From the NCBI GenBank assembly GCA_035527835.1, contig DATKZS010000041.1, positions 8,848 to 72,847 on the forward strand: 64,000 bases of DNA, given 5' to 3'. This DNA is from DATKZS01 sp035527835 [NCBI: bacterium] (GTDB lineage Bacteria; RBG-13-61-14). Shown here in pieces: positions 1 through 64,000 of the stretch. The position numbers were made by a program, and so were the translations under genes. Each line of letters opens with the position of its first letter. The stretch's first letter is position 1. The notes beneath the pieces were generated by a model, which made no database searches, was not told where the DNA came from, and saw only the letters and a list, made by a program, of their open reading frames with translations.

Positions 1-102
1 CGGACCGTGATCGCCGGCGACGTGGCCGCGCCGGTCGCCATCCCGCTCACGGCGCTGCAGCGGGAAGCGATCCGGATGGACCTGAAGAAAGCGGGGAAAT
101 AA
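1..102 (+). CDS. C-terminal end of an unidentified protein (possibly DapA-like)
   Basis: The reading frame is open from base 1 and stops with TAA at 100-102, so only the last 33 residues are present. The tail runs through a short Pro-containing stretch (APVAIPLT) into a charged helix ending AGK. This resembles the C-terminal tail of dihydrodipicolinate-synthase/aldolase-family proteins, where a 'PLVPLTEEER'-like stretch precedes the last helix. The fragment is too short for a firm call. Confidence 0.45.
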   Translation, partial: RTVIAGDVAAPVAIPLTALQREAIRMDLKKAGK

Positions 103-168
103 TCGGCGCATGATACGCGGGGCCGCCGGTTGCAAACCGGCGCCACTTTAAAATGGGGAGGAAATAAG

Positions 169-1416
169 ATGAAGCGGTGGACAGCGTGGTTGGTCGTGAT
201 GTTGCTGGCGATGGCGGCGGCTTACGCGCGGCCGGCGCGGTGCCAGGACGCCGAGCCCCGGATCAAGGTGCTCACGTTCAACGTCTGGGGCATCATCGGC
301 GCCAGGCAGCGCGTCGCGCGCGCCCGGGCCATCGGCGAGAAGATCGCCGCGCTCGATCCCGACGTAATCGCCATCGAGGAGGCCTTCGAGAGGCGCCACC
401 GCCGCGTCCTGTTGCAGGCCATAAAAGACAACGGCTACAAGATCGCCGACTGGAGATACTTCAGAAACGTGTATGGGTCCGGCGTCCTCTTCATCTCCAA
501 GTTCCCGATCGAGGAGGCCGTGTTCGAGCCCTACCGCGTGATCGGCGGCGTCGCCAATATCGAGTGGCTCGGCGGCAAGGGCATCGCATACCTGCGCCTC
601 AAAACGCCGTGGGGCCCGCTCGACTTCTTCTCCACCCACGCCATCGCCCGCATGACCCCCGTCTTCGACCAGCAGGGCAACTACATCCCCGGCGATCCCC
701 AGGAGATTGACCGCCTTCTCAACATGTACCAGATTGACCGCTTCGTCCGCGCGCACCGCAACCCGATGGGCCGCTCCATCATCGCCGCCGGCGACTTCAA
801 CGTCTCCCCCGAAATGTCCGAGTACCGCTTCCTCGTGGCCAAGACCGGGTTCGAGAGCAGCTTCGAGGTCCTCCATCCCGGCGAAAACCCGTCCACCTTT
901 TCCACCGAGGACGTCTGGGTCACCGACGAGTACTCCCGCATTGACCACATCTTCTTCAAGAATTACGCGGGCGGCGTGGGCTTCTGGGTGAAGCCCGTCG
1001 AGTCGCACGTGGCCATGAACGAAAAGTTCACGAGCCCCAGGGACAAAAGGGAGATCAACTACTCCGACCATTACGGTCTCTGGACCGAGTTCGAGGTCAT
1101 GACCGACGCGAGCGCGATCACGCCCTCTCCGGAAGGCGCCATGCCCTCGCCCTGCAAGTGCGAAGACTGCCCGCTGCCCATCTATACCTTGAGCCAGATC
1201 AGGCTGACCCCGGAAAACTATGAGCTCTGGAAAAACGCCGCGCTCGACGAATTCAGCCGCGCCTTCACCAGACACGACCGCCACGACCGCCTGCTCATCC
1301 CCATGGCCCAGATCGTGGCCGCGGCCCCCCTCGCCGACACCGTGACGGTTGACATACCCCCGGGCGACGCCGCGCGCTTTAAAAAAGACGTCTGCCATGA
1401 CGCCTGCGTGCGGTGA
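169..1416 (+). CDS. Secreted endonuclease/exonuclease/phosphatase (EEP) family hydrolase, sphingomyelinase-like
   Basis: The ATG at 169 follows GGGGAGGAA and opens a signal peptide (MKRW plus a hydrophobic core, likely cut near ARCQDA). The catalytic fold shows the standard EEP motifs in order: LTFNVWG near residue 38, PDVIAIEE (metal-binding Glu), STHA, GDFNVSPE, IDHIFF and the final YSDHYGL with the catalytic Asp-His. Secretion and the early FNVWG motif fit bacterial sphingomyelinase/phosphodiesterase-like members, but the substrate cannot be read from sequence. About 100 residues after the catalytic domain form a Cys-containing tail (PCKCEDCP) of unknown role. It stands alone on this strand. 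Confidence 0.85.
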   Translation: MKRWTAWLVVMLLAMAAAYARPARCQDAEPRIKVLTFNVWGIIGARQRVARARAIGEKIAALDPDVIAIEEAFERRHRRVLLQAIKDNGYKIADWRYFRNVYGSGVLFISKFPIEEAVFEPYRVIGGVANIEWLGGKGIAYLRLKTPWGPLDFFSTHAIARMTPVFDQQGNYIPGDPQEIDRLLNMYQIDRFVRAHRNPMGRSIIAAGDFNVSPEMSEYRFLVAKTGFESSFEVLHPGENPSTFSTEDVWVTDEYSRIDHIFFKNYAGGVGFWVKPVESHVAMNEKFTSPRDKREINYSDHYGLWTEFEVMTDASAITPSPEGAMPSPCKCEDCPLPIYTLSQIRLTPENYELWKNAALDEFSRAFTRHDRHDRLLIPMAQIVAAAPLADTVTVDIPPGDAARFKKDVCHDACVR

Positions 1417-1451
1417 CCTGATCGGCCACAGGTCCAGTGAAACAAGTTCTG

Positions 1452-1543
1452 ATAACCACAGATGAACACTGATAAACACCGATCAAGAAATGAAGCAACA
1501 GGAAATAACCATCCGTGTTCATCCGTGTTCATCCGTGGTTTAT
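1452..1543. repeat. Hairpin repeat, ACAGATGAACAC word class
   Basis: Left arm: near-tandem words 'ccacagatgaacactgataaacaccgat'-like. Right arm: the inverse, 'atccgtgttcatccgtgttcatccgtgg'-like. The loop is about 25 bases. The same class recurs at 14423-14764 (split by a MITE) and 38938-39073. Confidence 0.8.
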
Positions 1544-1600
1544 CCTTTCATCTGACTGACTGGTGGCGGCAAGACTTTGCGAGACGGAACTAATACTCTG

Positions 1601-2149
1601 ATGAAAACGGAATACCCTGGAGCCAATGAACTCTACGACGTGTTCGACGAGGATGGCCGCCTGGTAGGCCAGGCCACGCGCCGGGAGGTCCACGCGGACC
1701 GCTCGCTCATCCACCGCGCCGTGCACGTCCTGCTCTTCCGCTCGAACGGCCGCCTGCTCATGCAGAAGCGGGTGAAGCAAAAGGACGTGGCGCCCGGCAA
1801 ATGGGACACCTCGGTCGGCGGGCACGTGGACGCCGGAGAGGACTACGACTCCGCGGCGCGGCGCGAGCTCAGGGAGGAGCTGGGCATCGGGGGCGTGGAG
1901 CTCGAGCGGCTCTACGAGTTCAAGTACCGCTCCGGGCGCGAGAGCGAGGACGTGCGCACTTACCGCCTGGTCTATGACGGCCCGGTTCAGCCGGAGTGGT
2001 TCGAGATCGAACAGGTCCGGGAATGGACCATCGAGGAAGTGGACCGCGCCGTGGGCGCCGGCGTCTTCACCCGGAACTTCGAGCAGGACTGGAGGATCTA
2101 CAAGGAATTCAGCTCCGAAGGAGCGGCATTCGACAGCCCAGCGGCGTAG
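1601..2149 (+). CDS. NUDIX hydrolase (YfcD / IPP-isomerase-like)
   Basis: A complete Nudix box is present (GGHVDAGE...ARRELREELGI, i.e. GX5EX7REUXEEXGU). It is preceded by YDVFDEDGRLVGQATRREVH and HRAVHVLLF, the layout of the YfcD/IPP-isomerase-like group that hydrolyses nucleoside-diphosphate-linked substrates. ATG 1601 is chosen; an in-frame TTG lies 24 bases upstream. The last ~14 codons (SSEGAAFDSPAA) are encoded by palindromic repeat DNA that flanks the neighbouring transposase, so the original C-terminus seems to have been replaced or extended when that repeat arrived. Confidence 0.85.
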   Translation: MKTEYPGANELYDVFDEDGRLVGQATRREVHADRSLIHRAVHVLLFRSNGRLLMQKRVKQKDVAPGKWDTSVGGHVDAGEDYDSAARRELREELGIGGVELERLYEFKYRSGRESEDVRTYRLVYDGPVQPEWFEIEQVREWTIEEVDRAVGAGVFTRNFEQDWRIYKEFSSEGAAFDSPAA

Positions 2150-2200
2150 CCCTGGGAATGCGGTGGCGACAGTGGCGGCCAGCTCTGAAGGAGCGGCATA
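2112..2200. repeat. Left flank of RAYT-1: REP-like palindromes
   Basis: 2112-2158 (GCTCCGAAGGAGCGGC, then gacagcccagcggcg...ccctggga) is repeated inverted at 2714-2760. 2181-2200 (agctctgaaggagcggcata) is repeated inverted at 2672-2691 with one mismatch. Related units occur at 56450-56650. Confidence 0.8.
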
Positions 2201-2215
2201 AAACAAGGAGTGGAA

Positions 2216-2668
2216 GTGCCACAGTCACTGGCCCATATGCTCGTGCATCTTATTTTCAGCACCAAGGAGAGGAAGCCATTGCTTATCAAGGAAGTTCGCG
2301 AGGAATTAAACGCCTATATTGTGGGGATCCTCCATCAGCACAACTGCCATCCTGTCATTGTTGCCTCGGTGGAAGACCACGTGCATGTCCTTTTTTATCT
2401 TGCCAAGGACATGGCCTTGAGCAAAGCGGTTGAAAGAGTGAAATCAAATTCGTCAAGATGGCTCAAGACTAAATCTCCGCTTTTAACCAATTTTTCGTGG
2501 CAGAACGGTTACAGCGCATTTTCCGTCAGTCAATCCAATACTGAGGCGGTGCGCGCCTATGTTGCCAGGCAGGAAGAACATCACCGCAAGGTATCGTTCA
2601 TGGAGGAAGTAAAGAAATTTCTCGACAAGCACCAAATAAAATACGACGAGAGATACCTCTGGGACTGA
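2216..2668 (+). CDS. IS200/RAYT-like Y1 (HUH) transposase
   Basis: A TnpA-type tyrosine transposase of about 150 residues. The N-terminus MPQSLAHMLVHLIFSTK is characteristic of the family, the HUH metal motif is DHVHVLF, and the catalytic Tyr lies in the helix NGYSAFSVSQSN, followed by VRAYVARQEEHHR. GTG 2216 is preferred over GTG 2210 because AAGGAG then sits five bases upstream and the protein starts at the usual family N-terminus. The enzyme nicks and joins single-stranded DNA at hairpins. Here it is bounded by nested inverted repeats rather than by typical IS200 ends, so it looks like a REP-associated transposase (RAYT). It appears intact. Confidence 0.88.
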   Translation: MPQSLAHMLVHLIFSTKERKPLLIKEVREELNAYIVGILHQHNCHPVIVASVEDHVHVLFYLAKDMALSKAVERVKSNSSRWLKTKSPLLTNFSWQNGYSAFSVSQSNTEAVRAYVARQEEHHRKVSFMEEVKKFLDKHQIKYDERYLWD

Positions 2669-2671
2669 GAC

Positions 2672-2760
2672 TATGCCGCTCTTTCAGAGCTGAAAAGGTT
2701 GAACATCTAAGCTTTCCCAGGGCTTCGCCGCTGGGCTGTCGAATACCGCCCCTTTGGGGC
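2672..2760. repeat. Right flank of RAYT-1: REP-like palindromes
   Basis: Inverted partner of the left flank. The inner unit is 2672-2691; the outer unit 2714-2760 contains CCCAGGGCTTCGCCGCTGGG and ends in cccctttggggc. The next gene starts within or just after this DNA. Confidence 0.8.
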
Positions 2761-2765
2761 TAAGA

Positions 2766-3731
2766 ATGCACTGGAGAATACTTTTCATGCGCCGCACCGC
2801 CCGCTATCTGATCGCCATCATCATTTTCCTGGCCGGGCTTGAGGCCGTCCTCCAGGCCGCGCATTTTTACGCGCTGCGCCGCGAGGCCCGGTCAGCGCTC
2901 GCCGACCCCGCCGCTTCCGTCATATTGTGCCTGGGCGACAGTCACACTTACGGCGCGGGCGTCGCGGCGGACGAGGCTTACCCGGCGCGGCTGCAAGCGA
3001 TGCTGGCGGCCAAGGGTTATCGCGTGAACGTGGTCAACCTGGGCGCGCCCGGGACCAACACCTCGGAAATCCGGCGGCGCCTGCCCCAGTGGCTCGCGAG
3101 CTATCACCCCGCGGCCGTGATCGTACTCGCGTCCGTCAACAACGGCTGGAACCGGCGCGACATGGCCTGGTCCGACGCGCAGGACGGCCTGCCCGTGCCG
3201 CTCATGACGAAGCTCACGGATTTTCTCATGACCCGCGTCCGCACCATCCGCCTCGTCACCATCATGATCCACCGTCTCGACTGGACCCGGCCGCCGGAAG
3301 AATCCGCCCGCGACCGCTCCGGCAACCTGGTGCTGCACCATCGGGAGGAGGCCGACAAGGTCGAGACCGCAAGCGCCGGATACCTCCGCGTCCGCCGCGA
3401 CCTGACCGCCATCGTGGCCCAGGTCCGCGCCGCCCACGCCGGCCCCCTGCTCATGACCTACGTCAGCGACCCCGAGTATACGTTCGAGACTCCGAACCGC
3501 GCGCTCCGCGAGGCCGCGTCGGCCATGAACGTCGCGCTCGCGGACAACGACCATGCGCTCCGCCCCCTCTTCATCAGGCCGGACGGGAGCATCGTCCGGG
3601 CCGCGCGCGCGAGCCTCTTCTTCCCGGACATGCACCCGAGCGCGCAAGGATATAAGATGATCGCCGGGAACGTCGAGAAGACGCTGGCAAGCTCCGGAGC
3701 GCTTGCGGCCCTGAAGAGAGCCGGGCCATGA
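2766..3731 (+). CDS. SGNH/GDSL-family hydrolase with N-terminal membrane anchor
   Basis: A hydrophobic helix near the N-terminus (ARYLIAIIIFLAGLEAVLQ) suggests an anchored or exported enzyme. SGNH blocks are visible: block I LCLGDSHTYGAG (nucleophile Ser in GDSH), block II NLGAPGTNTSEI, block III SVNNGWN, and block V DMHPSAQGY with the Asp-His pair. It is probably an esterase or O-acyl-hydrolase. The start is uncertain: ATG 2766 or 2787, and an in-frame TTG at 2754 lies in repeat DNA. A second SGNH protein is encoded at 5887-7110. Confidence 0.82.
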   Translation: MHWRILFMRRTARYLIAIIIFLAGLEAVLQAAHFYALRREARSALADPAASVILCLGDSHTYGAGVAADEAYPARLQAMLAAKGYRVNVVNLGAPGTNTSEIRRRLPQWLASYHPAAVIVLASVNNGWNRRDMAWSDAQDGLPVPLMTKLTDFLMTRVRTIRLVTIMIHRLDWTRPPEESARDRSGNLVLHHREEADKVETASAGYLRVRRDLTAIVAQVRAAHAGPLLMTYVSDPEYTFETPNRALREAASAMNVALADNDHALRPLFIRPDGSIVRAARASLFFPDMHPSAQGYKMIAGNVEKTLASSGALAALKRAGP

Positions 3732-3761
3732 GCTTGGCGCATTAGAGGGAGGGCAACGGCC

Positions 3762-4580
3762 ATGGAGATATTCAGGGACAAGGTCGCCATTGTCACCGGC
3801 GCGGCCTCCGGCATCGGCCGGGCGCTCAGCGCGGAGCTGGCGCGGCGGGGCGCGGTCGTGGTCATGGCCGACGTGAACGCGGGGATGCTGGAAGAGGCGG
3901 TCGGCTCGATCACGGCCGCGGGCGGGCGGGCCCATGCCGCTTTGCTCGACGTCACCGACGCGGCCGGCGTGAAGAAGCTGGTTGACGACACCGCCGCTTC
4001 GCACGGCCGGCTCGATTACCTGTTCAACAACGCCGGCATCGGGGTCATGGGGGATGCGCACGAGTTTTCGATTGAGGACTGGCGCCGCGTGATTGACGTG
4101 AACCTATACGGCGTGGTCCACGGCGTGGCCGCGGCGTATCCGCTCATGGTCAGGCAGGGTTTCGGGCACATCGTCAACACCGCGTCCATGGCCGGGCTCG
4201 TGCCCGCCACCGGCGAGATTTCCTATGTCGCCAGCAAGTACGGCATCGTGGGATTGTCGAACGCCCTTCGCCTCGAGGCCGCGCCGCTCTCGGTGCGGGT
4301 CAGCGTGGTCTGTCCCGGAATTATAGACACCCCTATTTTTTACACCACCAAGTTAATTAACGCGGACCGCGAGAAAGTTCTGGGGTTGAGAAAATGGATG
4401 ATGAGCCCGGAGCAATGCGCCCGCGTGATTCTGCGGGGCGTGGAGAAGAATCGGGCGACCATCGTGGTTACAGCTATGGCCAAGGCTTTTTGGTGGCTGC
4501 AACGCTTTAGCCCTTGGCTCATGGGCCTGGTGTGGGCTTTCTTTATGAAGAAGCTGCGGGAGGCAAGGACGGAGGATTAA
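3762..4580 (+). CDS. Short-chain dehydrogenase/reductase (SDR)
   Basis: Classical SDR: cofactor loop TGAASGIG near residue 13, DV near residue 65, NNAG near 90, catalytic Ser in NTASMAG, and YVASK with Tyr and Lys. Asp at the end of beta-2 (MADVNA) favours NAD(H). The C-terminal ~40 residues are hydrophobic and basic (FWWLQRFSPWLMGLVWAFFMKK) and may bind a membrane. The substrate is not predictable. The 3' end overlaps the convergent next gene by four bases. Confidence 0.88.
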   Translation: MEIFRDKVAIVTGAASGIGRALSAELARRGAVVVMADVNAGMLEEAVGSITAAGGRAHAALLDVTDAAGVKKLVDDTAASHGRLDYLFNNAGIGVMGDAHEFSIEDWRRVIDVNLYGVVHGVAAAYPLMVRQGFGHIVNTASMAGLVPATGEISYVASKYGIVGLSNALRLEAAPLSVRVSVVCPGIIDTPIFYTTKLINADREKVLGLRKWMMSPEQCARVILRGVEKNRATIVVTAMAKAFWWLQRFSPWLMGLVWAFFMKKLREARTED

Positions 4581-5206
4581 CCCTTGGACTTCTGCAGCGC
4601 CTTCTTCGCCAGCGACACCGAGTAATGCTCCCAGTCGTCCTTATCTCCCGGCTGCTTCTGCCATAGCTCGAAGGTGCAGACGGGCGACCCGGAGGGGATG
4701 GTCTTGACGGCCTTCACCTGGAAGTCCAGGCCCGCGAACCTCTCCCGCGCCGCCTCGATCATGCCCTGCACCAGGTAGCGCTGCACCCGGCAGTCAAAGG
4801 CCTTATAGCTGTCCTGGTGCGGGCACCACAGGATGTCGAACGAGCAATGCTCCGCGTCCTCGATCCGCGGGTCCTCCGGCGACGCGTAAATCTCGCGGTT
4901 GATCCAGCTCGCGAACGCCGAGATGAACTCGATGGGAGTGACGTCCGCCGGAACCGCCACGCCCTCCAGCATCTGCCTCCCCACGTCCCTGCCCACCTCC
5001 ACCAGCGCCTCGATCATCGCCGCCTGACCCGCCTCCCCGAACTCGCGCTCCGCCGCCTTCAGCATCCCGAGCACCGACATCCCCAGCATGTTGCCCCACC
5101 TAAACAGCGACGCCGGATCATAATCATCACGGCCCAGCGCCTCCCGCCCGCACCGCTCGCCCGCGGCCTGGAACGGATAATTGAACTTCATCTTGAGGGT
5201 CTGCAT
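4577..5206 (-). CDS. Uncharacterised protein, possibly ATC-hydrolase (L-2-amino-thiazoline-4-carboxylate hydrolase)-like
   Basis: A 209-residue soluble protein without signal peptide. It has a Cys-rich core CSFDILWCPHQDSYKAFDCR and a later PSGSPVCTFELW. The spacing 'W-x-CP...(F/C)..C...' near the middle and a C-x-F beta strand near the end recall the ATC-hydrolase-like family, but this is only a motif impression. ATG 5206 is chosen because GGAGG lies about seven bases upstream; the in-frame TTG at 5218 overlaps that site. Convergent with the SDR. Confidence 0.6.
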   Translation of the reverse strand: MQTLKMKFNYPFQAAGERCGREALGRDDYDPASLFRWGNMLGMSVLGMLKAAEREFGEAGQAAMIEALVEVGRDVGRQMLEGVAVPADVTPIEFISAFASWINREIYASPEDPRIEDAEHCSFDILWCPHQDSYKAFDCRVQRYLVQGMIEAARERFAGLDFQVKAVKTIPSGSPVCTFELWQKQPGDKDDWEHYSVSLAKKALQKSKG

Positions 5207-5218
5207 GGAAGCCTCCAA

Positions 5219-5298
5219 ATAGTAGATAGTAGGTAGTAGGTAGTATATAGGGAAAAATGGCGCGGACAGTCCGATCCCTCTCTACTACCTACTATCTA
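5219..5298. repeat. Hairpin repeat, TAGTAGATAGTAGG word class (5' part)
   Basis: Arms are built from tagtag/taggtag words around a 25-30 base core. The right arm is interrupted by the MITE at 5299-5561 and resumes at 5571 (ctatcttctatctacttct). The 3' end of the next minus-strand gene lies in the resumed arm. Confidence 0.75.
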
Positions 5299-5561
5299 CA
5301 GTGCTGTCCAAAATAAACGGACCGGAGAACCGCCAAGACGCCAAGAGCGCCAAGGATTATTTTTAAACACGATTTTAAGAGAGCTTGGGTGCGAATGTTT
5401 CTTGCTTGGCGCTCCCGTCGGCCGGTCCGCCAAGCCGGTTGGGGCCGACGTTCCGGAGCTGTTCTTTGCCGGGCCGCGAAGAAACATCATGATTTACTTG
5501 GCGATCCTTGGCGCTCTTGGCGTCTTGGCGGTTTTCTTGCGGCCTATTTTGGACAAGAGTG
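5299..5561 (+). mobile_element. 263-bp MITE, copy 1
   Basis: The ends are CAGTGCTGTCCAAAATA and its near inverse TATTTTGGACAAGAGTG. They continue inward as a longer inverted repeat made of cgccaag words. A perfect 9-bp target duplication TACTATCTA lies at 5290-5298 and 5562-5570. Near-identical copies of exactly 263 bp lie at 14449 and 34288. No transposase is inside. Confidence 0.93.
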
Positions 5562-5581
5562 TACTATCTACTATCTTCTAT

Positions 5582-5839
5582 CTACTTCTTCCCCCACCGC
5601 TCGGCCATCTCCACCATCCTTCCGATCTTCCCTCCGGCCTCCGGACGGGTGAGGCCCTGTTGGATCACCTCGGGCGCGTAGTTGTCGGCGAGGAACTGGC
5701 CGATGTCAATCTTGGTGGCCCAGCAGTTGATGATGACCCAGCAGAAGGGCGACCCCGAGGTGCGGCAATACTTGAAGGGCACGAAGTCGCCGATCCGCGG
5801 ACAGCGGGTGACCTGCTCGTCATGTTCTTCCATGGACAT
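5582..5839 (-). CDS. Small Cys-rich protein of unknown function
   Basis: 85 residues. The N-terminal half carries four Cys in a compact pattern (TRCPRIGDFVPFKYC, then SPFCWVIINCW), which suggests a metal-binding or disulfide fold. The rest is a helical segment ending RMVEMAERWGKK. There is no signal peptide or obvious Shine-Dalgarno. Two in-frame ATGs are possible (5839, 5833). The stop codon falls in the TAGTAG-type hairpin arm. I do not recognise the family. Confidence 0.55.
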   Translation of the reverse strand: MSMEEHDEQVTRCPRIGDFVPFKYCRTSGSPFCWVIINCWATKIDIGQFLADNYAPEVIQQGLTRPEAGGKIGRMVEMAERWGKK

Positions 5840-5886
5840 GAAATTATTTTAGCACCGATCCCGGGGGAAAAGGGAACCGGCGCGGG

Positions 5887-7110
5887 TCATTGGCCGCGGC
5901 CGCCGGTTGGCGGTGACGCTTTCCCGAATTCGAGCCAGCCCAGGACGGAGAGGATTTTTTCGATCTCGTCGGCCGCGGCCTCCTGGCCCCACGGCCGGAA
6001 GTGCGGGTCATAGTCCCAGTACAGCGGCCGCTCGCGCCTCGCCCGGAGCGCGGGCAGCAGGTCAACGCAGTTAATGTCCAGCTCGCGGCAGTAGCCCATC
6101 ACGATGCGGTCGGGCCGCGCGATCTCGACTTGGGGCGGCAGCCGGTCCCGGATCAGATCGAAGTACACCTGCTCCTTGAACGGAAACAGGATGACGAGCA
6201 GCCGGCCCCCGGCCCGCCCGCCCGCCAGACCCTTGATCTTTGCCAGGGCCCTTCGCGTTTCCTCCATCCCCACCCGCACCCCCGGCTCGTCGCCGGCCAG
6301 GCAGTACGCCAGCCCCAGCTTGTTCCGCGGAAACAGCGTGAAGTTGCCGTAGCGCGGGTCCTGAAACCCGAGCCGCTCCGCCTCGTAGAACAAGGACTCG
6401 CGCGGGTCCGCGCTCTCACGGCGGAAAAGGCCGCGCGCCCGCGCGCCCAGCTCGGTCAGCAGGAAATACAGCTTGCTGTGGAGCGCGATGCGCTCGGAGC
6501 GATTCAGATCGTGGAGGTTATTGTCGGTGTCGGGCAGCCCGGGGATCAGTCCCTCCCGGATGCGCCACGCCATCCAGTTGTCCCAGAACTCGTTGCCGAG
6601 CCACATCTCGTAGATCACCGCGTGATGGGGCACGGCGGGCGCCACGGCCTCGTAGATCATGGCGAGCTTGGCGAGGCCCCCGGCCTGCGCCACGTTGACC
6701 AGGTTCAGGCCGGGATGGCGCGCCTCGATCCGGTCCACCCAGATCTCCGGCCGCTCCACCGCCGCGCCGAAGGTGAAGGAGTCGCCGAGCGCGATGATGG
6801 TCCGCGCCGCCGGGTCCGGCGGGTCGTCCCGCATCCCGACGCGGGGCAGGCCCGGGACCGGAACGGTGCGGAACCCGACCCGGACCGGGACCCGTTCCAG
6901 CCCGGTGAAGTCCCATACTCCATCGGCATGAGGAATGAAAACTATACCGTATTGCGGGTCGGCCCGGGTCAGCGCCAGGAAGTCCCGCCTCGACGCGAGC
7001 TGGCCGTAATTCCGGCCCGCGGGCAAAAGCCGCGCGATCCCCTCCGCCAGCGCCGCGCCCGCCGCGAGCCCCGCCAGGAGCAGCAAAATATTTTTCCACG
7101 GCCTCCTCAA
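5887..7110 (-). CDS. SGNH-hydrolase/AlgJ-like membrane-anchored protein
   Basis: An N-terminal hydrophobic helix (NILLLLAGLAAGAALAEGIARL) is followed by an extracytoplasmic SGNH fold. Block I is IIALGDSFTFGAA with the nucleophile Ser, a central segment reads VNVAQAGGLAKL and EMWLGNEFWDNW, and the C-terminal DPHFRPWGQEAAA supplies Asp-His. This arrangement is common in polysaccharide O-acyl transfer or esterase proteins. The start is a TTG with AAGGA six bases upstream on the minus strand; no in-frame ATG fits. Convergent with nothing obvious; the adjacent minus-strand gene is 47 bases downstream. Confidence 0.8.
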   Translation of the reverse strand: MRRPWKNILLLLAGLAAGAALAEGIARLLPAGRNYGQLASRRDFLALTRADPQYGIVFIPHADGVWDFTGLERVPVRVGFRTVPVPGLPRVGMRDDPPDPAARTIIALGDSFTFGAAVERPEIWVDRIEARHPGLNLVNVAQAGGLAKLAMIYEAVAPAVPHHAVIYEMWLGNEFWDNWMAWRIREGLIPGLPDTDNNLHDLNRSERIALHSKLYFLLTELGARARGLFRRESADPRESLFYEAERLGFQDPRYGNFTLFPRNKLGLAYCLAGDEPGVRVGMEETRRALAKIKGLAGGRAGGRLLVILFPFKEQVYFDLIRDRLPPQVEIARPDRIVMGYCRELDINCVDLLPALRARRERPLYWDYDPHFRPWGQEAAADEIEKILSVLGWLEFGKASPPTGGRGQ

Positions 7111-7210
7111 TCCTTCACCTTCATTGCCCCGCGATTATAACACAAGGCCCCGCGCCCGCGCGCGAAGATGCGGGCCGCGCGGTTTCTGTTACAATAGGGC
7201 AGGCAATTGT

Positions 7211-8272
7211 ATGGGCGCATCCGAAAAAATCCCGGCCCTGCTCCGGTTCCGTCCGGTTTACGAAGGCGGCCCCGGCGCCGGGCCGTGGCTGATCAGCTCG
7301 CTGGGCCGGCCCGGGCTCGATCAGCGCGACGCGGCGGCGAGCATCGAGTTCTCGCAGGACCCGTCCCGGCCGAGCGCGGTGCTGGAGGGGCCGCTTGCGG
7401 GCAGGAGGGTGATCGGACTGGCCGCTGATTTCGGCGCGGACCTGGTGGGACCGATGGGCCTCTCCCTCATCGAGCAGGGCCTGGCGTTCACGGCGCGCCT
7501 GGTGGCGGCGGACGCGGCCGACTTACCGCTTCGGCTGCTCCGTCCCGCCGCGGCATCCGCCGGCGCTGCGGAAGCGGTCCCCGCCGAGGCCGTGGCGGTC
7601 CTGGAAGCGAGGCCCGGGGCCATGGTCTATTACGGGCGCCGCCGCGACCTCGGGGCCGGCCGCTTCTCGACCCTGCTCATGAAGAACCCGGGCGCGGAGA
7701 TCCTGGAGGGCCATCCCGCCCAGAGCGGGCAGGCGTTCGCGGTCCCGGCCGGAATGCCCTATGTGCTGGGCCGCGGCGTCATGGCCTACGTCGCGGGCGT
7801 GGAGGCCTCATCGGGCAAGGCCGTCAAGGCCGGCGCCGGCCTCATCACCGAACCGGCGCCCGTCTCGCGCGTTTTCATCCGGGGCCTGGGCTTCCTCGAC
7901 GGGATGAACGCGGTGACGTGGCTCGTGGCCGCCGGGCCCCTGGCCGTGGCGCGGCTGGATTTGCGAGCGGAATGGGAGGACGAGTGGAAGGGCGGCGGCC
8001 CGCGGCCCGGCTTCGTGCTCCTCACCGGACTCTCCGGACGCGCCCTGCTCACCGGGGCCGGGGAGACCGAGACCATCGCCCGCGGCGTCACCGTGATGGC
8101 GGCCGCCTCCTGCCGTTGCTTCCGCCTCAATCCCGGCCCGGAAGGCGCCTCCATCCTCAAGACCTGGCTCTCCGACCGAGCGGCCGAGATCGAGAGGCCG
8201 CTTTTACAAAGGGGCCTGACCAGGAAAGAGATCGAGGGATTGTACGGGGCAAACGAAAGGAAGCGAAGATGA
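7211..8272 (+). CDS. Class I phosphomannose-isomerase-like cupin protein, probably degenerate
   Basis: About 353 residues from ATG 7211. The core resembles ManA-type cupins: a long segment with AVPAGMPYVLGRGVMAYVAG, where the family has a metal-binding His ('PAGTPHA-G-G'). Here that His is Tyr, and I see no clear Gln-x-His-Pro motif upstream either, so the usual Zn site looks incomplete. It may act as a sugar-binding or regulatory protein rather than an isomerase. The stop codon abuts a CGCCAAG-type hairpin. Confidence 0.6.
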   Translation: MGASEKIPALLRFRPVYEGGPGAGPWLISSLGRPGLDQRDAAASIEFSQDPSRPSAVLEGPLAGRRVIGLAADFGADLVGPMGLSLIEQGLAFTARLVAADAADLPLRLLRPAAASAGAAEAVPAEAVAVLEARPGAMVYYGRRRDLGAGRFSTLLMKNPGAEILEGHPAQSGQAFAVPAGMPYVLGRGVMAYVAGVEASSGKAVKAGAGLITEPAPVSRVFIRGLGFLDGMNAVTWLVAAGPLAVARLDLRAEWEDEWKGGGPRPGFVLLTGLSGRALLTGAGETETIARGVTVMAAASCRCFRLNPGPEGASILKTWLSDRAAEIERPLLQRGLTRKEIEGLYGANERKRR

Positions 8273-8273
8273 A

Positions 8274-8341
8274 CGCCAAGACGCCAAGAACGCCAAGCTT
8301 GAAAAATAAAAAAAATCTTGGCGTTCTTGGCGTCTTGGCGA
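8274..8341. repeat. Hairpin repeat, CGCCAAGACGCCAAGAACG class
   Basis: Two arms of three cgccaag words, (a)cgccaagacgccaagaacg and its exact inverse, around an A-rich loop. A second copy is at 47927-48007. Both MITE arms contain the same words. Confidence 0.85.
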
Positions 8342-8365
8342 TTATCTTCGCCTCCCTTTCCCCGC

Positions 8366-8394
8366 TTGCTACCGCGGCGTCCCTGTGCTAAATT
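8366..8394 (+). promoter_or_regulatory. Candidate sigma70-type promoter for tatA
   Basis: TTGCTA at 8366-8371, a 17-base spacer, and TAAATT at 8389-8394, about 30 bases before the tatA start. Confidence 0.4.
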
Positions 8395-8424
8395 CGTGCT
8401 CGTGGGGCAAAGGAGGGTACTGAC

Positions 8425-8616
8425 ATGCTAGGCGGCATCGGTCCTTGGGAAATCGTCGTCGTTCTGCTGGTCTTGGCCGTCATCTTCGGCGCGAGCCGCA
8501 TCCCCGAGATCGGCTCCAACCTGGGCAAGGGCATCAAGAACTTCAAGAAGTCCTTCAGCGAGGTCGAGGACGTGGAGGATAAAAAGAAGGAGCTCAAGGA
8601 GAGCGGGGGGAAATAG
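8425..8616 (+). CDS. tatA: Twin-arginine translocase subunit TatA/E
   Basis: 63 residues with the canonical design: a short periplasmic N-terminus (MLGGIGPWE), one transmembrane helix (IVVVLLVLAVIFGAS), the hinge RIPEIGSNLGKG, an amphipathic helix KNFKKSFSEVED and a charged tail. It forms the pore-like oligomer of the Tat protein export system in the inner membrane. A strong Shine-Dalgarno (AAAGGAGGG) precedes ATG 8425. It is single-gene here; no tatC or tatB is nearby. A terminator follows directly. Confidence 0.95.
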   Translation: MLGGIGPWEIVVVLLVLAVIFGASRIPEIGSNLGKGIKNFKKSFSEVEDVEDKKKELKESGGK

Positions 8617-8647
8617 CGCCCGCGAAACGCTGATCGTTCCGCTTCCA

Positions 8648-8677
8648 AGGAGGGCCGGCCGCCCTCCTTTAATTTTG
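8648..8677 (+). terminator. Rho-independent terminator after tatA
   Basis: Stem AAGGAGGGC / GCCCTCCTT with a five-base loop, followed by taatttt. Confidence 0.75.
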
Positions 8678-8689
8678 GCCACGTGCCAT

Positions 8690-9060
8690 CAGGACATGAA
8701 CGCCGGCACATGGCAGTAGCGCCGCCGGCATCGCGGAAAAGCAGGGTTCTTGGGCTGCTCACTTTTCTAACGTTGCCGCATTTCGTCGCCTTCGGCTGAC
8801 AATTTTTGACAGTCCTCAATCCGTGATGCACCATCATTGCGGTCCAAAATATTTCCCCGAAGGGGACTGACGTGAGTAGCCGGGAGGTGAAACCCCCGGA
8901 ACCGCGCGCAACGCCATTCCGGCCCTGAAGGGGCCGCACCTCGCCGGCGCTTTTGGTTCAACATCTTCAGGGTTGAGGACCAAGGTGTGCGCTTTTCCGC
9001 AGGTTGCACCTGCGGCTACTCACATTGCCGCCCCTTGCGGGGTATCGAAGCCGGTTGCCA
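8690..9060. repeat. Cluster of REP-like palindromes between tatA and groL
   Basis: No gene is seen. The stretch is a patchwork of short palindromes: ccccgaaggggactgacg, gtagccgggaggtgaaacccccgg, ccctgaagggg, gcaggttgcacctgc and cgccccttgcggggt. Words such as 'gtagccg / cggctac' occur at both ends (8875 and 9013) in inverted orientation. Confidence 0.6.
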
Positions 9061-9074
9061 GTATTATTTTCACA

Positions 9075-9105
9075 AAAAACAGGAGCGGCCGGGCCGCTCC
9101 TGTTC
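9075..9105 (-). terminator. Rho-independent terminator of groSL
   Basis: On the minus strand: stem ACAGGAGCGGCC / GGCCGCTCCTGT followed by TTTTTT, about 40 bases after the groL stop. Confidence 0.85.
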
Positions 9106-9141
9106 TGAGCTCTGGTTGGGCCGGCTTGGGCCAGCGGGTGA

Positions 9142-10794
<1,653 letters not shown>

Positions 10795-10805
10795 TCATGA
10801 ATCGC

Positions 10806-11102
10806 TTATTTCTCGATCACCGCGAGGATCTCCTCCTCCCGCATGATCATGTATTCCTCGCCGTCGAGCTTCACCACCGCGCCCGAGTACTTCTCGAACA
10901 GCACCCGGTCGCCGGCCTTCACGCCCAGCGGCTGCACCGTGCCGTCGTCCAGCTTCCTGCCGTTGCCCACCGCCACGATCTTGCCCTGGTGCGGCTTCTC
11001 CTTGGCCGTGTCCGGGATGATGATCCCGCCCGCGGTCTTCTCCTCCTCCTCCAATTGCTTGACCAGAATCCGGTCGTGCAGCGGACGAACTTTTACTGCC
11101 AT
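10806..11102 (-). CDS. groS: Co-chaperonin GroES
   Basis: 98 residues. N-terminal [12 protein letters not shown] and the mobile loop [25 protein letters not shown] are typical, followed by [17 protein letters not shown] and the final EEEILAVIE. It caps the GroEL ring. A good Shine-Dalgarno (GGAGGGAAC) precedes the ATG. First gene of the groSL operon, with the CIRCE operator about 140 bases upstream. Confidence 0.99.
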
Positions 11103-11244
11103 CTCCGTTCCCTCCTTTTCGTTATCGTATTGATATTATTCGACAAATCTTCTCGGCCCCCGCCCCTTGCCATAACGGGCAAGCCGGTCTCGACATATAT
11201 TTTATTCATGATTTCCGGGCTGTCAAGAGATTTTTAGATAAAAA

Positions 11245-11271
11245 TTAGCACTCCCTTGCCTTGAGTGCTAA
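11245..11271 (-). promoter_or_regulatory. CIRCE operator (HrcA binding site)
   Basis: A perfect TTAGCACTC-N9-GAGTGCTAA. Located upstream of groS, it implies heat-shock control of groSL by HrcA. hrcA itself is not in the window. Confidence 0.97.
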
Positions 11272-11329
11272 AAACAATATATCAAGATTTTCGGATTTTG
11301 CAAATTTTCTGTTCGGACGCATGAGGATC

Positions 11330-11426
11330 GGGCTGGGGAGGCCGGTTCACCGGCCTTATGCCTTGGTCCAGGCCCGTGCTTTAGCGCGGGTAGGCGGGAT
11401 GCCGGTTGTCGGCTCCGGACCCCGTT
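11330..11426. repeat. Short palindromes between groS and the YfhO gene
   Basis: Units aggccggttcaccggcct, cccgtgctttagcgcggg and accccgttttaacggggt occur in succession. The last one encodes the C-terminal FREPR of the neighbouring membrane protein. Confidence 0.6.
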
Positions 11427-14135
11427 TTAACGGGGTTCTCGAAACAGAGGATTTATCCGGCGGCTAACGCCTGCGCCCAACAGGCATAATAACGACCCCA
11501 CGCTGACCCACAGCCCCACCCGGAAGCTTTGCGGCTGATAGGCCATGCTGACCCGGTGCACGCCCGGCCCCAGGGGCAGGCCGCGGAAGGCGTAGTCCGC
11601 CGCTAATATCCGCTCCTCCCTGCCGTCAACCCACGCGCGCCAGCCCGGGAAGTAAACATCGGTGAGCAGCAAGAGACGCGGAGCGGCCGCCGCCGCCGTA
11701 AGCTCCACCCGCTCCGGAGCATAGCGGTCCACCCGCACGCCCTCGCCCTCCCCGAGCCCGTCTCCCCGGATCTCCGGAAGCGGCGGCCCTTCCACCACCG
11801 CCTGCTTGCCCGGATCGAACGCGGGAGCGAGCAGCTTGCCCAACACCTCGTCGCGCCGCGCTGTTTCCACCTTGCTCACCAGGAACGCCGCGGCCATGGC
11901 GCCGGGGTTCTCGAAGATAGTAAAGCCCGGGCCGGCCAAGGCCGTTTTAAAGTATTTGGACCGGTTCACGATCCTCGGGTCCCGGAGCACGGCCTCGGCG
12001 TCTCCGCCCTTGGCCGGGATGGCGGCGAAATATAGTGTTGTAGTGCGGTCTCCCCTCTTACCGAGATCAATGCCGGGTTCGGAAAGCCTCGGCCCACGAC
12101 GGAACCCGGCAAACTCCAGCGCCTTCACCTTCTCCCCCACTCCCGTAATTACCGCAAGCCACTGGCCCGGACCGTGGTCCTCCACCTGAAATAAAAGCCG
12201 GTCACCCGGTTGAATGAAAATCGAACCGGAGACCTGGCCGAAAAAATGGAGCAAATCATGCGCGTGAGAGCCGCCCACGTCCAGGCGCTCGACCTCGGCC
12301 CCGTTCCCCGACGCGAGCAGCGGCGAGTCCGGGAAAGCCAGGAAAAAATGGTCCGCGAACTTAAGGTTGCGCTCCTCAGCCGCCAGGTACTTGATGCCCA
12401 TGAGGTCCAGGAAGCGGATGTTTTTGTCGGTGACGAACGCGCCTTCCTTGAAGACCTTGGTGGCCTCCAGGTCCGCGATCTTGTGGTCCACTTCGCGGAA
12501 CGTGCCGGGAATGATGGCGTTCAAAAAGCGGGTGTAGCGGTCCACCGACACCGTGATGAAGCCGTCGGCCGAGCGCGTGCCGTAAAGGACCCCGGTCTGG
12601 AGCGGCACGCTGATATTCTCCCAGTGGTCCCAGGGGTACATGGTCTGCACGCGGTGCAGACCCGGATGCTCCTCCATGAACCGCGCGTATTCGGGCGGAA
12701 AGTGGAAGGGGTCCAGATCGTTCCGCGGCATGGTGTACATGACGGGCAGAGCGTAGGTGCACAGCGCGATGGCCATGAACGCCCACTGGGGCCACGCGGG
12801 CCGGCGCGTGAAGATGCGCCGCGAAAAGATGAGGAGCGCGCCGATGGCCGCGGCGGCGATCATGCCGGCGCTCATGGCGTGGCCGAGATTTTTGAGCGCC
12901 GGCTCCATGGCGGGCTCGGCGTACACGGCCAAGAGCTCGGGCCGGCGCGCGAGGAACCCGAACCAGACGGCCGCGCCCATGATGCATAACGCCCCGCAGG
13001 CTCTGAGCCATCCCCGGCCCTTCGCGGCCATGACCCGGTCCGCGCCCAGCGCGATCATGGCGGCGATGATGATCCCGGCGTGGAAGATTATGCGCGAGTG
13101 GGCGAGCAGGTCGCGGAGCAGCGGGACGCGGTAGAGGACCCAGAGCGCGCCGAAAAGGTCGTGGATCAGGCACAGGCAATAGCAAAAGAGCAGCGCGCAC
13201 AAGAAAAGCACGGCTGACCGGCGCGCTCCGGCCACGGCCGCGGTGAACAGGGCGAGCACGAGTCCGGAGGCCAGGTACTGGGTCCAGGTCGCGGCCCCGG
13301 CGTTAAGCGATGACCAGATCTTGAAATAGCCGTAGGTCAGGCCCTCGCCGCGGATGCTGAAATGGGTGAGCTCGAGCGTGGGCAGGGCCTGGACCTGGGA
13401 CAGCAGGTATCCGATGATGAAGGCCGCGGTAAACAGGACGTAGGCCGCCGCCACCTTCCGCCACTCTCTCCGGTAATAAATTCCGGCCGCGATCAGCCCG
13501 AGCGCGATGAGCTCGTAGGCGAGCCCGGTAAGCTCGACGTGGCCGCCCAGGTACATGACCAGGTTCGCGCTAACGAAGCCGACGAGGTATATGAAGCGCC
13601 GCTCCGTGACGAGCCCGATCACGCACAGGAACAGCCATGGCGCGACGCAGCCGGTCCGCAGGGTGGGCGCGAAATTGCCCAGGCCCTCCAGGATGAACAC
13701 CGCGCCCTGGATGACCACCGCGAGCATCGCGGCCCATCCGCTCGCCCCCAGGCGGCGGATGAGGTAGAACAGGCCCAGCGCATACACCGTCGCCATGATC
13801 CACTGGCTCACCCACACCGCGCGGCCGAAGCTCGCCGCCGCATAGACCAGGTCGAGCGGGTACAGCGCGGCCGAGTGCGACCAGGCCAGGAAGGGCATGC
13901 CGCAGAAAAGGTCCGGGGTCCACAGCGGAAAGAAGCCGCGGCCGTAGCTGTCGTTGATGAAGCGGTGATACAAGAGCCACTGCGACTCGTCCTGGTACGA
14001 CGGCAGCAGCGTGGTCAGGCCGTTAAAAAGGCAGGGAGCGTAGAAGGCGGAAACGTAGGCGATCACGGCGAGCGCCAGCCCCGCGTTCGCGCGCCGCTCC
14101 AACCGGCCGCCGCGCTTTCCGTTTTCTTCGCTCAT
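11427..14135 (-). CDS. YfhO-like multi-pass membrane protein
   Basis: 902 residues. The N-terminal ~450 hold about a dozen transmembrane helices. An early luminal segment LLPSYQDESQWLLYHRFIND...FFPLWTPDLFCGMPFLAWSHSAALYPLD has the 'D..Q..P...N..L..G.P...' style of YfhO/GT-C glycosyltransferase-like proteins. A large extracytoplasmic part follows, then the conserved C-terminal VYFPGWRAWVDG...GVHRVSMAYQP and a last helix. YfhO proteins are linked to glycosylation of surface polymers. The final residues are encoded by palindromic repeat DNA. Confidence 0.8.
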   Translation of the reverse strand: MSEENGKRGGRLERRANAGLALAVIAYVSAFYAPCLFNGLTTLLPSYQDESQWLLYHRFINDSYGRGFFPLWTPDLFCGMPFLAWSHSAALYPLDLVYAAASFGRAVWVSQWIMATVYALGLFYLIRRLGASGWAAMLAVVIQGAVFILEGLGNFAPTLRTGCVAPWLFLCVIGLVTERRFIYLVGFVSANLVMYLGGHVELTGLAYELIALGLIAAGIYYRREWRKVAAAYVLFTAAFIIGYLLSQVQALPTLELTHFSIRGEGLTYGYFKIWSSLNAGAATWTQYLASGLVLALFTAAVAGARRSAVLFLCALLFCYCLCLIHDLFGALWVLYRVPLLRDLLAHSRIIFHAGIIIAAMIALGADRVMAAKGRGWLRACGALCIMGAAVWFGFLARRPELLAVYAEPAMEPALKNLGHAMSAGMIAAAAIGALLIFSRRIFTRRPAWPQWAFMAIALCTYALPVMYTMPRNDLDPFHFPPEYARFMEEHPGLHRVQTMYPWDHWENISVPLQTGVLYGTRSADGFITVSVDRYTRFLNAIIPGTFREVDHKIADLEATKVFKEGAFVTDKNIRFLDLMGIKYLAAEERNLKFADHFFLAFPDSPLLASGNGAEVERLDVGGSHAHDLLHFFGQVSGSIFIQPGDRLLFQVEDHGPGQWLAVITGVGEKVKALEFAGFRRGPRLSEPGIDLGKRGDRTTTLYFAAIPAKGGDAEAVLRDPRIVNRSKYFKTALAGPGFTIFENPGAMAAAFLVSKVETARRDEVLGKLLAPAFDPGKQAVVEGPPLPEIRGDGLGEGEGVRVDRYAPERVELTAAAAAPRLLLLTDVYFPGWRAWVDGREERILAADYAFRGLPLGPGVHRVSMAYQPQSFRVGLWVSVGSLLCLLGAGVSRRINPLFREPR

Positions 14136-14200
14136 TCGAGTTCCCGCCCGCCATTATATTAAGGCCGGCGCGGGGCCGCAACCGCGCGAACCGCCGGCCC

Positions 14201-14229
14201 TTGACGATCCGCCCTGCTTGGACTATATT
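14201..14229 (+). promoter_or_regulatory. Strong sigma70-type promoter for tRNA-Arg
   Basis: TTGACG at 14201-14206, a 17-base spacer and TATATT at 14224-14229, about 30 bases before the tRNA. Confidence 0.8.
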
Positions 14230-14261
14230 TTATAGTCCGGGATGGGGCCATTCATCCCCTC

Positions 14262-14338
14262 GCGCCCTTAGCTCAATTGGATAGAGCGTGTGGCTACGGA
14301 CCACAAGGCTGGGGGTTCAAGTCCCTCAGGGCGCACCA
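14262..14338 (+). tRNA. tRNA-Arg (anticodon ACG)
   Basis: A full cloverleaf with acceptor pair gcgccct / agggcgc, D-arm GCTCAATTGGATAGAGC, anticodon stem tgtgg / ccaca around ctACGga, T-arm ggggGTTCAAGtccct, and an encoded CCA. Confidence 0.96.
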
Positions 14339-14350
14339 TTGATGAAAAAG

Positions 14351-14382
14351 CGAGGCGGCCGTAAGGACGCCTCTAATTTTTT
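14351..14382 (+). terminator. Rho-independent terminator of tRNA-Arg
   Basis: Stem gaggcg / cgcctc, then taatttttt. Confidence 0.8.
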
Positions 14383-14422
14383 CAGAGGGCTGGACCCCTT
14401 TATAAGCGGGCGAGTTTTCCGA

Positions 14423-14764
14423 GCCACAGATTAACACAGATAAACACACAGTGCTGTCCAAAATAAACGGACCGGAGAACCGCCAAGGCGCCAAGAGCGC
14501 CCAGGATTATTTTTTAACACGATTTTAAGAGGGCTTGGGTGCGAATGTTTCTTGCTTGACGCTCCCGTCGGCCGGTCCGCCAAGCCGGTTGGGGCCAACG
14601 CTCCGGAGCTGTTTTTTGCCGGGCCGCAAAAAAACATCATGATTTACTTGGCGATCCTTGGCGCTCTTGGCGTCTTGGCGGTTTTCTTGCGGCCTATTTT
14701 GGACAAGAGTGATAAACACAGATTATTTTTTGCATCCGTGTTCATCCGTGTTCATCTGTGGTTG
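14423..14764. repeat. ACAGATGAACAC-class hairpin split by MITE copy 2
   Basis: Left arm ccacagattaacacagataaacaca. The right arm, gcatccgtgttcatccgtgttcatctgtgg-like, resumes after the MITE. Removing the MITE and one 9-bp duplication restores a continuous hairpin. Confidence 0.8.
14449..14711 (+). mobile_element. 263-bp MITE, copy 2
   Basis: Same ends and length as copy 1. The perfect 9-bp target duplication ATAAACACA lies at 14440-14448 and 14712-14720. The insertion is inside an ACAGATGAACAC-class hairpin. Confidence 0.93.
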
Positions 14765-14800
14765 CTCTCTGGACCCAAGCTGTTAGCGCGGAATCTGCCC

Positions 14801-15253
14801 ATGACCGATGACGAAAAATACATGGCCGAGGCCCTGGCCGAGGCGCGGGCCGCGGCGGAGGCGGGCGAGGTCCCGGTCGGCTGCGTGATCGTGAGCCGGG
14901 GCCGGGTGATCGGGCGGGGTCATAACCTCCGGGAGGCCACCAATGACCCGACCGCGCACGCCGAGATCGTGGCGCTTCGGGAGGCCGCCAAGGCCGTGGG
15001 CTGCTGGCGCGTCACGCCCGCGGCCTGTTACGTCACCTGCGAGCCGTGCCCCATGTGCGCGGGCGCGCTGGTGAACGCCCGGGTGGACCGCCTGGTCTAT
15101 GGCTGCGCGGACCCCAAGGCCGGCGCCTGCGGAACGCTCTTCGATATCCCGCGCGACCCGCGGCTGAACCACCGGATGGAGGTCGCGGCCGGAGTGATGG
15201 AACCGGAGTGCGCGAGACTGCTCCAGGAGTTTTTCCGCGGCCGAAGGTTATAG
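14801..15253 (+). CDS. tadA: tRNA-specific adenosine deaminase TadA
   Basis: 150 residues from ATG 14801. The cytidine/deoxycytidylate-deaminase zinc site is intact: HAE in DPTAHAEIVALR (His ligand and catalytic Glu) and PCPMC (two Cys ligands). TadA converts A34 to inosine in tRNA-Arg(ACG), and that tRNA is encoded 460 bases upstream. It is followed by tRNA-Ser genes, the SRP RNA and dnaX, an arrangement seen in many bacteria. Confidence 0.95.
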   Translation: MTDDEKYMAEALAEARAAAEAGEVPVGCVIVSRGRVIGRGHNLREATNDPTAHAEIVALREAAKAVGCWRVTPAACYVTCEPCPMCAGALVNARVDRLVYGCADPKAGACGTLFDIPRDPRLNHRMEVAAGVMEPECARLLQEFFRGRRL

Positions 15254-15333
15254 GCTTGAGGCTTGGGGCTTGAGGGTGGATGCATGGGTCTGGTCCCTCT
15301 GCCCTCAAGCCTCAAGCCCCAAGCCTCAAGCCT
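15252..15333. repeat. Hairpin repeat, GGCTTGAGGCTTGGGG class
   Basis: Arms of ggcttgaggcttggggcttgag words and their inverse around a ~25-base loop. The tadA stop is at its edge. Other members: 18935-19041, and single arms at 31254-31308, 36265-36293 and 63957-63990. Confidence 0.85.
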
Positions 15334-15389
15334 TTCTTCCGGCCCATTTGCATGGCCGTGCAAATCGGATAAAATCTAGATTGACAAAG

Positions 15390-15459
15390 GGGTTTGTGGT
15401 TTGTAGTTTGTGGTTTGTGGTTATCGAACCAAAAACCCAAAACCCCAAACCACAAACCT
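15390..15459. repeat. Hairpin repeat, GGTTTGTGG class (1)
   Basis: Arms of ggtttgtggtttgtagtttg words and their inverse (ccaaaccacaaacc). Located just before the first tRNA-Ser. Confidence 0.85.
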
Positions 15460-15468
15460 GTTTTAAAC

Positions 15469-15558
15469 GGAGAGGTGGCCGAGTGGCTGAAGGCGGCAGA
15501 CTCGAAATCTGTTGTATCGCTTGCGGTACCGGGGGTTCAAATCCCTCCCTCTCCGCCA
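15469..15558 (+). tRNA. tRNA-Ser (anticodon CGA)
   Basis: 90 bases with a long variable arm. Acceptor ggagagg / cctctcc, D-arm GCCGAGTGGCTGAAGGC, anticodon loop ctCGAaa, T-arm GGGGGTTCAAATCCCTC, encoded CCA. Confidence 0.96.
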
Positions 15559-15566
15559 CTTTAATC

Positions 15567-15630
15567 GGGTTTGTGGTTTGTAGTTTGTGGTTTAAGAACC
15601 CCAAACCCAAAACCCCAAACCACAAACCTT
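15567..15630. repeat. Hairpin repeat, GGTTTGTGG class (2)
   Basis: Fills the whole gap between the two tRNA-Ser genes. Arms gggtttgtggtttgtagtttg and inverse. Confidence 0.85.
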
Positions 15631-15636
15631 TAAAAC

Positions 15637-15731
<95 letters not shown>

Positions 15732-15738
15732 TATAAAA

Positions 15739-15820
15739 GGTTTGTGGTTTGAGGTTTGTGGTTTGTGGTTCGGGAACCAAAAACCTGAAACCACAAACCA
15801 CAAACTACAAACCACAAACC
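15739..15820. repeat. Hairpin repeat, GGTTTGTGG class (3)
   Basis: Third consecutive copy of this class, between tRNA-Ser(GGA) and the SRP RNA. Confidence 0.85.
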
Positions 15821-15827
15821 TCGTTTC

Positions 15828-15943
15828 CCGGGGCGATAGCCGGGTCCTGCACAACGGCGGCCCGTGAACCCCGTCATGTCCGGAAGGAAGCAGCGGTAAC
15901 GGGACCCGGCGTGTGCTGCAGGGTCGCCCGGCTATCACCCGGG
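15828..15943 (+). ncRNA. ffs: Signal recognition particle RNA (4.5S type)
   Basis: A compact bacterial SRP RNA. The domain IV core GTCCGGAAGGAAGCAGC has a GGAA tetraloop, with the flanking GTGAACCCCGTCA and GGTAACGG internal loops. Outer helices pair ccggggcgatagccggg with cccggctatcacccgg. It binds Ffh for co-translational membrane targeting. It lies immediately upstream of dnaX as in many bacteria. Confidence 0.93.
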
Positions 15944-15955
15944 GACGCGAGGTAG

Positions 15956-16050
15956 AAATTATGAATGATGAATTATTAATTATGAATGAAGAGCATCCCG
16001 GCGGCCTGCCGGATTTTTAATTCATCATTCATCATTCATCATTCATAATT
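15956..16050. repeat. Hairpin repeat, ATGAATGATGAATTATTAATT class
   Basis: AT-rich arms of atgaatgatgaattat words and ttcatcattcatcattcat around a GC core (gcggcctgccgg). Located between ffs and dnaX. Confidence 0.85.
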
Positions 16051-16089
16051 GTCATCCTCACGTCCGCCCACGTCCACGAAGGAGGGAAC

Positions 16090-17739
16090 TTGTCTTACCT
16101 GGTGCTGGCCAGAAAATGGCGTCCGCAGACCTTTGCCGAGATCCTGGGCCAGGAAGCCGTGGTCCAGACCATCCAGAACGCCATCAAGCAAAACCGGGTG
16201 GCCCACGCCTTCCTCTTCTCCGGCCCGCGCGGCGTGGGCAAGACCACCTTGGCCCGCGTCCTGTCCAAGGCCCTCAACTGCCAGTCCTTTGACCAACCCA
16301 CGATCACGCCCTGCGGCCACTGCTCGGCCTGCGTCGAGATCACGGCGGGGTCCGCCGTGGACGTCCTGGAAATTGACGGCGCGTCCAACACCAGCGTGGA
16401 CAACGTGCGCGAGCTGCGCGAGACCGTGCGCTACATGCCCGCTTCCTGCCGCACCAAGATCTACATCATTGACGAAGTGCACATGCTCTCGCAAAGCGCC
16501 TTCAATGCGCTCCTGAAGACCTTGGAGGAGCCGCCGTCGCACGTGGTCTTCATGTTCGCCACCACCGAGGCGCACAAGATCCCGGCCACCATCCTGTCGC
16601 GCTGCCAGCGCTACGAGTTCCACCGGGTGGGCGCGCCGCTATTGGTGACTCACCTGGAAAACATCTGCGGCCAGGAGGGCATCCGGCTGCCGGAAGGATC
16701 GCTCCGCGTGATCGCGCGGGAGGCGGAGGGCAGCGTGCGCGACGCGCTCTCTCTGCTCGACCAGGTGACCAGCTTCGGGACCGAGGGCCTTTCCGAGGAC
16801 GAGGTGCTGCGCATCCTGGGCGTGGTGGACCGCACCCTGGTGAGCGCCATCTGCAAGGCCGTGCTCGAAGGCGACGCCGCGGCCGCGCTCGACGAGCTCG
16901 CGCGCGCCGACGAGTCCGGCCACGACATGAAGCAGCTCGCGCGCGAGCTCACGCGCTGGTTTCGGAACCTGATGGTGGTGAAGCTGGCGAAGGACCCGGA
17001 GCGGCTGCTCGACGTCCCGGACCAGGAGCTCGGCCTGCTCAAGGAGGCCGCCGCGTCCAGGAACCTGGAGACCGTCGAGCGCCATTTCGACCAGTTGGCG
17101 CGGCTCGGCGAAGAGCTGGGCCGCGCCGGAGCGCCGCGGCTGATGATGGAAATGACCCTGGTCCGGATGGCCCTCACCCCGCCGCTGGTGCCGATGGAGG
17201 AGCTGATCGCCCGGATGGGAGAGCTTGAAGAGCGGCTGAGGCAGGGCGCGCCCGAATCAGCGCCGGCGGCCAAGGCGCAGCCGGCCGGGGCGGAGGCGCC
17301 GCTGTTCTCCTCGGAACCGGCCAAGGCCGCGCCGGCGGCGCAGCCGGAGACCGGCGGTACCGAGTCCGCGCTCACCTGGGAAGGCTTCATGGGCTTCGTG
17401 GAAAAGAAGGACCAGAAGCTCCACGCCCTGCTCGCCGCCGGGGTGTTCAGCGGGTTGTCGGGCCGCGAGTGGCGGCTTTCTTTTCCCGCCGGCCACTTTC
17501 TACTGGAGCGGCTCAAGGGCGAGCGCAACGCGGCGCGGGTCAAGGAGCTGATGACCGAGTGCTTCGGCGAGGGCCACCGGCTGGTCATCACCGAGGACAC
17601 GGCGCCGGCCGCTGGTCCCCCGCGCGCGAACCGGCTCCAGGAAGAAGACAAGCGGCGGCGCGAGGCCATGGACGACCCGCTGATCCAGGCCCTCCAGAAC
17701 AAGCTGGGCGGTGAGATCGAGGAGATCAAGACCAAGTAG
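16090..17739 (+). CDS. dnaX: DNA polymerase III subunit gamma/tau
   Basis: 549 residues. It starts at TTG 16090 (MSYLVLARKWRP) with GGAGGG a few bases upstream; no ATG is available. AAA+ clamp-loader features: GPRGVGKTTLARVLSKALNC (Walker A), a C4 zinc module (NC, then CGHCSAC), IDEVHMLS (Walker B) and the sensor-1/SRC segment ATILSRCQRYEF. A proline/alanine-rich linker and a C-terminal tau-like domain follow. No A-rich slippery sequence is evident, so a single product is likely. Followed by ybaB and recR. Confidence 0.96.
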   Translation: MSYLVLARKWRPQTFAEILGQEAVVQTIQNAIKQNRVAHAFLFSGPRGVGKTTLARVLSKALNCQSFDQPTITPCGHCSACVEITAGSAVDVLEIDGASNTSVDNVRELRETVRYMPASCRTKIYIIDEVHMLSQSAFNALLKTLEEPPSHVVFMFATTEAHKIPATILSRCQRYEFHRVGAPLLVTHLENICGQEGIRLPEGSLRVIAREAEGSVRDALSLLDQVTSFGTEGLSEDEVLRILGVVDRTLVSAICKAVLEGDAAAALDELARADESGHDMKQLARELTRWFRNLMVVKLAKDPERLLDVPDQELGLLKEAAASRNLETVERHFDQLARLGEELGRAGAPRLMMEMTLVRMALTPPLVPMEELIARMGELEERLRQGAPESAPAAKAQPAGAEAPLFSSEPAKAAPAAQPETGGTESALTWEGFMGFVEKKDQKLHALLAAGVFSGLSGREWRLSFPAGHFLLERLKGERNAARVKELMTECFGEGHRLVITEDTAPAAGPPRANRLQEEDKRRREAMDDPLIQALQNKLGGEIEEIKTK

Positions 17740-17766
17740 CGCTTTGCGGCGAGAGGCGCCGGGCCG

Positions 17767-17974
17767 GCGCTTTGGAGTGCGCGCGGCTTGCCGCCGATTT
17801 TACGAGCCGGGAGCTTGCTCCCGGCGGACTCTCCGGCGCACGCCAAGCAGGGGAGGGCTTCAATCTCGCTCCTGGTGGACTGAGAGTCTTGTTCCTGTGC
17901 CGGCCAGCAAGCTGGCCGAGCGAAAGCGGGTGACCCGCCTCAGGCGGCGGCAAGCCGCGCGCACTCCAAAGCGC
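17767..17974. repeat. ~200-bp REP element family A, copy A1
   Basis: Outer stem gcgctttggagtgcgcgcggcttgcc... and inverse ...ggcaagccgcgcgcactccaaagcg. Inner hairpins gccgggagcttgctcccggc and ccagcaagctgg. Same family and orientation as the copies flanking the RAYT at 40.2 kb. Confidence 0.88.
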
Positions 17975-18001
17975 TTCGCGCCGCTCGGAAGAGGAGGTTA
18001 T

Positions 18002-18340
18002 GTGAAACTGCCTTTTGACCTGTCCAATTTCGATTTGTCTTCCGTCATGGAGATGGCCCGGGGCCTGAAGCAGCAGGTGGCCCAGATGGAGGAGGGGCTG
18101 GGCCGCATCGAGGTCGAGTCGGTGGTGGGCGGGGGCATGGTCACGGTGCGGGCCACCGCGGCCGGGACCATTATCTCCATTGCGCTCGACCCCGAGCTTC
18201 TGGCCATGAACGACAAGGTCATGGTGGAGGGCCTGCTGGTCTCCGGGGTGAACCAGGCCCTGCAGGACGCCAAGCGCCGGCGGGAGGAGGAGATGCAGAA
18301 GCTCACGGGCGGGCTGGGCCTGCCGGGGTGGCTGGCGTGA
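18002..18340 (+). CDS. ebfC: YbaB/EbfC family nucleoid-associated protein
   Basis: 112 residues from GTG 18002, with AGAGGAGG six bases upstream (an ATG one base before is out of frame and stops at once). Family pattern: a coiled-coil helix (MEMARGLKQQVAQMEEGLGRIEVE), then GGGMVTVRATAAGTIISIALDPELL, then the KRRREEEMQKLTGGLGLPG tail. It binds DNA as a dimer. Conserved position between dnaX and recR; the recR start overlaps its stop (GTGA). Confidence 0.92.
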   Translation: MKLPFDLSNFDLSSVMEMARGLKQQVAQMEEGLGRIEVESVVGGGMVTVRATAAGTIISIALDPELLAMNDKVMVEGLLVSGVNQALQDAKRRREEEMQKLTGGLGLPGWLA

Positions 18341-18942
18341 GGGACGACCCGGTCGAGAAGCTCGCCCGCCTGCTCGCCCGCCTGCCCGGCATCGGCGAGA
18401 AGAGCGGGGCGCGGCTGGCCCATTACATCTGGCGCGCGCCCGGCCGCTACGCCGACGAGTTGGCCCTGGCCGTGCGCGAGGTCCGCGAGCGGGTCCAGGC
18501 CTGCCCGGTCTGCGGCAAGCCCTCCGTGGCCGCGCCCTGTGAAATCTGCTCCGACCCCGACCGCGACCACGGCGTGATCATGGTGGTGGAGGAGCCGCAG
18601 GACCTGGCCGCCATCGAGAAGACCGGGGCCTTCACCGGGACCTATCACGTGCTGATGGGAACGCTCTCGCCTCTCGCCGGACGCGGGCCCGATGACCTCA
18701 ACATCGCCTCATTGATCGAGCGCGCGCGGGACGAGAAGGTGCGCGAGATCATCCTCGCCACCAACCCCTCCGCCGAGGGCGACGCCACCGCGGCCTTCAT
18801 CGAAGAATCGCTGGCTGCCATCGGCCGGGACCTCAACGTAAGCCGCCTGGCCCGCGGCATCCCCACCGGCTCTCAGATCAAGTATCTCGACCCGCTCTCC
18901 CTGGAGCAGGCCATCAAGGACCGGAGGGGGAGGGGGGCTTGA
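18337..18942 (+). CDS. recR: Recombination mediator RecR
   Basis: About 201 residues. HhH region LARLLARLPGIGEKSGARLA, C4 zinc finger CPVCGKPSVAAPCEICSD, and a Toprim domain IMVVEEPQDLAAIEKTGAF...LSPLAGRGPDDL. Acts with RecO/RecF to load RecA at gaps. GTG 18337 overlaps the ybaB stop, implying coupling; an in-frame GTG at 18328 is an alternative. The 3' end runs into a GGCTTGAGG-class hairpin, which encodes the end of the gene. Confidence 0.95.
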   Translation: MRDDPVEKLARLLARLPGIGEKSGARLAHYIWRAPGRYADELALAVREVRERVQACPVCGKPSVAAPCEICSDPDRDHGVIMVVEEPQDLAAIEKTGAFTGTYHVLMGTLSPLAGRGPDDLNIASLIERARDEKVREIILATNPSAEGDATAAFIEESLAAIGRDLNVSRLARGIPTGSQIKYLDPLSLEQAIKDRRGRGA

Positions 18943-19041
18943 GGCTTGAGGCTTGGGGCTTGGGGCTTGGGGCTTGAGACGCGAGAGGTGGGCTTGATGC
19001 ACCCTCTTCCTCAAGCCTCACGCCCCAAGCCTCAAGCCCCC
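18935..19041. repeat. Hairpin repeat, GGCTTGAGGCTTGGGG class
   Basis: Left arm has four to five ggcttgag/ggcttggg words. Right arm: tcaagcctcacgccccaagcctcaagcc-type. Between recR and bioD. Confidence 0.85.
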
Positions 19042-19069
19042 TTGCAATTCACCATCCACGACTAACGGC

Positions 19070-19882
19070 ATGGTCATGATCTATCGCGGACTTTGCATAA
19101 CCGGCACTGACACCGGGGTGGGCAAGACGGCGGTGGCGTGCGGGCTGGCGATGCTCTGGCGCGGCGCCGGGCTCAAGGTGGGGGCGCTGAAGCCGGTGGA
19201 GACGGGGTGCGCGGGCGCGGAGCTTGAGCCGGCGGACGGACTGATGCTGGCGCGCGCAGCCGGGATCGCGCTGCCGGAGCAGGCAGTGGAGGGCGCGTGG
19301 ACCACGGCCGCGCTCGACGACGTAGCGCCCTGGCGCTTCGCGGCGGCGCTGGCGCCGGAGGAGGCCGCGCGGCTTATGGGGGCCGAGATCACGGTGGACC
19401 GCATTTACCAGGCCATGGACCGGTGGATGGACACGGCGGACCTGGTGCTGGTCGAGACCGCCGGCGGGCTCATGGTGCCCCTGAACCCCCGCTTCACCAC
19501 GGCCGACCTGATGCAGGGCCTGGAGCTGCCCGCCCTGGTCGTGGCCCCGAACCGGCTCGGCGTGATCAATCACGCGCTGCTCACCATCGAGGCCCTGCGC
19601 GCCCGCGACATCACGCCCGTGGCCGTGGTCCTGAACACGATCGGCGCGGCCGACGAGTCAGCCGGCTCGAATGCCCGGATCATCCGCGCGCACTCCGGCG
19701 TCCCGGTGTTCGAGGTCCCGCCTGCCGGCGCGGGCGATGCGGGAGCGGTGGCGGCGCGGGCGCTGGGGCCGGCGCCGGATATTATCAGGAAAGCCATGGA
19801 AACGGACTGGGCGCGCATCGCGGCGCGCTACATCAACCGCGACGGCGCGGCCGCGCGGCAAGGAGGAAGTCATGAAGCATAA
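19070..19882 (+). CDS. bioD: Dethiobiotin synthetase
   Basis: About 270 residues. The P-loop GTDTGVGKTAVACGLA is the BioD signature, followed by GALKPVETGC (substrate Lys and Thr), VLVETAGGLMVPL, and the AD/C-terminal nucleotide-binding loop. It makes dethiobiotin from DAPA, CO2 and ATP in biotin synthesis. ATG 19070 or 19076. No other bio genes are adjacent. Overlaps the downstream cupin gene by 11 bases, so the two are co-translated. Confidence 0.93.
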   Translation: MVMIYRGLCITGTDTGVGKTAVACGLAMLWRGAGLKVGALKPVETGCAGAELEPADGLMLARAAGIALPEQAVEGAWTTAALDDVAPWRFAAALAPEEAARLMGAEITVDRIYQAMDRWMDTADLVLVETAGGLMVPLNPRFTTADLMQGLELPALVVAPNRLGVINHALLTIEALRARDITPVAVVLNTIGAADESAGSNARIIRAHSGVPVFEVPPAGAGDAGAVAARALGPAPDIIRKAMETDWARIAARYINRDGAAARQGGSHEA

Positions 19883-20204
19883 GGTGATCAAGAAGCTCGC
19901 GAGCAAGGAGCTGGCGCCGGGGGTGGTCATGCGCTCGGCGTATCTCGACAATGTGATGGTGACGTTCGTGGACCTGGCGGATGGCGCGGTGGTCCCGGTC
20001 CATTCCCATCCGCACGAGCAGATCAGCGTGATGATCTCGGGGTCTTTGCTATTCACGGTGGCGGGCGAGAAGCGGACGGCGCGGGCGGGCGAGGTGGTGC
20101 TGATCCCGTCGGGCGTGGAGCACGGGGTGACGGCGGAGGAAGGCCCGGCCGTGGCCTACGACTGCTGGAGCCCCATCCGCGAGGATTACATCCTGGACAA
20201 ATAG
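19872..20204 (+). CDS. Single-domain cupin protein
   Basis: 110 residues. Cupin motif 1 is PVHSHPHEQISVMISG (His-x-His...Glu), motif 2 is GEVVLIPSGVEHGV with the final His, so the metal site is complete. Small cupins of this type range from sensors to isomerases; no substrate is suggested. AAGGAGGAAG lies in the 3' end of bioD and ATG 19872 overlaps it, so expression is coupled to bioD. A bidirectional-looking hairpin follows. Confidence 0.85.
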   Translation: MKHKVIKKLASKELAPGVVMRSAYLDNVMVTFVDLADGAVVPVHSHPHEQISVMISGSLLFTVAGEKRTARAGEVVLIPSGVEHGVTAEEGPAVAYDCWSPIREDYILDK

Positions 20205-20290
20205 GATCCAGTAGTAGGCCCGACACTCCTGTCGGGCTGCCGCGGGACAAGAGTGCCCCGTCTACAAAAATTTATCGGGCCGAAAAAAAC

Positions 20291-20330
20291 GGGCGGCGGA
20301 GAGCCTTCTCCACCGCCCGCCCTTTATTTA
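20291..20330. terminator. Shared terminator between the cupin and OmpA-like genes
   Basis: Stem gggcggcggaga / tctccaccgccc with a four-base loop. A-run on the left (cgaaaaaaac) and T-rich right (ctttattt), so it can serve both convergent genes. Confidence 0.75.
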
Positions 20331-20352
20331 GTGGATTCTGCTCTGAACCGAG

Positions 20353-21447
20353 TTACTGTGTGACCACCGTAAACTCGATCCTGCGGTTCAGGGCTTTGCC
20401 CTGGGACGTGGCGTTGCTGGCCACCGGTGAGGTCTCGCCCTTGCCCACGGCGCGGAGCCGGAACGCGTCCACGTCGGCGCTGACCAGATAGTTCATGACC
20501 GCGTTGGCCCGGTTATTGGAGAGATTCTGGTTGTAATCATCGCCGCCGTCGGAATCGGTGTGGCCCTCGATCAGGATCTTGACGTTGGCGTTGGCGTTCA
20601 TGATCGAGGCGATTTCGTTGAGCTGGTTGTAGTAGATGGGCTTGATGTCGTACTTGGCGGAGTCGAAGTTGATGTTATTGACGACCCAGCATCCGCGGGA
20701 GTCCACCGGCGCGCCCTTGGGCGTGCCCGGGCACTGGTCCTGGTTGTCGGGCACGCCGTCGGCGTCGGCGTCGCCCGCGGTGCCCTGGAAGATCTGCTGG
20801 ACGTACCAATGCACCTGCTTGCCGCTGCTCAGGCTGTCGGCGGAATAAGGGAAGCCGCACCCGCCCTTTTCGGTGAGCTCGTTCAAGAACTTGCCGCCTC
20901 TCTTGGACTTGCCCACCAGGATGGTGAAGATGCATACTCGGTCGCCTAAGCCGCGCTTCATTTGGATGGCCTCGGTGGAAGGCTCGCCCTTGTCGGTGAT
21001 GTTGCCGCCCGAGATGATGATGACGGCGGTGCGGCCGGGCACCCCGCTCAAGACGTCATAGGTCTCGCGCAGGGCGACGGAGAGCGAGCTGTTCCCGGTC
21101 TGGGGCTTGGCCTCGTTTTCGAACTCGCGCCGGAACTTGTCCTTGTTGAAGGGGCCGAACATCTGGACGCGCTGGATCTTGTCGTGGTCCTTGGCGGCCA
21201 TCACGCCGTAGACGTAGATCGCGCCCTGGATCGGCGTGTCGGTGGGGATGTTGTTGAGGATGCGAGTGGCCACGTCCCGCGCGATGAAGTTCATGCTCTT
21301 GTCGTTGTAAGTCATGTTCATCTCTCCCGACTGGTCCACCAGGAGCACGAAGTTGTCGAACCTCGCCGCGCTCGCCGTCCCCGCCCCCAGCGTGGCCAGC
21401 AGAACCGCGGCAGCCGCCATTACCATTGCCGTCTTGAGTACCTTCAT
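20353..21447 (-). CDS. vWA-like plus OmpA-domain outer-membrane/periplasmic protein
   Basis: About 364 residues. Signal peptide (MKVLKTAMVMAAAAVLLATLGAGTASA). A von Willebrand A-like domain with MIDAS-type FVLLVDQSGEM and IIISGG strand follows. Next is a thrombospondin type 3 / calcium repeat (DADADGVPDNQDQCPGTPKG) and a C-terminal OmpA peptidoglycan-binding domain (NINFDSAKYDIKP, IEGHTDSDGG, NLSNNRANAV, RRIEFTV). Start 21447 is backed by AAGGAGGG. It likely links peptidoglycan to the outer membrane. Preceded by an unremarkable AT-rich gap. Confidence 0.9.
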   Translation of the reverse strand: MKVLKTAMVMAAAAVLLATLGAGTASAARFDNFVLLVDQSGEMNMTYNDKSMNFIARDVATRILNNIPTDTPIQGAIYVYGVMAAKDHDKIQRVQMFGPFNKDKFRREFENEAKPQTGNSSLSVALRETYDVLSGVPGRTAVIIISGGNITDKGEPSTEAIQMKRGLGDRVCIFTILVGKSKRGGKFLNELTEKGGCGFPYSADSLSSGKQVHWYVQQIFQGTAGDADADGVPDNQDQCPGTPKGAPVDSRGCWVVNNINFDSAKYDIKPIYYNQLNEIASIMNANANVKILIEGHTDSDGGDDYNQNLSNNRANAVMNYLVSADVDAFRLRAVGKGETSPVASNATSQGKALNRRIEFTVVTQ

Positions 21448-21556
21448 TTTCACCCTCCTTGCTAGTTTGTGTTCGTTTGCCAGAATCAATGTCCGCTTAT
21501 TGTACATTGATTGCTTCCCCGTTCCAAGCGCCCGCAAAATATTTTTTAACCGGGGA

Positions 21557-21784
21557 CTATTTGCCCTTCCGTACCAGCATGGCGGTGTCGGCCGCCGGGT
21601 TGGAAGGAATGACCTGCACGATCCAGGTCGAGGCCGTGATCTCGCCGGGCCGGTCCACCACGCACAACACCTTCATGCTGATCGTTTGCAGCCGGCCCTC
21701 CAGCGCCAGCTCCAGGATGGCCCGGCACCCCTTGCCCCCGCCCACGATCACCGTCTTTATTTCGGGATCCACCTGCATAAACAT
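21557..21784 (-). CDS. Short Rossmann-like fragment, possibly a truncated gene
   Basis: About 75 residues: DPEIKTVIVGGGKGCRAILELALEGRLQTISMKVLCVVDRPGE resembles the first beta-alpha-beta of NAD-type Rossmann or 'VIGGGKGG..LLE' regulatory domains. The frame then ends with an unrelated-looking tail (ASTWIVQVIP...VRKGK). Either a small real protein or the remnant of a longer one. Start codons at 21784 or 21778; no good Shine-Dalgarno. Confidence 0.4.
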   Translation of the reverse strand: MFMQVDPEIKTVIVGGGKGCRAILELALEGRLQTISMKVLCVVDRPGEITASTWIVQVIPSNPAADTAMLVRKGK

Positions 21785-21825
21785 AGACACTGACCTTGCG
21801 GGGCGCAAGCCTGGTCTAAATAAAT

Positions 21826-21860
21826 CCGGCCCCGCGCGGGCCGCGGGGCCGGTAAATTCT
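21826..21860 (-). terminator. Terminator of the LinD-like gene
   Basis: Minus-strand stem CCGGCCCCGCG / CGCGGGGCCGG followed by atttattt. Confidence 0.65.
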
Positions 21861-21890
21861 CGCACCTTAAGAAGGGCCGTCCGCCGGGAC

Positions 21891-23477
21891 CTACTGCTCG
21901 GCGATGACGATGTCATGCCGGCCGTCGAGCGGCGCCTCGATTTTTGCCGAGTCCTGGCCCTGAATTATTTTTACCTGCTTGCCGTCCATGGTCAGGGCAT
22001 ATGACTTGCCCGGGTCGAGCCGCTTGACCTGAAAGGTTGTGGATCCGGCCGTGGCCGCTCCCGGCTCCGTGGTCACGATCAGCGCCTTTTTCTCCGGGTC
22101 ATACACGGCGCGGCGCAGGACCGCCTTGGGGAAATCCACGCCGCTCACCACGGGCCCCGTGAAATGCGCGCCGTCGAACGGCCGGTTGTGCATGGCTTTG
22201 AGCCCGTTCGCGGGCAGCGCGCGGGCCAGGGCCAGGAGCACGCCCGTCAGGTTGTTGCACTTTGGCTTGTCGTACGGGTAATGCATCGCGCCGTCCGCCC
22301 AGACCGGGCCGTAATTATCGTCCGCGTACTTCAGCAACTGGTCCCGGGTCTCCGTGTCCCCGATCTCGGCCGCCAGCATCGCAAAGAAGCCGTAGCGGAG
22401 CTGCGGCTCCCAGATCGTGTCCGCGACCTCGGCCGCGCCGTCCTTCACCCCTTTAAGATTGTTCGCCTTCTGATACGGATAATGACGCTCGATGTACTCC
22501 GGCTGCCACGCGTGCATGAACGCCCCCGTCCACCCGTCCGCCGACGCCGAGTCCAGATTCGCCAGCCCGAGCTTGAACACCGGAACCGTCACCAGGTCGG
22601 CCGCGTTTTTGTAGCGCGGGTTTTGCATGGACACGGTCAAGTCCTGCTTGATGAGGTAAAGCGACGCGGTGGCGTGGGTGGCGGGGTCAATCATTCTCTT
22701 TTTCAGGAAGAAATCCAGGAAGGGCTTGGAGGCCTCCATCTGGTCCGTGTGGTGCAGGAAATCGTAGAGCATGAAGGAGAGGATGGGGTGCTGGTTGCAT
22801 TCCGGGAAGCAGGCGTTGGGTTCGCACTCGATGCAGTGCGACGGCAGGTTCATCATCTGGTCGTACATCACCCGGTTCAGCTTCCCGTAGTCGTACTCAT
22901 AGCGCTCATCATCGCTCCAGGCGAAAACAATGGATCCCGGCTGGTCATATTTCATGTCGCGGTACAGGGTCTCGTAGAGCCCGATCATGTGGCCCACGTG
23001 GCCGGAGTACATGATGTTCCGGTACTTCACCGGGTCGCGCTCCGACGGGTACGGCCGGTTCATCCTGGGCTCCAGGAAAATTACGCCCCGGCTCGTCTCC
23101 GCCCAGACCTCCCACACCGGCTTCTCCCGCATCTTCCGGATCAGGCGGTCCATCCGCGGCGCGATGATCTCCGGGCACGCCGGGAGCTTGTGGTACTGCT
23201 CCGCCGCCAGGAAATACGCCGTGAACGCGAGGTAGTAGCGGTACGCCGTCATCCCGAACTGGTCAATCGCCTCCATGTTGGTGAAATCAGAAAGCGGCTG
23301 GTCCGCCACCTGGAGCGACCACCGGAGCTGCCCCAGCTCCGCGGCGCCGATCTCGGGATAGGATGATGGCGAAATGGCGGCATTATTCGTCTTGCCCGCC
23401 TCGGCACTCCACAAGATGACGGCCGGCGCCAGCAACAACAAGAAGATCACGGTATATTTAATTCTCGAACCAGTCAT
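21891..23477 (-). CDS. Secreted linalool dehydratase-isomerase (LinD)-like protein
   Basis: About 528 residues with a signal peptide (KYTVIFLLLLAPAVILWSAEA). Family-like segments: YRNIMYSGHVGHMIGLYETLYRD (the 'MYSGH' His) and CIECEPNACFPECNQHP, matching the CEP...F..CN motif with two key Cys of LinD, plus an (alpha/alpha)6-barrel-like helical pattern. LinD hydrates/isomerises monoterpenols, but distant relatives have other unknown roles. ATG 23477 is chosen because AAGGGG sits seven bases upstream. The preceding ABC-ATPase gene ends 20 bases upstream, so it may be the last gene of that operon. Confidence 0.7.
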   Translation of the reverse strand: MTGSRIKYTVIFLLLLAPAVILWSAEAGKTNNAAISPSSYPEIGAAELGQLRWSLQVADQPLSDFTNMEAIDQFGMTAYRYYLAFTAYFLAAEQYHKLPACPEIIAPRMDRLIRKMREKPVWEVWAETSRGVIFLEPRMNRPYPSERDPVKYRNIMYSGHVGHMIGLYETLYRDMKYDQPGSIVFAWSDDERYEYDYGKLNRVMYDQMMNLPSHCIECEPNACFPECNQHPILSFMLYDFLHHTDQMEASKPFLDFFLKKRMIDPATHATASLYLIKQDLTVSMQNPRYKNAADLVTVPVFKLGLANLDSASADGWTGAFMHAWQPEYIERHYPYQKANNLKGVKDGAAEVADTIWEPQLRYGFFAMLAAEIGDTETRDQLLKYADDNYGPVWADGAMHYPYDKPKCNNLTGVLLALARALPANGLKAMHNRPFDGAHFTGPVVSGVDFPKAVLRRAVYDPEKKALIVTTEPGAATAGSTTFQVKRLDPGKSYALTMDGKQVKIIQGQDSAKIEAPLDGRHDIVIAEQ

Positions 23478-23497
23478 GTCCATTCCCCTTTTCCATA

Positions 23498-24154
23498 TCA
23501 TACGTCCTGCACTCTTCCCATGCTGATGTTTAACGCCCTGCTCCCGTACGCGCGCAGCCCCTGGTTGTGCGTGGTCATGACGACCGTGGCGCCGTTATGG
23601 TTCGCGGCAACGAGCAGGTCCATGATTGCGGCCTCGGTTTCCGGGTCGAGGTCGCCGGTGGGCTCGTCGCACAGAAGGAGCTTGGGCCCGGCGTCCAGCG
23701 CGCGGGCCAGGCCCACCCTTCGCTGCTGCCCCGCGGAGAGCTCGTGCGCGTACGCGTGCTCCCGGCCGCCAAGCCCCACCTTATCCAGCAGCGCCCGGCC
23801 GGCCGTCTCGTCGTCCAGGCCTTGCAGCATCAGCGGCAGGCGCGTGTTTTCCAGGGCCGTGAGCGTGGGCAGCATGCTCGAGAACTGGAACACGAACCCG
23901 ATGCTTTGCCCGCGCAGGAGCGACAGCGCGGCGTCGGAGAGCGATGCCAGGTCATGGCCCGCCACCAGGATCGTGCCCGCGTCCGGCCGCGTCATGCCCC
24001 CGATCAGGTTCAACAGCGTGGTCTTGCCCGAACCCGACGGCCCGGTGATCACCACGAACTCGCCCGGCCTGACCGCGAGCGTCACCTCGTCCGCCGCCCG
24101 GATCGCGTCCGGGCCCCGGCCGTAGCTCTTGCGCACCCTCTCGAGCCGGACCAT
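23498..24154 (-). CDS. ABC transporter ATPase (LolD/MacB-type)
   Basis: 218 residues: Walker A GPSGSGKTT, Q-loop FVFQFSSMLPTLTALEN, signature LSAGQQRRVGLARAL (A in place of the common G), Walker B LLLCDEPTGDLD and H-loop TTHN. The LolD/FtsE-like 'DEPTGDLD' style pairs with FtsX/MacB permeases. The ATG overlaps the permease stop (TGATG). Together they form a two-gene exporter or lipoprotein-release-like complex energised in the cytoplasm. Confidence 0.92.
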   Translation of the reverse strand: MVRLERVRKSYGRGPDAIRAADEVTLAVRPGEFVVITGPSGSGKTTLLNLIGGMTRPDAGTILVAGHDLASLSDAALSLLRGQSIGFVFQFSSMLPTLTALENTRLPLMLQGLDDETAGRALLDKVGLGGREHAYAHELSAGQQRRVGLARALDAGPKLLLCDEPTGDLDPETEAAIMDLLVAANHNGATVVMTTHNQGLRAYGSRALNISMGRVQDV

Positions 24155-25371
24155 CACTCGCCCCTCCGGATGGCCTCGTAAGGCTCCATCCGGCTCGCGC
24201 TGATGGCCGGCACCAGCGCGGCCAGGCCGCCGGTCAGCAGCGCCAGCGCGCAGGCCGCGCCCAGGATGGCCGCGAGGTCGCCCATGCCCGGCCAGTAAAA
24301 CGGGACCTCCAGCTTGAGCGCGATCAGCCGCGAGAACGCTGAAGTAAGCCCCGCCGCCGCCGCCATCCCCGCCGCCGCGCCCGCCCCGCAAACGATCAGC
24401 GCGCCGCCGATGATCATCCGGAACACGAACCCGCGCGTCGCGCCCATGGCCCGTAAAAGCCCGATCTCGCGCCGCCGCTCGTTCGCCGCCATCCCGAACA
24501 CCAGCCCGATCAAGAGCGCCGTCACCGGCCACACCGCGTAGCTCGCCGACCGGAGCGTCCCGAGCGTCGCGGCCAGGTTCTTCTGCACCCTGACCATGAA
24601 GTCCTCCGGCTGGATCACGCTGATCTCCGGGAATCTCATCTCCAGCTCGTAGGCCGCGCGATACGCCGGAGACCCGCCCGCGCTCTTGGGCTTGAGCTTG
24701 ATCATCACCGCCGACACCTTGCTCTCCGGCAGGTCGAGCGGCTTGACCGCCTTGACCGGCGACTCCTTGGCCATGAGGTAGGCGGCCCGGATGGGGATGA
24801 AGACCGTGGTGTCGAGACCGGTGCCGGTCGCGTCCAGCGTCCCCGCGATGCGGAATTGACGGCCGTAGAACTTGATGTTCGTGCCCGGCTCCGAGGCGAT
24901 GGCCGCGCCCACCAGCACGTCGTCGGGACCCAGCGGCGTCTCCCGGTGCGCGGTGAGCCACGGCCGCACCGTGAAGTCCGTGGCCGGGTCGAACCCGATC
25001 AAAAAGATGTTCCACGCCGAGCAGCACGAAGCCCCGGAAAGCGACTTGATGTACACCTGCGGCGAGGTCCGATCCACGAAGGGCAACGCCGCGATCTTTT
25101 GCTCCACCGCCGCGTCCATGTAAAACAGCGCGGCCTCCCCCGTCATGTATGAATGCGTGAGCTCGTCGGAAAGTCCGCGCGGCACCGCCACCAGGTCCGC
25201 GCCCATCCGGGCGAGGCCCAGCTCCAGCCCGCGCCGGCTCGCCGCGTCCAACAGCGCCGCCGCCACCTGCATGCCCGTGACCGCGGCCACGCACAGGCCG
25301 AGCAACAGGTTCCGCGCCGGCCGGCGCTTGAGGTCCCGCGACAGGACCAGGCTGAGCGCGGAAATACTCAT
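24154..25371 (-). CDS. FtsX/MacB-family ABC permease
   Basis: 405 residues: an N-terminal membrane helix, a ~200-residue extracytoplasmic MacB-PCD-like domain (VDRTSPQVYIKSLSG...VGAAIASEPGTNIKFYG), then three C-terminal helices with the FtsX motif NERRREIGLLRAMGATRGFVFRMI and the ending PAISASRMEPYEAIRRGE. Coupled to DUF4418 upstream (ATGA overlap at 25368-25371) and to its ATPase downstream. Contains a CC pair (GASCCSAW) in the external domain. Confidence 0.9.
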   Translation of the reverse strand: MSISALSLVLSRDLKRRPARNLLLGLCVAAVTGMQVAAALLDAASRRGLELGLARMGADLVAVPRGLSDELTHSYMTGEAALFYMDAAVEQKIAALPFVDRTSPQVYIKSLSGASCCSAWNIFLIGFDPATDFTVRPWLTAHRETPLGPDDVLVGAAIASEPGTNIKFYGRQFRIAGTLDATGTGLDTTVFIPIRAAYLMAKESPVKAVKPLDLPESKVSAVMIKLKPKSAGGSPAYRAAYELEMRFPEISVIQPEDFMVRVQKNLAATLGTLRSASYAVWPVTALLIGLVFGMAANERRREIGLLRAMGATRGFVFRMIIGGALIVCGAGAAAGMAAAAGLTSAFSRLIALKLEVPFYWPGMGDLAAILGAACALALLTGGLAALVPAISASRMEPYEAIRRGE

Positions 25372-25784
25372 CGCAGGCCGCGGTAAACCGTGAGGCCCAG
25401 GGCCGCCGCCAGCATCATCAGCGTGGCCACCGTCTCCAGCGCCGGCAGGGTCCCCAGCCGGCACGGCATGGTCACCACCTTGCACAGGCCCGTGATCGCA
25501 AGCGGAAACAGCACCGCCAGCACCGCCACCGCCGCCGCCCCCAGCGATGCCCCCAGCACCGCTTTCTTCCGCGGCCAGAGAACGGGTATGAACCCGATCA
25601 CAATGGCCGCCGCCCCCAGCACCGTCTCCGCCTGAAGAGTGCCGTGGCAGGGGTGCATCCCCGGCGCAATCCCCGGCCCCGGAGCGAAACGCCCCACCCC
25701 GCACACCGGGAAAATCACCCACGGAGTCAGCACCAACAGCACGCCCAGCGCCACCACCGCGATCCCGACCGCCCTAGCTTTCAT
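25368..25784 (-). CDS. DUF4418-type four-helix membrane protein
   Basis: 138 residues with four hydrophobic helices. Conserved Cys-containing external loops (FPVCGVG, MHPCHGTLQAE, TGLCKVVTMPCRLGT) match the DUF4418 pattern, a family often next to MacB-like ABC genes. First gene of the DUF4418-permease-ATPase operon, overlapping the permease start by four bases. Function unknown; the Cys pairs suggest redox or metal-related export. Confidence 0.75.
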   Translation of the reverse strand: MKARAVGIAVVALGVLLVLTPWVIFPVCGVGRFAPGPGIAPGMHPCHGTLQAETVLGAAAIVIGFIPVLWPRKKAVLGASLGAAAVAVLAVLFPLAITGLCKVVTMPCRLGTLPALETVATLMMLAAALGLTVYRGLR

Positions 25785-26155
25785 GGATCAGACCTCCCCG
25801 GGAGGCGCGAGTGTGCCTATAGAGAAACCTGCCTCCCCGACAGGCTCCATAATAAATCATCGCCTCGATCAGTTCCACCCGCCGTGGCCGGGGCCGGCTC
25901 CACGACCCGCCTGACATTGTTTAGAAAATAACGGAGGAGGCCGGCTCCGCCGGGCGACCACGCGCACGGAAAAGCCGAAGAGTCGCCCGCCGGAGGCTGC
26001 CTCCCACACTCCCGCGCATTTTCATGCTTTCTTGGCGCCGCCCCGCGGCATGAGCAACTGCTCTTATGATCGCCGGCCCTTGGGCCCTTCGTGATCCCCA
26101 CTTTACCCAATCACGGCCCCAGGGGGCAAATGACCAGCCCGCCCGGATTTTTTTG
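25785..26155. other. Divergent intergenic region without genes
   Basis: Between the DUF4418 operon (minus) and the subtilase (plus). Only short imperfect palindromes (ggaggcgc..., gccccgcggcat) are seen, and no open frame looks coding. Confidence 0.6.
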
Positions 26156-26184
26156 TTGACAAGCTCACAAAAATATTGTATTAC
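26156..26184 (+). promoter_or_regulatory. Sigma70-type promoter for the subtilase operon
   Basis: TTGACA at 26156-26161, a 17-base spacer and TATTAC at 26179-26184, in an AT-rich stretch about 75 bases before ATG 26258. Confidence 0.75.
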
Positions 26185-26257
26185 TCAACATAGGCTCTCC
26201 GGGAGTGCGGTCAAATTACAAGTCCCTGGCTTCTCTGACTGGAAACGGAGGACGGAA

Positions 26258-29200
26258 ATGAAACGCATCGCAAAGATCCTGGTTTTGTCCATTCTCGCCT
26301 TGGCCACCTTGATGGCGGGATGGGGGGGTAAAAATCACTCTCACTTCGGCTGCGTGGATGGCGGGGGGGGGCAGGACGGAGAGACGGTAGGCGGGGAATT
26401 ATACCTGCCACCGGTCATCAGCGATAACTACGATCCGGGCGTGGTGATCGTAAAGTTGAAACCGTCGACCTCCGTTAGCTCCGTAATGGCCCGCCAGCTC
26501 TTTGATTCCATCGGCGTGAAATCCAAACGGAAGCTTTTTCCGGGCGCAGGCCATGAGCTTTCCAACATCTACCTCGTAACCCTGAACAATCCTTATACTG
26601 ATGTGATTGAATTGTCCAAGCTCCTGATGCGGAATCCATTGGTGGAATACGCGGAGCCCGACTACTGGATGGAGTTGTTGTACACGCCCGCTGATCCTTT
26701 TTATCTTTCTTCCGGGAGCTGGGGCCAGGCTTACGATGACATGTGGGGGCTGAAGCTGGTAGACCCGGAGGATGCCTGGGAGTTGAGCACGGGCGCGGGA
26801 GCGGTGATCGCGGTGGTGGACACCGGCGTGGATTACAATCACCCGGACCTGGCCAGCCGGATCTGGACCAATCCCGGGGAAGTGATTAACGGACTAGATG
26901 ATGACGGGAACGGGTACATTGACGACCTGATGGGATGGGATTTTGCGGGAAACAATATAAATGCATCGGATGATCAGGATGAAGATCCCATGGATTACCG
27001 AGGTCATGGGACAGCGGTTGCGGCAGTGGCAGGCGCTGCTACTGATAGTTATGGCATATTGGGACTCGCGTTTGATGCTGAAATAATGGCGGTAAAAGGA
27101 TTTACCGATTGCGCGGATTGTATTGATGGAAGTGACCCTCCATCCCCGCCTTATTGCCTTGAATGCGGCGCCGGTGACTGTCCCCTTGGCAAGAATTCGG
27201 AACTTTCCCTTGGTGTCATGTACGCCGCCGACATGGGGGCCGATGTCATCAACATGAGTTTTGAGAATAAATTTGCGCCAATTAATCAGAACCTGCTTTC
27301 CGCGGTCAAGTACGCTTATGGGAAGGGAGCGGTCCTGGTTGCAGGCTCGGGCAACAATGGCCATTCAATCGAGCTCCACAATCACAACCCGGCACGATTC
27401 CCCTGGGCAATAACGGTCGGGGGAGTCAACGAGGCTGATTATCAATGGAGGAATTCAAACTCCGGGACCTCCCTGGAAGTGGTGGCTCCGTCCGGAGGGA
27501 TTGATGTAACTGATGCCAATGCGAACAATAACGTGCTTTCCTGCGCCTCCGGCCCGGGCCGGTCCGTGAGCTGCGCTTCCACTTATTTAGTAGGCCCCGA
27601 TCATTTAAGGTCTAGCGGGGTCTCGCTTGCCATTCCCATGGTCTCCGGCTTGGCCGCGCTCATTAAATCGCGGCATCCGGAGTTCAGCAACGAGCAGATT
27701 CGGCAGGTAATTCGGGTCTCCGCCGATGATATAGTTGACCCGCGGAACGATGGATCGAGCTACCCTGGTTTTGATGTTTTTACCGGCTATGGAAGGATCA
27801 ACGCCTTCCAGGCGCTGTGCGATGATGATCTTGATCCGTTTTGTGACGCCAACCCGGTGCGCGACCAAGTGGCCCATCCCCAGGAGGCGCTGATAATCTC
27901 GCCCTGGAACGGCGACGTGTTGAGCGGCGTGGTTGACATCTACGGGATCGCCAAAGGCCCCGAGTTCAGCGATTACATCCTGGAATACGGGGAAGGCGTT
28001 TATCCCTCCGGTTGGACCACGATCTCAACGTCGGTCACGCCCACCCCCGACCTTTCCCCCATAGACGGCACAATCCTCGGGAGCCTGGACTTCAGCGCCC
28101 TTTCCAGCGGGCCTTACACCATCCGCTTGACCGTGAATAGCACCCTCGGCCATAGTTTTATTGACCGCGTAACCTTCCAGGTCGCCCGGCCGCTCCATGG
28201 CTTCCCCACCTCGGACCTCAACGACGGCAAGTTCGTCCACATCATCGGCATGTACCGCGCCACCGTGCCGGTCCCATACATACGTTTTTACATCGGGGTG
28301 GAAGGATCGCAGCCGACCTTTGACCTCGAGCTCTATGACGCCGACGGCGGCATTAACTTCGCCGATTATTGCCCGGGGCCAGGGGACCGCAAGATCTTTT
28401 ACACCCTCTACACTGACCCCTTGAAATCAGGCGTGGGAGGCACGATCGTGAGCCAGGCCGTTGAAGATCCCCTGGTCCCGGACGACATTCCCGACCAGGC
28501 CCTTTACACCCTTTATTCAGGACCCAATCACCCCGACGCCTTGGCGCCCGGAGGCAACTATTTCTACCGCCTGGAGGCGGTCATGGGGCCGGACGCCGAT
28601 ACCCCGGACGAGACCGTGGACTGCAGCAACGCCTTCAAGGTGCTCACCACCGGCCAGATCGGCATCCTGCCCGGAAATTCCATTCAGTTCATGGCCGTGG
28701 ACTGCTGCGGGCCTTATGAGGTGGTGGGAGGCGGGGCCTTGACTCCGCCGGGTTATTGCCCCGTCGTGAGCCGGCCCCTCCGCACCTCGGCCTGGAGCCA
28801 CGGGGTGGACACAAATTACGATGGAAAATTTTCATTCTATTTCTTAGCTAATTCCAGCGCTATGGCTTTTTCCCTGGTGGACGCCGACGCCGACAGCCTG
28901 TGCGACGGCTGCGCGGACAAGGAAGTCTCCGGTCCCAATTACGCGGTCCCCGGATTGGCCAACGGAGAGAATTATACTATTGCCTACATGGTTACCAACC
29001 CCAAGGGGGAGTTCCTTCGCATCCGTAAAACCGTCAACGGCTCTCCTCGGTATTTATCCGGGAATTACAACTGGGACGTTTCCGGCAATTATGATCCGCC
29101 TGTAGACCTTGACCAGGAAACCACCGAGGCGGTCTGCGCCACCATCGAGAACGAATCATGGAAATATATCAATTGCTTGGAGGGGTATCACCGCTGGCTC

Positions 29201-29866
29201 TGGTTCAATGTCCTGGCCGAGAACAATATCTTTATTAAGCCGCCGGCATCGTCTTTTTATGAGCTTACGAGCGAGCCTTATCCCTTTTTGCCCGTTTCCT
29301 CGGCCCGGGGGACCGGTTATTTCCTGGAACAGCCTCAAGGCGCGATCCAGTCTTACCTCCCGGTTATCCTGGGCCATATTGATGAAGAAGGGAAGCCGGA
29401 GGGCGTAAGCATCGTCGTGGAAAAAGAAACCCGGGCCCGCCAAATCCTTGCCGGCATTGGCCCTGATTTGCTGCATTATCCCGGGGAGCTGAGGCTGATG
29501 CTTTCCGGGCTTCTGACCGCGAAGTTTAATCTCTCGGCCGCGGCAAGGCTGGATGATCCTTTGATCGGTGCCAGGGTCATCGGTTCGGACCTGACGGTGG
29601 AGGAAATCGTCGGACAGGCCGATGCCCTGATCGCCTCCATTATTCCCGTATCCGTTCCGGGCAAGGGCAAGTGCCGGGTGAAGGTGATAAAACTTACAGA
29701 AGACCAGCTTGCGGAGATTGACCAGATAACCCGCCTGCTCTCAGCGATCAACAAGGCCCTGGTGACTTACTATAATCCCGCATCCCAACCCCTGAAAATA
29801 AAACATCCTTATGATATCAATTCGACATTAGAAGGAGATACCACTCCCGTTTCTCCCAAACTCTGA
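26258..29866 (+). CDS. Large secreted subtilisin-like (S8) protease
   Basis: 1202 residues from ATG 26258 (preceded by GGAGGACGG). Signal peptide, then a propeptide-like region (VVIVKLKPS...YAEPDYW), then the S8 domain with Asp188 (VVDTGVDYNHPDL), His250 (YRGHGTAVAAVAG), Asn366 (VAGSGNNG) and Ser456. The Ser motif is GVSLAIPMVSG, not the usual GTSMAxPxVSG. A Cys-rich insertion sits at ~285-308 (CADCID...CLECGAGDC). The remaining ~700 residues look like beta-rich domains (an Ig-like 'ISPWNGDVLSGVVDIYGIA' segment near 600). GC is lower than its neighbours. Followed after 15 bases by a beta-propeller gene. Confidence 0.9.
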   Translation: MKRIAKILVLSILALATLMAGWGGKNHSHFGCVDGGGGQDGETVGGELYLPPVISDNYDPGVVIVKLKPSTSVSSVMARQLFDSIGVKSKRKLFPGAGHELSNIYLVTLNNPYTDVIELSKLLMRNPLVEYAEPDYWMELLYTPADPFYLSSGSWGQAYDDMWGLKLVDPEDAWELSTGAGAVIAVVDTGVDYNHPDLASRIWTNPGEVINGLDDDGNGYIDDLMGWDFAGNNINASDDQDEDPMDYRGHGTAVAAVAGAATDSYGILGLAFDAEIMAVKGFTDCADCIDGSDPPSPPYCLECGAGDCPLGKNSELSLGVMYAADMGADVINMSFENKFAPINQNLLSAVKYAYGKGAVLVAGSGNNGHSIELHNHNPARFPWAITVGGVNEADYQWRNSNSGTSLEVVAPSGGIDVTDANANNNVLSCASGPGRSVSCASTYLVGPDHLRSSGVSLAIPMVSGLAALIKSRHPEFSNEQIRQVIRVSADDIVDPRNDGSSYPGFDVFTGYGRINAFQALCDDDLDPFCDANPVRDQVAHPQEALIISPWNGDVLSGVVDIYGIAKGPEFSDYILEYGEGVYPSGWTTISTSVTPTPDLSPIDGTILGSLDFSALSSGPYTIRLTVNSTLGHSFIDRVTFQVARPLHGFPTSDLNDGKFVHIIGMYRATVPVPYIRFYIGVEGSQPTFDLELYDADGGINFADYCPGPGDRKIFYTLYTDPLKSGVGGTIVSQAVEDPLVPDDIPDQALYTLYSGPNHPDALAPGGNYFYRLEAVMGPDADTPDETVDCSNAFKVLTTGQIGILPGNSIQFMAVDCCGPYEVVGGGALTPPGYCPVVSRPLRTSAWSHGVDTNYDGKFSFYFLANSSAMAFSLVDADADSLCDGCADKEVSGPNYAVPGLANGENYTIAYMVTNPKGEFLRIRKTVNGSPRYLSGNYNWDVSGNYDPPVDLDQETTEAVCATIENESWKYINCLEGYHRWLWFNVLAENNIFIKPPASSFYELTSEPYPFLPVSSARGTGYFLEQPQGAIQSYLPVILGHIDEEGKPEGVSIVVEKETRARQILAGIGPDLLHYPGELRLMLSGLLTAKFNLSAAARLDDPLIGARVIGSDLTVEEIVGQADALIASIIPVSVPGKGKCRVKVIKLTEDQLAEIDQITRLLSAINKALVTYYNPASQPLKIKHPYDINSTLEGDTTPVSPKL

Positions 29867-29881
29867 AAAAGGAGGCGCAAC

Positions 29882-31126
29882 ATGAGGAAAATAATTTATT
29901 TTATCATTTTTTTAATCATGAAAAGCTCATATTCATCTACCGCCTTGGGCCAGGAGGTTCCCATCACTACTGATCCCGCCACTCAAATTCATCCCGCGAT
30001 TGACGGCGACCGGATTGTATACACTGATTACAGAAACGGCGCATCGGATATTTATCTCTTCGACCTGTCATCTCAAACCGAAACCCGCATCACCTCTGAT
30101 CCTTCTTATCAAAAGGACGCAAAAATATCAGGCGACAAAATTGTCTATCACGATTGGCGTAATTATATTGTAGGATGGGCTGATAACGATATCTACCTTT
30201 TGGATCTTTCCACCCTGACCGAGACCAGGATCACCAGCGTTCAATCAAAGAAGGAAAACGTTACCATCAACGGCCGCTGGATCGCCTGGCTGGACTGGAG
30301 AACTGATGTGGATGAATGCTTGACCGATCCGTGGGGCTGTTATCGGCGCGATCTAATGATGTTTTTCCATGACCTGCAGACAAACTCGGAAGCTCCTCTC
30401 CCTCCTTGGATCCCAACCTTTGATACTCCCTGGGGCCGCCCTTCCGTTTCCGGAGACCTTGCGACTTATAAGAGAAAAAGTGGAGGGGATCAGGCAGGTT
30501 GGTGTGATGAGATGGTTATTAATCTTCCTGATGATGAATACTCCTCGATTGAACTTGCCGATTTATCGCAATTCCCGGACATCAGTTACACCGAATTGAT
30601 TGGAGGCTCCACTAACGCTTCTTGGGCGGATATTTCCGGCGATAATGTTATTTATGGCATCCTGGAGCAATCCGATATTTATCTGCGCGTGCTTTCCACC
30701 GGCGAGGATAGGATGATTATCGCGGGCCCCGCCGACCATGCCCGCATTAAAGGCGACTGGGTGGTGTTCGTGCGGAACGGCTATCTCTGGTATTACGATA
30801 TTTCCACGGACCTGGAGACGCAGATGCCCGTGGGGCCGGTCGAGACATATTATGCTCCCTCCATTTCCGGCAACCGGATCGTTTACACCGCCGACCGGTT
30901 CGGGAACTATGACATCTTCATGTACGAAATTCCCGGGCCTCCGTCTCCGGAGCCGGAACCCACCACTCCCTCCCTGGCGGGCAATGACGAGGCCGTGAGC
31001 CATGAGGAGCGCGTGGGCGAGGTCTTTTGCGCCGGCCTGCAAAGCCCCTGGGCCATGATGGGATCATTGGGGGTCCCCTTTCTAGCCGCCGGCCTGATCC
31101 GTCGTTCCCGGCGCCGCAAGTACTGA
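29882..31126 (+). CDS. Secreted TolB-like beta-propeller protein with C-terminal anchor-like tail
   Basis: 414 residues. Signal peptide (IIYFIIFLIMKSSYSSTALGQ). About six TolB-type blades are present with the recurring 'I.GD.IVY.D.R.G..DIYL.DL.T..ETRIT' pattern. The tail reads a Cys (EVFCAGLQSP), a hydrophobic helix (WAMMGSLGVPFLAAGLI) and a basic end (RRSRRRKY). That is the layout of Cys-type C-terminal sorting signals (MYXO/Synerg-CTERM-like). The start has GGAGGCGC upstream and lies 15 bases after the subtilase stop, so the two form an operon; the protease or a partner may act on surface proteins. Confidence 0.82.
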   Translation: MRKIIYFIIFLIMKSSYSSTALGQEVPITTDPATQIHPAIDGDRIVYTDYRNGASDIYLFDLSSQTETRITSDPSYQKDAKISGDKIVYHDWRNYIVGWADNDIYLLDLSTLTETRITSVQSKKENVTINGRWIAWLDWRTDVDECLTDPWGCYRRDLMMFFHDLQTNSEAPLPPWIPTFDTPWGRPSVSGDLATYKRKSGGDQAGWCDEMVINLPDDEYSSIELADLSQFPDISYTELIGGSTNASWADISGDNVIYGILEQSDIYLRVLSTGEDRMIIAGPADHARIKGDWVVFVRNGYLWYYDISTDLETQMPVGPVETYYAPSISGNRIVYTADRFGNYDIFMYEIPGPPSPEPEPTTPSLAGNDEAVSHEERVGEVFCAGLQSPWAMMGSLGVPFLAAGLIRRSRRRKY

Positions 31127-31253
31127 TCGCGGCGATCAATTCCATGCGATTCATCCCGGCGCCACGTCTCCATTTCATCCGGGTGTGAGATCGGGAATAC
31201 TCATGCCGATCTCCTCGATCCTCGCTCCTTTTCTATGATTGCAGCTCGCCGCG

Positions 31254-31308
31254 CCCCCAAGCCTCAAGCCCCACGCCCCAAGCCTCAAGCCCCAAGCTCA
31301 AGCCTCTT
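31254..31308. repeat. Single arm of GGCTTGAGG-class hairpin
   Basis: Words caagcctcaagcccc... only; no inverted partner nearby. It holds the stop codon and last residues of the RND gene. Confidence 0.7.
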
Positions 31309-34053
31309 CTCCCTGGCCGTCGCCTCCTCCCTGGTCTTGGCGAGGTTGTGCTCGATCCGCTCCGCGATCTGGGGGTGGGCGGTGCGGAGGCGGTCGAGGG
31401 TCATCGGGTTGAGCATGAGGATTTTAGCGGAGGGCTCGGCGATCCAAGACACGGGCGACGGCCGCGGCTCATCGCCCGGGATGCAGCCGAAGTCGAACCC
31501 GGAGGGCACCAGGGCCACGGACTCAGCGGCGCCCGCGGCCTTGCCGGAGGCCCCGTTCCTGGTGGCCTTGACCCCGCCGGAGAGCACGATGAACAGGTCC
31601 TTGACCACGTCGCCCTGCTTCACCACCGGCTCGCCCGGGCCGTAGAACCCGAACACGCCCATCAAGGTGGCGACCTTTTCCTGGTGCGGGCTTAAGCCCT
31701 GGAACAGCCGCACCGGCGCGGCCTCTCCGCCGATGCCCAGGCCCACGTGGTCCCACAGCGTGGTCACGCGCACCGTCGAGACCAGCGCCGGCAACAGCAC
31801 CTGGTCGCCGAGCAGCGCCACCATCACCGTCATCCCCGTGAGCAGACCGAACTGACGGATGGGAACGAAGTCCGACCCGCCCAGGATGGAGAACCCGAAG
31901 AACAGGCTCACCGACGTGAACAGCGCCGGCTTGCTCATCACCCGAAGCGTCCGCTTCATGGCCTCGTCCGGGTCAATCGCGGTCTTGAGCTCGTCATTGT
32001 ACCGCGCCAGGATGTGGATGGTGTCGTCCACCACCAGCCCGATGGCGATGCACGAGATCAGCGCCGTGGACAGGTTGATCGTGATCCCGAAGTAGCCCAT
32101 GAACCCGAACAGCACCAGGATCGGCAGCGCGTTCGGCACCATCGCGATCAATCCCACCTTCACCGACAGGAACAGCAGCGCCATCACCAGGAAAATCAGG
32201 ATGACGCTCGACGCCAGGCTCTTCATCTGGCCCGACGCGATCGCCACGGCGCTCTTGTTCACGAGCGGGATCGTCCCCGACACTTTGACCTTCGCGTCCG
32301 GCCCGAACAGCGTCTTCGCGTACTCCTCGATCCGCGCCACCGCCTGGTTGGTCGCGGTCGAGCCCACGATCCTGCTCCGCACCATGATGTTGGCCCGCGA
32401 GTAGTCCGACGTGACGTACGGCGCGAAGTCATTGGGGTTGCCCGAGAACGAATAAAAGAGCAGGAGCTGGGCCACTTCCTTCCGCGTTTCCGGGAGCCGT
32501 TGGGCCGCGGGGTCGTTCTTGTGGAAGACCTTGTTCAACAGCTTCACGTAGTCGGTGACGGCCATGGTGAGGTCCACTCCCGCGATCTTTTCCGTCATCC
32601 AGTTCTGGAACAGCTCCATCTTGCGCAGCAGCGCCGGGTCCTTGAAAGCGTCCGGCTTGCCCGCGTCCAGGATCACCAAAAACGGCGCCGCGCCCGCCAG
32701 GTACTTCTGCTGCACCTGGTTGGAGACCGTCACCGGATCGTCCTTCGAGAAAAAGGTCAGGAAGTCGGTGTCGAACTCGATCCGGAACATCCCGATGGCC
32801 GCGATCAGCGCGATCAGGGCCGAGGCCGCCAGGATGGGGATGCGCCGGCGGATGTCGAACTCGGCCAGCGACTCCACCAACTGGTCCATGAGACCGGGCT
32901 TCTTCTCCCCCGACTCCGGGTCCTCCCGCCGCGGCCTTTGCTTCGGCAGCAGCGCCAGCACCGCCGGCGTCACCGTGAGCGCCAGCAGCACCGCGAAGCT
33001 CACCCCCACCGCCGAGGCGATCCCCATCTCCTGGAGCGACAAAATGTTGTTCCACAAGAGCGACCCGAACCCGATCACCGTGGTCAGCCCGCACAGCGCG
33101 AGCGGAAGCGCCGCCCGCCTCACGGTGGACGCAACGATCTCCGCGGCGCTGCCCTGGTCCGTCAGCTCCTCCAGATAATCGCTGAGCACGTAGATGGTGT
33201 ACGCGTTCCCGATCGCGATGATCTGCGGCGGCAGCACCATCGTCACCATCCCGATCGGAATCGCCATCACGCCCATGAACCCGATGGTCCAGATGGTCGT
33301 GATCACCACCGTCGCCAGCGGCAGAACCACCCCCCGGACCGACCGGAAGCTGATCAGCAGGATCACCGTGATCAAGGCGAACATGAGCGGCACGAACCGC
33401 TTCAGGTCCCTTAAAATCGCCCGGTGGATCTCCGTGCTCGTCGCCGCGATCCCCGAGACGTAGAACTTCTCCGGGCCCGACTCCCGGTTCAAGATCGCCG
33501 AGATCTCGTCCATGATCTCGTAATACCGGCTCTGGTCCGCGTCCAGGTCCTCCAGAAACACGTTGACCGCCGCCGTGCGCCGGTCCGCGCTCACCAGGTT
33601 CCGGTCGTACATCGTGTTCTCGCCGAGCGCCCCCTTCAGCGCCGCCCATTCCTCCGCCGTCTCCGGGACCTTCGCCATCAGCGGCTTCACGTTGATCATC
33701 ATCCCCGAGCCGAAAATCCGCTGCACGTTGGTCAGGCTCAAAACCTTCCGCACCCCGGCGAGCGCCGCCACCGCGTCCGTCACCCGCGCGAGCTTCGTGA
33801 TCCGCGCCGCGCTGAACACGTCCTCCCCCGCCGGCGACACCATCGCGATCACCGTAACCCCGTCGTCCCCGAACACCCTCTTCACCTGCATGAAAAATTC
33901 CTTGTCCGGGTCGCCGCTGATGAAAAAATCATCCACCGCGCTCGTGAATTTCACCCTCGGAACGTAATAACCGAAAAAGACCGTGATGATACCGACCGCC
34001 AAAAGCGTCAGCTTCGGCCGCCCCACCACCCGGTTAATGATCCGCGCCATCAT
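31285..34053 (-). CDS. RND/MMPL exporter fused to a cyclic-nucleotide-binding-like domain
   Basis: 922 residues. Two halves each have a lead helix, a large extracytoplasmic domain and five helices, the MMPL/SSD layout; motifs include IIAIGNAYTIYVLSDYLEE and ISCIAIGLVVDDTIHILARYN (TM4-like Asp pair). The last ~130 residues (LFQGLSPHQEKVATLMGVFGFYGPGEPVVKQGDVVKDLFIVLSGGVKATR) form a Crp/cNMP-binding beta-barrel in the cytoplasm. That fusion could gate export with a nucleotide or another ligand. A GGAAGGG site precedes the ATG pair at 34053/34050. The end lies in repeat DNA. Confidence 0.9.
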   Translation of the reverse strand: MMARIINRVVGRPKLTLLAVGIITVFFGYYVPRVKFTSAVDDFFISGDPDKEFFMQVKRVFGDDGVTVIAMVSPAGEDVFSAARITKLARVTDAVAALAGVRKVLSLTNVQRIFGSGMMINVKPLMAKVPETAEEWAALKGALGENTMYDRNLVSADRRTAAVNVFLEDLDADQSRYYEIMDEISAILNRESGPEKFYVSGIAATSTEIHRAILRDLKRFVPLMFALITVILLISFRSVRGVVLPLATVVITTIWTIGFMGVMAIPIGMVTMVLPPQIIAIGNAYTIYVLSDYLEELTDQGSAAEIVASTVRRAALPLALCGLTTVIGFGSLLWNNILSLQEMGIASAVGVSFAVLLALTVTPAVLALLPKQRPRREDPESGEKKPGLMDQLVESLAEFDIRRRIPILAASALIALIAAIGMFRIEFDTDFLTFFSKDDPVTVSNQVQQKYLAGAAPFLVILDAGKPDAFKDPALLRKMELFQNWMTEKIAGVDLTMAVTDYVKLLNKVFHKNDPAAQRLPETRKEVAQLLLFYSFSGNPNDFAPYVTSDYSRANIMVRSRIVGSTATNQAVARIEEYAKTLFGPDAKVKVSGTIPLVNKSAVAIASGQMKSLASSVILIFLVMALLFLSVKVGLIAMVPNALPILVLFGFMGYFGITINLSTALISCIAIGLVVDDTIHILARYNDELKTAIDPDEAMKRTLRVMSKPALFTSVSLFFGFSILGGSDFVPIRQFGLLTGMTVMVALLGDQVLLPALVSTVRVTTLWDHVGLGIGGEAAPVRLFQGLSPHQEKVATLMGVFGFYGPGEPVVKQGDVVKDLFIVLSGGVKATRNGASGKAAGAAESVALVPSGFDFGCIPGDEPRPSPVSWIAEPSAKILMLNPMTLDRLRTAHPQIAERIEHNLAKTREEATAREKRLELGA

Positions 34054-34287
34054 GATAAGACCCTTCCAGGATTAATATGCCTGACCATGCGAGCATAGAG
34101 ATGCAACCCTGGTGCCGGAATCATCGAAAAGGGGCAGGACAATTTGATAAATAAAATCAGCGGGTTAAATGGACCAACAATGGCCGGTCACCCTCTGCCC
34201 CCCATCGGTCCCCCTCGATTTCTCACAATCGGCAAATGAATTTTCAATTTATATAATTGAGGACCCTGTACTACTAACATGTAAGAT

Positions 34288-34550
34288 CAGTGCTGTCCAA
34301 AATAAACGGACCGGAAAACCGCCAAGGCGCCAAGAGCGCCAAGGATTATTTTTTAACACGATTTTAAGAGGGCTTGGGCGCGTATGTTTCCGGCTTGGCG
34401 CTCCCGTCGGCCGATCCGCCAAGCCGGTTGGGGCCAACGCTCCGGAGCTGTTATTTGCCGGGCCGCAAAGAAACATCATGATTTACTTGGCGATCCTTGG
34501 CGCTCTTGGCGTCTTGGCGGTTTTCTTACGGCCTATTTTGGACAAGAGTG
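34288..34550 (+). mobile_element. 263-bp MITE, copy 3
   Basis: Same ends and length as copies 1 and 2, same orientation. The perfect 9-bp target duplication ATGTAAGAT lies at 34279-34287 and 34551-34559. Located in the gene-free DNA upstream of the RND gene. Confidence 0.93.
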
Positions 34551-34619
34551 ATGTAAGATGTATAAATTTCTTTGCACTTTTCGCGAAATCATGCGCATCC
34601 GGCTGAAAGAATGAATGAA

Positions 34620-34683
34620 CAAGGAGATACAGGATATTCAGGATAAGAAAATCTTATCCTTGACATCCTGAATATCCTTGTTA
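34620..34683. repeat. Hairpin repeat, GGATATTCAGGATAAG class
   Basis: Arms aaggagatacaggatattc and inverse gaatatccttgtt-like, centre aagaaaatctt. Fifth-to-sixth word class of the same architecture. Confidence 0.8.
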
Positions 34684-34865
34684 ATAAACTCTTTGGTTGC
34701 GGCCAAAGGCCGCGCTGGGCGGAATCCAGGGGCGAGATTCTGCCCGCCGTTTACACCAATTTGAGTCCGCGGCGGTTCACCCGGAGATCGAGCGCGACGA
34801 GGGATCCGATCAGGAGGCATAACCACGCGGCCTGGGCCGCTCCGGCGCCGACCCCTCCATTCCAG

Positions 34866-35044
34866 TCAAGAAACTCTCCGGCCAGGGCATGGCCGTGCTC
34901 CTGACCGACCATAATATCCCCATGACCTTCGCCTTCGCCCAATACGTCTATCTCCTGGTCGCGGGCGAGATCATCTGCGAGGGTACGCCCGGGGAAATAG
35001 CGGAGAGCGAGCGCGCGCCGATATTACCCGGGCCACGCCCTTGA
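34866..35044 (+). pseudogene. Frameshifted 3' remnant of an ABC ATPase (LptB/LivG-like)
   Basis: Frame 1 reads KLSGQGMAVLLTDHNIP then stops. A one-base shift near 34920 continues MTFAFAQYVYLLVAGEIICEGTP and EIAESE to TGA 35042-35044. This matches the H-loop (TDHN) and 'Y.L..G.I..EGTP.EI' tail of LptB/LivG-type ATPases. There is no Walker A and no start, so it is a decayed fragment. DNA at 34560-34865 shows no other gene. Confidence 0.75.
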
Positions 35045-35091
35045 TTTCGGGGCGGCGGCCAGGGGCGAGAAGCCTTGAATCCGCTTCCCCT

Positions 35092-36195
35092 TTACATCAT
35101 TTTCGCCTGCCGCTTGGCCGTGTACTGGTCAATGATGACGATGACGACCACGGCGAGGCCGACGATAAAGCGCTCGTAGTAGGGCGCGCCGGTGATCTGG
35201 TTCAAGCCGTTGTGGAGCACGCCGAAGATGAGGGCGCCGATCACGGCGCCGAGCACGGAGCCTTTGCCTCCGGTGAGCGACGCTCCTCCCACCACGGCGG
35301 CGGCGATCACGTCGAGCTCGTAGCCCAGCGCCAGGCTCTGCTGGCCCTGGCCCATGACCACGGCCAGGATCAGGCCGGACACCGATGCCAGCACCGCGCC
35401 GGTCAAGTAAACGATGGTCTTCATGCCGGCCACGTTGACCCCGGAGAAGCGCGCCGCCGTCTCGTTGCCGCCGACGGCGTGGATCTGCCGGCCCCACCTC
35501 GTCCGCACCATGAACCAGTGGAACGCGAGCGCGATCACCACCATCAGCACCAGCGGCGAGAAGTTGAGCACGTCAATGTAGCGGTAACCCAGGATGACCT
35601 GGTCCCGCGGGATTTTCTCGGAGAGGTCTATATAGGTCTTGCCCCTCATGATGATGTAGGCGAGCCCGCGGGCGATGCCCATGATCCCGAGCGTCGCGAT
35701 GAACGGCGGGAGCTGGATGGCCAGGAAGTTCGAGACCGGCGCCTCCACCCGCTTGGGCAGGCGCTCCCGCAGTCCCGCCGGCAGCTTGATCTCGACGATC
35801 ATGAAGCTGGCCAGCGCGCCGCAGCACACGCCCACCCCGAGGCCGGCGAGGCAGCTCGGGAACAGCGGCCAGTCCAGGTTGATATAGAAATAGCCCGTGA
35901 CCACCGACGTCAGCGCCATCACCGAACCGGGCGACAGGTCAATTCCGAACGAGATGATGATCATCGCGGCCCCCACCGCCGCGATCGCGTAAAAACTGGA
36001 GTAGCGCAGGATGAGCATGAGGTTGTCGAGCTTGATGAAATACAGGCCCCGGCCGAACTTGGCCTCGATGATCACGTAGAACACCGCCATCTCCAGGAGC
36101 AGGATCATGAACACGCTGAACTCCCGATAGGCCAGGATGCTCCTGAGCGCGCCCCGCTTCTTCCCCGCTCCCCCTCCGGATGGATTGTCAGGCAT
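35092..36195 (-). CDS. Sugar ABC transporter permease (RbsC/BPD_transp_2 family)
   Basis: About 367 residues, roughly ten helices, with the family loop AAVGAAMIIISFGIDLSPGSVMALTSVV and the later HAVGGNETAARFSGVNVAGMKTIVY...GGASLTGGKGSVLGAVIGALIFGVLHNGLN. ATG 36195 is chosen because GGGAGGAAG precedes it. With the upstream two-domain ATPase it forms a ribose/galactose-type importer. No periplasmic binding protein gene is adjacent, so it must be encoded elsewhere. Confidence 0.9.
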   Translation of the reverse strand: MPDNPSGGGAGKKRGALRSILAYREFSVFMILLLEMAVFYVIIEAKFGRGLYFIKLDNLMLILRYSSFYAIAAVGAAMIIISFGIDLSPGSVMALTSVVTGYFYINLDWPLFPSCLAGLGVGVCCGALASFMIVEIKLPAGLRERLPKRVEAPVSNFLAIQLPPFIATLGIMGIARGLAYIIMRGKTYIDLSEKIPRDQVILGYRYIDVLNFSPLVLMVVIALAFHWFMVRTRWGRQIHAVGGNETAARFSGVNVAGMKTIVYLTGAVLASVSGLILAVVMGQGQQSLALGYELDVIAAAVVGGASLTGGKGSVLGAVIGALIFGVLHNGLNQITGAPYYERFIVGLAVVVIVIIDQYTAKRQAKMM

Positions 36196-36264
36196 TAACT
36201 TCTTCCTCCCTGAAAACGACATTCATAACTCAAAACGGGCGTGGCTGCCCCGCGTTCCCGCTCT

Positions 36265-36293
36265 GGCCCCAAGCCTCAAGCCTCAAGCCTCAC
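36265..36293. repeat. Single arm of GGCTTGAGG-class hairpin
   Basis: Words ccccaagcctcaagcctcaagcct. It encodes the last residues (RLEA) and stop of the ABC ATPase gene. Confidence 0.7.
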
Positions 36294-37787
36294 CTCCTGC
36301 CCTCCGCCCGCCAGCGCGATCCCCATGATCTGTTCCTCCGTCGCGCTCTCCCCGGAGACCTCCCCCTTGAGCTCGCCCATGTGCATCACGTAAATGCGGT
36401 CCGCCAGCGCCAGGACCTCCGGCAGCTCGGACGACACCACCAGGCACGCCCGTCCCTCGTCCGCCAGCGCCTTGATGAAATCGTGCACCTCCGCCTTCGC
36501 CCCCACGTCAATCCCCCGCGTCGGCTCGTCCAGAATCAACAATGACGGCTCCAGTGACAGCCACTTGCCGATCACGATCTTCTGCTGGTTCCCGCCGGAC
36601 AGGCTGTCCACCTCCGCCTCCATGCTCGACGCCGTCACCCGCATCTTCGCAAGCGCCGCCCCCGCCCGTTCCCGCTGCGCCCTGCCGTCAATCGCCACCC
36701 GGCCCAGCGTCCCCAGCGCCAGGTCCGGCAAAGTCAGGTTCTCGCGCAGCACCATGGTGAAAATCAGACCCTCCAACTGCCGGTCCTCCGGAACCAGACT
36801 CATGCCCGCGCGGATGCGCCCGAGAACGCTCGAGCGCGTCACCTCCTTGCCCTTGAGCAAAATCCGGCCCGCCGTGGCCGGCCGCACCCCGAAAATCGTC
36901 TCAATCAGCTCCGTCCGGCCCGACCCCACCAGGCCGGCGATCCCCACGATCTCCCCCGCCGCCACCCGGAGCGACACCCCCGCGAAGCCGTCGCCCGCGA
37001 GGTCCTGCACCTCAAGCAGGCACCCGCCCGCCCGGCACTCCAGCCGCCGCTTCGACCGGTCCAGCTCCCGGCCCACCATCATCGCCACCAGGTCGTCAAC
37101 GCCAACGCTCTCCACCGCCACCGTGTTCACGTGCTTCCCGTCCTTCAGCACCGTGGCCGTGTCCGCGATCTCGAAAATCTCCTCCATCTTGTGCGAGATG
37201 TAAAGCACCGTGACCCCGCGCTCGTGCAGCCGCCGCACGATCCGGAACAGCGAGTCCACCCCGTCGCGCGTGAGCGACGACGTGGGCTCGTCCAGGATCA
37301 GCACCCGAGGCTCCGTCAGGATCGCCCGCCCGATCTGCACCAGCTGCTTCTGCGCCACCGACAAAGTCTCCACCAGCTGGTCGGGCGACAACTTCAGACC
37401 GACCTCGTCGAGCGCCGCCCGCGTCCGCTCGCGCATCGCCCGGATGTCCAGATTGCCGCGCCGGGTGAGCTCCCGGCCCAGGAACATGTTCTCGCGGACC
37501 GAGAGGTTCCCGCACATTGTGATCTCCTGGAACACGATGGCCAGGCCCATCCCCAGCGCCGCCACCGGGTCAAGCACCGTCACCGCCTCCCCCGCCAGCA
37601 CCACCTCGCCCTGGTCCGGCTGGTGGATCCCCATCAGGATCTTCATCAGCGTGCTCTTGCCCGCACCGTTCTCCCCGATCAGCGCGTGCACCGACCCCTT
37701 CTTGATCCCGAACGACACGTCACTGAGCGCCCGGGTGGCTCCGAACGACTTGCTGATGTTTTTCAGCTCGATGATTTTTTCTTCCAT
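36276..37787 (-). CDS. Two-domain sugar ABC transporter ATPase (RbsA/MglA-like)
   Basis: 503 residues, two ABC cassettes. Cassette 1: GENGAGKST, LSVAQKQLVQIGRAI, LILDEPTSSL, YISHKMEE. Cassette 2 has a degenerate Walker A (GLVGSGRTE), the RbsA-type LSGGNQQKIVIGKWL, LILDEPTRGIDVGAK. This fits the carbohydrate CUT2 family in which one protein drives two permease subunits. The 65 bases between it and the MCE gene, and shared strand, could mean co-transcription. Downstream permease at 35092. Confidence 0.94.
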   Translation of the reverse strand: MEEKIIELKNISKSFGATRALSDVSFGIKKGSVHALIGENGAGKSTLMKILMGIHQPDQGEVVLAGEAVTVLDPVAALGMGLAIVFQEITMCGNLSVRENMFLGRELTRRGNLDIRAMRERTRAALDEVGLKLSPDQLVETLSVAQKQLVQIGRAILTEPRVLILDEPTSSLTRDGVDSLFRIVRRLHERGVTVLYISHKMEEIFEIADTATVLKDGKHVNTVAVESVGVDDLVAMMVGRELDRSKRRLECRAGGCLLEVQDLAGDGFAGVSLRVAAGEIVGIAGLVGSGRTELIETIFGVRPATAGRILLKGKEVTRSSVLGRIRAGMSLVPEDRQLEGLIFTMVLRENLTLPDLALGTLGRVAIDGRAQRERAGAALAKMRVTASSMEAEVDSLSGGNQQKIVIGKWLSLEPSLLILDEPTRGIDVGAKAEVHDFIKALADEGRACLVVSSELPEVLALADRIYVMHMGELKGEVSGESATEEQIMGIALAGGGQEVRLEA

Positions 37788-37852
37788 GTCAACACGTCTT
37801 CTTGCGGGTACAAATAAGCGGTCGGCTTGGCGGTGTCAGGCGGATGATTTTT

Positions 37853-38887
37853 TTACTTCGGCCCGTCCTTCATTTCCTTGGTCATGGCCGGCGCCTGGGC
37901 GGGGGGCGGAGGATAATCCGGATTGCCCACGATCGTCCCCACGTTGATCGTCACCCCCTCCTGCTGCAGGAACTCGCGGATGATCCGCTCCAGCTCCGCG
38001 CGGTCCATGTCCCCGTACTCGCGCTCCATGTACGCCGTGAACCGGTCCAGGCGGTCCGCGATACGGCTGAGCTGGTCCGCCGCGTTCACGAGCTCCTCGA
38101 TCTTGGCCCGCGTCGCATCGCTGTCCTCCGGCGCCATGGCCCGCAGCTCGTCCACCGTGCTGTTGAGCTTGCGCACCAGCCCCCGGGCCTCTCTAAGCGT
38201 CGGCCCGGCCTGGTCCAATGTGGTCCGCAGGTCGGCGAGCAGGGGCTTGAGCTCGGGCCTGAGGTCAGCGGTCATGGCGCTGAGGTCTCCCGAAGCCGCT
38301 GCCCCATTCTTCAGCAGGCTCTTTACGTGGTCCACGTCCTCAGGCCCCAGCCGCGAAATTGAGGCCAGCAGCCCACGGAACCTCTCCCGGTCCTCCGCCG
38401 AGAGCGAGCCCATCAGGTCCTTCAAGCCCTGCACCAGCTCCACCGCCTGCCCGATCAGAGCGTCCAGGTTCGGTGGCTCGATCCCCCGAACCACGTCCCC
38501 GTCCTCCAATGCCTTTTCCGCCGGAGACCCCGGCGTGATCTCAACGATCTTGCCGCCCAAAAGGCTCTCCATCTGCACCGAGAATCTCGAGTCCTTCCGG
38601 ATCAGCTCCTTGGCCCGCTTGTCTATCAACAGTTCGAGCTGCAGCGGAGGCTCATTGTGAGTGAGGTCCTGCGGAAAACGGATCGCGTCAACCTTCCCCA
38701 CCTTCGCCCCCGCCAGGTCAACGTCGGACCCCGGCTTGATCCCGCCCGCGTAGTCCAGCGACACGATCACCCGATAGGTGTTGGAGAACGGGTTCCAGTC
38801 CCCCAAAATGAAGATGAACGCCAGCACCAGGCCCGCCGCCGCGGTCACCACCAGCCCTACCTTCACCTCTAAGCTGAATTTGTCCAT
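37853..38887 (-). CDS. MlaD/MCE-domain lipid-binding protein
   Basis: 344 residues: an N-terminal transmembrane anchor (VGLVVTAAAGLVLAFIFIL), then one MCE domain (VIVSLDYAGGIKPGSDVDLAGAKVGKVDAIRF...SLLGGKIVEITPG), then a long helical/coiled tail. It is the periplasmic lipid-carrying ring subunit of an MlaFEDB-like transporter that moves phospholipids between membranes. A pair of MlaE-like permeases and two MlaF-like ATPases are on the same strand, one permease directly upstream (39106). Confidence 0.92.
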   Translation of the reverse strand: MDKFSLEVKVGLVVTAAAGLVLAFIFILGDWNPFSNTYRVIVSLDYAGGIKPGSDVDLAGAKVGKVDAIRFPQDLTHNEPPLQLELLIDKRAKELIRKDSRFSVQMESLLGGKIVEITPGSPAEKALEDGDVVRGIEPPNLDALIGQAVELVQGLKDLMGSLSAEDRERFRGLLASISRLGPEDVDHVKSLLKNGAAASGDLSAMTADLRPELKPLLADLRTTLDQAGPTLREARGLVRKLNSTVDELRAMAPEDSDATRAKIEELVNAADQLSRIADRLDRFTAYMEREYGDMDRAELERIIREFLQQEGVTINVGTIVGNPDYPPPPAQAPAMTKEMKDGPK

Positions 38888-38937
38888 ATCATCTCCGCCT
38901 GTTTCAAAAGGTCCGCGATGTTTTCGAGATATATTTT

Positions 38938-39073
38938 TTGCCGCAGATGAACGCAGATTAACGCAGATATTAAGAAAAATTAAATGTCATGCCTATGGAT
39001 GGCGAATGCTTCTTTTTCCTTTCTTTATTTTAGTCCTTTTTTATCTGTGTTCATCTGCGTTCATCTGCGGCTA
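38938..39073. repeat. Hairpin repeat, ACAGATGAACAC class (third member)
   Basis: Left arm ccgcagatgaacgcagattaacgcagat. Right arm atctgtgttcatctgcgttcatctgcgg. Fills the gap between the MCE gene and its permease. Confidence 0.85.
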
Positions 39074-39105
39074 ATATCTTCTCTTGACTCCATGGCATCC
39101 AGTCC

Positions 39106-39996
39106 TCACGTGAAGCTCAGCACCGCGCTCACCAGTTTATCAGCGATGGCGCTGATGGTAAAGTCCAAAATGATTATGATCAGGATCGAGGTCACAACCG
39201 ACTTGGTCGTGGCCTCCCCGACGCCCCGCGCCCCGCCCCCGGCCGTGAGACCGTAATAGCAGCTCGTGATCGGGACCACCCACCCCAGCGCCAGCGCCTT
39301 CAGGATCAGGTTGATGAAATCAGGCCAGCCCACGTAAGCGTTCATCGTGCCCAAATACGTCTGGTAATTGAAAATCGTGAAGCTCGACAAAAAACCCATC
39401 ATGAACGCCGCGAACAGCCCGATCACCGAAAGCGCCATCCCCATCACCATGCACGCCGCGAACCGAGGCACCACCAGGTAATGCACCGGGCTCACGCCCA
39501 TCAGCTCCAAGGCGTCAATCTGGTCCGTCGTCTTCATGCCCCCGATCTCCGCCGTGAACCCGGCGCCCACCTTCGCCGCCAGCATCGCCATCACCACCGT
39601 CGCCCCGAACTCCCGGAAGAACATCAGACCCGCGATCCCCGGGATCAGGCTGATGTTGTGCAAAACCCGCGTGAGCTGGAACCGGAGCTCCAGCATTACG
39701 ATCATCCCCAAAAACCCCAACGTCGCCGCGATCAGCGGGATCGTCTGCCAACCAACCACCACCGCCTGCTGCATGAACAACCGGAACCGGTACGGCGGCC
39801 GGATGAGCCCCCACAACGTCTCCACCAACAGCTTCGCAATCCCCCCCGTCGTCTCCAGAAACCTCAGCAACTGCTCCCCGATCCCCTCGAACGTCAGCCC
39901 CAGCAAGGCCACGCGCAGGATCTGCGCCACCGTGAGATAAATCACCCGCAGCGTCGGGTTCGTGATCCATTGCTCGATGGTTTTTTCTTTATTCAT
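39106..39996 (-). CDS. MlaE-like ABC permease (2)
   Basis: 296 residues with the MlaE/YrbE fold: an amphipathic lead (TNPTLRVIYLTVAQILR), about five helices, and the conserved MFFREFGATVVMAMLAAKVGAGFTAEIGGMKTTDQIDALELMGVSP loop, equivalent to 'RIGSAIAAELGTMKVTEQIDAL'. Near the C-terminus CYYGLTAGGGARGVGEATTKSVV is typical. Partner of the MCE protein downstream. No Shine-Dalgarno is obvious. A second permease gene is at 46315. Confidence 0.92.
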   Translation of the reverse strand: MNKEKTIEQWITNPTLRVIYLTVAQILRVALLGLTFEGIGEQLLRFLETTGGIAKLLVETLWGLIRPPYRFRLFMQQAVVVGWQTIPLIAATLGFLGMIVMLELRFQLTRVLHNISLIPGIAGLMFFREFGATVVMAMLAAKVGAGFTAEIGGMKTTDQIDALELMGVSPVHYLVVPRFAACMVMGMALSVIGLFAAFMMGFLSSFTIFNYQTYLGTMNAYVGWPDFINLILKALALGWVVPITSCYYGLTAGGGARGVGEATTKSVVTSILIIIILDFTISAIADKLVSAVLSFT

Positions 39997-40040
39997 TATC
40001 GCGCCAACCTATTAAAGATCGCGGCCTGCCGCCGGTGAGT

Positions 40041-40235
40041 GCGCAAGCTTTGGAGTGCGCGCGGCTTGCCGCCGCTTTCGTGAGCCGGGAGCTTGCTCCC
40101 GGCGGAGCTTCCCGGGCACCCAAGGTTGCGGAGTGCTTCACGCTTGCTCCCAATGGATTGAAGAGCTTTCTTCCGTGTTCCGGCAAGCAAGCTTGCCGAG
40201 CGAAAGCGGCGGCAAGCCGCGCGCACTCCAAAGCG
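40041..40235. repeat. REP element family A, copy A2
   Basis: Same architecture and orientation as A1: outer stem gcgcaagctttggagtgcgcgcgg, inner hairpins gccgggagcttgctcccggc and gcaagcaagcttgc. It lies immediately downstream of the RAYT stop. Confidence 0.9.
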
Positions 40236-40249
40236 TTCCGCACTGCAAT

Positions 40250-40780
40250 TTAAAAATCGTCAACCACATTGACCTTGTCCGTCTTGAAACCATAGATCAT
40301 TTTCCGAAACGCGTGCCCCGCGTTCAGTTCGAACCATTTCGCAGAGCACCATTCATATTGGTCGGCGACGGGAACAATCTTGTGATGGACCGGGTTCTGG
40401 TGGACGTAGTTTAGCCTAGCGAAATAGGATTTTTCAAAAGTAAGGTGCGAGTCCCAGTACTGGAACCACACCTTACGGCCCGGCGCATTGTCCATTCGGT
40501 TCAGCTCACGGGCTGAGAGGCTGTGCAGTTTGCGGATGAAGGGCCGCAATGTCTCCGGGCCGCCGCGGCACAGGGAGATGAAATGGTAATGATTGCTCAT
40601 CAGCGCCCATGCCTGCAGCTTCCATTGGTATTGGCCCGCGAGATCGAACAGCAGGTCCTGGAGCATGTTGAGCCGTTCGGGAGAGTTGAAAAGACGCTCC
40701 TTCCGACTGGTCGCGGCCGTCACCATGAACGCTCCCGGTTGTTCCAACCGATGCACGGGCGCATGGGGCCAATCACTCAT
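40250..40780 (-). CDS. REP-associated tyrosine transposase (RAYT-2)
   Basis: 176 residues of the Y1 transposase family: MSNHYHFISLC carries the His-U-His motif, LNYVHQNPVHHKIV and the helix FEKSYFARLNYVHQNP carry the catalytic Tyr region, with an N-terminal FMVTAATSRKERLF. Unrelated in detail to RAYT-1 at 2.2 kb. Its gene lies between two direct copies of the ~200-bp REP element (A2 and A3), the classical RAYT-REP arrangement. Further copies lie at 17.8 kb and 42.2 kb. Confidence 0.9.
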   Translation of the reverse strand: MSDWPHAPVHRLEQPGAFMVTAATSRKERLFNSPERLNMLQDLLFDLAGQYQWKLQAWALMSNHYHFISLCRGGPETLRPFIRKLHSLSARELNRMDNAPGRKVWFQYWDSHLTFEKSYFARLNYVHQNPVHHKIVPVADQYEWCSAKWFELNAGHAFRKMIYGFKTDKVNVVDDF

Positions 40781-40801
40781 CTCAACCGTCTCCTATTAAG
40801 T

Positions 40802-40995
40802 GCGCAAGCTTCGGAGTGCGCGCGGCTTGCCGCCGCTTTTGCGAGCCGGGAGCTTGCTCCCGGCGGTGTTTCCCTCGTACTCACGCCTTGTGATTTTGCA
40901 CCACGTCTTTCATTGGATTGAAGAGCTTGTTCCATGTTCCGGCAAGCAAGCTTGCCGATCCAAAGCGGCGGCAAGCCGCGCGCACTCCAAAGCGG
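40802..40995. repeat. REP element family A, copy A3
   Basis: Direct copy of A2 on the other side of RAYT-2. Core attggattgaagagct is shared with A2. Confidence 0.88.
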
Positions 40996-41062
40996 CAAGC
41001 CGCAGTCCAAGACCGAGGCTGAAATGCCCTGGGAACGCCGGCCATGTGGGCGCCGCGGCGTT

Positions 41063-42121
41063 TTATTTAATGATCCCAACATCCCTGAGAGTCCGATCCT
41101 TGCCTTTTTGTTCTGTTACGCATTTTTCAAGCATGAACAGAATTATTCTCCTGCAGACATCAAACATCAACTCGATTTCCCATTCCTCGATATTTAGAGT
41201 CTGATCATCGTAGGCAAAGCCGTGCATGATCTGGCTGCGGGCTTTATAGTACTTCTTTTTTATCAGCTTTTTAGCTTTACTTTTTACGTCCTCCGGGCCT
41301 GGCAACAAGATATCAATTCCTCTGGCCAATTGATTGCCCTTTCCTCTGGAACCATTAGGCTTTAAGCATAAAAGCTCAAGTATCAAGCAGGAAAAAGCGA
41401 TCTTATGATCCGGATACTTCGAGTCTTGTGCGATCACATACCAGTTTATTGCAAACCTTAGATAGCTGAAATTCTGATTGTCTCTTTCATCGTCGAATAA
41501 TGTCCTGATCTGTTTCTCCAACTTTAAAAATCCATCCTCCGTGCTATTTCTCCAGTAAAATCTCATGTACTGACTATTACGCCATTCTCTCAGTTCCAGG
41601 GTCTCTTCTGGCAATTGCTCAAACGTAATCTCTCCTCTTTTGAACCTTTTGTATTCTTGGAGCGCTGTTCTAAGATTGGCTGGAGCATCAATATCAGGGA
41701 TGTCTTCCCACTGGTGCAGGGGTTGGTGGGGATAGCATTTTGCCAATGAACCTTGTGCATAATCCTCACTAAAAGTTCTGGTAGCGATGGCGGGAAATTT
41801 ATATAATAGCCTCAGGGCATAACCCACGAATGTGAAGTGCTTATCATGGAGTTCCTTCGCGTTAAAACAAAGAAAATATTTATCCCTCAGAAACTTTTCT
41901 TTTTCAAACATAGTGGGGATCAATGTGCCAGTGCTCATAGTGTGATTTCCTGAATCTCCTTGTTTCCGTTCAAACCAATCATTTATCTGTTCTGGCGTCA
42001 GCTTGATGAAAGAACAATAAGGAAGTATTATTCCCGATTCAGAAAACTCATCTGGAGCGTTAAAGCAGCCCAATGGCGTTATTGACCAGAAGTCCATTTC
42101 ATTGTCCATCGGTTCGGCCAC
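41063..42121 (-). CDS. Apea-like HEPN-domain protein (candidate defence factor)
   Basis: 352 residues with a GTG start preceded by GGAGAGG. The C-terminal ~120 residues form a helical domain: FSCLILELLCLKP...RGKGNQLARGIDILL, then KKKYYKARSQIMHGF, where Arg295-x4-His300 is the HEPN RNase motif (R-x4-6-H). The N-terminal part (residues 1-190) is unrecognised. The gene is clearly lower in GC than its surroundings. It lies between REP elements A3 and A4 in opposite orientation. HEPN RNases are common in abortive-infection and toxin systems, so this is a likely accessory or defence gene. Confidence 0.7.
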   Translation of the reverse strand: MAEPMDNEMDFWSITPLGCFNAPDEFSESGIILPYCSFIKLTPEQINDWFERKQGDSGNHTMSTGTLIPTMFEKEKFLRDKYFLCFNAKELHDKHFTFVGYALRLLYKFPAIATRTFSEDYAQGSLAKCYPHQPLHQWEDIPDIDAPANLRTALQEYKRFKRGEITFEQLPEETLELREWRNSQYMRFYWRNSTEDGFLKLEKQIRTLFDDERDNQNFSYLRFAINWYVIAQDSKYPDHKIAFSCLILELLCLKPNGSRGKGNQLARGIDILLPGPEDVKSKAKKLIKKKYYKARSQIMHGFAYDDQTLNIEEWEIELMFDVCRRIILFMLEKCVTEQKGKDRTLRDVGIIK

Positions 42122-42153
42122 CCGTCTTTTTCCTCTCCACTATAAATATAAGG

Positions 42154-42360
42154 GCGCAAGCTTTGGAGTGCGCGCGGCTTGCCGCCGCTTTCGCTCGGCC
42201 AGCTTGCTGGCCGGTTCCGGAATAAGTTCTTCAATCCGCCAGAAAAAAGCTTGAAGCACTCCCCAGCTTTGGTTGCACCAGGGAAGTCCGCCGGGAGCAA
42301 GCTCCCGGCTCGCGAAAGCGGCGGCAAGCCGCGCGCACTCCAAAGCGCAAGCCGCGCACT
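42154..42360. repeat. REP element family A, copy A4 (inverted)
   Basis: Same outer stem as A2. The inner hairpins are in swapped order (ggccagcttgctggcc first, then gggagcaagctcccgg), so the copy is inverted relative to A1-A3. Confidence 0.88.
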
Positions 42361-42365
42361 CCACA

Positions 42366-42527
42366 TCAAAACGGCCTTGCCAGAGCCTTCTCCGCCACCT
42401 TCCCCGTCTCCGGGTTCCAAGGATACACATCCATACCAATCACCTTCAACCCCGTCTCCCGCTCCTCCTGCTCCAAAAGTCTCTCCGGGTCGCCATTCCT
42501 GACCTTCAGGCAGAAAGGCTCGAAGCT
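42366..42527 (-). pseudogene. 3' fragment of an unidentified coding sequence
   Basis: A 53-residue open stretch with no start codon: FEPFCLKVRNGD, RLLEQEERETGLKVIGMD and YPWNPETGKVAEKALARPF then TGA. Composition looks coding, and the reading frame is cut by a stop upstream. Likely a remnant left when repeats and accessory genes were inserted. Family not recognised. The rest of 42528-42666 shows nothing coding. Confidence 0.5.
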
Positions 42528-42666
42528 CTAATACCAGACCCGAAAAGGTCCGCTCTGCCGTCTAAATGCTTGCTAATGTCCATGATGCCGTTCCCGTCGG
42601 CCACCCGCTGAACTTAAAGCCAAAGTATCATAAGTGCGGCGCTCCGCCGTCAATGATAATAAGCCC

Positions 42667-45600
42667 TCAGCCAATGAGGCTAAGCGGCTTGATCTCGAAT
42701 TCTTCGAGTCTCAATCCGATTTCCTTCTGGGCGCCTTCAAAAAGCTCCTCCGCGCCCGTCTGGAGAAGATCGTGAGGCACCGGCCAGATTTTCACTAAAC
42801 GGTCATGGCTCGCGGATACGATCTGATTGCCGTCCGGAGAGAACACCACTGCGCTTACAGACTCGGTATGTTGGGTGAGGGTGAGCAGGCATTTCCCTTC
42901 CGGGAGGCTCCAGAGCTTTATGGTTTTATCATCACCCGCGGAAGCGAGATATTTGCCGTCGGGGGAAAAAGCCGCGGAACGAACCCAGTAGGAATGGCCG
43001 ACCAGGTCCATTAAACATTCACCGTTTCCAGCGTCCCAGATTTTGATGATCTCGTTGCCGGTGGAAAAGATGAAACGGCCGTCCCTGGAATAACCGATGC
43101 ACAAGACCTCATTAGCGATCCCGGCGAAAATTTTTTCGCACTCCCCGGTTTCCACGGCCCACAGACGCAAGTCGCCTTGGACGGATTCAAATCCCTGCCT
43201 TTCGAGAGCGCCTCCGGAAATAAAATGTTTCCCGTCCGGGGAAAAGGCCACGGACGTTACTGGGTTGCGATGTCCGGTGAAAGTCCGCACACACTCACCG
43301 GACTGGAGATGCCATAGTTTGATCGAGCGGTCATATCCGCCGGATAAAATAGATTTGCCGTCAGGAGAGAATGCCACGGTCAGCACATCATCGTCGTGCC
43401 CGGTCAGGGTTCGTTGCAGTTTTCCATCCTGTGGGGCCCATACTTTGATGGTATCATCATAACTGGCCGTGGCTATTAATTTGCTGTCCGGTGAGAATGC
43501 CACGGCGGAGACCCTGGCTTCGTGCCCGGCAAAGCCGCGGAGATATTCTCTCCTGCTCGCCGACCAGATAATTACCTTTCTGCCGTCATCGGCGGAAGCG
43601 ATGAACCTCCCGTCCGGCGAATATGCCACGGCTACAACTTCGCTCTCGTGTTCGTCCAAGGTAACGATCACCTCGTTTTCACGGAGTTCCCAGATTTTAA
43701 TAGTGCGGTCCCAGCTCCCTGAAGCCGCATACATCCCGGCTGGTGAAAAGGCCAGGGTGCTTACCCTTGCCTCGTGAGCGACGAAGCTTCTGAGGACTCG
43801 CGTATGTTCGGCCGACCACAACCGTAAAGTGTTATCATTTCCGCCGGAGAGGAATAGGTCTCCCTGGGCGTGAAAATCCGCCGCGAATATCTGGTCCTGA
43901 TGCCCGGTATAGGTTGCCAAGCATTCGCCTGTTTCAATATTCCAGAGCTTGAGAGTGTTGTCCTTGGAGGCCGATAAAATATAGCGTGAATCCGGATCAA
44001 AGCCGGCCCAGTTTATTTCCTCCTCATGGCCCGAAAAGGTCCGCATGCATTCTCCGGAGTCCAGGGTCCATAATCGGAGAGTCTTATCCCAGCTGGCGGA
44101 AAGAATGTATCTTCCGTCGGGCGAAAAATCCACCGCCGTTATCCAGTCGGAATGCCCGGCAAAGGTTTTTATACACTCGCCGCGGCCAGTGTCCCACAGC
44201 TTCATCGTCTGGTCAACGCTCCCTGAAAGGACTCGGTTGCCGAGGGGAGAGACGGCAATGCAGGTAACTTGGGCATCATGCTTGGCAAGGATGCGGGAAA
44301 TTTGCCCGCTCTTCGCGTCCCAGACTTTCACGCTGTCACCGCTGGCGGAAAAGATGAGCTGGCCGTCGGACGCATAGGCAATGGAGGTCACCCAGTCATC
44401 TTGGCCGACAAAGGTGCGGACGCATTCCCCGGTTTCCAATGCCCACAGTTTCATGGAACCGTCCCAACTCCCGGATAACAGAAAATTGCCTTCCGGGGAA
44501 AAGCACAGGGCGGAAATGCGATCCTGATGTCCAATCAAGGTCCGGCGGAGACTGATCCGGATCGGCTGAGCGGACTCGCGATAGAGGGCGGAACGCACAT
44601 CCTGCCTGCCGGAGAGGACCAATGCCTTCGCGCAATAAATCGCTGAGTCATTCCAGCGCCCCTCCTTCTCTGAGTGGATGCCATATTGATAATAGGCCTC
44701 GGCCAGGTTCCGTTTGGCCTCTGCTTCCCTTAGACTTGCCAGGGCCCGCTGTTCTTCCGCGATCTTCCTCTGTTGTTCAATGATCCTTCTCTGCTCCACC
44801 GCAAGGTTACGTTCCGTCCGCACCCGGATGAATGATGCGGTGCCAAATAAGCCAAGCACCACTCCCTCAACGGCCTCAACCAGCGCGCCGGCGTCGGCAT
44901 ACCTTTGCTCCCGCTTCTTTTCAAGACATTTCTGCGCGATTGAGCAAAGTTCGGGCGGCGCCTCCGGCTCCTTTTCGGTTACCGGGACCACCGAATCGCA
45001 CACTACATTGGTGATTACCTCATAAAGGCTCGATCCCCAAAACGGCGGCTTGCCGGTGAGGATTTCGTAGAGGATCGCTCCCAGGGACCAGACGTCGCTC
45101 CTCTCGTCAATATCCTCGATATTGCCTTTGGCCTGCTCCGGACTCATATATGCGGGGGTCCCCATGGGTTGTCCGGGAACGGTCTCGAGCAATAGATTCC
45201 CTTTAATAAGTTGCATCGCTTCCATTGCGGCAAGAGAGTCGGTCTCGTCAACGGCGCCGCACATCTTGGCCAGGCCCCAGTCCAGAACCATGGTATCGCT
45301 GAATTCTCCCACCACGATGTTTTGAGGCTTCAGATCGCGGTGAATGACCCTCTTCGAGTGCGCATACGCCATGGCGTGGCAGACATCAAGATAGAACGGC
45401 AATAATTGGAGACGATCGAACAGGTCATGGCATTCTTCTAACATCTCCATCAATGTTTTTCCACGCACCAGGCGCATGGTGTAATAAATGGTCCCATCCG
45501 AACGACGCGCGATCTCATATACCGGAACGATGCTGGGGTGCTCGAGCTGGCCCGTGATGCGCGCCTCGCGCAGGAAGCGTTTGGTAGCATCCACGGTTAT

Positions 45601-46188
45601 GCGTTGCGGGCTGTGGGCAGGGTCGTTTGGTCCGTGCTTCTCCGGCAGGAGTTCCTTGAGAGCAATTTCGCGCCCGATATGAAGGTCCCGTGCCAATATG
45701 ATACGGCCGATCCCGCCCCGGGCGTACTCTTTCTTCAAGATATAACGGCCGGGATGCTCGATCGTGATACCGTCCGTATCGCCGAAATCATATGGCGAGG
45801 ATGCCGGGTCATTTTCCGTTATCCCGTCCGCATGTTTACCTCCAAACGGGCGCGAAGAAAGGGCCACGCCCTCGGAGCCCAAAACGATCGAACCCGAAAA
45901 CGATTTATGCACCATCGGCTCGCCGCCGAAAGAATGCAGCGTCTCCGAGGCGTCTCCCCCATGCGCCTGGATCTGGCGATCCAGGAGGCCGTTCATCAAC
46001 ACCCGGTCCTCTTCTTTAATGAGGCCGAGCGAAACCAGTATTTCTCCCAGATTCTTGGTCGGATCAGTAGCAAAAACAGCGGCGGCTTTAGCCATATCAA
46101 TGGCTTCGATGAAATGTAACTGGACCGCGATGACCCCGAAGAGCAGGTTCCGGTCACGCAAGGCTTTCTGGTTCATGTCCTTCGCCAT
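42667..46188 (-). CDS. Ser/Thr protein kinase fused to 14 WD40 repeats
   Basis: About 1173 residues from ATG 46188 (AGGAG nine bases upstream). An N-terminal header (residues ~10-90: LLFGVIAVQLHFIEA...LGEILVSLGLI...HGGD) resembles that on Planctomycetes kinases. The kinase domain (~149-430) has a Gly loop YARGGIGRIILA, Lys in IALKEL, HRDLKPQN, DWGLAK in place of DFG, and GTPAYMSPEQA. A coiled-coil/linker follows, then 14 WD40 repeats (two likely seven-bladed propellers), each with GH...FSPDG...SGS.D.T.KLW. It probably binds partner proteins via WD40. Located inside the split Mla cluster. Confidence 0.93.
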   Translation of the reverse strand: MAKDMNQKALRDRNLLFGVIAVQLHFIEAIDMAKAAAVFATDPTKNLGEILVSLGLIKEEDRVLMNGLLDRQIQAHGGDASETLHSFGGEPMVHKSFSGSIVLGSEGVALSSRPFGGKHADGITENDPASSPYDFGDTDGITIEHPGRYILKKEYARGGIGRIILARDLHIGREIALKELLPEKHGPNDPAHSPQRITVDATKRFLREARITGQLEHPSIVPVYEIARRSDGTIYYTMRLVRGKTLMEMLEECHDLFDRLQLLPFYLDVCHAMAYAHSKRVIHRDLKPQNIVVGEFSDTMVLDWGLAKMCGAVDETDSLAAMEAMQLIKGNLLLETVPGQPMGTPAYMSPEQAKGNIEDIDERSDVWSLGAILYEILTGKPPFWGSSLYEVITNVVCDSVVPVTEKEPEAPPELCSIAQKCLEKKREQRYADAGALVEAVEGVVLGLFGTASFIRVRTERNLAVEQRRIIEQQRKIAEEQRALASLREAEAKRNLAEAYYQYGIHSEKEGRWNDSAIYCAKALVLSGRQDVRSALYRESAQPIRISLRRTLIGHQDRISALCFSPEGNFLLSGSWDGSMKLWALETGECVRTFVGQDDWVTSIAYASDGQLIFSASGDSVKVWDAKSGQISRILAKHDAQVTCIAVSPLGNRVLSGSVDQTMKLWDTGRGECIKTFAGHSDWITAVDFSPDGRYILSASWDKTLRLWTLDSGECMRTFSGHEEEINWAGFDPDSRYILSASKDNTLKLWNIETGECLATYTGHQDQIFAADFHAQGDLFLSGGNDNTLRLWSAEHTRVLRSFVAHEARVSTLAFSPAGMYAASGSWDRTIKIWELRENEVIVTLDEHESEVVAVAYSPDGRFIASADDGRKVIIWSASRREYLRGFAGHEARVSAVAFSPDSKLIATASYDDTIKVWAPQDGKLQRTLTGHDDDVLTVAFSPDGKSILSGGYDRSIKLWHLQSGECVRTFTGHRNPVTSVAFSPDGKHFISGGALERQGFESVQGDLRLWAVETGECEKIFAGIANEVLCIGYSRDGRFIFSTGNEIIKIWDAGNGECLMDLVGHSYWVRSAAFSPDGKYLASAGDDKTIKLWSLPEGKCLLTLTQHTESVSAVVFSPDGNQIVSASHDRLVKIWPVPHDLLQTGAEELFEGAQKEIGLRLEEFEIKPLSLIG

Positions 46189-46314
46189 TGGCGGAACTCC
46201 TCGCATATCGGCCCGCAATCAGCGCCGGCTGAAAACGGCATTCAAGCCCTAGCTCCATCTCTTTATCCCGCCCATCCTGTCCATCCCTGTTAAATGCCTC
46301 TTCCCCTTCCCCCT

Positions 46315-47166
46315 TCAATCAAAAAACAACAGCGTCTCCGCCACCTGGAAGGTGATTGACGCGATGCTGGCCATCACGTAGTCGCACAGGAAAATGGCGA
46401 TCGAGCTGGTGACCAGGCACGAGTTCACGGCCTTTCCCACTCCCTCGGTCCCGCCCTCCGTGCTCATGCCCTTGTAGCAGGAGATGGTCGAGAGCAGGAG
46501 CCCGAAGAACAGGCCCTTGGCCATCCCGTTGAACAGCGCCCACGCCGCGGCCAGGCTCCGCACGTTCGCGAAATAATACGACAGCCCCATGTCCCGGAGC
46601 AGGTACACCGCCACCGCCCCGCCCACGCTCGCCACCACCAGGCCCGCCACCGTCAGCACGAAGATCATCAGCGTCACCGCGATGAACCGCGGCACCACCA
46701 GAAACTGCATCGGGTCCGCGCCCAGGCAACGCACCGCGTCAATCTGCTCCGTCACCTTCATCGTCCCCAGCTCCGCCGTGATATAAGCCCCGATCCGGCC
46801 CGCGATCATGATCGAGACCAGCACCGGCCCCACCTCTCGAAGCAGCCCCGACGTCGTGATCCCGCCCAGGTACTGCGTCGCCCCGAACAGCGAGAGCGCG
46901 TACTCGAACTGGATCGCCACGATCGCCCCCACGAATACCCCGGCGATAATAACGATCGGAAGCGACTTCACCCCCACCTGGTAAAGCTGGATGATCAGCT
47001 CGCGCCACTCGAACGGACGCCGGAACATGTGCCTCCACACCTGCACGAAAAAAATCGCCATCCCGCCCAGGTCCTGCAAAAAGGGACCGAACCACGTGAA
47101 CAAGAACCCGATCACCAGGAACGGGAACTGCCACAGCCGCGCGATCCTCTTCCACGCCCCGCTCAT
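46315..47166 (-). CDS. MlaE-like ABC permease (1)
   Basis: About 283 residues: a lead helix, five membrane helices and the signature SIMIAGRIGAYITAELGTMKVTEQIDAVRCLGADP, plus CYKGMSTEGGTEGVGKAVNSCLV near the end. ATG 47166 overlaps the stop of the upstream ATPase (ATGA). This is the classical MlaE partner. A homologous permease lies at 39106 beside the MCE gene; the two are separated by 6.3 kb of inserted DNA. Confidence 0.93.
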   Translation of the reverse strand: MSGAWKRIARLWQFPFLVIGFLFTWFGPFLQDLGGMAIFFVQVWRHMFRRPFEWRELIIQLYQVGVKSLPIVIIAGVFVGAIVAIQFEYALSLFGATQYLGGITTSGLLREVGPVLVSIMIAGRIGAYITAELGTMKVTEQIDAVRCLGADPMQFLVVPRFIAVTLMIFVLTVAGLVVASVGGAVAVYLLRDMGLSYYFANVRSLAAAWALFNGMAKGLFFGLLLSTISCYKGMSTEGGTEGVGKAVNSCLVTSSIAIFLCDYVMASIASITFQVAETLLFFD

Positions 47167-47903
47167 CGCCCCCTCCGCGCCAGACCCTTCTTGAACTCGT
47201 TCACCCCGGGGTCGCCGCTCGCCATGAACTCGTCCACCGTGCCCACGAACCGGAACCGCCCGTCCCACAACAACCCCACCCGGTCCGCGATCTGCACCAT
47301 GCTCTCCATGTCGTGGCTGACAACGATGGAGGTGGTGTTGAGGTCGCGGTTCAACTGCCTGATCAGCCGGCTGATCCGGTTCGCCGTGAACGGGTCAAGA
47401 CCCGTGGTCGGCTCGTCATAAAGCAGGTAGCGCGGCTCCAGCGCCAGCGTCCGCGCCAGGCCCACCCGCTTCTGCTCCCCGAAGCTCAGCTCGTCCGGCA
47501 TCCGCTCCCCCACCGCCGGGTCAATCTCAACCCTCCGGAGCCCGCTCTCCACCCGCCGCTTGATCTCGTCCTCCGAATACTGCCCCGCGCGCCTGAGCCC
47601 GAACGCAACGTTCTCGTACACCGGCAGCGAATCGAACAGCGTCGGCAACTGGAAAACCATCCCGCACTTCAGCCGCACCTTCTGGAACCCGTCCTCCGTA
47701 AGCCCCGACACATCCTCCCCGTCGATCCGGATCGAGCCCTGCTCCGACTTCACCAGGCCCACCAGCAAACGGATCATCACCGTCTTGCCCGCGCCCGTCT
47801 TCCCCAAAACGAAAAACGTCTCCCCCTCCCGCACCGTGAGCTCAATCCCCCGCAGCACGGCCTTGTCCCCGAACGACTTCCAAACTCCCTGGTATTCAAT
47901 CAT
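47163..47903 (-). CDS. MlaF-like ABC ATPase (1)
   Basis: About 246 residues: LGKTGAGKTVMIR (Walker A; K-T-G variant of the usual G-x-SGxGKS), FQLPTLFDSLPVYENV (Q-loop and MlaF-type 'LFDSL'), ELSFGEQKRVGLARTL (signature SFGEQ instead of SGGxx), LLYDEPTTGLDP (Walker B), VSHDMES (H-loop). Overlaps the permease start. It energises lipid transport with MlaE and MCE. The start lies just before a CGCCAAG-class hairpin. Confidence 0.9.
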   Translation of the reverse strand: MIEYQGVWKSFGDKAVLRGIELTVREGETFFVLGKTGAGKTVMIRLLVGLVKSEQGSIRIDGEDVSGLTEDGFQKVRLKCGMVFQLPTLFDSLPVYENVAFGLRRAGQYSEDEIKRRVESGLRRVEIDPAVGERMPDELSFGEQKRVGLARTLALEPRYLLYDEPTTGLDPFTANRISRLIRQLNRDLNTTSIVVSHDMESMVQIADRVGLLWDGRFRFVGTVDEFMASGDPGVNEFKKGLARRGR

Positions 47904-47926
47904 GGTTGCTCTCATTGAAGCAGGGA

Positions 47927-48007
47927 TTAACCGCCAAGACGCCAAGAACGCCAAGAGAAAAAGAATAAAAATTATTCCTTGGCGTTCTTGGCGTCTTGGC
48001 GGTTAAT
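47927..48007. repeat. Hairpin repeat, CGCCAAGACGCCAAGAACG class (second member)
   Basis: Arms ccgccaagacgccaagaacg and inverse, A/T-rich loop. Fills the gap between the two MlaF-like ATPase genes. Confidence 0.85.
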
Positions 48008-48017
48008 TTTGTCTTCA

Positions 48018-48749
48018 TCATCCCTCCCCGTTCGAGTCCAGGAACTCCCTCAGCTCCGTCCGCTCGCTCGTGAAGATGTCCGCCGGCGCCCCCAGCCGGA
48101 TGATCCGGCCCTGGTGCAGAAGCAGCACCCGGTCCGCCGTCGCCATGATCAGCGGCAGATAGTTGCTCACCATCAGCACCGCCCGGTCCGTCCGCTGCCC
48201 CAGCTCCGCGATCAGCTCCCCGATCGCCTCCGACGTGATCGGGTCAAGACCCGCCGTCGGGTCATCATAAATCACGATCCTGGGTTCGTGCGCCACCGCC
48301 CTGGCGATCCCCACCCGCTTCTTCATGCCGCCGCTCAACTCCGACGGATACATCCGCTCGATCGGACCCAGGTGCAATCGCTCCAAAAGCTCCGTGACCC
48401 GCGCCCCGATCTCCGCGTCCGAAAGACCCATCACCTCCCGGAGCACGAACCCGATGTTCTCCTTGACCGTCATCGAGTCGAACAGCGCGTTCTGCTGGAA
48501 CAGCATCCCCACCTTGCGCCTGATCTCCCGGAGCCGCGCCGCCCCCGACCCCGTCACCTCCTCACCGTCCAGCCAAACCTGGCCCCCGTCCGGCTTCACC
48601 AGACCCACCACCGCCCGCGCCAGAATGCTCTTCCCGCTCCCCGAAGCACCCATCAGCGCAACCGTCTCCCCGGCCGCGACCTCCAGGCCCACGTCCCGGA
48701 GCACCTGCCGCCTCCCCAACTCCAAACTTAGTCCCTTGACCTTGATCAT
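48018..48749 (-). CDS. MlaF-like ABC ATPase (2)
   Basis: 243 residues: GASGSGKSILARAVVG, FQQNALFDSMTVKENIGF, LSGGMKKRVGIARAV (the MlaF-type 'SGGM.KR'), IVIYDDPTAGLDPITS (Walker B with Asp-Asp-Pro instead of Asp-Glu-Pro), VSNYLPL in place of the usual H-loop ('SHD'). The Glu-to-Asp and lost switch His suggest reduced or altered ATPase activity. First of the minus-strand Mla cluster. It may pair with ATPase 1 as a heterodimer serving two permeases. Confidence 0.88.
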   Translation of the reverse strand: MIKVKGLSLELGRRQVLRDVGLEVAAGETVALMGASGSGKSILARAVVGLVKPDGGQVWLDGEEVTGSGAARLREIRRKVGMLFQQNALFDSMTVKENIGFVLREVMGLSDAEIGARVTELLERLHLGPIERMYPSELSGGMKKRVGIARAVAHEPRIVIYDDPTAGLDPITSEAIGELIAELGQRTDRAVLMVSNYLPLIMATADRVLLLHQGRIIRLGAPADIFTSERTELREFLDSNGEG

Positions 48750-48876
48750 CCCATCATTCCCGTCGGCGAAATCTTACCCGGTTGAGACGCGAGCGTCAAA
48801 ACAGAGGGAGGAATCCTGCTGTAGTGGAAGCTCGCAACAGAGTATTTGACTGGTTTTGTGGCCGAAAAAATAACCG

Positions 48877-49344
48877 TCAAGGAACGCGGATTACGGTGAG
48901 GCCGCCGCGCTTCAGGACTTCGCCGGTAACGCCTTCCTTGTCACATGAAGGCGAGCCGCCTTTGAGGTAGGCCCGCTTCGCCCCGATAATTCGGGCGATC
49001 TCCAGGGTGTAATGCGCGCCGGCGACGTGGAAGTGCGTAACGTCCTGCCCGGTCTCCGGGGCGATGATCCGCAGGCCTTCATCCAGCACCTGCGCTCCCG
49101 TTCCTTCAAGGTATTCCCCGGTCCGGGGCGTGGGCATTCCGCCCAGTTGCTCCGGGCAGACCGGGACCAGCACGTATTTTCCTTCAAGCTTCTCGATCAG
49201 CTTGTCCCTCTTCTTCGCCCTCCGCCCGTGCCACCGGCAGGGAACCCCCAGAAAGCACGCGCTGATCAGGACGGGCTCTTTATAGACCGAAGCTTGCGGC
49301 TCCGGGAAGAGCGGCAAGCTCCTCCGGTCTTGCTTTATACCCAT
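48877..49344 (-). CDS. DUF523 family protein
   Basis: About 155 residues from ATG 49344 (GAGG nine bases upstream). The family signature is complete: ISACFLGVPCRWHGR (two Cys), VCPEQLGGMPTPR, and KGGSPSCDKEG. DUF523 proteins are widespread small enzymes or metal-binding proteins of unknown role. Stands alone between the Mla cluster and the accessory island. Confidence 0.88.
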   Translation of the reverse strand: MGIKQDRRSLPLFPEPQASVYKEPVLISACFLGVPCRWHGRRAKKRDKLIEKLEGKYVLVPVCPEQLGGMPTPRTGEYLEGTGAQVLDEGLRIIAPETGQDVTHFHVAGAHYTLEIARIIGAKRAYLKGGSPSCDKEGVTGEVLKRGGLTVIRVP

Positions 49345-49434
49345 GAACCGTATCCTCAACAATGACGCGCCGCCAGAAGCGATGACGCCATCCCATACCC
49401 GGCGGTAAATTAATCGTGGCAACTGATATGGCGA

Positions 49435-49929
49435 TTACGCATCCGCCCAATTCTCCAGTTGGAGTTCGGGCATCAGCTCCTTAATCCTTTTCATTCCTGG
49501 ATCACGAGAAACAAGAATCAGATTCCGTTCCAATGCTTGTGCCGCAATCCAGATGTCATTCTCCTGGATTTGCAATGTCTGACTTGTTAGGGGGTCAACG
49601 AGCTGCTCGGGCCTCAATTTTTTCTTTTCCTTTTTAGGAGCATATTTTTCAAATAATCTTGCCCTTATGTTGCCATAGTGAATTGCCGTTGATGACGTTA
49701 TATTAATGGGATAGGGGAAGTGATTGGCAGTAAAATGCTTGTATTGAATTTGTATGGGAAGCTGATATTTTGGAGATTCCACCTTATGTCCAAATTCCAT
49801 TTCGCCTAATGTAATAACAGAAATGTTAATTGGAGTTTCGTAAGGCAACCTCGATATTCTCTCGTGAACACCATTTTCTTTCCGAAAGAAATAACTCAAT
49901 ACATTTGTATCTAGCAGGTAACCCTTCAT
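49435..49929 (-). CDS. VapC-like PIN-domain ribonuclease
   Basis: 164 residues. PIN acidic triad pattern: Asp7 in YLLDTNVLSYF, Glu in ISVITLGEMEFG, and the ENDIWIAAQALE Asp, followed by ILVSRDPG. Such domains cut tRNA or rRNA in toxin-antitoxin pairs. No antitoxin precedes it. Instead it starts 11 bases after the stop of the DNA methyltransferase on the same strand, so the two are probably co-transcribed. AT-rich compared with the window average. Confidence 0.85.
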   Translation of the reverse strand: MKGYLLDTNVLSYFFRKENGVHERISRLPYETPINISVITLGEMEFGHKVESPKYQLPIQIQYKHFTANHFPYPINITSSTAIHYGNIRARLFEKYAPKKEKKKLRPEQLVDPLTSQTLQIQENDIWIAAQALERNLILVSRDPGMKRIKELMPELQLENWADA

Positions 49930-49940
49930 GATGACTTTAC

Positions 49941-52475
49941 CTAAAATGCCTCTGATGCTTTCTTTAAAGCACTTAAGATAGCAGCGGGCACTTCTTCAGT
50001 TTGTTTTTCGATTAGCTTGCCTGACGTAGATTTTCCGAATTCATCGGATAGGTATTCATGAAGGTGAAAATAGGATTCGAGGTCTGCAGGGAAATACCTG
50101 TTGGGGAATGATATCACACCAGGGCGCTTCTCGCCGCTAAACAAATCTAGAAGCTCCCTTTCCATTTTGGGAGGAAGATCGTAAAGGCGGAGCACCTCGG
50201 CATCGATGCGAAGCAAAATATTTTCTGAATCTTTGAGCTTGTTCGTGTCGTGGGAGGAAGCAAGGGTAACATATTTCGTGACTAAGCCTGCAATTAATTC
50301 CCGGTCCGTGGAATCGGCCCTTGGTATGGGGATAGATTTTACGGTACCCGCTAGAATGTGGCGCTTCATCGAGTGTGAGTAGGCAAACGCATTAGCAAGC
50401 GGAGAATTTATCAAGGCCCATAGGTATTCCAGAGGAATGTCTTTGCTCTTGGGGCGAAGCGCGTTGTAATTGGTAGTGAAAGTATGCCCATCCCCATCAA
50501 TGAAAGCTTTTATGCGCCAAGATCCGCGACTGACCCGTGCATGGTTCATTAGGACCTGAGGAAGTCCAATTGCAGTTCCTTTCCTTGGTGACATCAAAAC
50601 TTTTGGATCAAGGTTTAGCCATGATTCTTGAGGTTTGCCATGGAGCTGAAGGTCTTTCCCAATTTTGGCAAAACCTTTCCTGAATCCCTCAATAGGTCTA
50701 TCAGAAATGGTGGTCCCGCTCGTCGCCACCCCCTTTTTTTTAAACGACAATCCTTGTCCAATTTCAGCAATGTCATCCATTCTTTGATTGTCGTTAAGCC
50801 AACTCCAGATATGTTCCAATTCGGGTACTCTCAAATCGTAATTATTTGACTGGGCGAACCGTGCCTGCATTGTCAAAATCTTATCAGACTTGAAATAATT
50901 TCTAAAGTCCTGTAACCCTTTTTCTCTGACATGCCGGCAAATTATCTCAATACCTTTACTGCCGGTCGACTTTAATCTCCTTGCCAAAATTATTGCGGAC
51001 TCCATGTCGCTTAGTTTGAATACCTTATCAGGTAAAAGTGAAATTTCCTTGATTTCAAAACCTTCAACCAATAATTTTCGCACTTTGGAGGCGTCTTTGC
51101 TGTTTAAAAAACCTTGTGGAACCACTATCCCGATAAGGGCTCCAGCAGGGAGTTCAGGCAATGCCCTTCGGAGCATCTCCGCGGTTTTATTCCTGAGGTA
51201 TCCACCCTTCTCTCTGTTAGGCATGGCCCATTTTTCTTCAGTGGTAAAATTTTCAAACGGCGCATTTGAGAAAAAAATTCTGCAGTTCCTTGATAACTGT
51301 TCTAGCCTGTCGCCCGAGAACATATCTCCCTGCTCGAGCCTCCATCCGTTTGGATTAGGAATGTCGGCCAGGGTCAATGAAAGCCTTGCGATCTCCAAGG
51401 CGAATTCATCAATCTCTATCCCGAATAGGTGCTGCCTCAAGTAATTACCAAGCTCTGAATGAGAGGTATTTTCTGGTGCTAATTCCCGGAGGAGTCGCAT
51501 GGCCGATACCAGAAAGGCCGCATGTCCGCAGGCCGGCTCGAATATCACTCGATCATCAAATGGAATTTCTTTGATCCAGGGTTCCATTTGCCAAACCATA
51601 TAGTCAACCAGAAAAGAAGGCGTGCTATGAATTCCAAACCTCTTGCGGTTTTCTTTGGTGATGAGCGCATTCTCGTATACTTCGGCCAGAGCCTCTGTTG
51701 TTACATGGGACAAGGGCGCGTAACGTTCCACTTGTTCGGCCAATCTAATTAATGGCTGCCTCCAGGAAGTTTTTATTAGTGGAGGATTTCTCGATCCATA
51801 GTGCTTCGCTACGCGGTTGAAAACAGTATCAGGATCCAAGAGGTCAATGGTCTTGAAATTAGGAACCTGCTTATCATGGAGTATCTTGGCTGCCAGTATC
51901 CAGAATGTTGATTGAATGAGCCAGCGGCCTTGTAGGGCATTGGGTTGCTCCCAGCCCAGTCCATCCTTCAAATCCGGGAAGATTCGCACTACTAATCTGG
52001 TCAGCTCTTGGCCGATCTCTTCCTCGACCAGCGGCATAAGTCCAAAATCAACAAATTTAAGCTGGAACGACTTTGACAATCTGCCTTTGGTCTTGGCCCT
52101 GTAAATAGACTCAGGCGAGAAATCCTTGTGAGACTTGAAGAATTTTTCAAGACTTGCAATCGATACCTCTTCCTGGCGAACGGGGGCGTCGCTTTTCTGG
52201 TTCCACCATTGCAGGCTCCCATTTTGCCTGATTAGCACTATGGGAGCGCCAAGCTCCCGATATGACCGAACTTGGCCGGCGATATCATGCTCAGCCTCAT
52301 TGAAAGCGATACAGGATGACCTCGCATCCATCGGCTCATGCGCGAAGGCCACTAATGCCGCCCTCTTTTCTTTGCTCATGGAGCTAAAGGCATAGTTCTC
52401 CTTCATCAGGTGCGGTTTATACCCGCACTGATCCTTCAAGAGCCTCTTAATCGTTTCGGTGTTTATGGCGCTCAT
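49941..52475 (-). CDS. N6-adenine DNA methyltransferase (large, stand-alone, type I/IIG-like)
   Basis: About 844 residues from ATG 52475. A central methylase core: GIHSTPSFLVDYMV (motif X-like), IFEPACGHAAFLVSAMRLL (SAM motif I), FGIEIDEFALEIARLSL, and motif IV FFSNAPFENF at residues ~404-407, where the standard is NPPF/Y. The C-terminal ~300 residues look like a target-recognition domain (GQGLSFKKKGV...NSPLANAFAYSHS). The N-terminal ~130 residues are a small alpha/beta domain of unclear type. No separate specificity or restriction subunit is present; a PIN nuclease follows 11 bases after the stop. Low GC suggests transfer. Confidence 0.82.
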   Translation of the reverse strand: MSAINTETIKRLLKDQCGYKPHLMKENYAFSSMSKEKRAALVAFAHEPMDARSSCIAFNEAEHDIAGQVRSYRELGAPIVLIRQNGSLQWWNQKSDAPVRQEEVSIASLEKFFKSHKDFSPESIYRAKTKGRLSKSFQLKFVDFGLMPLVEEEIGQELTRLVVRIFPDLKDGLGWEQPNALQGRWLIQSTFWILAAKILHDKQVPNFKTIDLLDPDTVFNRVAKHYGSRNPPLIKTSWRQPLIRLAEQVERYAPLSHVTTEALAEVYENALITKENRKRFGIHSTPSFLVDYMVWQMEPWIKEIPFDDRVIFEPACGHAAFLVSAMRLLRELAPENTSHSELGNYLRQHLFGIEIDEFALEIARLSLTLADIPNPNGWRLEQGDMFSGDRLEQLSRNCRIFFSNAPFENFTTEEKWAMPNREKGGYLRNKTAEMLRRALPELPAGALIGIVVPQGFLNSKDASKVRKLLVEGFEIKEISLLPDKVFKLSDMESAIILARRLKSTGSKGIEIICRHVREKGLQDFRNYFKSDKILTMQARFAQSNNYDLRVPELEHIWSWLNDNQRMDDIAEIGQGLSFKKKGVATSGTTISDRPIEGFRKGFAKIGKDLQLHGKPQESWLNLDPKVLMSPRKGTAIGLPQVLMNHARVSRGSWRIKAFIDGDGHTFTTNYNALRPKSKDIPLEYLWALINSPLANAFAYSHSMKRHILAGTVKSIPIPRADSTDRELIAGLVTKYVTLASSHDTNKLKDSENILLRIDAEVLRLYDLPPKMERELLDLFSGEKRPGVISFPNRYFPADLESYFHLHEYLSDEFGKSTSGKLIEKQTEEVPAAILSALKKASEAF

Positions 52476-52520
52476 GTCGGCCCCCGCATTATAAGCAAAA
52501 AGCAAACTAAAGGAAAATCC

Positions 52521-53264
52521 CTAAAACAACGTCTTCCTCTCCACCACCCGCCCCACGATCTCCAGCTTCGACGGGTCCGTCACCACGATGTCTTCGTAAC
52601 GCGCGTTGAGCGGCCGCAGGATCACCAGGCGCTTGGACCCCTTGCCCCCCCCCTTGTCCCCGTGGATGATCAGCTTCTTGAACGTCGCCTCGTTCTCTTC
52701 TTTAAGCTTCGCGATCACGTAGTCCCCGCTCTTGGCCTCGAGGTTCGGGTTCACGATCAGCACGTCGCCCTCCCGGAACTCCGGCTCCATCGAGTCGTTC
52801 ACCACCTTCACCGCGAACAGGTTCGCCGCCTTCTGGTCGCTGTAAACCACCGCGTCGCTCGCTCCGGCCGGGTACTCCCCGTCCTCCGACGCCATGAACG
52901 CGCCCGCCTGCACCATCCCCACCACCGGCACCGCCCGGCCATGGCCCAGGACCGAGACCTCGATGTTGTCCATCCCCGAGACCTCGCCCAGAAACTCTCC
53001 CGCCCCGTGCCGCGACAGACGCTCGAAAATCGGCTTCACCGGCACCGGCGCCTTCTCCCAGTGCGCCAGCAGGATCAGCCGCTCCAGGTCAAGGTCCAGC
53101 GCCTTCGCCAGCTCCATCACCTTGTCGTCCTTCGGCACACTCTTCCCCTGCACGATCTTTGAAATGTACACCCCCGTCACCCCGACCTTTCGCGCCAGGT
53201 CCTCGTAAGTCCACCCCCGCTCTTTGAGACGCCGCGCCAAAACCTCCTTGAACCCTCCGCCCAT
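52521..53264 (-). CDS. LexA/CI-like repressor (XRE HTH plus S24 peptidase)
   Basis: 247 residues. N-terminal XRE HTH (LARRLKERGWTYEDLARKVGVTGVYISKIVQGKSVP), then an S24 domain with an Ala-Gly cleavage-like site (VVGMVQAGAFM, 120-121), nucleophile Ser158 in VKVVNDSMEPEFREGDVLIV, and general-base Lys near 196 in ATFKKL. These features mark self-cleaving SOS- or damage-responsive repressors of phages and islands. Divergent from two small plus-strand regulators, across a promoter with a palindromic operator. Ends 45 bases upstream of the methyltransferase start. Confidence 0.92.
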   Translation of the reverse strand: MGGGFKEVLARRLKERGWTYEDLARKVGVTGVYISKIVQGKSVPKDDKVMELAKALDLDLERLILLAHWEKAPVPVKPIFERLSRHGAGEFLGEVSGMDNIEVSVLGHGRAVPVVGMVQAGAFMASEDGEYPAGASDAVVYSDQKAANLFAVKVVNDSMEPEFREGDVLIVNPNLEAKSGDYVIAKLKEENEATFKKLIIHGDKGGGKGSKRLVILRPLNARYEDIVVTDPSKLEIVGRVVERKTLF

Positions 53265-53431
53265 CTCATCTCCCTCCCGTCAGTCGGCAGCATGCCGAAA
53301 TCCTACGCCAAGGCGCCAAGACCGCCCCACTCCCGCCCCCATCCGTGGTGTCCCCGCGGCCTTCCCCGCACACCCCCTTGACCCGGTTTATTCTCTCTCT
53401 ACATTTTTTATCCGCGCCCTTCATTTTTCCC

Positions 53432-53461
53432 TTGACAATTAACTAACTGTTAGTTTACTAT
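53432..53461 (+). promoter_or_regulatory. Promoter with embedded palindromic operator
   Basis: TTGACA at 53432-53437 and TACTAT at 53456-53461 (18-base spacer). The spacer holds the perfect palindrome AACTAAC-T-GTTAGTT (53441-53455). A repressor there would block the plus-strand regulator genes. The region 53265-53431 is otherwise gene-free. Confidence 0.75.
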
Positions 53462-53572
53462 AGCCCGCGATGGTTGTCAAGAGAAAAATCATGAAAATTT
53501 CTCGGTGGTCGCGGCCGCACTTTTGGCGGCCTTGGGGTCCAATATATCAGAGAGGGAAAAAGGGGGTGTTAG

Positions 53573-53842
53573 ATGAAGGTCTTTGACCGCTACAAGTTAC
53601 GTAACATTCGTAAATTAAAAGGCTATTCCATGGAAATGACGGCCCGGATGCTCGAGCTCCGCTCCGGGCGCAAGATCACCCGGTCCGCCATCTGCCACTG
53701 GGAGCGCGGCGCCGCCAGACCCTCCATCGAGTCGCTGCTCGCCCTGTCCGAGCTCTTCGACGTCCCGCTCGACTATTTTTTTACCCGCCGATCAAACTGT
53801 TTGTTTGAGGACGGGGAGCCCCGCCGCGGCCGGGAGGCCTGA
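53573..53842 (+). CDS. Small XRE-family HTH regulator
   Basis: 89 residues: YKLRNIRKLKGYSMEMTARMLELRSGRKITRSAICHWERGAARPSIESLLALSELFDVPLDYFF is a complete XRE HTH with a slightly long turn. The short tail is basic. It sits behind the operator-bearing promoter, divergent from the LexA-like repressor. Its stop is followed two bases later by the next gene. Together they look like an early regulatory pair of a prophage or integrative island. Confidence 0.85.
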   Translation: MKVFDRYKLRNIRKLKGYSMEMTARMLELRSGRKITRSAICHWERGAARPSIESLLALSELFDVPLDYFFTRRSNCLFEDGEPRRGREA

Positions 53843-53844
53843 CC

Positions 53845-54258
53845 ATGTATTGCCGAAAATGCGCGCGCCGCGAATCGTGCGTGGAGATCTGCCAAAAGCT
53901 CGAGGCCCACTTGAAGTCGCGGGAAACATATCAGCGCGAGATCTGCCTCGAGCCCGGCGACCTCGCCCTGGTGGCCGAGGAGGTCAAGGTCTCGTGGCCG
54001 GACCTGCTCCCGGACTATCCGTGGATGTGGGACCAGCTGGGGCCGTTCCTCGATGCTCTGCCCGTTCCCGCGCTCCAGGTTTTTGTGCTGCACTTCCATG
54101 ACGGCCGCACCGTGGGCGAGATCAGCCGCTCGCTCAATATTCACCGCGCCACCGTGAACCGCCGCTTGGGCCGCGCCGTCCGTCTGCTCAAGCGCGCCCT
54201 GGCCCGTGAGTCCCGCCTTGCGGCCCGCCGCCGTCGGCGGTTAAAAAGCGGCGCATGA
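53845..54258 (+). CDS. Zinc-knuckle plus sigma-70 region-4-like HTH protein
   Basis: 137 residues. The N-terminus MYCRKCARRESCVEICQKLEAHLK has four Cys in a knuckle-like pattern. The C-terminal half (LPVPALQVFVLHFHDGRTVGEISRSLNIHRATVNRRLGRAVRLLKRAL) is a sigma-r4-type HTH. The tail is Arg-rich. Likely a small transcription activator, comparable in design to phage late-gene activators. Starts two bases after the XRE gene, so co-transcribed with it. Confidence 0.75.
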   Translation: MYCRKCARRESCVEICQKLEAHLKSRETYQREICLEPGDLALVAEEVKVSWPDLLPDYPWMWDQLGPFLDALPVPALQVFVLHFHDGRTVGEISRSLNIHRATVNRRLGRAVRLLKRALARESRLAARRRRRLKSGA

Positions 54259-54276
54259 CGAGGACGCAAGGGACGG

Positions 54277-54332
54277 GAATCGAGGAACGAGGATCGAGGG
54301 AATTTTCCGACCCCCCGCCCCTCGATCCTTTT
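54277..54332. repeat. Hairpin repeat, GAATCGAGGAACGAGGATCGAGG class
   Basis: Arms gggaatcgaggaacgaggatcgagg and inverse ccctcgatcctt-like. Another member at 62526-62610. Confidence 0.75.
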
Positions 54333-54389
54333 CCATGAGGTTCTTCGCAATGGAGAATGGATAATATGTGCGGCGCGGACCGTGGATAG

Positions 54390-54462
54390 CGTAGAGCGAA
54401 GGGCGAAGGGCGTAAATCAAATCAGCGCCAAAGCAGCGGTCTTTCACGCCCTGCGCTCTACG
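54390..54462. repeat. Hairpin repeat, GTAGAGCGAAGGGCGAAGGGCG class
   Basis: Left arm gcgtagagcgaagggcg; right arm cgccctgcgctctacgc. Unique class in this window. The rest of 54259-54683 holds no gene. Confidence 0.75.
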
Positions 54463-54586
54463 CGCCCGCCGTTCCCCTCCAATGAAATTTTTCGGATCCA
54501 CTCTGGAAGGTGAAGAACCTTTCATGATTGGGCGTCGCCGCCGGCCGCATGAACACCTGCTCGGAGCGCCGGGCCGATATCGGGGA

Positions 54587-54615
54587 TTGACTTCATCGAG
54601 ACGATTCGGTATGTT
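54587..54615 (+). promoter_or_regulatory. Sigma70-type promoter for the Hsp70-like gene
   Basis: TTGACT at 54587-54592, 17-base spacer, TATGTT at 54610-54615, about 70 bases before ATG 54684. No CIRCE is seen. Confidence 0.65.
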
Positions 54616-54683
54616 TTGATGACGGGCGGGGCCGGCGCGGATTTGCCGGCCCGCCTGATTGGAGCAAAGAAGGACAACGCGCC

Positions 54684-56441
54684 ATGTCAAGAATTCTCGG
54701 CATAGACTTGGGCACGTCCACCACCAGCGTGGCGCTGGTGCGGGAGGGCAAGCCCGTGGTCATTCCCGCGGTGCGCGGCAGCAAGGTCACGCCCAGTTAC
54801 ATCTACGTCATGGATGACGGCAGGATCACCGTGGGCGAGAACGCCAAGATCGAGGCCATCGCCGATCCCTACAACACCATCTGGGCCACCAAGCGCCTGA
54901 TCGGCCGCGCCTACAAGGACCCCCACGTCCAGGAGTGCCTGGAAAAACTGTCGTACCGCATCGTCGCCTCCGACAAGGGCGGCGTCGCGGTCCAGGGCCG
55001 CGAAAAGTTCTTCTCTCCCATCAAGGTCGCGTCCCTGATCCTCAAGTACGTCTCCCGCCTCTCCGCCAACTTCACCGGCGAGGAGCCCAAGAAGGCCGTG
55101 ATCACGGTGCCCGCGTCCTTCAACGACCTCCAACGCAAGGCCACCAAGCAGGCCGGAGAGAACATCGGCCTGGAGATCATCCGCCTCGTCAACGAGCCCA
55201 CCGCCTCCGCCCTGGCCTGGGGCTATGACAAGGACGCCGAGTCCACCGTCGCCATCTACGATCTGGGCGGCGGCACCTTTGACGTCTCCATCCTGGCCAT
55301 TGGCAAGGGCGTCTACGAGGTCCTGGCCACCCGCGGCGATTCCTGGCTCGGCGGGGAGGACTTCGACGAGCGCCTCGTCAACTACGTGGTCAAGATGTTC
55401 AAGTCCCACTACCAGATCAACATCCTCAACGACAAGATGGCCCACCAGCGACTCAAGAACGCCGCCGAGAACGCCAAGATCGAGCTCTCCACCAAGGAGT
55501 CCACCCGCATCTTCATCCCCGCCATCTGCCCGGACATGGACCGCAACGCCGACGTGGACTACCGCATCACCCGCTCCCATTTCGAGGGCATGGTGGAGGA
55601 CCTGGTCAAGAACACCATCGAGACCTTTGAGCGGACCATCGCCGACGCCGACCTGGAAAAGGACGAGCTCGACAACATCATCCTGGTCGGCGGCATGACC
55701 CGCCTGCCCATCGTCCGCCGCATGATCGAGGAATTCCTGGGCCGCCCCGCCGATTACTCCGTGGACCCTGACCTCGCCGTGGCCATCGGCGCCGCCATCC
55801 ACGCCGCCAGCCTCGAAGGCGAGGAGATCGCCCTGGCCCCGCCGCCGTCACTCCGGCGCAAGGCCGCGGGACCAAAAGCCGAGGGACCCATGCCCCCGGT
55901 CGCCGCGCCGCCCCCGCGCCTCCCCTCGCCCGGACACCCCGGAACCGAGTGGAGCCACGAGCAAGACGCGGCCGACGAGCCCATCGCCATGGCTCCCGCC
56001 GAAGAGCCCGCCGAAGAGCCCGCCGGCGCCGCCGAAGGCGTCAAGCAGGCCGCGCCGCTCCTCCCCGCACTCAAGGGAAAGGCCCCGCTCCTGATTGACG
56101 TCGTCTCCCAGTCCGTCGGAATCTCCGATATGGCCGGCCTCTTCGTCCCCATCATCCCCCGTAACACCAAGCTCCCCGCCAAGCTCTCCCAGGTCTTCAC
56201 CACCGCCATGGACAACCAGGAGGCCATCCGTATCTCCATCTACCAGGGAGAGGGACAGTACGTCAAAAACATCGTCCTCCTTGGAGAGTTCTCCCTCCGC
56301 GGAATCGAAACCGCCGCCCGCGGCCTCCCCCAGATCATCGTCACCTTCAACATTGACCAGAGCGGACTCTTCACCGTCTCCGCCAAGGACCTCAAAACCA
56401 ATGTCCAAAAGGAAATCACCGTCGAGGGGGCGAAACTGTAG
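54684..56441 (+). CDS. Hsp70/DnaK-like protein with divergent C-terminus
   Basis: 585 residues. The nucleotide-binding domain is complete: ILGIDLGTSTTSVALV, VITVPASFNDLQRKATKQAGENIGLEIIRLVNEPTASALAWG, YDLGGGTFDVSIL, and ILVGGMTRLPIV. After residue ~390 comes a ~90-residue Pro/Ala/Glu-rich linker (PPPRLPSPGH, PAEEPAEEPAG) in place of the DnaK linker, then a short beta-rich SBD-like part (PLLIDVVSQSVGI...NTKLPAKLSQ...GEFSLRGIE). The alpha-helical lid is missing. Not a housekeeping DnaK. A J-domain protein gene follows 216 bases downstream. Confidence 0.9.
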   Translation: MSRILGIDLGTSTTSVALVREGKPVVIPAVRGSKVTPSYIYVMDDGRITVGENAKIEAIADPYNTIWATKRLIGRAYKDPHVQECLEKLSYRIVASDKGGVAVQGREKFFSPIKVASLILKYVSRLSANFTGEEPKKAVITVPASFNDLQRKATKQAGENIGLEIIRLVNEPTASALAWGYDKDAESTVAIYDLGGGTFDVSILAIGKGVYEVLATRGDSWLGGEDFDERLVNYVVKMFKSHYQINILNDKMAHQRLKNAAENAKIELSTKESTRIFIPAICPDMDRNADVDYRITRSHFEGMVEDLVKNTIETFERTIADADLEKDELDNIILVGGMTRLPIVRRMIEEFLGRPADYSVDPDLAVAIGAAIHAASLEGEEIALAPPPSLRRKAAGPKAEGPMPPVAAPPPRLPSPGHPGTEWSHEQDAADEPIAMAPAEEPAEEPAGAAEGVKQAAPLLPALKGKAPLLIDVVSQSVGISDMAGLFVPIIPRNTKLPAKLSQVFTTAMDNQEAIRISIYQGEGQYVKNIVLLGEFSLRGIETAARGLPQIIVTFNIDQSGLFTVSAKDLKTNVQKEITVEGAKL

Positions 56442-56449
56442 AGACCGTT

Positions 56450-56650
56450 ACCCAAATGCTTAAAGCCCCGCAGGGGCGTGCTTCGTTAACCCAGGGCGGA
56501 AGCCCTGGGAGAGAGCTCAGGATAACCATCAAGCTCTGAAAGAGCGGCCTAAGACCATGCTGGGCCGCGCTTACAGCGCTAAAGACCGCACTGGTCGCAT
56601 TATACCCAGGGCTTCCGCCCTGGGTTAACGAAGTTCGCGCTTTCAGCGCT
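56450..56650. repeat. REP cluster related to RAYT-1 flanks
   Basis: Units cccagggcggaagccctggg and inverted cccagggcttccgccctggg, gctctgaaagagcggc (compare 2181), agcgctaaagaccgc and gcgctttcagcgct. Palindromes fill the gap between the Hsp70-like and J-protein genes; the start of the next gene lies at its edge. Confidence 0.8.
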
Positions 56651-56657
56651 GAGAAAA

Positions 56658-57923
56658 ATGGCCATTGACACCGAGGACATCCTATCCGTTCCCGTGCCGC
56701 TGTTTTTATTCAAAGGCGGCCCCAACGACCGTTACCGGTTGGCCATGGGCCCGCTGGAGCGCAAGGTCCTGATCGCGCTCGCCGTCTCCGGAGAGCCCGA
56801 GACCATGGAAAACCTCGCCGCCGCCACCGACCTCGAACCCGCCCAGCTCGAGTCCGTGCTCACGGCCCTCGCATCCAAGGGCATCGTCACCCTGCTCCGC
56901 GAGCCCGCCGCCGCCCCGGAACCAGACCTCGGGCCGCCCCCGGGGCCCGTGCCCATGCCCGAGGGCATCATTGATTTCCCCCACGACATCATCGAGGACG
57001 GAGCCCCCGAACCGCCGCCCCCGCCCGAGCCCGGACGCTTCGAGCTCCCCCGGCTCCTGGCCTATCTCGAATCGCTCCGGGAAAAGAACTTCTACCGGAT
57101 GCTGGGCCTCACCCCCGACGCCGCCCGCTCCCGGATCCGCCGCGTCTACTTCGAGCTGGTCTCCGACTACCACCCCGACCGCCACCGCGAGGTGAAGGAC
57201 CAGCGCGTCCTCGAGGTCCTCGCCGAAATCTTCGAGACCCTCACCACCGCTTATGAGACGCTCCACAACAAGAAGCGACGCCGCCTCTACGACCGCACCA
57301 TCCCCGAGTTCACCGGCGCCGCCGAGAGCGAGGAGGACGAGGCCCTGTCCCGGCTCTTCGGCGACCGGCCCCCCGAAAAGACCAAAGGCAAGGCCAAAAA
57401 GGAATCGCAGAAGCCGCTCGGCTGGAGCTTCTACCAGACCGCCGTCGAGGCCTTCAAGTCCGGCGACTACCAGACCGCCGACCTCAACTTCAAGCTCGCC
57501 GTCGGCATGGACCCCGACCGCCCCGAATACAAGGAAGGACTCGAACGGGCCAAGCAGATCATCAATCAAAACGTGCTCGACGGACTCAAGCGGGACGCCG
57601 AAACCCTCGAAAAACAAAAAAAGTTCCCCGAAGCCGTAATGGCCCTGGTCAAGGCCTCCGAGATTGACCCCGCCGACCCCGCCATCCGCTACAACCTCGC
57701 CCGCATCCGCTTCCTCAAAACCATGGACCGCGTCCGCGCCGAGGAGGACATCTCCTGGGCCATCTCCCTTGACCCCAACAGCGTGGACGCGCTCCTCCTC
57801 CTCGGACGCATCCAGGTCTGGAAAGGAAACAACGACGCCGCCATCGCCACCTTCAAGCAAGTCCTCCGCATCGTCCCCGGCCACCCCAAGGCCAAACAGG
57901 CCCTGGCGCTGGTGGAAAAATAA
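56658..57923 (+). CDS. J-domain (DnaJ-like) protein with TPR repeats
   Basis: 421 residues. The N-terminal ~100 residues look like a winged-HTH/DUF4388-like fold (MGPLERKVLIALAVSGEPETMENLAAATDLEPAQLESVLTALASKGIV). A Pro-rich linker follows. The J domain (~145-215) is NFYRMLGLTPDAARSRIRRVYFELVSDYHPDRHREV with the HPD motif intact. Three to four TPRs follow (~250-420: WSFYQTAVEAFKSGDYQTADLNFKLAVGMDPDRPEYKEGLERAK). A partner for the upstream Hsp70-like protein is likely. A DnaJ role with cargo chosen via TPRs is inferred. Confidence 0.9.
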   Translation: MAIDTEDILSVPVPLFLFKGGPNDRYRLAMGPLERKVLIALAVSGEPETMENLAAATDLEPAQLESVLTALASKGIVTLLREPAAAPEPDLGPPPGPVPMPEGIIDFPHDIIEDGAPEPPPPPEPGRFELPRLLAYLESLREKNFYRMLGLTPDAARSRIRRVYFELVSDYHPDRHREVKDQRVLEVLAEIFETLTTAYETLHNKKRRRLYDRTIPEFTGAAESEEDEALSRLFGDRPPEKTKGKAKKESQKPLGWSFYQTAVEAFKSGDYQTADLNFKLAVGMDPDRPEYKEGLERAKQIINQNVLDGLKRDAETLEKQKKFPEAVMALVKASEIDPADPAIRYNLARIRFLKTMDRVRAEEDISWAISLDPNSVDALLLLGRIQVWKGNNDAAIATFKQVLRIVPGHPKAKQALALVEK

Positions 57924-58068
57924 CGCGCAAGCATGAGGCAAGGGACACTCCTTTGCCGTGCTGGCCTGAAAAGTTGACATTTATTCAAAACTCCTTAATG
58001 ATATTAATTGACCGGCTTATGCAATCAGGATCAAAAGAACGCAACCAACGAGGAGATGAGGCGCTTAA

Positions 58069-59427
58069 ATGGCTGATATTTTGAAAAAATTATATAATGC
58101 CTGCAATCCCTTGGAGCCGGCGTCTCATGAATATTTCGTATCATCGAACCCGGCCCGCGGAAGCTGCGATCTCACCTTTGAATTTTCCAACAGCCTGCGC
58201 AGCATCGAAAAAGATTTTCTTTGCTTCCTTTTCTCCGGTCACGTCGGTTGCGGCAAGTCCAGTGAGCTTCACCACCTGGCGGAGGAGCTGAAAAAGCCCG
58301 CCGCCGGAAGCCAACCCTGTTTCCCCATCATAATTGATGCCGGGGAATTCCTTGATGAGTACAACGTGGTACCATCAGACATACTACTGGCGCTTGTTTC
58401 CCAGGTTGCGTTTGAACTAGAGCAGGCTGGCATTGGCCTTCAAGACAGCTATTTCTTAAAGAAGTGGGACGAAATAAAAGGCATCCTTTTCCGTGAAGTC
58501 GCTCTTGAAGATGGTTCCTTTTCTTTTTCCAAGGTGACGGCTAACATTAAGCTCCTGAAGCGCGATCCGGAAGCCCGGGATAAAGTGAGGAAGGCTCTCG
58601 AAACGAGGCTTTCTAGCCTAAGGGATCAGATCAGACTCTTTTTCGAAAAAGCTCGGAGCGAGGTCAAGAAGAAAAACTATAGCGATTTTATTCTGATCAT
58701 AGACAATCTCGAAAAAATTCAACGTATTGAGAAGATCAATGAAGGATATGAATCGCATCGCGAGTTGTTCATTAACAGATCGCCCCAGCTCACGGGCCTA
58801 GGCGCGCACGTTGTATACACCGTGCCGCTGCCTCTTGTATTATCCGACGGCCCCGAGCTTCTGGCCAAGTACGGCACAACCCCCTTTGTCCTCCCCATGA
58901 TAAAGGTCTTCCACAAACGCGCTCCCAATTCTGCTTACGATAAGGGATATGATACTTTACGCGAGCTGATCAAGCGCCGAGTCGGTCAAGGGGCGGAGTT
59001 GACTTCCATTATCAAAGAAGATGCCTTGAAATTCCTTTTCCGGTACTCCGGCGGGAACACCCGGCAATTGCTCATGTTCCTGCGCGAGTCTTCCGTGCAT
59101 ACCGATCAACCGCCGATTACCCTGGAAGTCGCCCAACGCGCGATCAGCGAGACCGTATCCATTTACAGCCGCCTTCCTAAAAGTTATTGGCCCAAGCTGG
59201 CCGCTCTGGAAAAATCGTCCGAAAAGAATATTGACATTTCGGACCCCGAGATCAAGACCATGCTGCATTCGCTGTGCATCTTGGAATACAGAAACGGCGA
59301 CCAGGATGACGCCTTCAATTCCCCCGTCCCCTGGTACGCGGTCCACCCCATCATCCGGGAGCTCAGGACCTTCAAGGACGCGGTCAAGCGTAAGAAGAAA
59401 CCAAAGGCCGCGATCAAGTCGCCATGA
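58069..59427 (+). CDS. P-loop ATPase (AAA/STAND-like)
   Basis: 452 residues: Walker A FSGHVGCGKSSELHHLAEEL near residue 60, Walker B DFILIIDNLEKIQRI near 205, and sensor-type Arg/HNH-like helices beyond (FRYSGGNTRQLLMFLRESS, a winged-helix-like segment). It resembles the NTPase core of STAND-type signal proteins without sensor repeats. Start ATG 58069 follows GAGGAGATG. A possible promoter (TTGACA at 57973) lies upstream. The stop overlaps the next start by four bases (ATGA), so the pair is co-translated. Confidence 0.75.
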   Translation: MADILKKLYNACNPLEPASHEYFVSSNPARGSCDLTFEFSNSLRSIEKDFLCFLFSGHVGCGKSSELHHLAEELKKPAAGSQPCFPIIIDAGEFLDEYNVVPSDILLALVSQVAFELEQAGIGLQDSYFLKKWDEIKGILFREVALEDGSFSFSKVTANIKLLKRDPEARDKVRKALETRLSSLRDQIRLFFEKARSEVKKKNYSDFILIIDNLEKIQRIEKINEGYESHRELFINRSPQLTGLGAHVVYTVPLPLVLSDGPELLAKYGTTPFVLPMIKVFHKRAPNSAYDKGYDTLRELIKRRVGQGAELTSIIKEDALKFLFRYSGGNTRQLLMFLRESSVHTDQPPITLEVAQRAISETVSIYSRLPKSYWPKLAALEKSSEKNIDISDPEIKTMLHSLCILEYRNGDQDDAFNSPVPWYAVHPIIRELRTFKDAVKRKKKPKAAIKSP

Positions 59428-61031
59428 GCCAGGTGGCTGATACGCCCGAGCCGTTCGACCCGTTCAACCCGGCCGCCGACAACGACCTGTCCCTCTCCGC
59501 CCTGGTCCGCTCCATCCGCTACGCCGACTCCTATGCCCTCTTGTTCGCAGTCTGCAACCAGAACACTCTGCGCGACCGGCTTATCAAGGAAATAAAAGAC
59601 CGGCTCCCCGGAACGATCTTTGACGAGATCAGGCTCTCCGACCCCATACCCAACCTCTTCCGCTTTTTCGAGATGCGCTATCCCGGGACCCAATCGCCTT
59701 CAGGACCCGTAATGATCTACGGCATCGAAGCCTGGCTCCCCGGCGGAAGGAAAGGCGAGAACTCCGACTTCGTCATGAACCTCAACATCACCCGCGACCT
59801 CTTCCCCACCATCATCAACCGGCCCCTCATCCTCTGGCTCCCCGAGCACGCCCTCGCCTCCATCTTCCACGCCTCCCCCGACTTCTTTTCCGCCCGCTCC
59901 GGGGTATTCTTCTTCGCGGAAACGGATCAAGAGCGGATCGAGATGCTCGCCGCTATAAATACTTTGGGGCTGGAAGGAATTGCAGGCCTCCCCCTGAAAG
60001 AAAAACGTGACCGTATTTCCCTAATCGAAACTCTCCTTACCGAATATGGAAGACTCCCTCCTGAAAAAAAGGACCCACGCACAGAGATCAGGCTTAAGGA
60101 AGCCGCAGCAGAAACCTATTATGTTATGGGCGAATATAAAAAAGCCGAACCCATTCTCCAGGATCTAATGGATAGGAATAGAACTAACTATGGATCTGAA
60201 TCAAAAGAATATGCATCTTCACTAAACAACTTGGCCCTGTTGCTTCGTGCTATCAATCGGTTGGATGAGTCCGAAAATTATATGCGTGAAGCATTGGACA
60301 TTGATGAGCGTTTACTTGGACCAGAAAACCCGAATGTGGCTATTGAACTTGCAAATTTGGCAGGGTTGCTTCAGGCAACTGAGCGTACAGCCGAAGCAGA
60401 GCAGCTCTTGCGAAAGTCGCTGGCGATTTTGGAGCGTTCGTTTGGGCCAGATCATCCAAAGGTAGCGGCAGTTCTTGGAAACTTGGCTCATTTAATTAAA
60501 CGATCCAAACGATTTGATGAAGCCGAACCGCTCATGAGAAAAGCATTGGAGATTGATGAACGCTCATTTGGATCAAACCACCCCAGCGTCGCCACACGGC
60601 TAAATAATTTGGCAAGCTTGCTGCAAGATGCTAACAATCTTGCGGAGGCAGAACCGATGCTGCGGAAGGCATTGGAAATTTGGCAACATTTATATGGAAT
60701 TGGACATCCATTTGTTGCCATCGCGCTAAACAACCTGGGCCACCTGCTCATTGAGACTAAACGTTTGGATGAGGCTGAGCCGCTAATGCGAAGGGCGTTA
60801 GCAATTTTCGAGAAATCTCTGGGAGCAGAGCACCCCAATTTGGCTCTAGTTCTCGGCAATTTAGCCATGCTTGAGTGGGCAAGAGGGAATAATAAAGAGG
60901 CCGAGGAGATACTTATACGGGCATTAGCAATTTTTCGACGGAACTATGATGATGAAAACAATCCCCATATTTTAAAGACCCTACAGAGGCTAAAGCAAGT
61001 ACAAGCACGCTCTGGAAGTTCTGCCGGGTAG
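59424..61031 (+). CDS. TPR-repeat protein coupled to the ATPase (putative split STAND-like system)
   Basis: 535 residues. The N-terminal ~190 residues form a domain with NRPLILWLPEHALASIFHASPDFFSARSGVFFF, a motif seen at the front of bacterial STAND/TPR proteins. Seven tetratricopeptide-type repeats of 42 residues follow (kinesin-light-chain-like: 'VA..LNNLA.LL.....DEAEPLMRKALEI.E...G..HP'). Codon usage changes near 59950: GC-rich before, AT-rich after, so the gene is probably a chimera. Overlaps the ATPase gene by four bases. A two-gene ATPase plus sensor module is inferred. Confidence 0.78.
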   Translation: MSQVADTPEPFDPFNPAADNDLSLSALVRSIRYADSYALLFAVCNQNTLRDRLIKEIKDRLPGTIFDEIRLSDPIPNLFRFFEMRYPGTQSPSGPVMIYGIEAWLPGGRKGENSDFVMNLNITRDLFPTIINRPLILWLPEHALASIFHASPDFFSARSGVFFFAETDQERIEMLAAINTLGLEGIAGLPLKEKRDRISLIETLLTEYGRLPPEKKDPRTEIRLKEAAAETYYVMGEYKKAEPILQDLMDRNRTNYGSESKEYASSLNNLALLLRAINRLDESENYMREALDIDERLLGPENPNVAIELANLAGLLQATERTAEAEQLLRKSLAILERSFGPDHPKVAAVLGNLAHLIKRSKRFDEAEPLMRKALEIDERSFGSNHPSVATRLNNLASLLQDANNLAEAEPMLRKALEIWQHLYGIGHPFVAIALNNLGHLLIETKRLDEAEPLMRRALAIFEKSLGAEHPNLALVLGNLAMLEWARGNNKEAEEILIRALAIFRRNYDDENNPHILKTLQRLKQVQARSGSSAG

Positions 61032-61050
61032 TTGCCCTGTTGCTCATGCA

Positions 61051-61833
61051 CTATTTCTCCCCCGCCTCCGCGAAGTACTCATGGTTATAGATCAGGTCCT
61101 CGTACATTGCCAGCCCGTTCCAGAAGGAGAAGCTTTTCTGGGAGGCGTGGGAGTAGAGCGCGAGCTTTTTGAGTTGCTTTTCGGCGCGGATGTTGACGCG
61201 GATGGTGGGGACGGCGCGGGGGGCTTCGCGGCGCAGGAGGCTGAACCAGGAGTTGACGGTGTAGCGGGCGGGCGGCATGGTGACGTAATAGAGGCGCTGG
61301 GCCGGGCTTTTTTTGAAGGCCTCGGTGGCGGCCTTGGAGCAGGTGACGTGGTCGGGATGGCCGGAGATGCCGTAGGGGTCGTGGGTGATCACGATCTCCG
61401 CTCCGGCCGTCTCCAGAAACGACGCCACCCGCGCCGTCACCTCCGCGTAATCCGCGCTCTCCAGCCCCTGGTCCGGGTAGCCCGCCTCGATCACCTCGTC
61501 CGCGCCCAGGGCGTTCCCCGCGGCCATCAGCTCCTTGACCCGGATCTCGCCCAGCCGCTCCGGCGGGATGCCCAGCTTGTCCTTGGCCCGGTCCTGGTCG
61601 CCGATGGTCAGGCACAGGATATGGAGCCTCACCCGCGGGTCTTCTTTAAGCTTGATGAGCGTGCCGCCCACATAGAAGCTCTCGTCGTCCGGGTGCGCGA
61701 ACACCGCGGCCACGTCAATCCTTCCGTCCGCCCCCGGGCTCACCCCGTCCAGCAGGTCCCCCTCCGGCACGCGCGCCAGCGCCGCTCCGGCCATCAGCAA
61801 CAGCGCCGCAAAACCCATGATTCCGCGTTTCAT
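61051..61833 (-). CDS. Secreted PIG-L/LmbE-type deacetylase
   Basis: 260 residues. Signal peptide (MKRGIMGFAALLLMAGAALA). PIG-L motifs: VFAHPDDESFYVGGTL (metal-binding His, Asp-Asp) and SGHPDHVTCSKA (His-Pro-Asp-His). Such zinc enzymes remove acetyl from N-acetylglucosaminyl groups. Unlike most, it is exported, so a cell-envelope glycan or secreted glycoside is likely the substrate. Stands alone; convergent with the TPR gene. Confidence 0.9.
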   Translation of the reverse strand: MKRGIMGFAALLLMAGAALARVPEGDLLDGVSPGADGRIDVAAVFAHPDDESFYVGGTLIKLKEDPRVRLHILCLTIGDQDRAKDKLGIPPERLGEIRVKELMAAGNALGADEVIEAGYPDQGLESADYAEVTARVASFLETAGAEIVITHDPYGISGHPDHVTCSKAATEAFKKSPAQRLYYVTMPPARYTVNSWFSLLRREAPRAVPTIRVNIRAEKQLKKLALYSHASQKSFSFWNGLAMYEDLIYNHEYFAEAGEK

Positions 61834-61885
61834 CCGCTATTCTCCCGGACAGTTCGTGATGCCGCGAGGCGACAGCCTGCTTTCA

Positions 61886-61972
61886 GGGTCAGAGCTTCAG
61901 TTTTCAGTTAATCTCGGGGCGCTCAACACTTGTATCATCTCGTGATTAACTGAAAACTGAAGCTCTGACCCG
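61886..61972. repeat. Hairpin repeat, GTCAGAGCTTCAGTTTTCAG class
   Basis: Arms gggtcagagcttcagttttc and inverse; loop aatctcggggcgctcaacac... with a second small stem. Flanks the PIG-L gene. Confidence 0.85.
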
Positions 61973-62525
61973 CCCTTGCGCCATGGACCTGCAAAGGGTA
62001 TCAGACCGGCCCTTGGCAATCAAGCGTCTGAAACCGGAAAATTTTACATGATGGGGTGCGACCAATTTACGAAGTATAGGAGGGGCTTTGGGGGGGTTCG
62101 GCGCTTGTGAAAAAAAGGGGGGGAGGGTCTTGGATAGCGATACTCTACAAAAAGCCGCGTGGTCTTATGGAGATGAGGGCTTGCGGCTCGGGTTCCGCCA
62201 TTTTCGCAACCGCAATCCGCCGGCCTCAAGCCTTATGCCCTTTACGTATTTTCCGTGGCCTGTTCCGTGGCCTGAAGTTCGGACGTGGGTGGTCCGGATC
62301 TTGGGCCGCGGGAGGCCGGATGTCAGGACGCGGGAGGCCGGGCGTTGGGCCGCGGGAGGCCTGATGTCAGGCCGCGGAGGGGCTGAATTGGGCCAGGCTA
62401 AGTGGAGCGGGGGAATGCAAGTAACGGAAAAGGCTGGGGCGGCTTTTTCAAAAATCGCGGCGGGAGCGGTCCGTGGCCCAGGATTCAGGACAGCTCCTCA
62501 TGGTGCGCGGCGGCCGGAAGTCTTG
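61973..62525. other. Gene-free region with short direct repeats
   Basis: No convincing coding frame. 62308-62375 contains three near-direct copies of gcgggaggccggatgtcagg-type units. Otherwise GC-rich, low-complexity and unassigned. Confidence 0.5.
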
Positions 62526-62610
62526 GAAAGGAGCGAGGATCGAGGAGCGGGAATCGAGGAAATTTCGCGGTCCCCCTCGATCCTCGCTTCTCGCTGCTCG
62601 ATCCTTTTTT
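62526..62610. repeat. Hairpin repeat, GAATCGAGG class (second member)
   Basis: Arms gaaaggagcgaggatcgagg/gcgggaatcgagg and inverse ccctcgatcctcgcttc..ctgctcgatcctttttt. The T-run suggests it can also terminate transcription. Confidence 0.75.
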
Positions 62611-62632
62611 CTGAGTCTGCGGTGAGCAAGGC

Positions 62633-63025
62633 TTATTGGTTTTGGCGCCTGGCGGCGAAGAGGTTGGCGTCAATGATTCCAGCGGGGTCCATGGCGGCGC
62701 CGATGAGGTATGCGGCGTAGAAGTTGGCTCCGGCGAGGTCGGCGGCTTTGAGGTTGGCTCCGGCGAGGTCGGCCCGGGAGAGGTTGGCGTTTCGGAGGCG
62801 TGCGCCGGCGAGGTTGGCGCTGGAGAGGTCGGCCATGGCGAGGTTGGCGTTTTCGAGGTTGGCGTTTTTGAAGTTGAAGCCGGCCATGTTTTCGGTGGAC
62901 AGGTCCTTGCCGGCGAGGTCGGGCTTTTCATCCGGGTGTTCCTCGCGGTACTGGTTCCACTGCTCGGCGCCGAGGATGAGGAGGGCCTTCCATTGTGTTG
63001 GGCTCAAGGGCTGTCCGTTTTTCAT
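62633..63025 (-). CDS. Pentapeptide-repeat protein (short)
   Basis: 130 residues. N-terminal 35 residues (LSPTQWKALLILGAEQWNQYREEHPDEKPDL) form a conserved header followed by A(D/N)LxxA repeats (~16 pentapeptides: ANLEN, ANLAM, ADLSS ...), giving a right-handed quadrilateral beta-helix. No catalytic motif. The header, 'W...WN.YREEHP.E.PDL', is repeated in the next gene. ATG 63025 overlaps its stop by four bases. Function is often scaffolding or inhibitor-like. Confidence 0.88.
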   Translation of the reverse strand: MKNGQPLSPTQWKALLILGAEQWNQYREEHPDEKPDLAGKDLSTENMAGFNFKNANLENANLAMADLSSANLAGARLRNANLSRADLAGANLKAADLAGANFYAAYLIGAAMDPAGIIDANLFAARRQNQ

Positions 63026-63933
63026 CTGAGTCCCTTTTCTTCCTTCATGCGGGAGCCGGGGAAGGATGCGCGGCGGAGGTTGGCGCGTGCGAAGTCGGCG
63101 CCGATAAAGGAGCAGTTGCGGAAGGCGACGTTGAAGAGGTTGGCGCCGGTGAATTTGGCGCCGCGGAAGTCGCAATCGCGGACGCGGGCGGCGAAGAGGT
63201 CGGCCTCGGCGAGGTCGGCGCCGGCGAGGTCGGCGTTTTCGATCCATGCCATATAGAGGTCGGCGCGCAGCAGCACGGCGCGGGCGAGCCGGGCGCCGCG
63301 GAGGTCGGCATAGGCGAGCAGCGCCCCGGTCAAGTTGGCCTCTTCGAGGTCGGCGTTGACGAGGCGTGCGCCCTTGAGTTCGGAGCCGGTGAAGTTGGCG
63401 CCGCGGAAGCGGGAGTTTTCGAGGTTGGCCTGGACGAGGCTCGAGTTGTTGAAGTCCACTCCGTTTCCCATGACCTCGTGGAGGTCGGCCTTTTCGGCCA
63501 GCGCGATGGGTATGACGGCGGGGGGCACGGTGCAGCCATGGCGGGATGCGGCCTCTCCGAGCACGGCGCGGTGGAGGCGGGCGGAGCCGAGGTTGGCGCC
63601 CTTCAAGTGGATGCCGGAGAGCTGGGAGTCGCTGAGGTCGGCGCCGAGGAGGTTTGCGCCCATCAGGTCGGCGCTCTGGAGGTTGCATTTATGGAGGATG
63701 CTCTCGGCGAGGTTGGCGGAATCGAGGGATGCGTCGGCCAGGTTGGCGAGGGTGAGGTCGCATCCGGCGAGGTTGGCGCCGGAGAGGGCGGTGTCCTCGA
63801 AGTTGATGCCGGCGAGGTCGCGGCCGTGGAGGTCGGCGCCGCGGAGGTCGGGGATCTCGCCGGGGTTTTGCTCGCGGCGGGCGTTCCAGGCCTCGGGGCC
63901 CTCGGCGATGATCATGTTCCAGTCGTTGGCCAA
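63022..63933 (-). CDS. Pentapeptide-repeat protein (long)
   Basis: About 303 residues. The header ANDWNMIIAEGPEAWNARREQNPGEIPDL matches that of its downstream neighbour. About 50 pentapeptide repeats follow (ADLHG, INFED, ANLAG, CDLTL ...), interrupted by a non-repeat segment at ~130-150 (HGCTVPPAVIPIALAEKADLHEV). A TTG start at 63933 has AAGGGAG six bases upstream; ATG 63915 is the alternative. Transcribed first, coupled to 62633-63025 by ATGA. Confidence 0.85.
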   Translation of the reverse strand: MANDWNMIIAEGPEAWNARREQNPGEIPDLRGADLHGRDLAGINFEDTALSGANLAGCDLTLANLADASLDSANLAESILHKCNLQSADLMGANLLGADLSDSQLSGIHLKGANLGSARLHRAVLGEAASRHGCTVPPAVIPIALAEKADLHEVMGNGVDFNNSSLVQANLENSRFRGANFTGSELKGARLVNADLEEANLTGALLAYADLRGARLARAVLLRADLYMAWIENADLAGADLAEADLFAARVRDCDFRGAKFTGANLFNVAFRNCSFIGADFARANLRRASFPGSRMKEEKGLR

Positions 63934-63956
63934 ATGTTTCTCCCTTGCCAAGTCAC

Positions 63957-63990
63957 AAGGCTTGGGGCTTGAGGCTTGGGGCTTGAGGAA
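63957..63990. repeat. Arm of GGCTTGAGG-class hairpin at window end
   Basis: caaggcttggggcttgaggcttggggcttgagg words. The inverted partner, if any, is beyond base 64000. Confidence 0.7.
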
Positions 63991-64000
63991 GACCGTCTCA

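Follow-up and report, generated by a model that had tools for sequence, protein, structure and literature searches.

The window, by which we mean the entire 64-kb stretch of DNA analysed, holds in the gaps between its genes a series of hairpins whose inverted arms are made of tandem copies of a short word. The GGTTTGT heptamer forms such hairpins ahead of a tRNA-Ser gene (positions 15386–15463), in the gap between two tRNA-Ser genes (15568–15628) and in the tRNA-Ser/SRP RNA gap (15738–15821), and the SRP RNA/dnaX gap is occupied by a hairpin of the AATTATG/ATGAATT heptamer (15957–16050). The GGCTTGR heptamer builds hairpins at 15244–15334, found by the inverted-repeat scan, and at 18933–19041, at the end of recR, as well as arrays at the 3' ends of an MMPL-family gene (31255–31306) and an ABC gene (36261–36292). 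The TGA stop codons of these three genes lie inside the word GGCTTGA, which bears out in part an earlier statement, made from the letters of this DNA, that the hairpins often hold gene ends. Two CGCCAAG hairpins are present, one at 8256–8358 with the stop codon of the gene 7211–8272 in its outer arm and the other at 47926–48007 with three words in each of its 30-nt, 100% complementary arms. Further hairpins are spelled in CACNGATGAA, a 10-mer, at 1454–1540 (also from the scan), GGATATTCAGG at 34606–34694 (score 16), CGCAGATNAA at 38940–39071 between mlaD-like and mlaE-like genes, GCGAAGG at 54389–54463 (a weak heptamer hairpin, score 14), TCAGTTT/AACTGA at 61886–61971 (arms of 31 nt matching at 97%) and AGGAGCGAGAATCG at 62536–62605 (score 16). 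A TAGTAGR heptamer hairpin, whose left arm, loop and start of the right arm lie at 5219–5298, and a ACAGATNAAC hairpin at 14425–14763 are interrupted by a longer element of 263 bp; beyond it, the split right arm of the TAGTAGR hairpin resumes at 5562–5591.

Inverted repeats were scored as matches minus twice the mismatches, with loops of up to 160 nt and ungapped arms, and hairpins with uneven arms are overlooked by such a detector. At a score of at least 17 the window contains 19 inverted repeats and its 20 dinucleotide shuffles none. The 37 intergenic segments (10,972 bases) gave 19 at this threshold and 25 at a score of at least 13, while in 100 shuffles of the intergenic DNA there were none at 17 and a mean of 0.06, with a maximum of 1, at 13. 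The intergenic inverted tandem words of the window exceed chance, which the lack of any score of at least 17 in both sets of shuffles rules out as their origin; the earlier note's proviso that such palindromes might be as frequent in shuffled intergenic DNA does not apply here. All 19 overlap genes by less than half their length, with 17% of the window being intergenic (binomial P 3e-15) on our own gene map, for which 11 of 47 calls were discarded, five giving way to a longer ORF at that position, and four RNAs and 10 longer ORFs, the majority matching Pfam, were added. One of the 19, at 15568–15799, includes a tRNA gene, the detector having joined the arms of two adjacent hairpins.

The ten words listed by the earlier note all occur in the window, nine of them within hairpins scoring at least 13; the hairpin of the tenth, GAATCGAGGAACG at 54277, scores below 13, and the hairpin at 62536–62605 was read by eye as the same word type, spelled GGAATCGAGG. 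Five of the 19 inverted repeats are other objects: four (17767, 40047, 40808 and 42160) belong to a single palindrome family that surrounds a RAYT-like gene, and the repeat at 56481 overlaps a pair of Acido-Lenti-1 RNA matches lying in inverted orientation. The central idea of one design in differing words is right, with some corrections in detail. The GGCTTGR and GGTTTGT families are not unrelated, having GGYTTGN in common; three GGCTTGR arrays (31255, 36261 and 63958, the last near the window end) show by eye one arm only; and short loops are not found in three CGCCAAG objects, which are copies of the 263-bp element with inner loops of 146 nt. Word cores, loops and junctions were all read by eye on the sequence.

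Most of the words are heptamers. Of 14 tandem arrays in the window 11 have a period of 7, as heptamer simple-sequence repeats do, and for nine of these an inverted partner exists. Period 7 also leads in a sample of the genome G001 (6 of 12 arrays), in the related genomes G061 and G023 taken together (3/3) and in the surroundings of 80 dnaX genes (9 of 17), with no array in the single shuffle made of each sequence. Transposition alone leaves this period-7 excess across phyla unexplained. The window is densely populated, with inverted repeats scoring at least 17 numbering 19 per 64 kb there, 17 per 322 kb in G001 and 26 per 1.16 Mb around the 80 dnaX genes, and tandem arms were seen in three of the 17 and three of the 26, respectively; the comparison genomes were chosen non-randomly, through dnaX matches, and many are MAGs. 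The dnaX tree places the window among rows labelled Desulfobacterota, Myxococcota and Nitrospirota, with a top identity of 54% and no supported group.

The 263-bp element has the ends CAGTGCTGTCCAAAATA / TATTTTGGACAAGAGTG and CGCCAAG words within; the repeat family around it measures 280 nt, the remainder being flank. Its three copies in the window, at 5299–5561, 14449–14711 and 34288–34550, are each bounded by an exact 9-bp target duplication (TACTATCTA, ATAAACACA and ATGTAAGAT, respectively), and the first two copies sit inside the TAGTAGR and ACAGATNAAC hairpins. Both terminal inverted repeats and target-site duplications, the hallmarks of MITEs, are thus present. An outer-end pattern resembling that of the element was found in one of 67 genomes. 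For the GGTTTGT, GGCTTGR, ATGAATT and TAGTAGR hairpins of the window, no common outer ends or target duplication could be seen by eye.

A comparison of G061 with G023 (200 kb each, with long matching blocks 90–98% identical) gave 26 listed gaps, with word hairpins present in one species and absent from the other. The detector finds one inverted repeat in G061 and two in G023 at a score of 17, and the gap comparison reveals more: among 34 gap alleles of at least 50 nt, 24 contain an inverted repeat stronger than expected from shuffling the same allele (p<=0.05) and 10 have no significant one. One element of the relatives is the GTCANNN element, of about 105 nt, with sharp edges, the ends TATAGNNAAYGTCA and tens of matches in each of five genomes; empty sites in G023 and G126 show that TA is duplicated. 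All 40 fetched GTCA-word loci were compared, and many copies at unrelated loci have loops and variable bases in common, so that they descend from one element. Allowing up to four substitutions, the left end is found at only 23 of the 40 loci and the strict full-length pattern at seven, the remainder being partial or built differently. An element bearing the CGCAGAG word duplicates the 9-bp ATCAGATTT relative to an empty site in G126. The TCAGCNN element, with the ends GTGTTCATCCGGAAA, occupies two sites for which empty alleles exist and is flanked by direct repeats of unsettled length, 5–9 bp (as read from 7 of 33 junctions with an overlap of at least -14). Terminal inverted repeats are present in all three elements of the relatives. 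Overlapping flanks were seen in only three (2, 5 and 9 nt) of 17 candidate indels drawn from the same comparison; several gaps have no clean junction, and GTTCACC insertions have imperfect direct repeats only. An IS630-family model matched six loci in four of the five genomes, none with the ends of the GTCA element in the fetched DNA, and in this search, made for that family and that element, no partner transposase with matching ends came to light.

Presence and absence in close relatives, together with TA and 9-bp duplications relative to empty sites for two word-bearing elements, is thus directly observed, and so is the use of different words in one slot by different species. The gap between the two tRNA-Ser genes has a different sequence in five genomes, with clear word hairpins in four: GGTTTGT in the window, CRCAGAT in G126, GTCAYTR in G061 and TCAGC in G023, while TTTGCGG in G154 is weak. 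Together with the gap comparisons, this confirms the prediction that a position is kept while its word is exchanged. A single word conserved across bacteria is rejected by the distribution of GTCAYTR (8/67 genomes, 91 of its 96 matches being in one genus) and GGYTTGN (5/67), while CRCAGAT is found in 24/64. GGYTTGN has nine matches and its reversed control 190, of which G322 accounts for 105 and G053 for 75. As the control matches represent another heptamer word, GGYTTGN is not enriched in those genomes, and reversing a heptamer pattern does not give a good control.

We consider it fairly probable that most word-repeat hairpins are short non-autonomous mobile elements of the MITE or foldback type, belonging to unrelated families. 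Such an element would be about 80–260 bp long, each of its inverted arms being a tandem array of one word, typically with a period of 7, made up of a 4–6-nt core and 1–3 less constrained bases, or else with a period of 8–10 from a 7–8-nt core and 1–3 bases. A transposase encoded elsewhere in the genome would act in trans, moving the unit into intergenic gaps and sometimes into another hairpin and duplicating the target; recombination may, in addition, transfer copies between neighbouring loci. The repeated words would most likely be multiple binding sites of the transposase, or remnants of such sites. The simple heptamer hairpins of the window (GGTTTGT, GGCTTGR and others) presumably move in the same way. 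With families differing in words and ends, the same gap would come to hold different hairpins in different species, and the exchange of mobile elements within the same gaps would explain why spelling varies while design stays constant. The earlier suggestion of one process making all of them is not supported as stated, as the tested elements differ in ends and in target duplications (9 bp for the CGCCAAG element of the window; TA, 9 bp and the unsettled 5–9 bp in the relatives). Such differences suggest a single architecture common to several mobilising enzymes. A broader generalisation, which we put forward tentatively and with low confidence, is that inverted arms of tandem words are a convergent architecture at which unrelated bacterial mini-elements arrive repeatedly because the words, mostly with a 7-nt step, serve different transposases as docking arrays, and that what looks like one class of hairpin therefore comprises dozens of unrelated mobile families in different phyla, which displace each other from the same intergenic slots.

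The hairpins could instead be generated locally. Replication slippage with a preference for steps of 7 nt would produce the tandem arrays, template switching at the replication fork would add the inverted copy and keep the arms alike, and simple heptamer hairpins would arise without transposition. The lead of period 7, the differing number of words in the arms of some hairpins and the common word of neighbouring ones (15391, 15568 and 15739) are consistent with this, and both heptamer over-representation and the slippage idea have been published (PMC4692102 and PMC4679880, in their available parts). We nevertheless regard local generation as rather unlikely, since in the relatives complete units are present or absent at precise sites and have duplicated their targets, many GTCA copies are descended from one element although they lie at unrelated loci, and one slot holds different words in different species.

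Functional sites in RNA or DNA, acting in termination, in mRNA stabilisation or as paired binding sites for a global regulator, would account for strong stems in the gaps at gene ends, and the annotation of Geobacter metallireducens treats its heptamer pairs as putative sites of a global regulator (PMC2700814, available part). In agreement with the earlier note, however, T-runs are few: only four of 26 inverted repeats scoring at least 13 have at least six T in the eight bases beside an arm, as expected of an intrinsic terminator, and termination is rejected as a general role. The hairpins at 38940–39071 and 47926–48007 each separate two same-strand genes that look like an operon (the mlaD-like/mlaE-like pair and a pair whose upstream member is an ABC gene), and close relatives lack such hairpins or have swapped ones, making a functional role very unlikely. 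Mobilisation as REP/BIME elements by RAYT is very improbable too, although the window does encode a RAYT-like protein (40250–40780; Pfam Y1_Tnp; NCBIfam REP_Tyr_transpos at 79.9 bits, the cut-off being 80). This gene is flanked by the different palindrome family and not by word hairpins, as a REP/RAYT pair would require; RAYT-family matches in 54 of 67 genomes, some possibly incomplete MAGs, have no visible tie to the hairpins; G319 has 18 CRCAGAT matches and no RAYT-family match; and the target duplications point to other transposases. RAYT is therefore disfavoured as the mover. Nor do the word classes of the window represent degenerate versions of a single REP, the other outcome that the earlier note had named as fatal to its claim.

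Heptamer repeats and unusual hairpins between genes are known piecemeal from Xanthomonas, Nostoc, Geobacter and Beggiatoaceae, where they were interpreted as products of slippage, as quadruplexes or as sites for a regulator. At least some word hairpins are linked to transposition by their target duplications and by the empty sites. Mobile hairpins would account for part of the small-scale diversity of intergenic DNA and for gene ends lying inside repeats. As far as the available parts of the papers go, our elements resemble prokaryotic MITEs in being short, non-coding and intergenic with inverted ends, in the target duplications of the 263-bp element and of two of the relatives' elements, and in copy number, which is high for the GTCA element and three for the window element (PMC10969869); they differ in having arms of tandem 7–10-nt words, and the available text of that review contains no tandem, heptamer, foldback or hairpin. 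Inverted ends with tandem repeats, seen in the window hairpins and the GTCA element alike, characterise the Foldback and Galileo transposons of Drosophila, for which such repeats were proposed to be secondary transposase sites and called a convergent trait (PMC3573991, in part); those elements are eukaryotic, with ends of hundreds of bp and long repeats, and the likeness is one of architecture, with no homology claimed. REP/RAYT elements are likewise small, intergenic and probably mobile palindromes, but in the descriptions available they consist of one short stem tagged with GTAG or CGTC and contain no tandem words (PMC3733652). The TAACTGA repeats of Beggiatoaceae and cyanobacteria are intergenic heptamers, to which TTAACTGAAAACTGA in the hairpin at 61886–61971 is related, although there they are direct, with one inverted case (PMC4679880, in part). 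The GGGAATC heptamers of Xanthomonas are tandem and mainly intergenic, with convergent inverted pairs numbering 70 in one genome and 75 in another, and like our hairpins conserve their place while varying in length and sequence; the word is another one, and they were studied as G-quadruplex formers (PMC4692102, in part). In G. metallireducens, classes 1–4 of the "global regulator binding sites", for which regulation was the proposed function, are mostly paired and drawn as loops, one class consisting of five tandem heptamers, MTYCTGA (PMC2700814, in part). Inverted heptamers have thus already been published for Xanthomonas and Geobacter, and the hairpins of the window are a variant of that kind.

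The seed-and-extend scan of the window (ungapped, loops of at most 160 nt, score taken as matches minus twice the mismatches) returned 19 inverted repeats of score at least 17, compared with none in 20 dinucleotide shuffles. The 37 intergenic segments (10,972 bases) likewise gave 19 against none in 100 shuffles, and 25 at a score of at least 13 against a shuffle mean of 0.06 (100 shuffles). The abundance of intergenic palindromes described in the earlier note thus exceeds the expectation from shuffled DNA in the whole window (GC 0.51–0.69 in 4-kb steps) and in its intergenic segments alike. On a gene map that we assembled ourselves from gene calls, longer ORFs and RNAs, all 19 are mainly extragenic, the intergenic share of the window being 17%; one covers a tRNA gene because the detector paired arms of two adjacent hairpins. 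Five are not hairpins with arms of tandem words: four belong to one palindrome family and one lies on Acido-Lenti-1 RNA matches. Among the 14 tandem arrays the period is 7 in 11, 10 in two and 12 in one. An inverted 9-nt partner lies within 220 nt of nine of the 11 heptamer arrays, against 7.8% of 4000 random 32-nt segments from fetched loci, a loose comparison since arrays contain repeated words. The window is richer in inverted repeats than the other DNA examined, namely 322 kb of another bacterial genome, G001 (17 repeats), and 1.16 Mb around 80 dnaX genes (26), with three tandem-armed repeats in each sample.

Genomes with similar hairpins were reached through the dnaX scan, among them five species of one genus (G126, G154, G061, G023 and G097). 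The gene order tadA, tRNA-Ser, tRNA-Ser, SRP RNA, dnaX is common to the window, G126 and G154, the latter two being 93–96% identical in aligned stretches. The gap between the tRNA-Ser genes has five different sequences in five genomes, with clear word hairpins in four (GGTTTGT in the window, CRCAGAT in G126, GTCAYTR in G061, TCAGC in G023) and weak words in G154. The proposed turnover of words at persisting positions is therefore borne out at this gap; the window is distant from the relatives (dnaX identity about 45%), so the rate of turnover is informed by the within-genus comparison only. The gap after the second tRNA-Ser gene carries CACAGAG words in G154, TCAGC words in G061 and G023, and no hairpin in G126 (about 26 nt), and the TATCAGCGTTCAG hairpin preceding dnaX is kept in these four relatives; G097 gave no match to this locus in sequence search. 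Identical words in adjacent gaps (GGTTTGT three times in the window, TCAGC twice in G023) suggest copying between neighbours. The G126 tRNA-Ser gap with its hairpin is also matched (84–87%) at a second locus in four genomes (G154:C134, G061:C1:169154, G126:C107 and G097:C30), and these matches suggest that sequences are copied between loci.

The window contains three copies of a 263-bp element with ends CAGTGCTGTCCAAAATA and TATTTTGGACAAGAGTG and internal CGCCAAG words, which are parts of a 280-nt repeat family, copies 2 and 3 each sharing 92% identity with copy 1. Every copy lies between exact 9-bp direct repeats of its own, which makes this word-bearing element an insertion of transposon type. 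One copy is nested inside a TAGTAGR hairpin and another inside a ACAGATNAAC hairpin, so these hairpins predate the insertions. Comparison of G061 with G023 over 200 kb each (long blocks 90–98% identical) revealed 26 short gaps without match, and of the 34 alleles that are 50 nt or longer at these gaps, 24 contain an inverted repeat above their own shuffles. The clearest junctions are those of two elements. The GTCANNN heptamer element (TATAGGCAACGTCACTGG...GACATTCACTATA, about 105 nt) is present in G061 and its site is empty in G023 and G126, so that TA was duplicated at the G061 insertion; the second, with ends GATAATCTCGTAAAAAGT and CATTTTTACGAATTG and CGCAGAG-type words inside, has ATCAGATTT duplicated relative to G126. 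The TCAGCNN element (ends GTGTTCATCCGGAAA) has direct repeats of unsettled length at two sites. Most other gaps lack a clean junction, and flanks overlap in 3 of 17 candidate indels. In 40 fetched GTCA-word loci the left end was recognized at up to four substitutions in 23, and the strict full-length pattern fits seven.

Several mini-element families would place tandem words in their inverted ends; the design would be shared because the families use the same arrangement, and the words would differ because the families do. One paper proposes that repeated sequences at the ends of transposons serve as secondary transposase sites and are a convergent trait (PMC3573991), and the words of these hairpins may act as such sites. 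The main rival explanation derives the window's simple heptamer hairpins from slippage with template switching; that steps of 7 nt are preferred speaks for some contribution of this process. Read by eye, each word consists of a core with freer positions (GGCTTG+R, GGTTT+NN, TAGTAG+R, CGCCAAG+1–2, C(A/G)CAGAT+2–3). The arms frequently agree even when units are unequal, as at 47926–48007, where both read CGCCAAG-A-CGCCAAG-AA-CGCCAAG; agreement is not universal, the hairpin at 1454–1540 being mismatched at base 4 of every word. GGCTTGA contains the TGA stop of three genes (recR, an MMPL-family gene and an ABC gene). At 8256–8358 the palindrome extends past the CGCCAAG words into the end of the gene (GGAAGCGAAGAT...ATCTTCGCCTCC), a layout that would result if a word hairpin had inserted in the loop of a pre-existing one or if template switching had lengthened the palindrome.

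Of 64 genomes, 24 contain CRCAGAT arrays, with 152 matches in G001, 115 in G228, 24 in G002, 23 in G126 and 10 in the Gemmata genome G329; with the reversed pattern as control there were none in these five and two across all 64. CGCCAAG pairs gave 73 matches in G001 (control 0) and 0–5 in each of 37 other genomes, and GTCAYTR, present in 8 of 67 genomes, hardly occurs beyond a single genus. GGYTTGN, found in 5 of 67, has fewer matches than its reversed control, which (GTTYGGN three times over) is another heptamer word and not a true null. This triple GTTYGGN is itself very abundant, with 105 matches in the whole genome of G322 and 75 in that of G053. A fetched locus of a groundwater MAG labelled Deltaproteobacteria (L008, 2297–2378) holds an inverted AATTATG/AATTCAT heptamer pair, the word type of window 15957–16050. 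Cyanobacterial STRR and small dispersed repeats are reportedly the subjects of published papers.

Two inverted Acido-Lenti-1 RNA motif matches lie at 56464–56650 with 95 nt between them, one inverted repeat overlapping both; this Rfam family could represent a mobile palindrome in its own right. Four palindromes with GCGCGCGGCTTGCCGCC arms form one family around a RAYT-like gene (40250–40780, minus strand; NCBIfam 79.9 bits, cut-off 80). RAYT-family genes occur in 54 of 67 genomes, and no tie to hairpin numbers is visible by inspection alone.

Our search of titles and abstract openings, which left subscription journals mostly outside, found no paper joining bacterial tandem-word hairpins with target duplications; the literature drawn on also includes PMC2700814, PMC4679880, PMC10969869 and PMC4692102. 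Small variable segments are described in three bacterial species in PMC2884548, where the majority of those of E. coli are without match to known mobile or repeated elements. The RAYT-like gene of the window is flanked by long inverted GCTTTGGAGTGCGCGCGGCTTGCCGCC pairs (region 40047–42346; further copies at 17767–17974 and 42160–42346), and this unit resembles the 'TIRtrons', RAYT genes with long inverted ends, described in PMC3733652.
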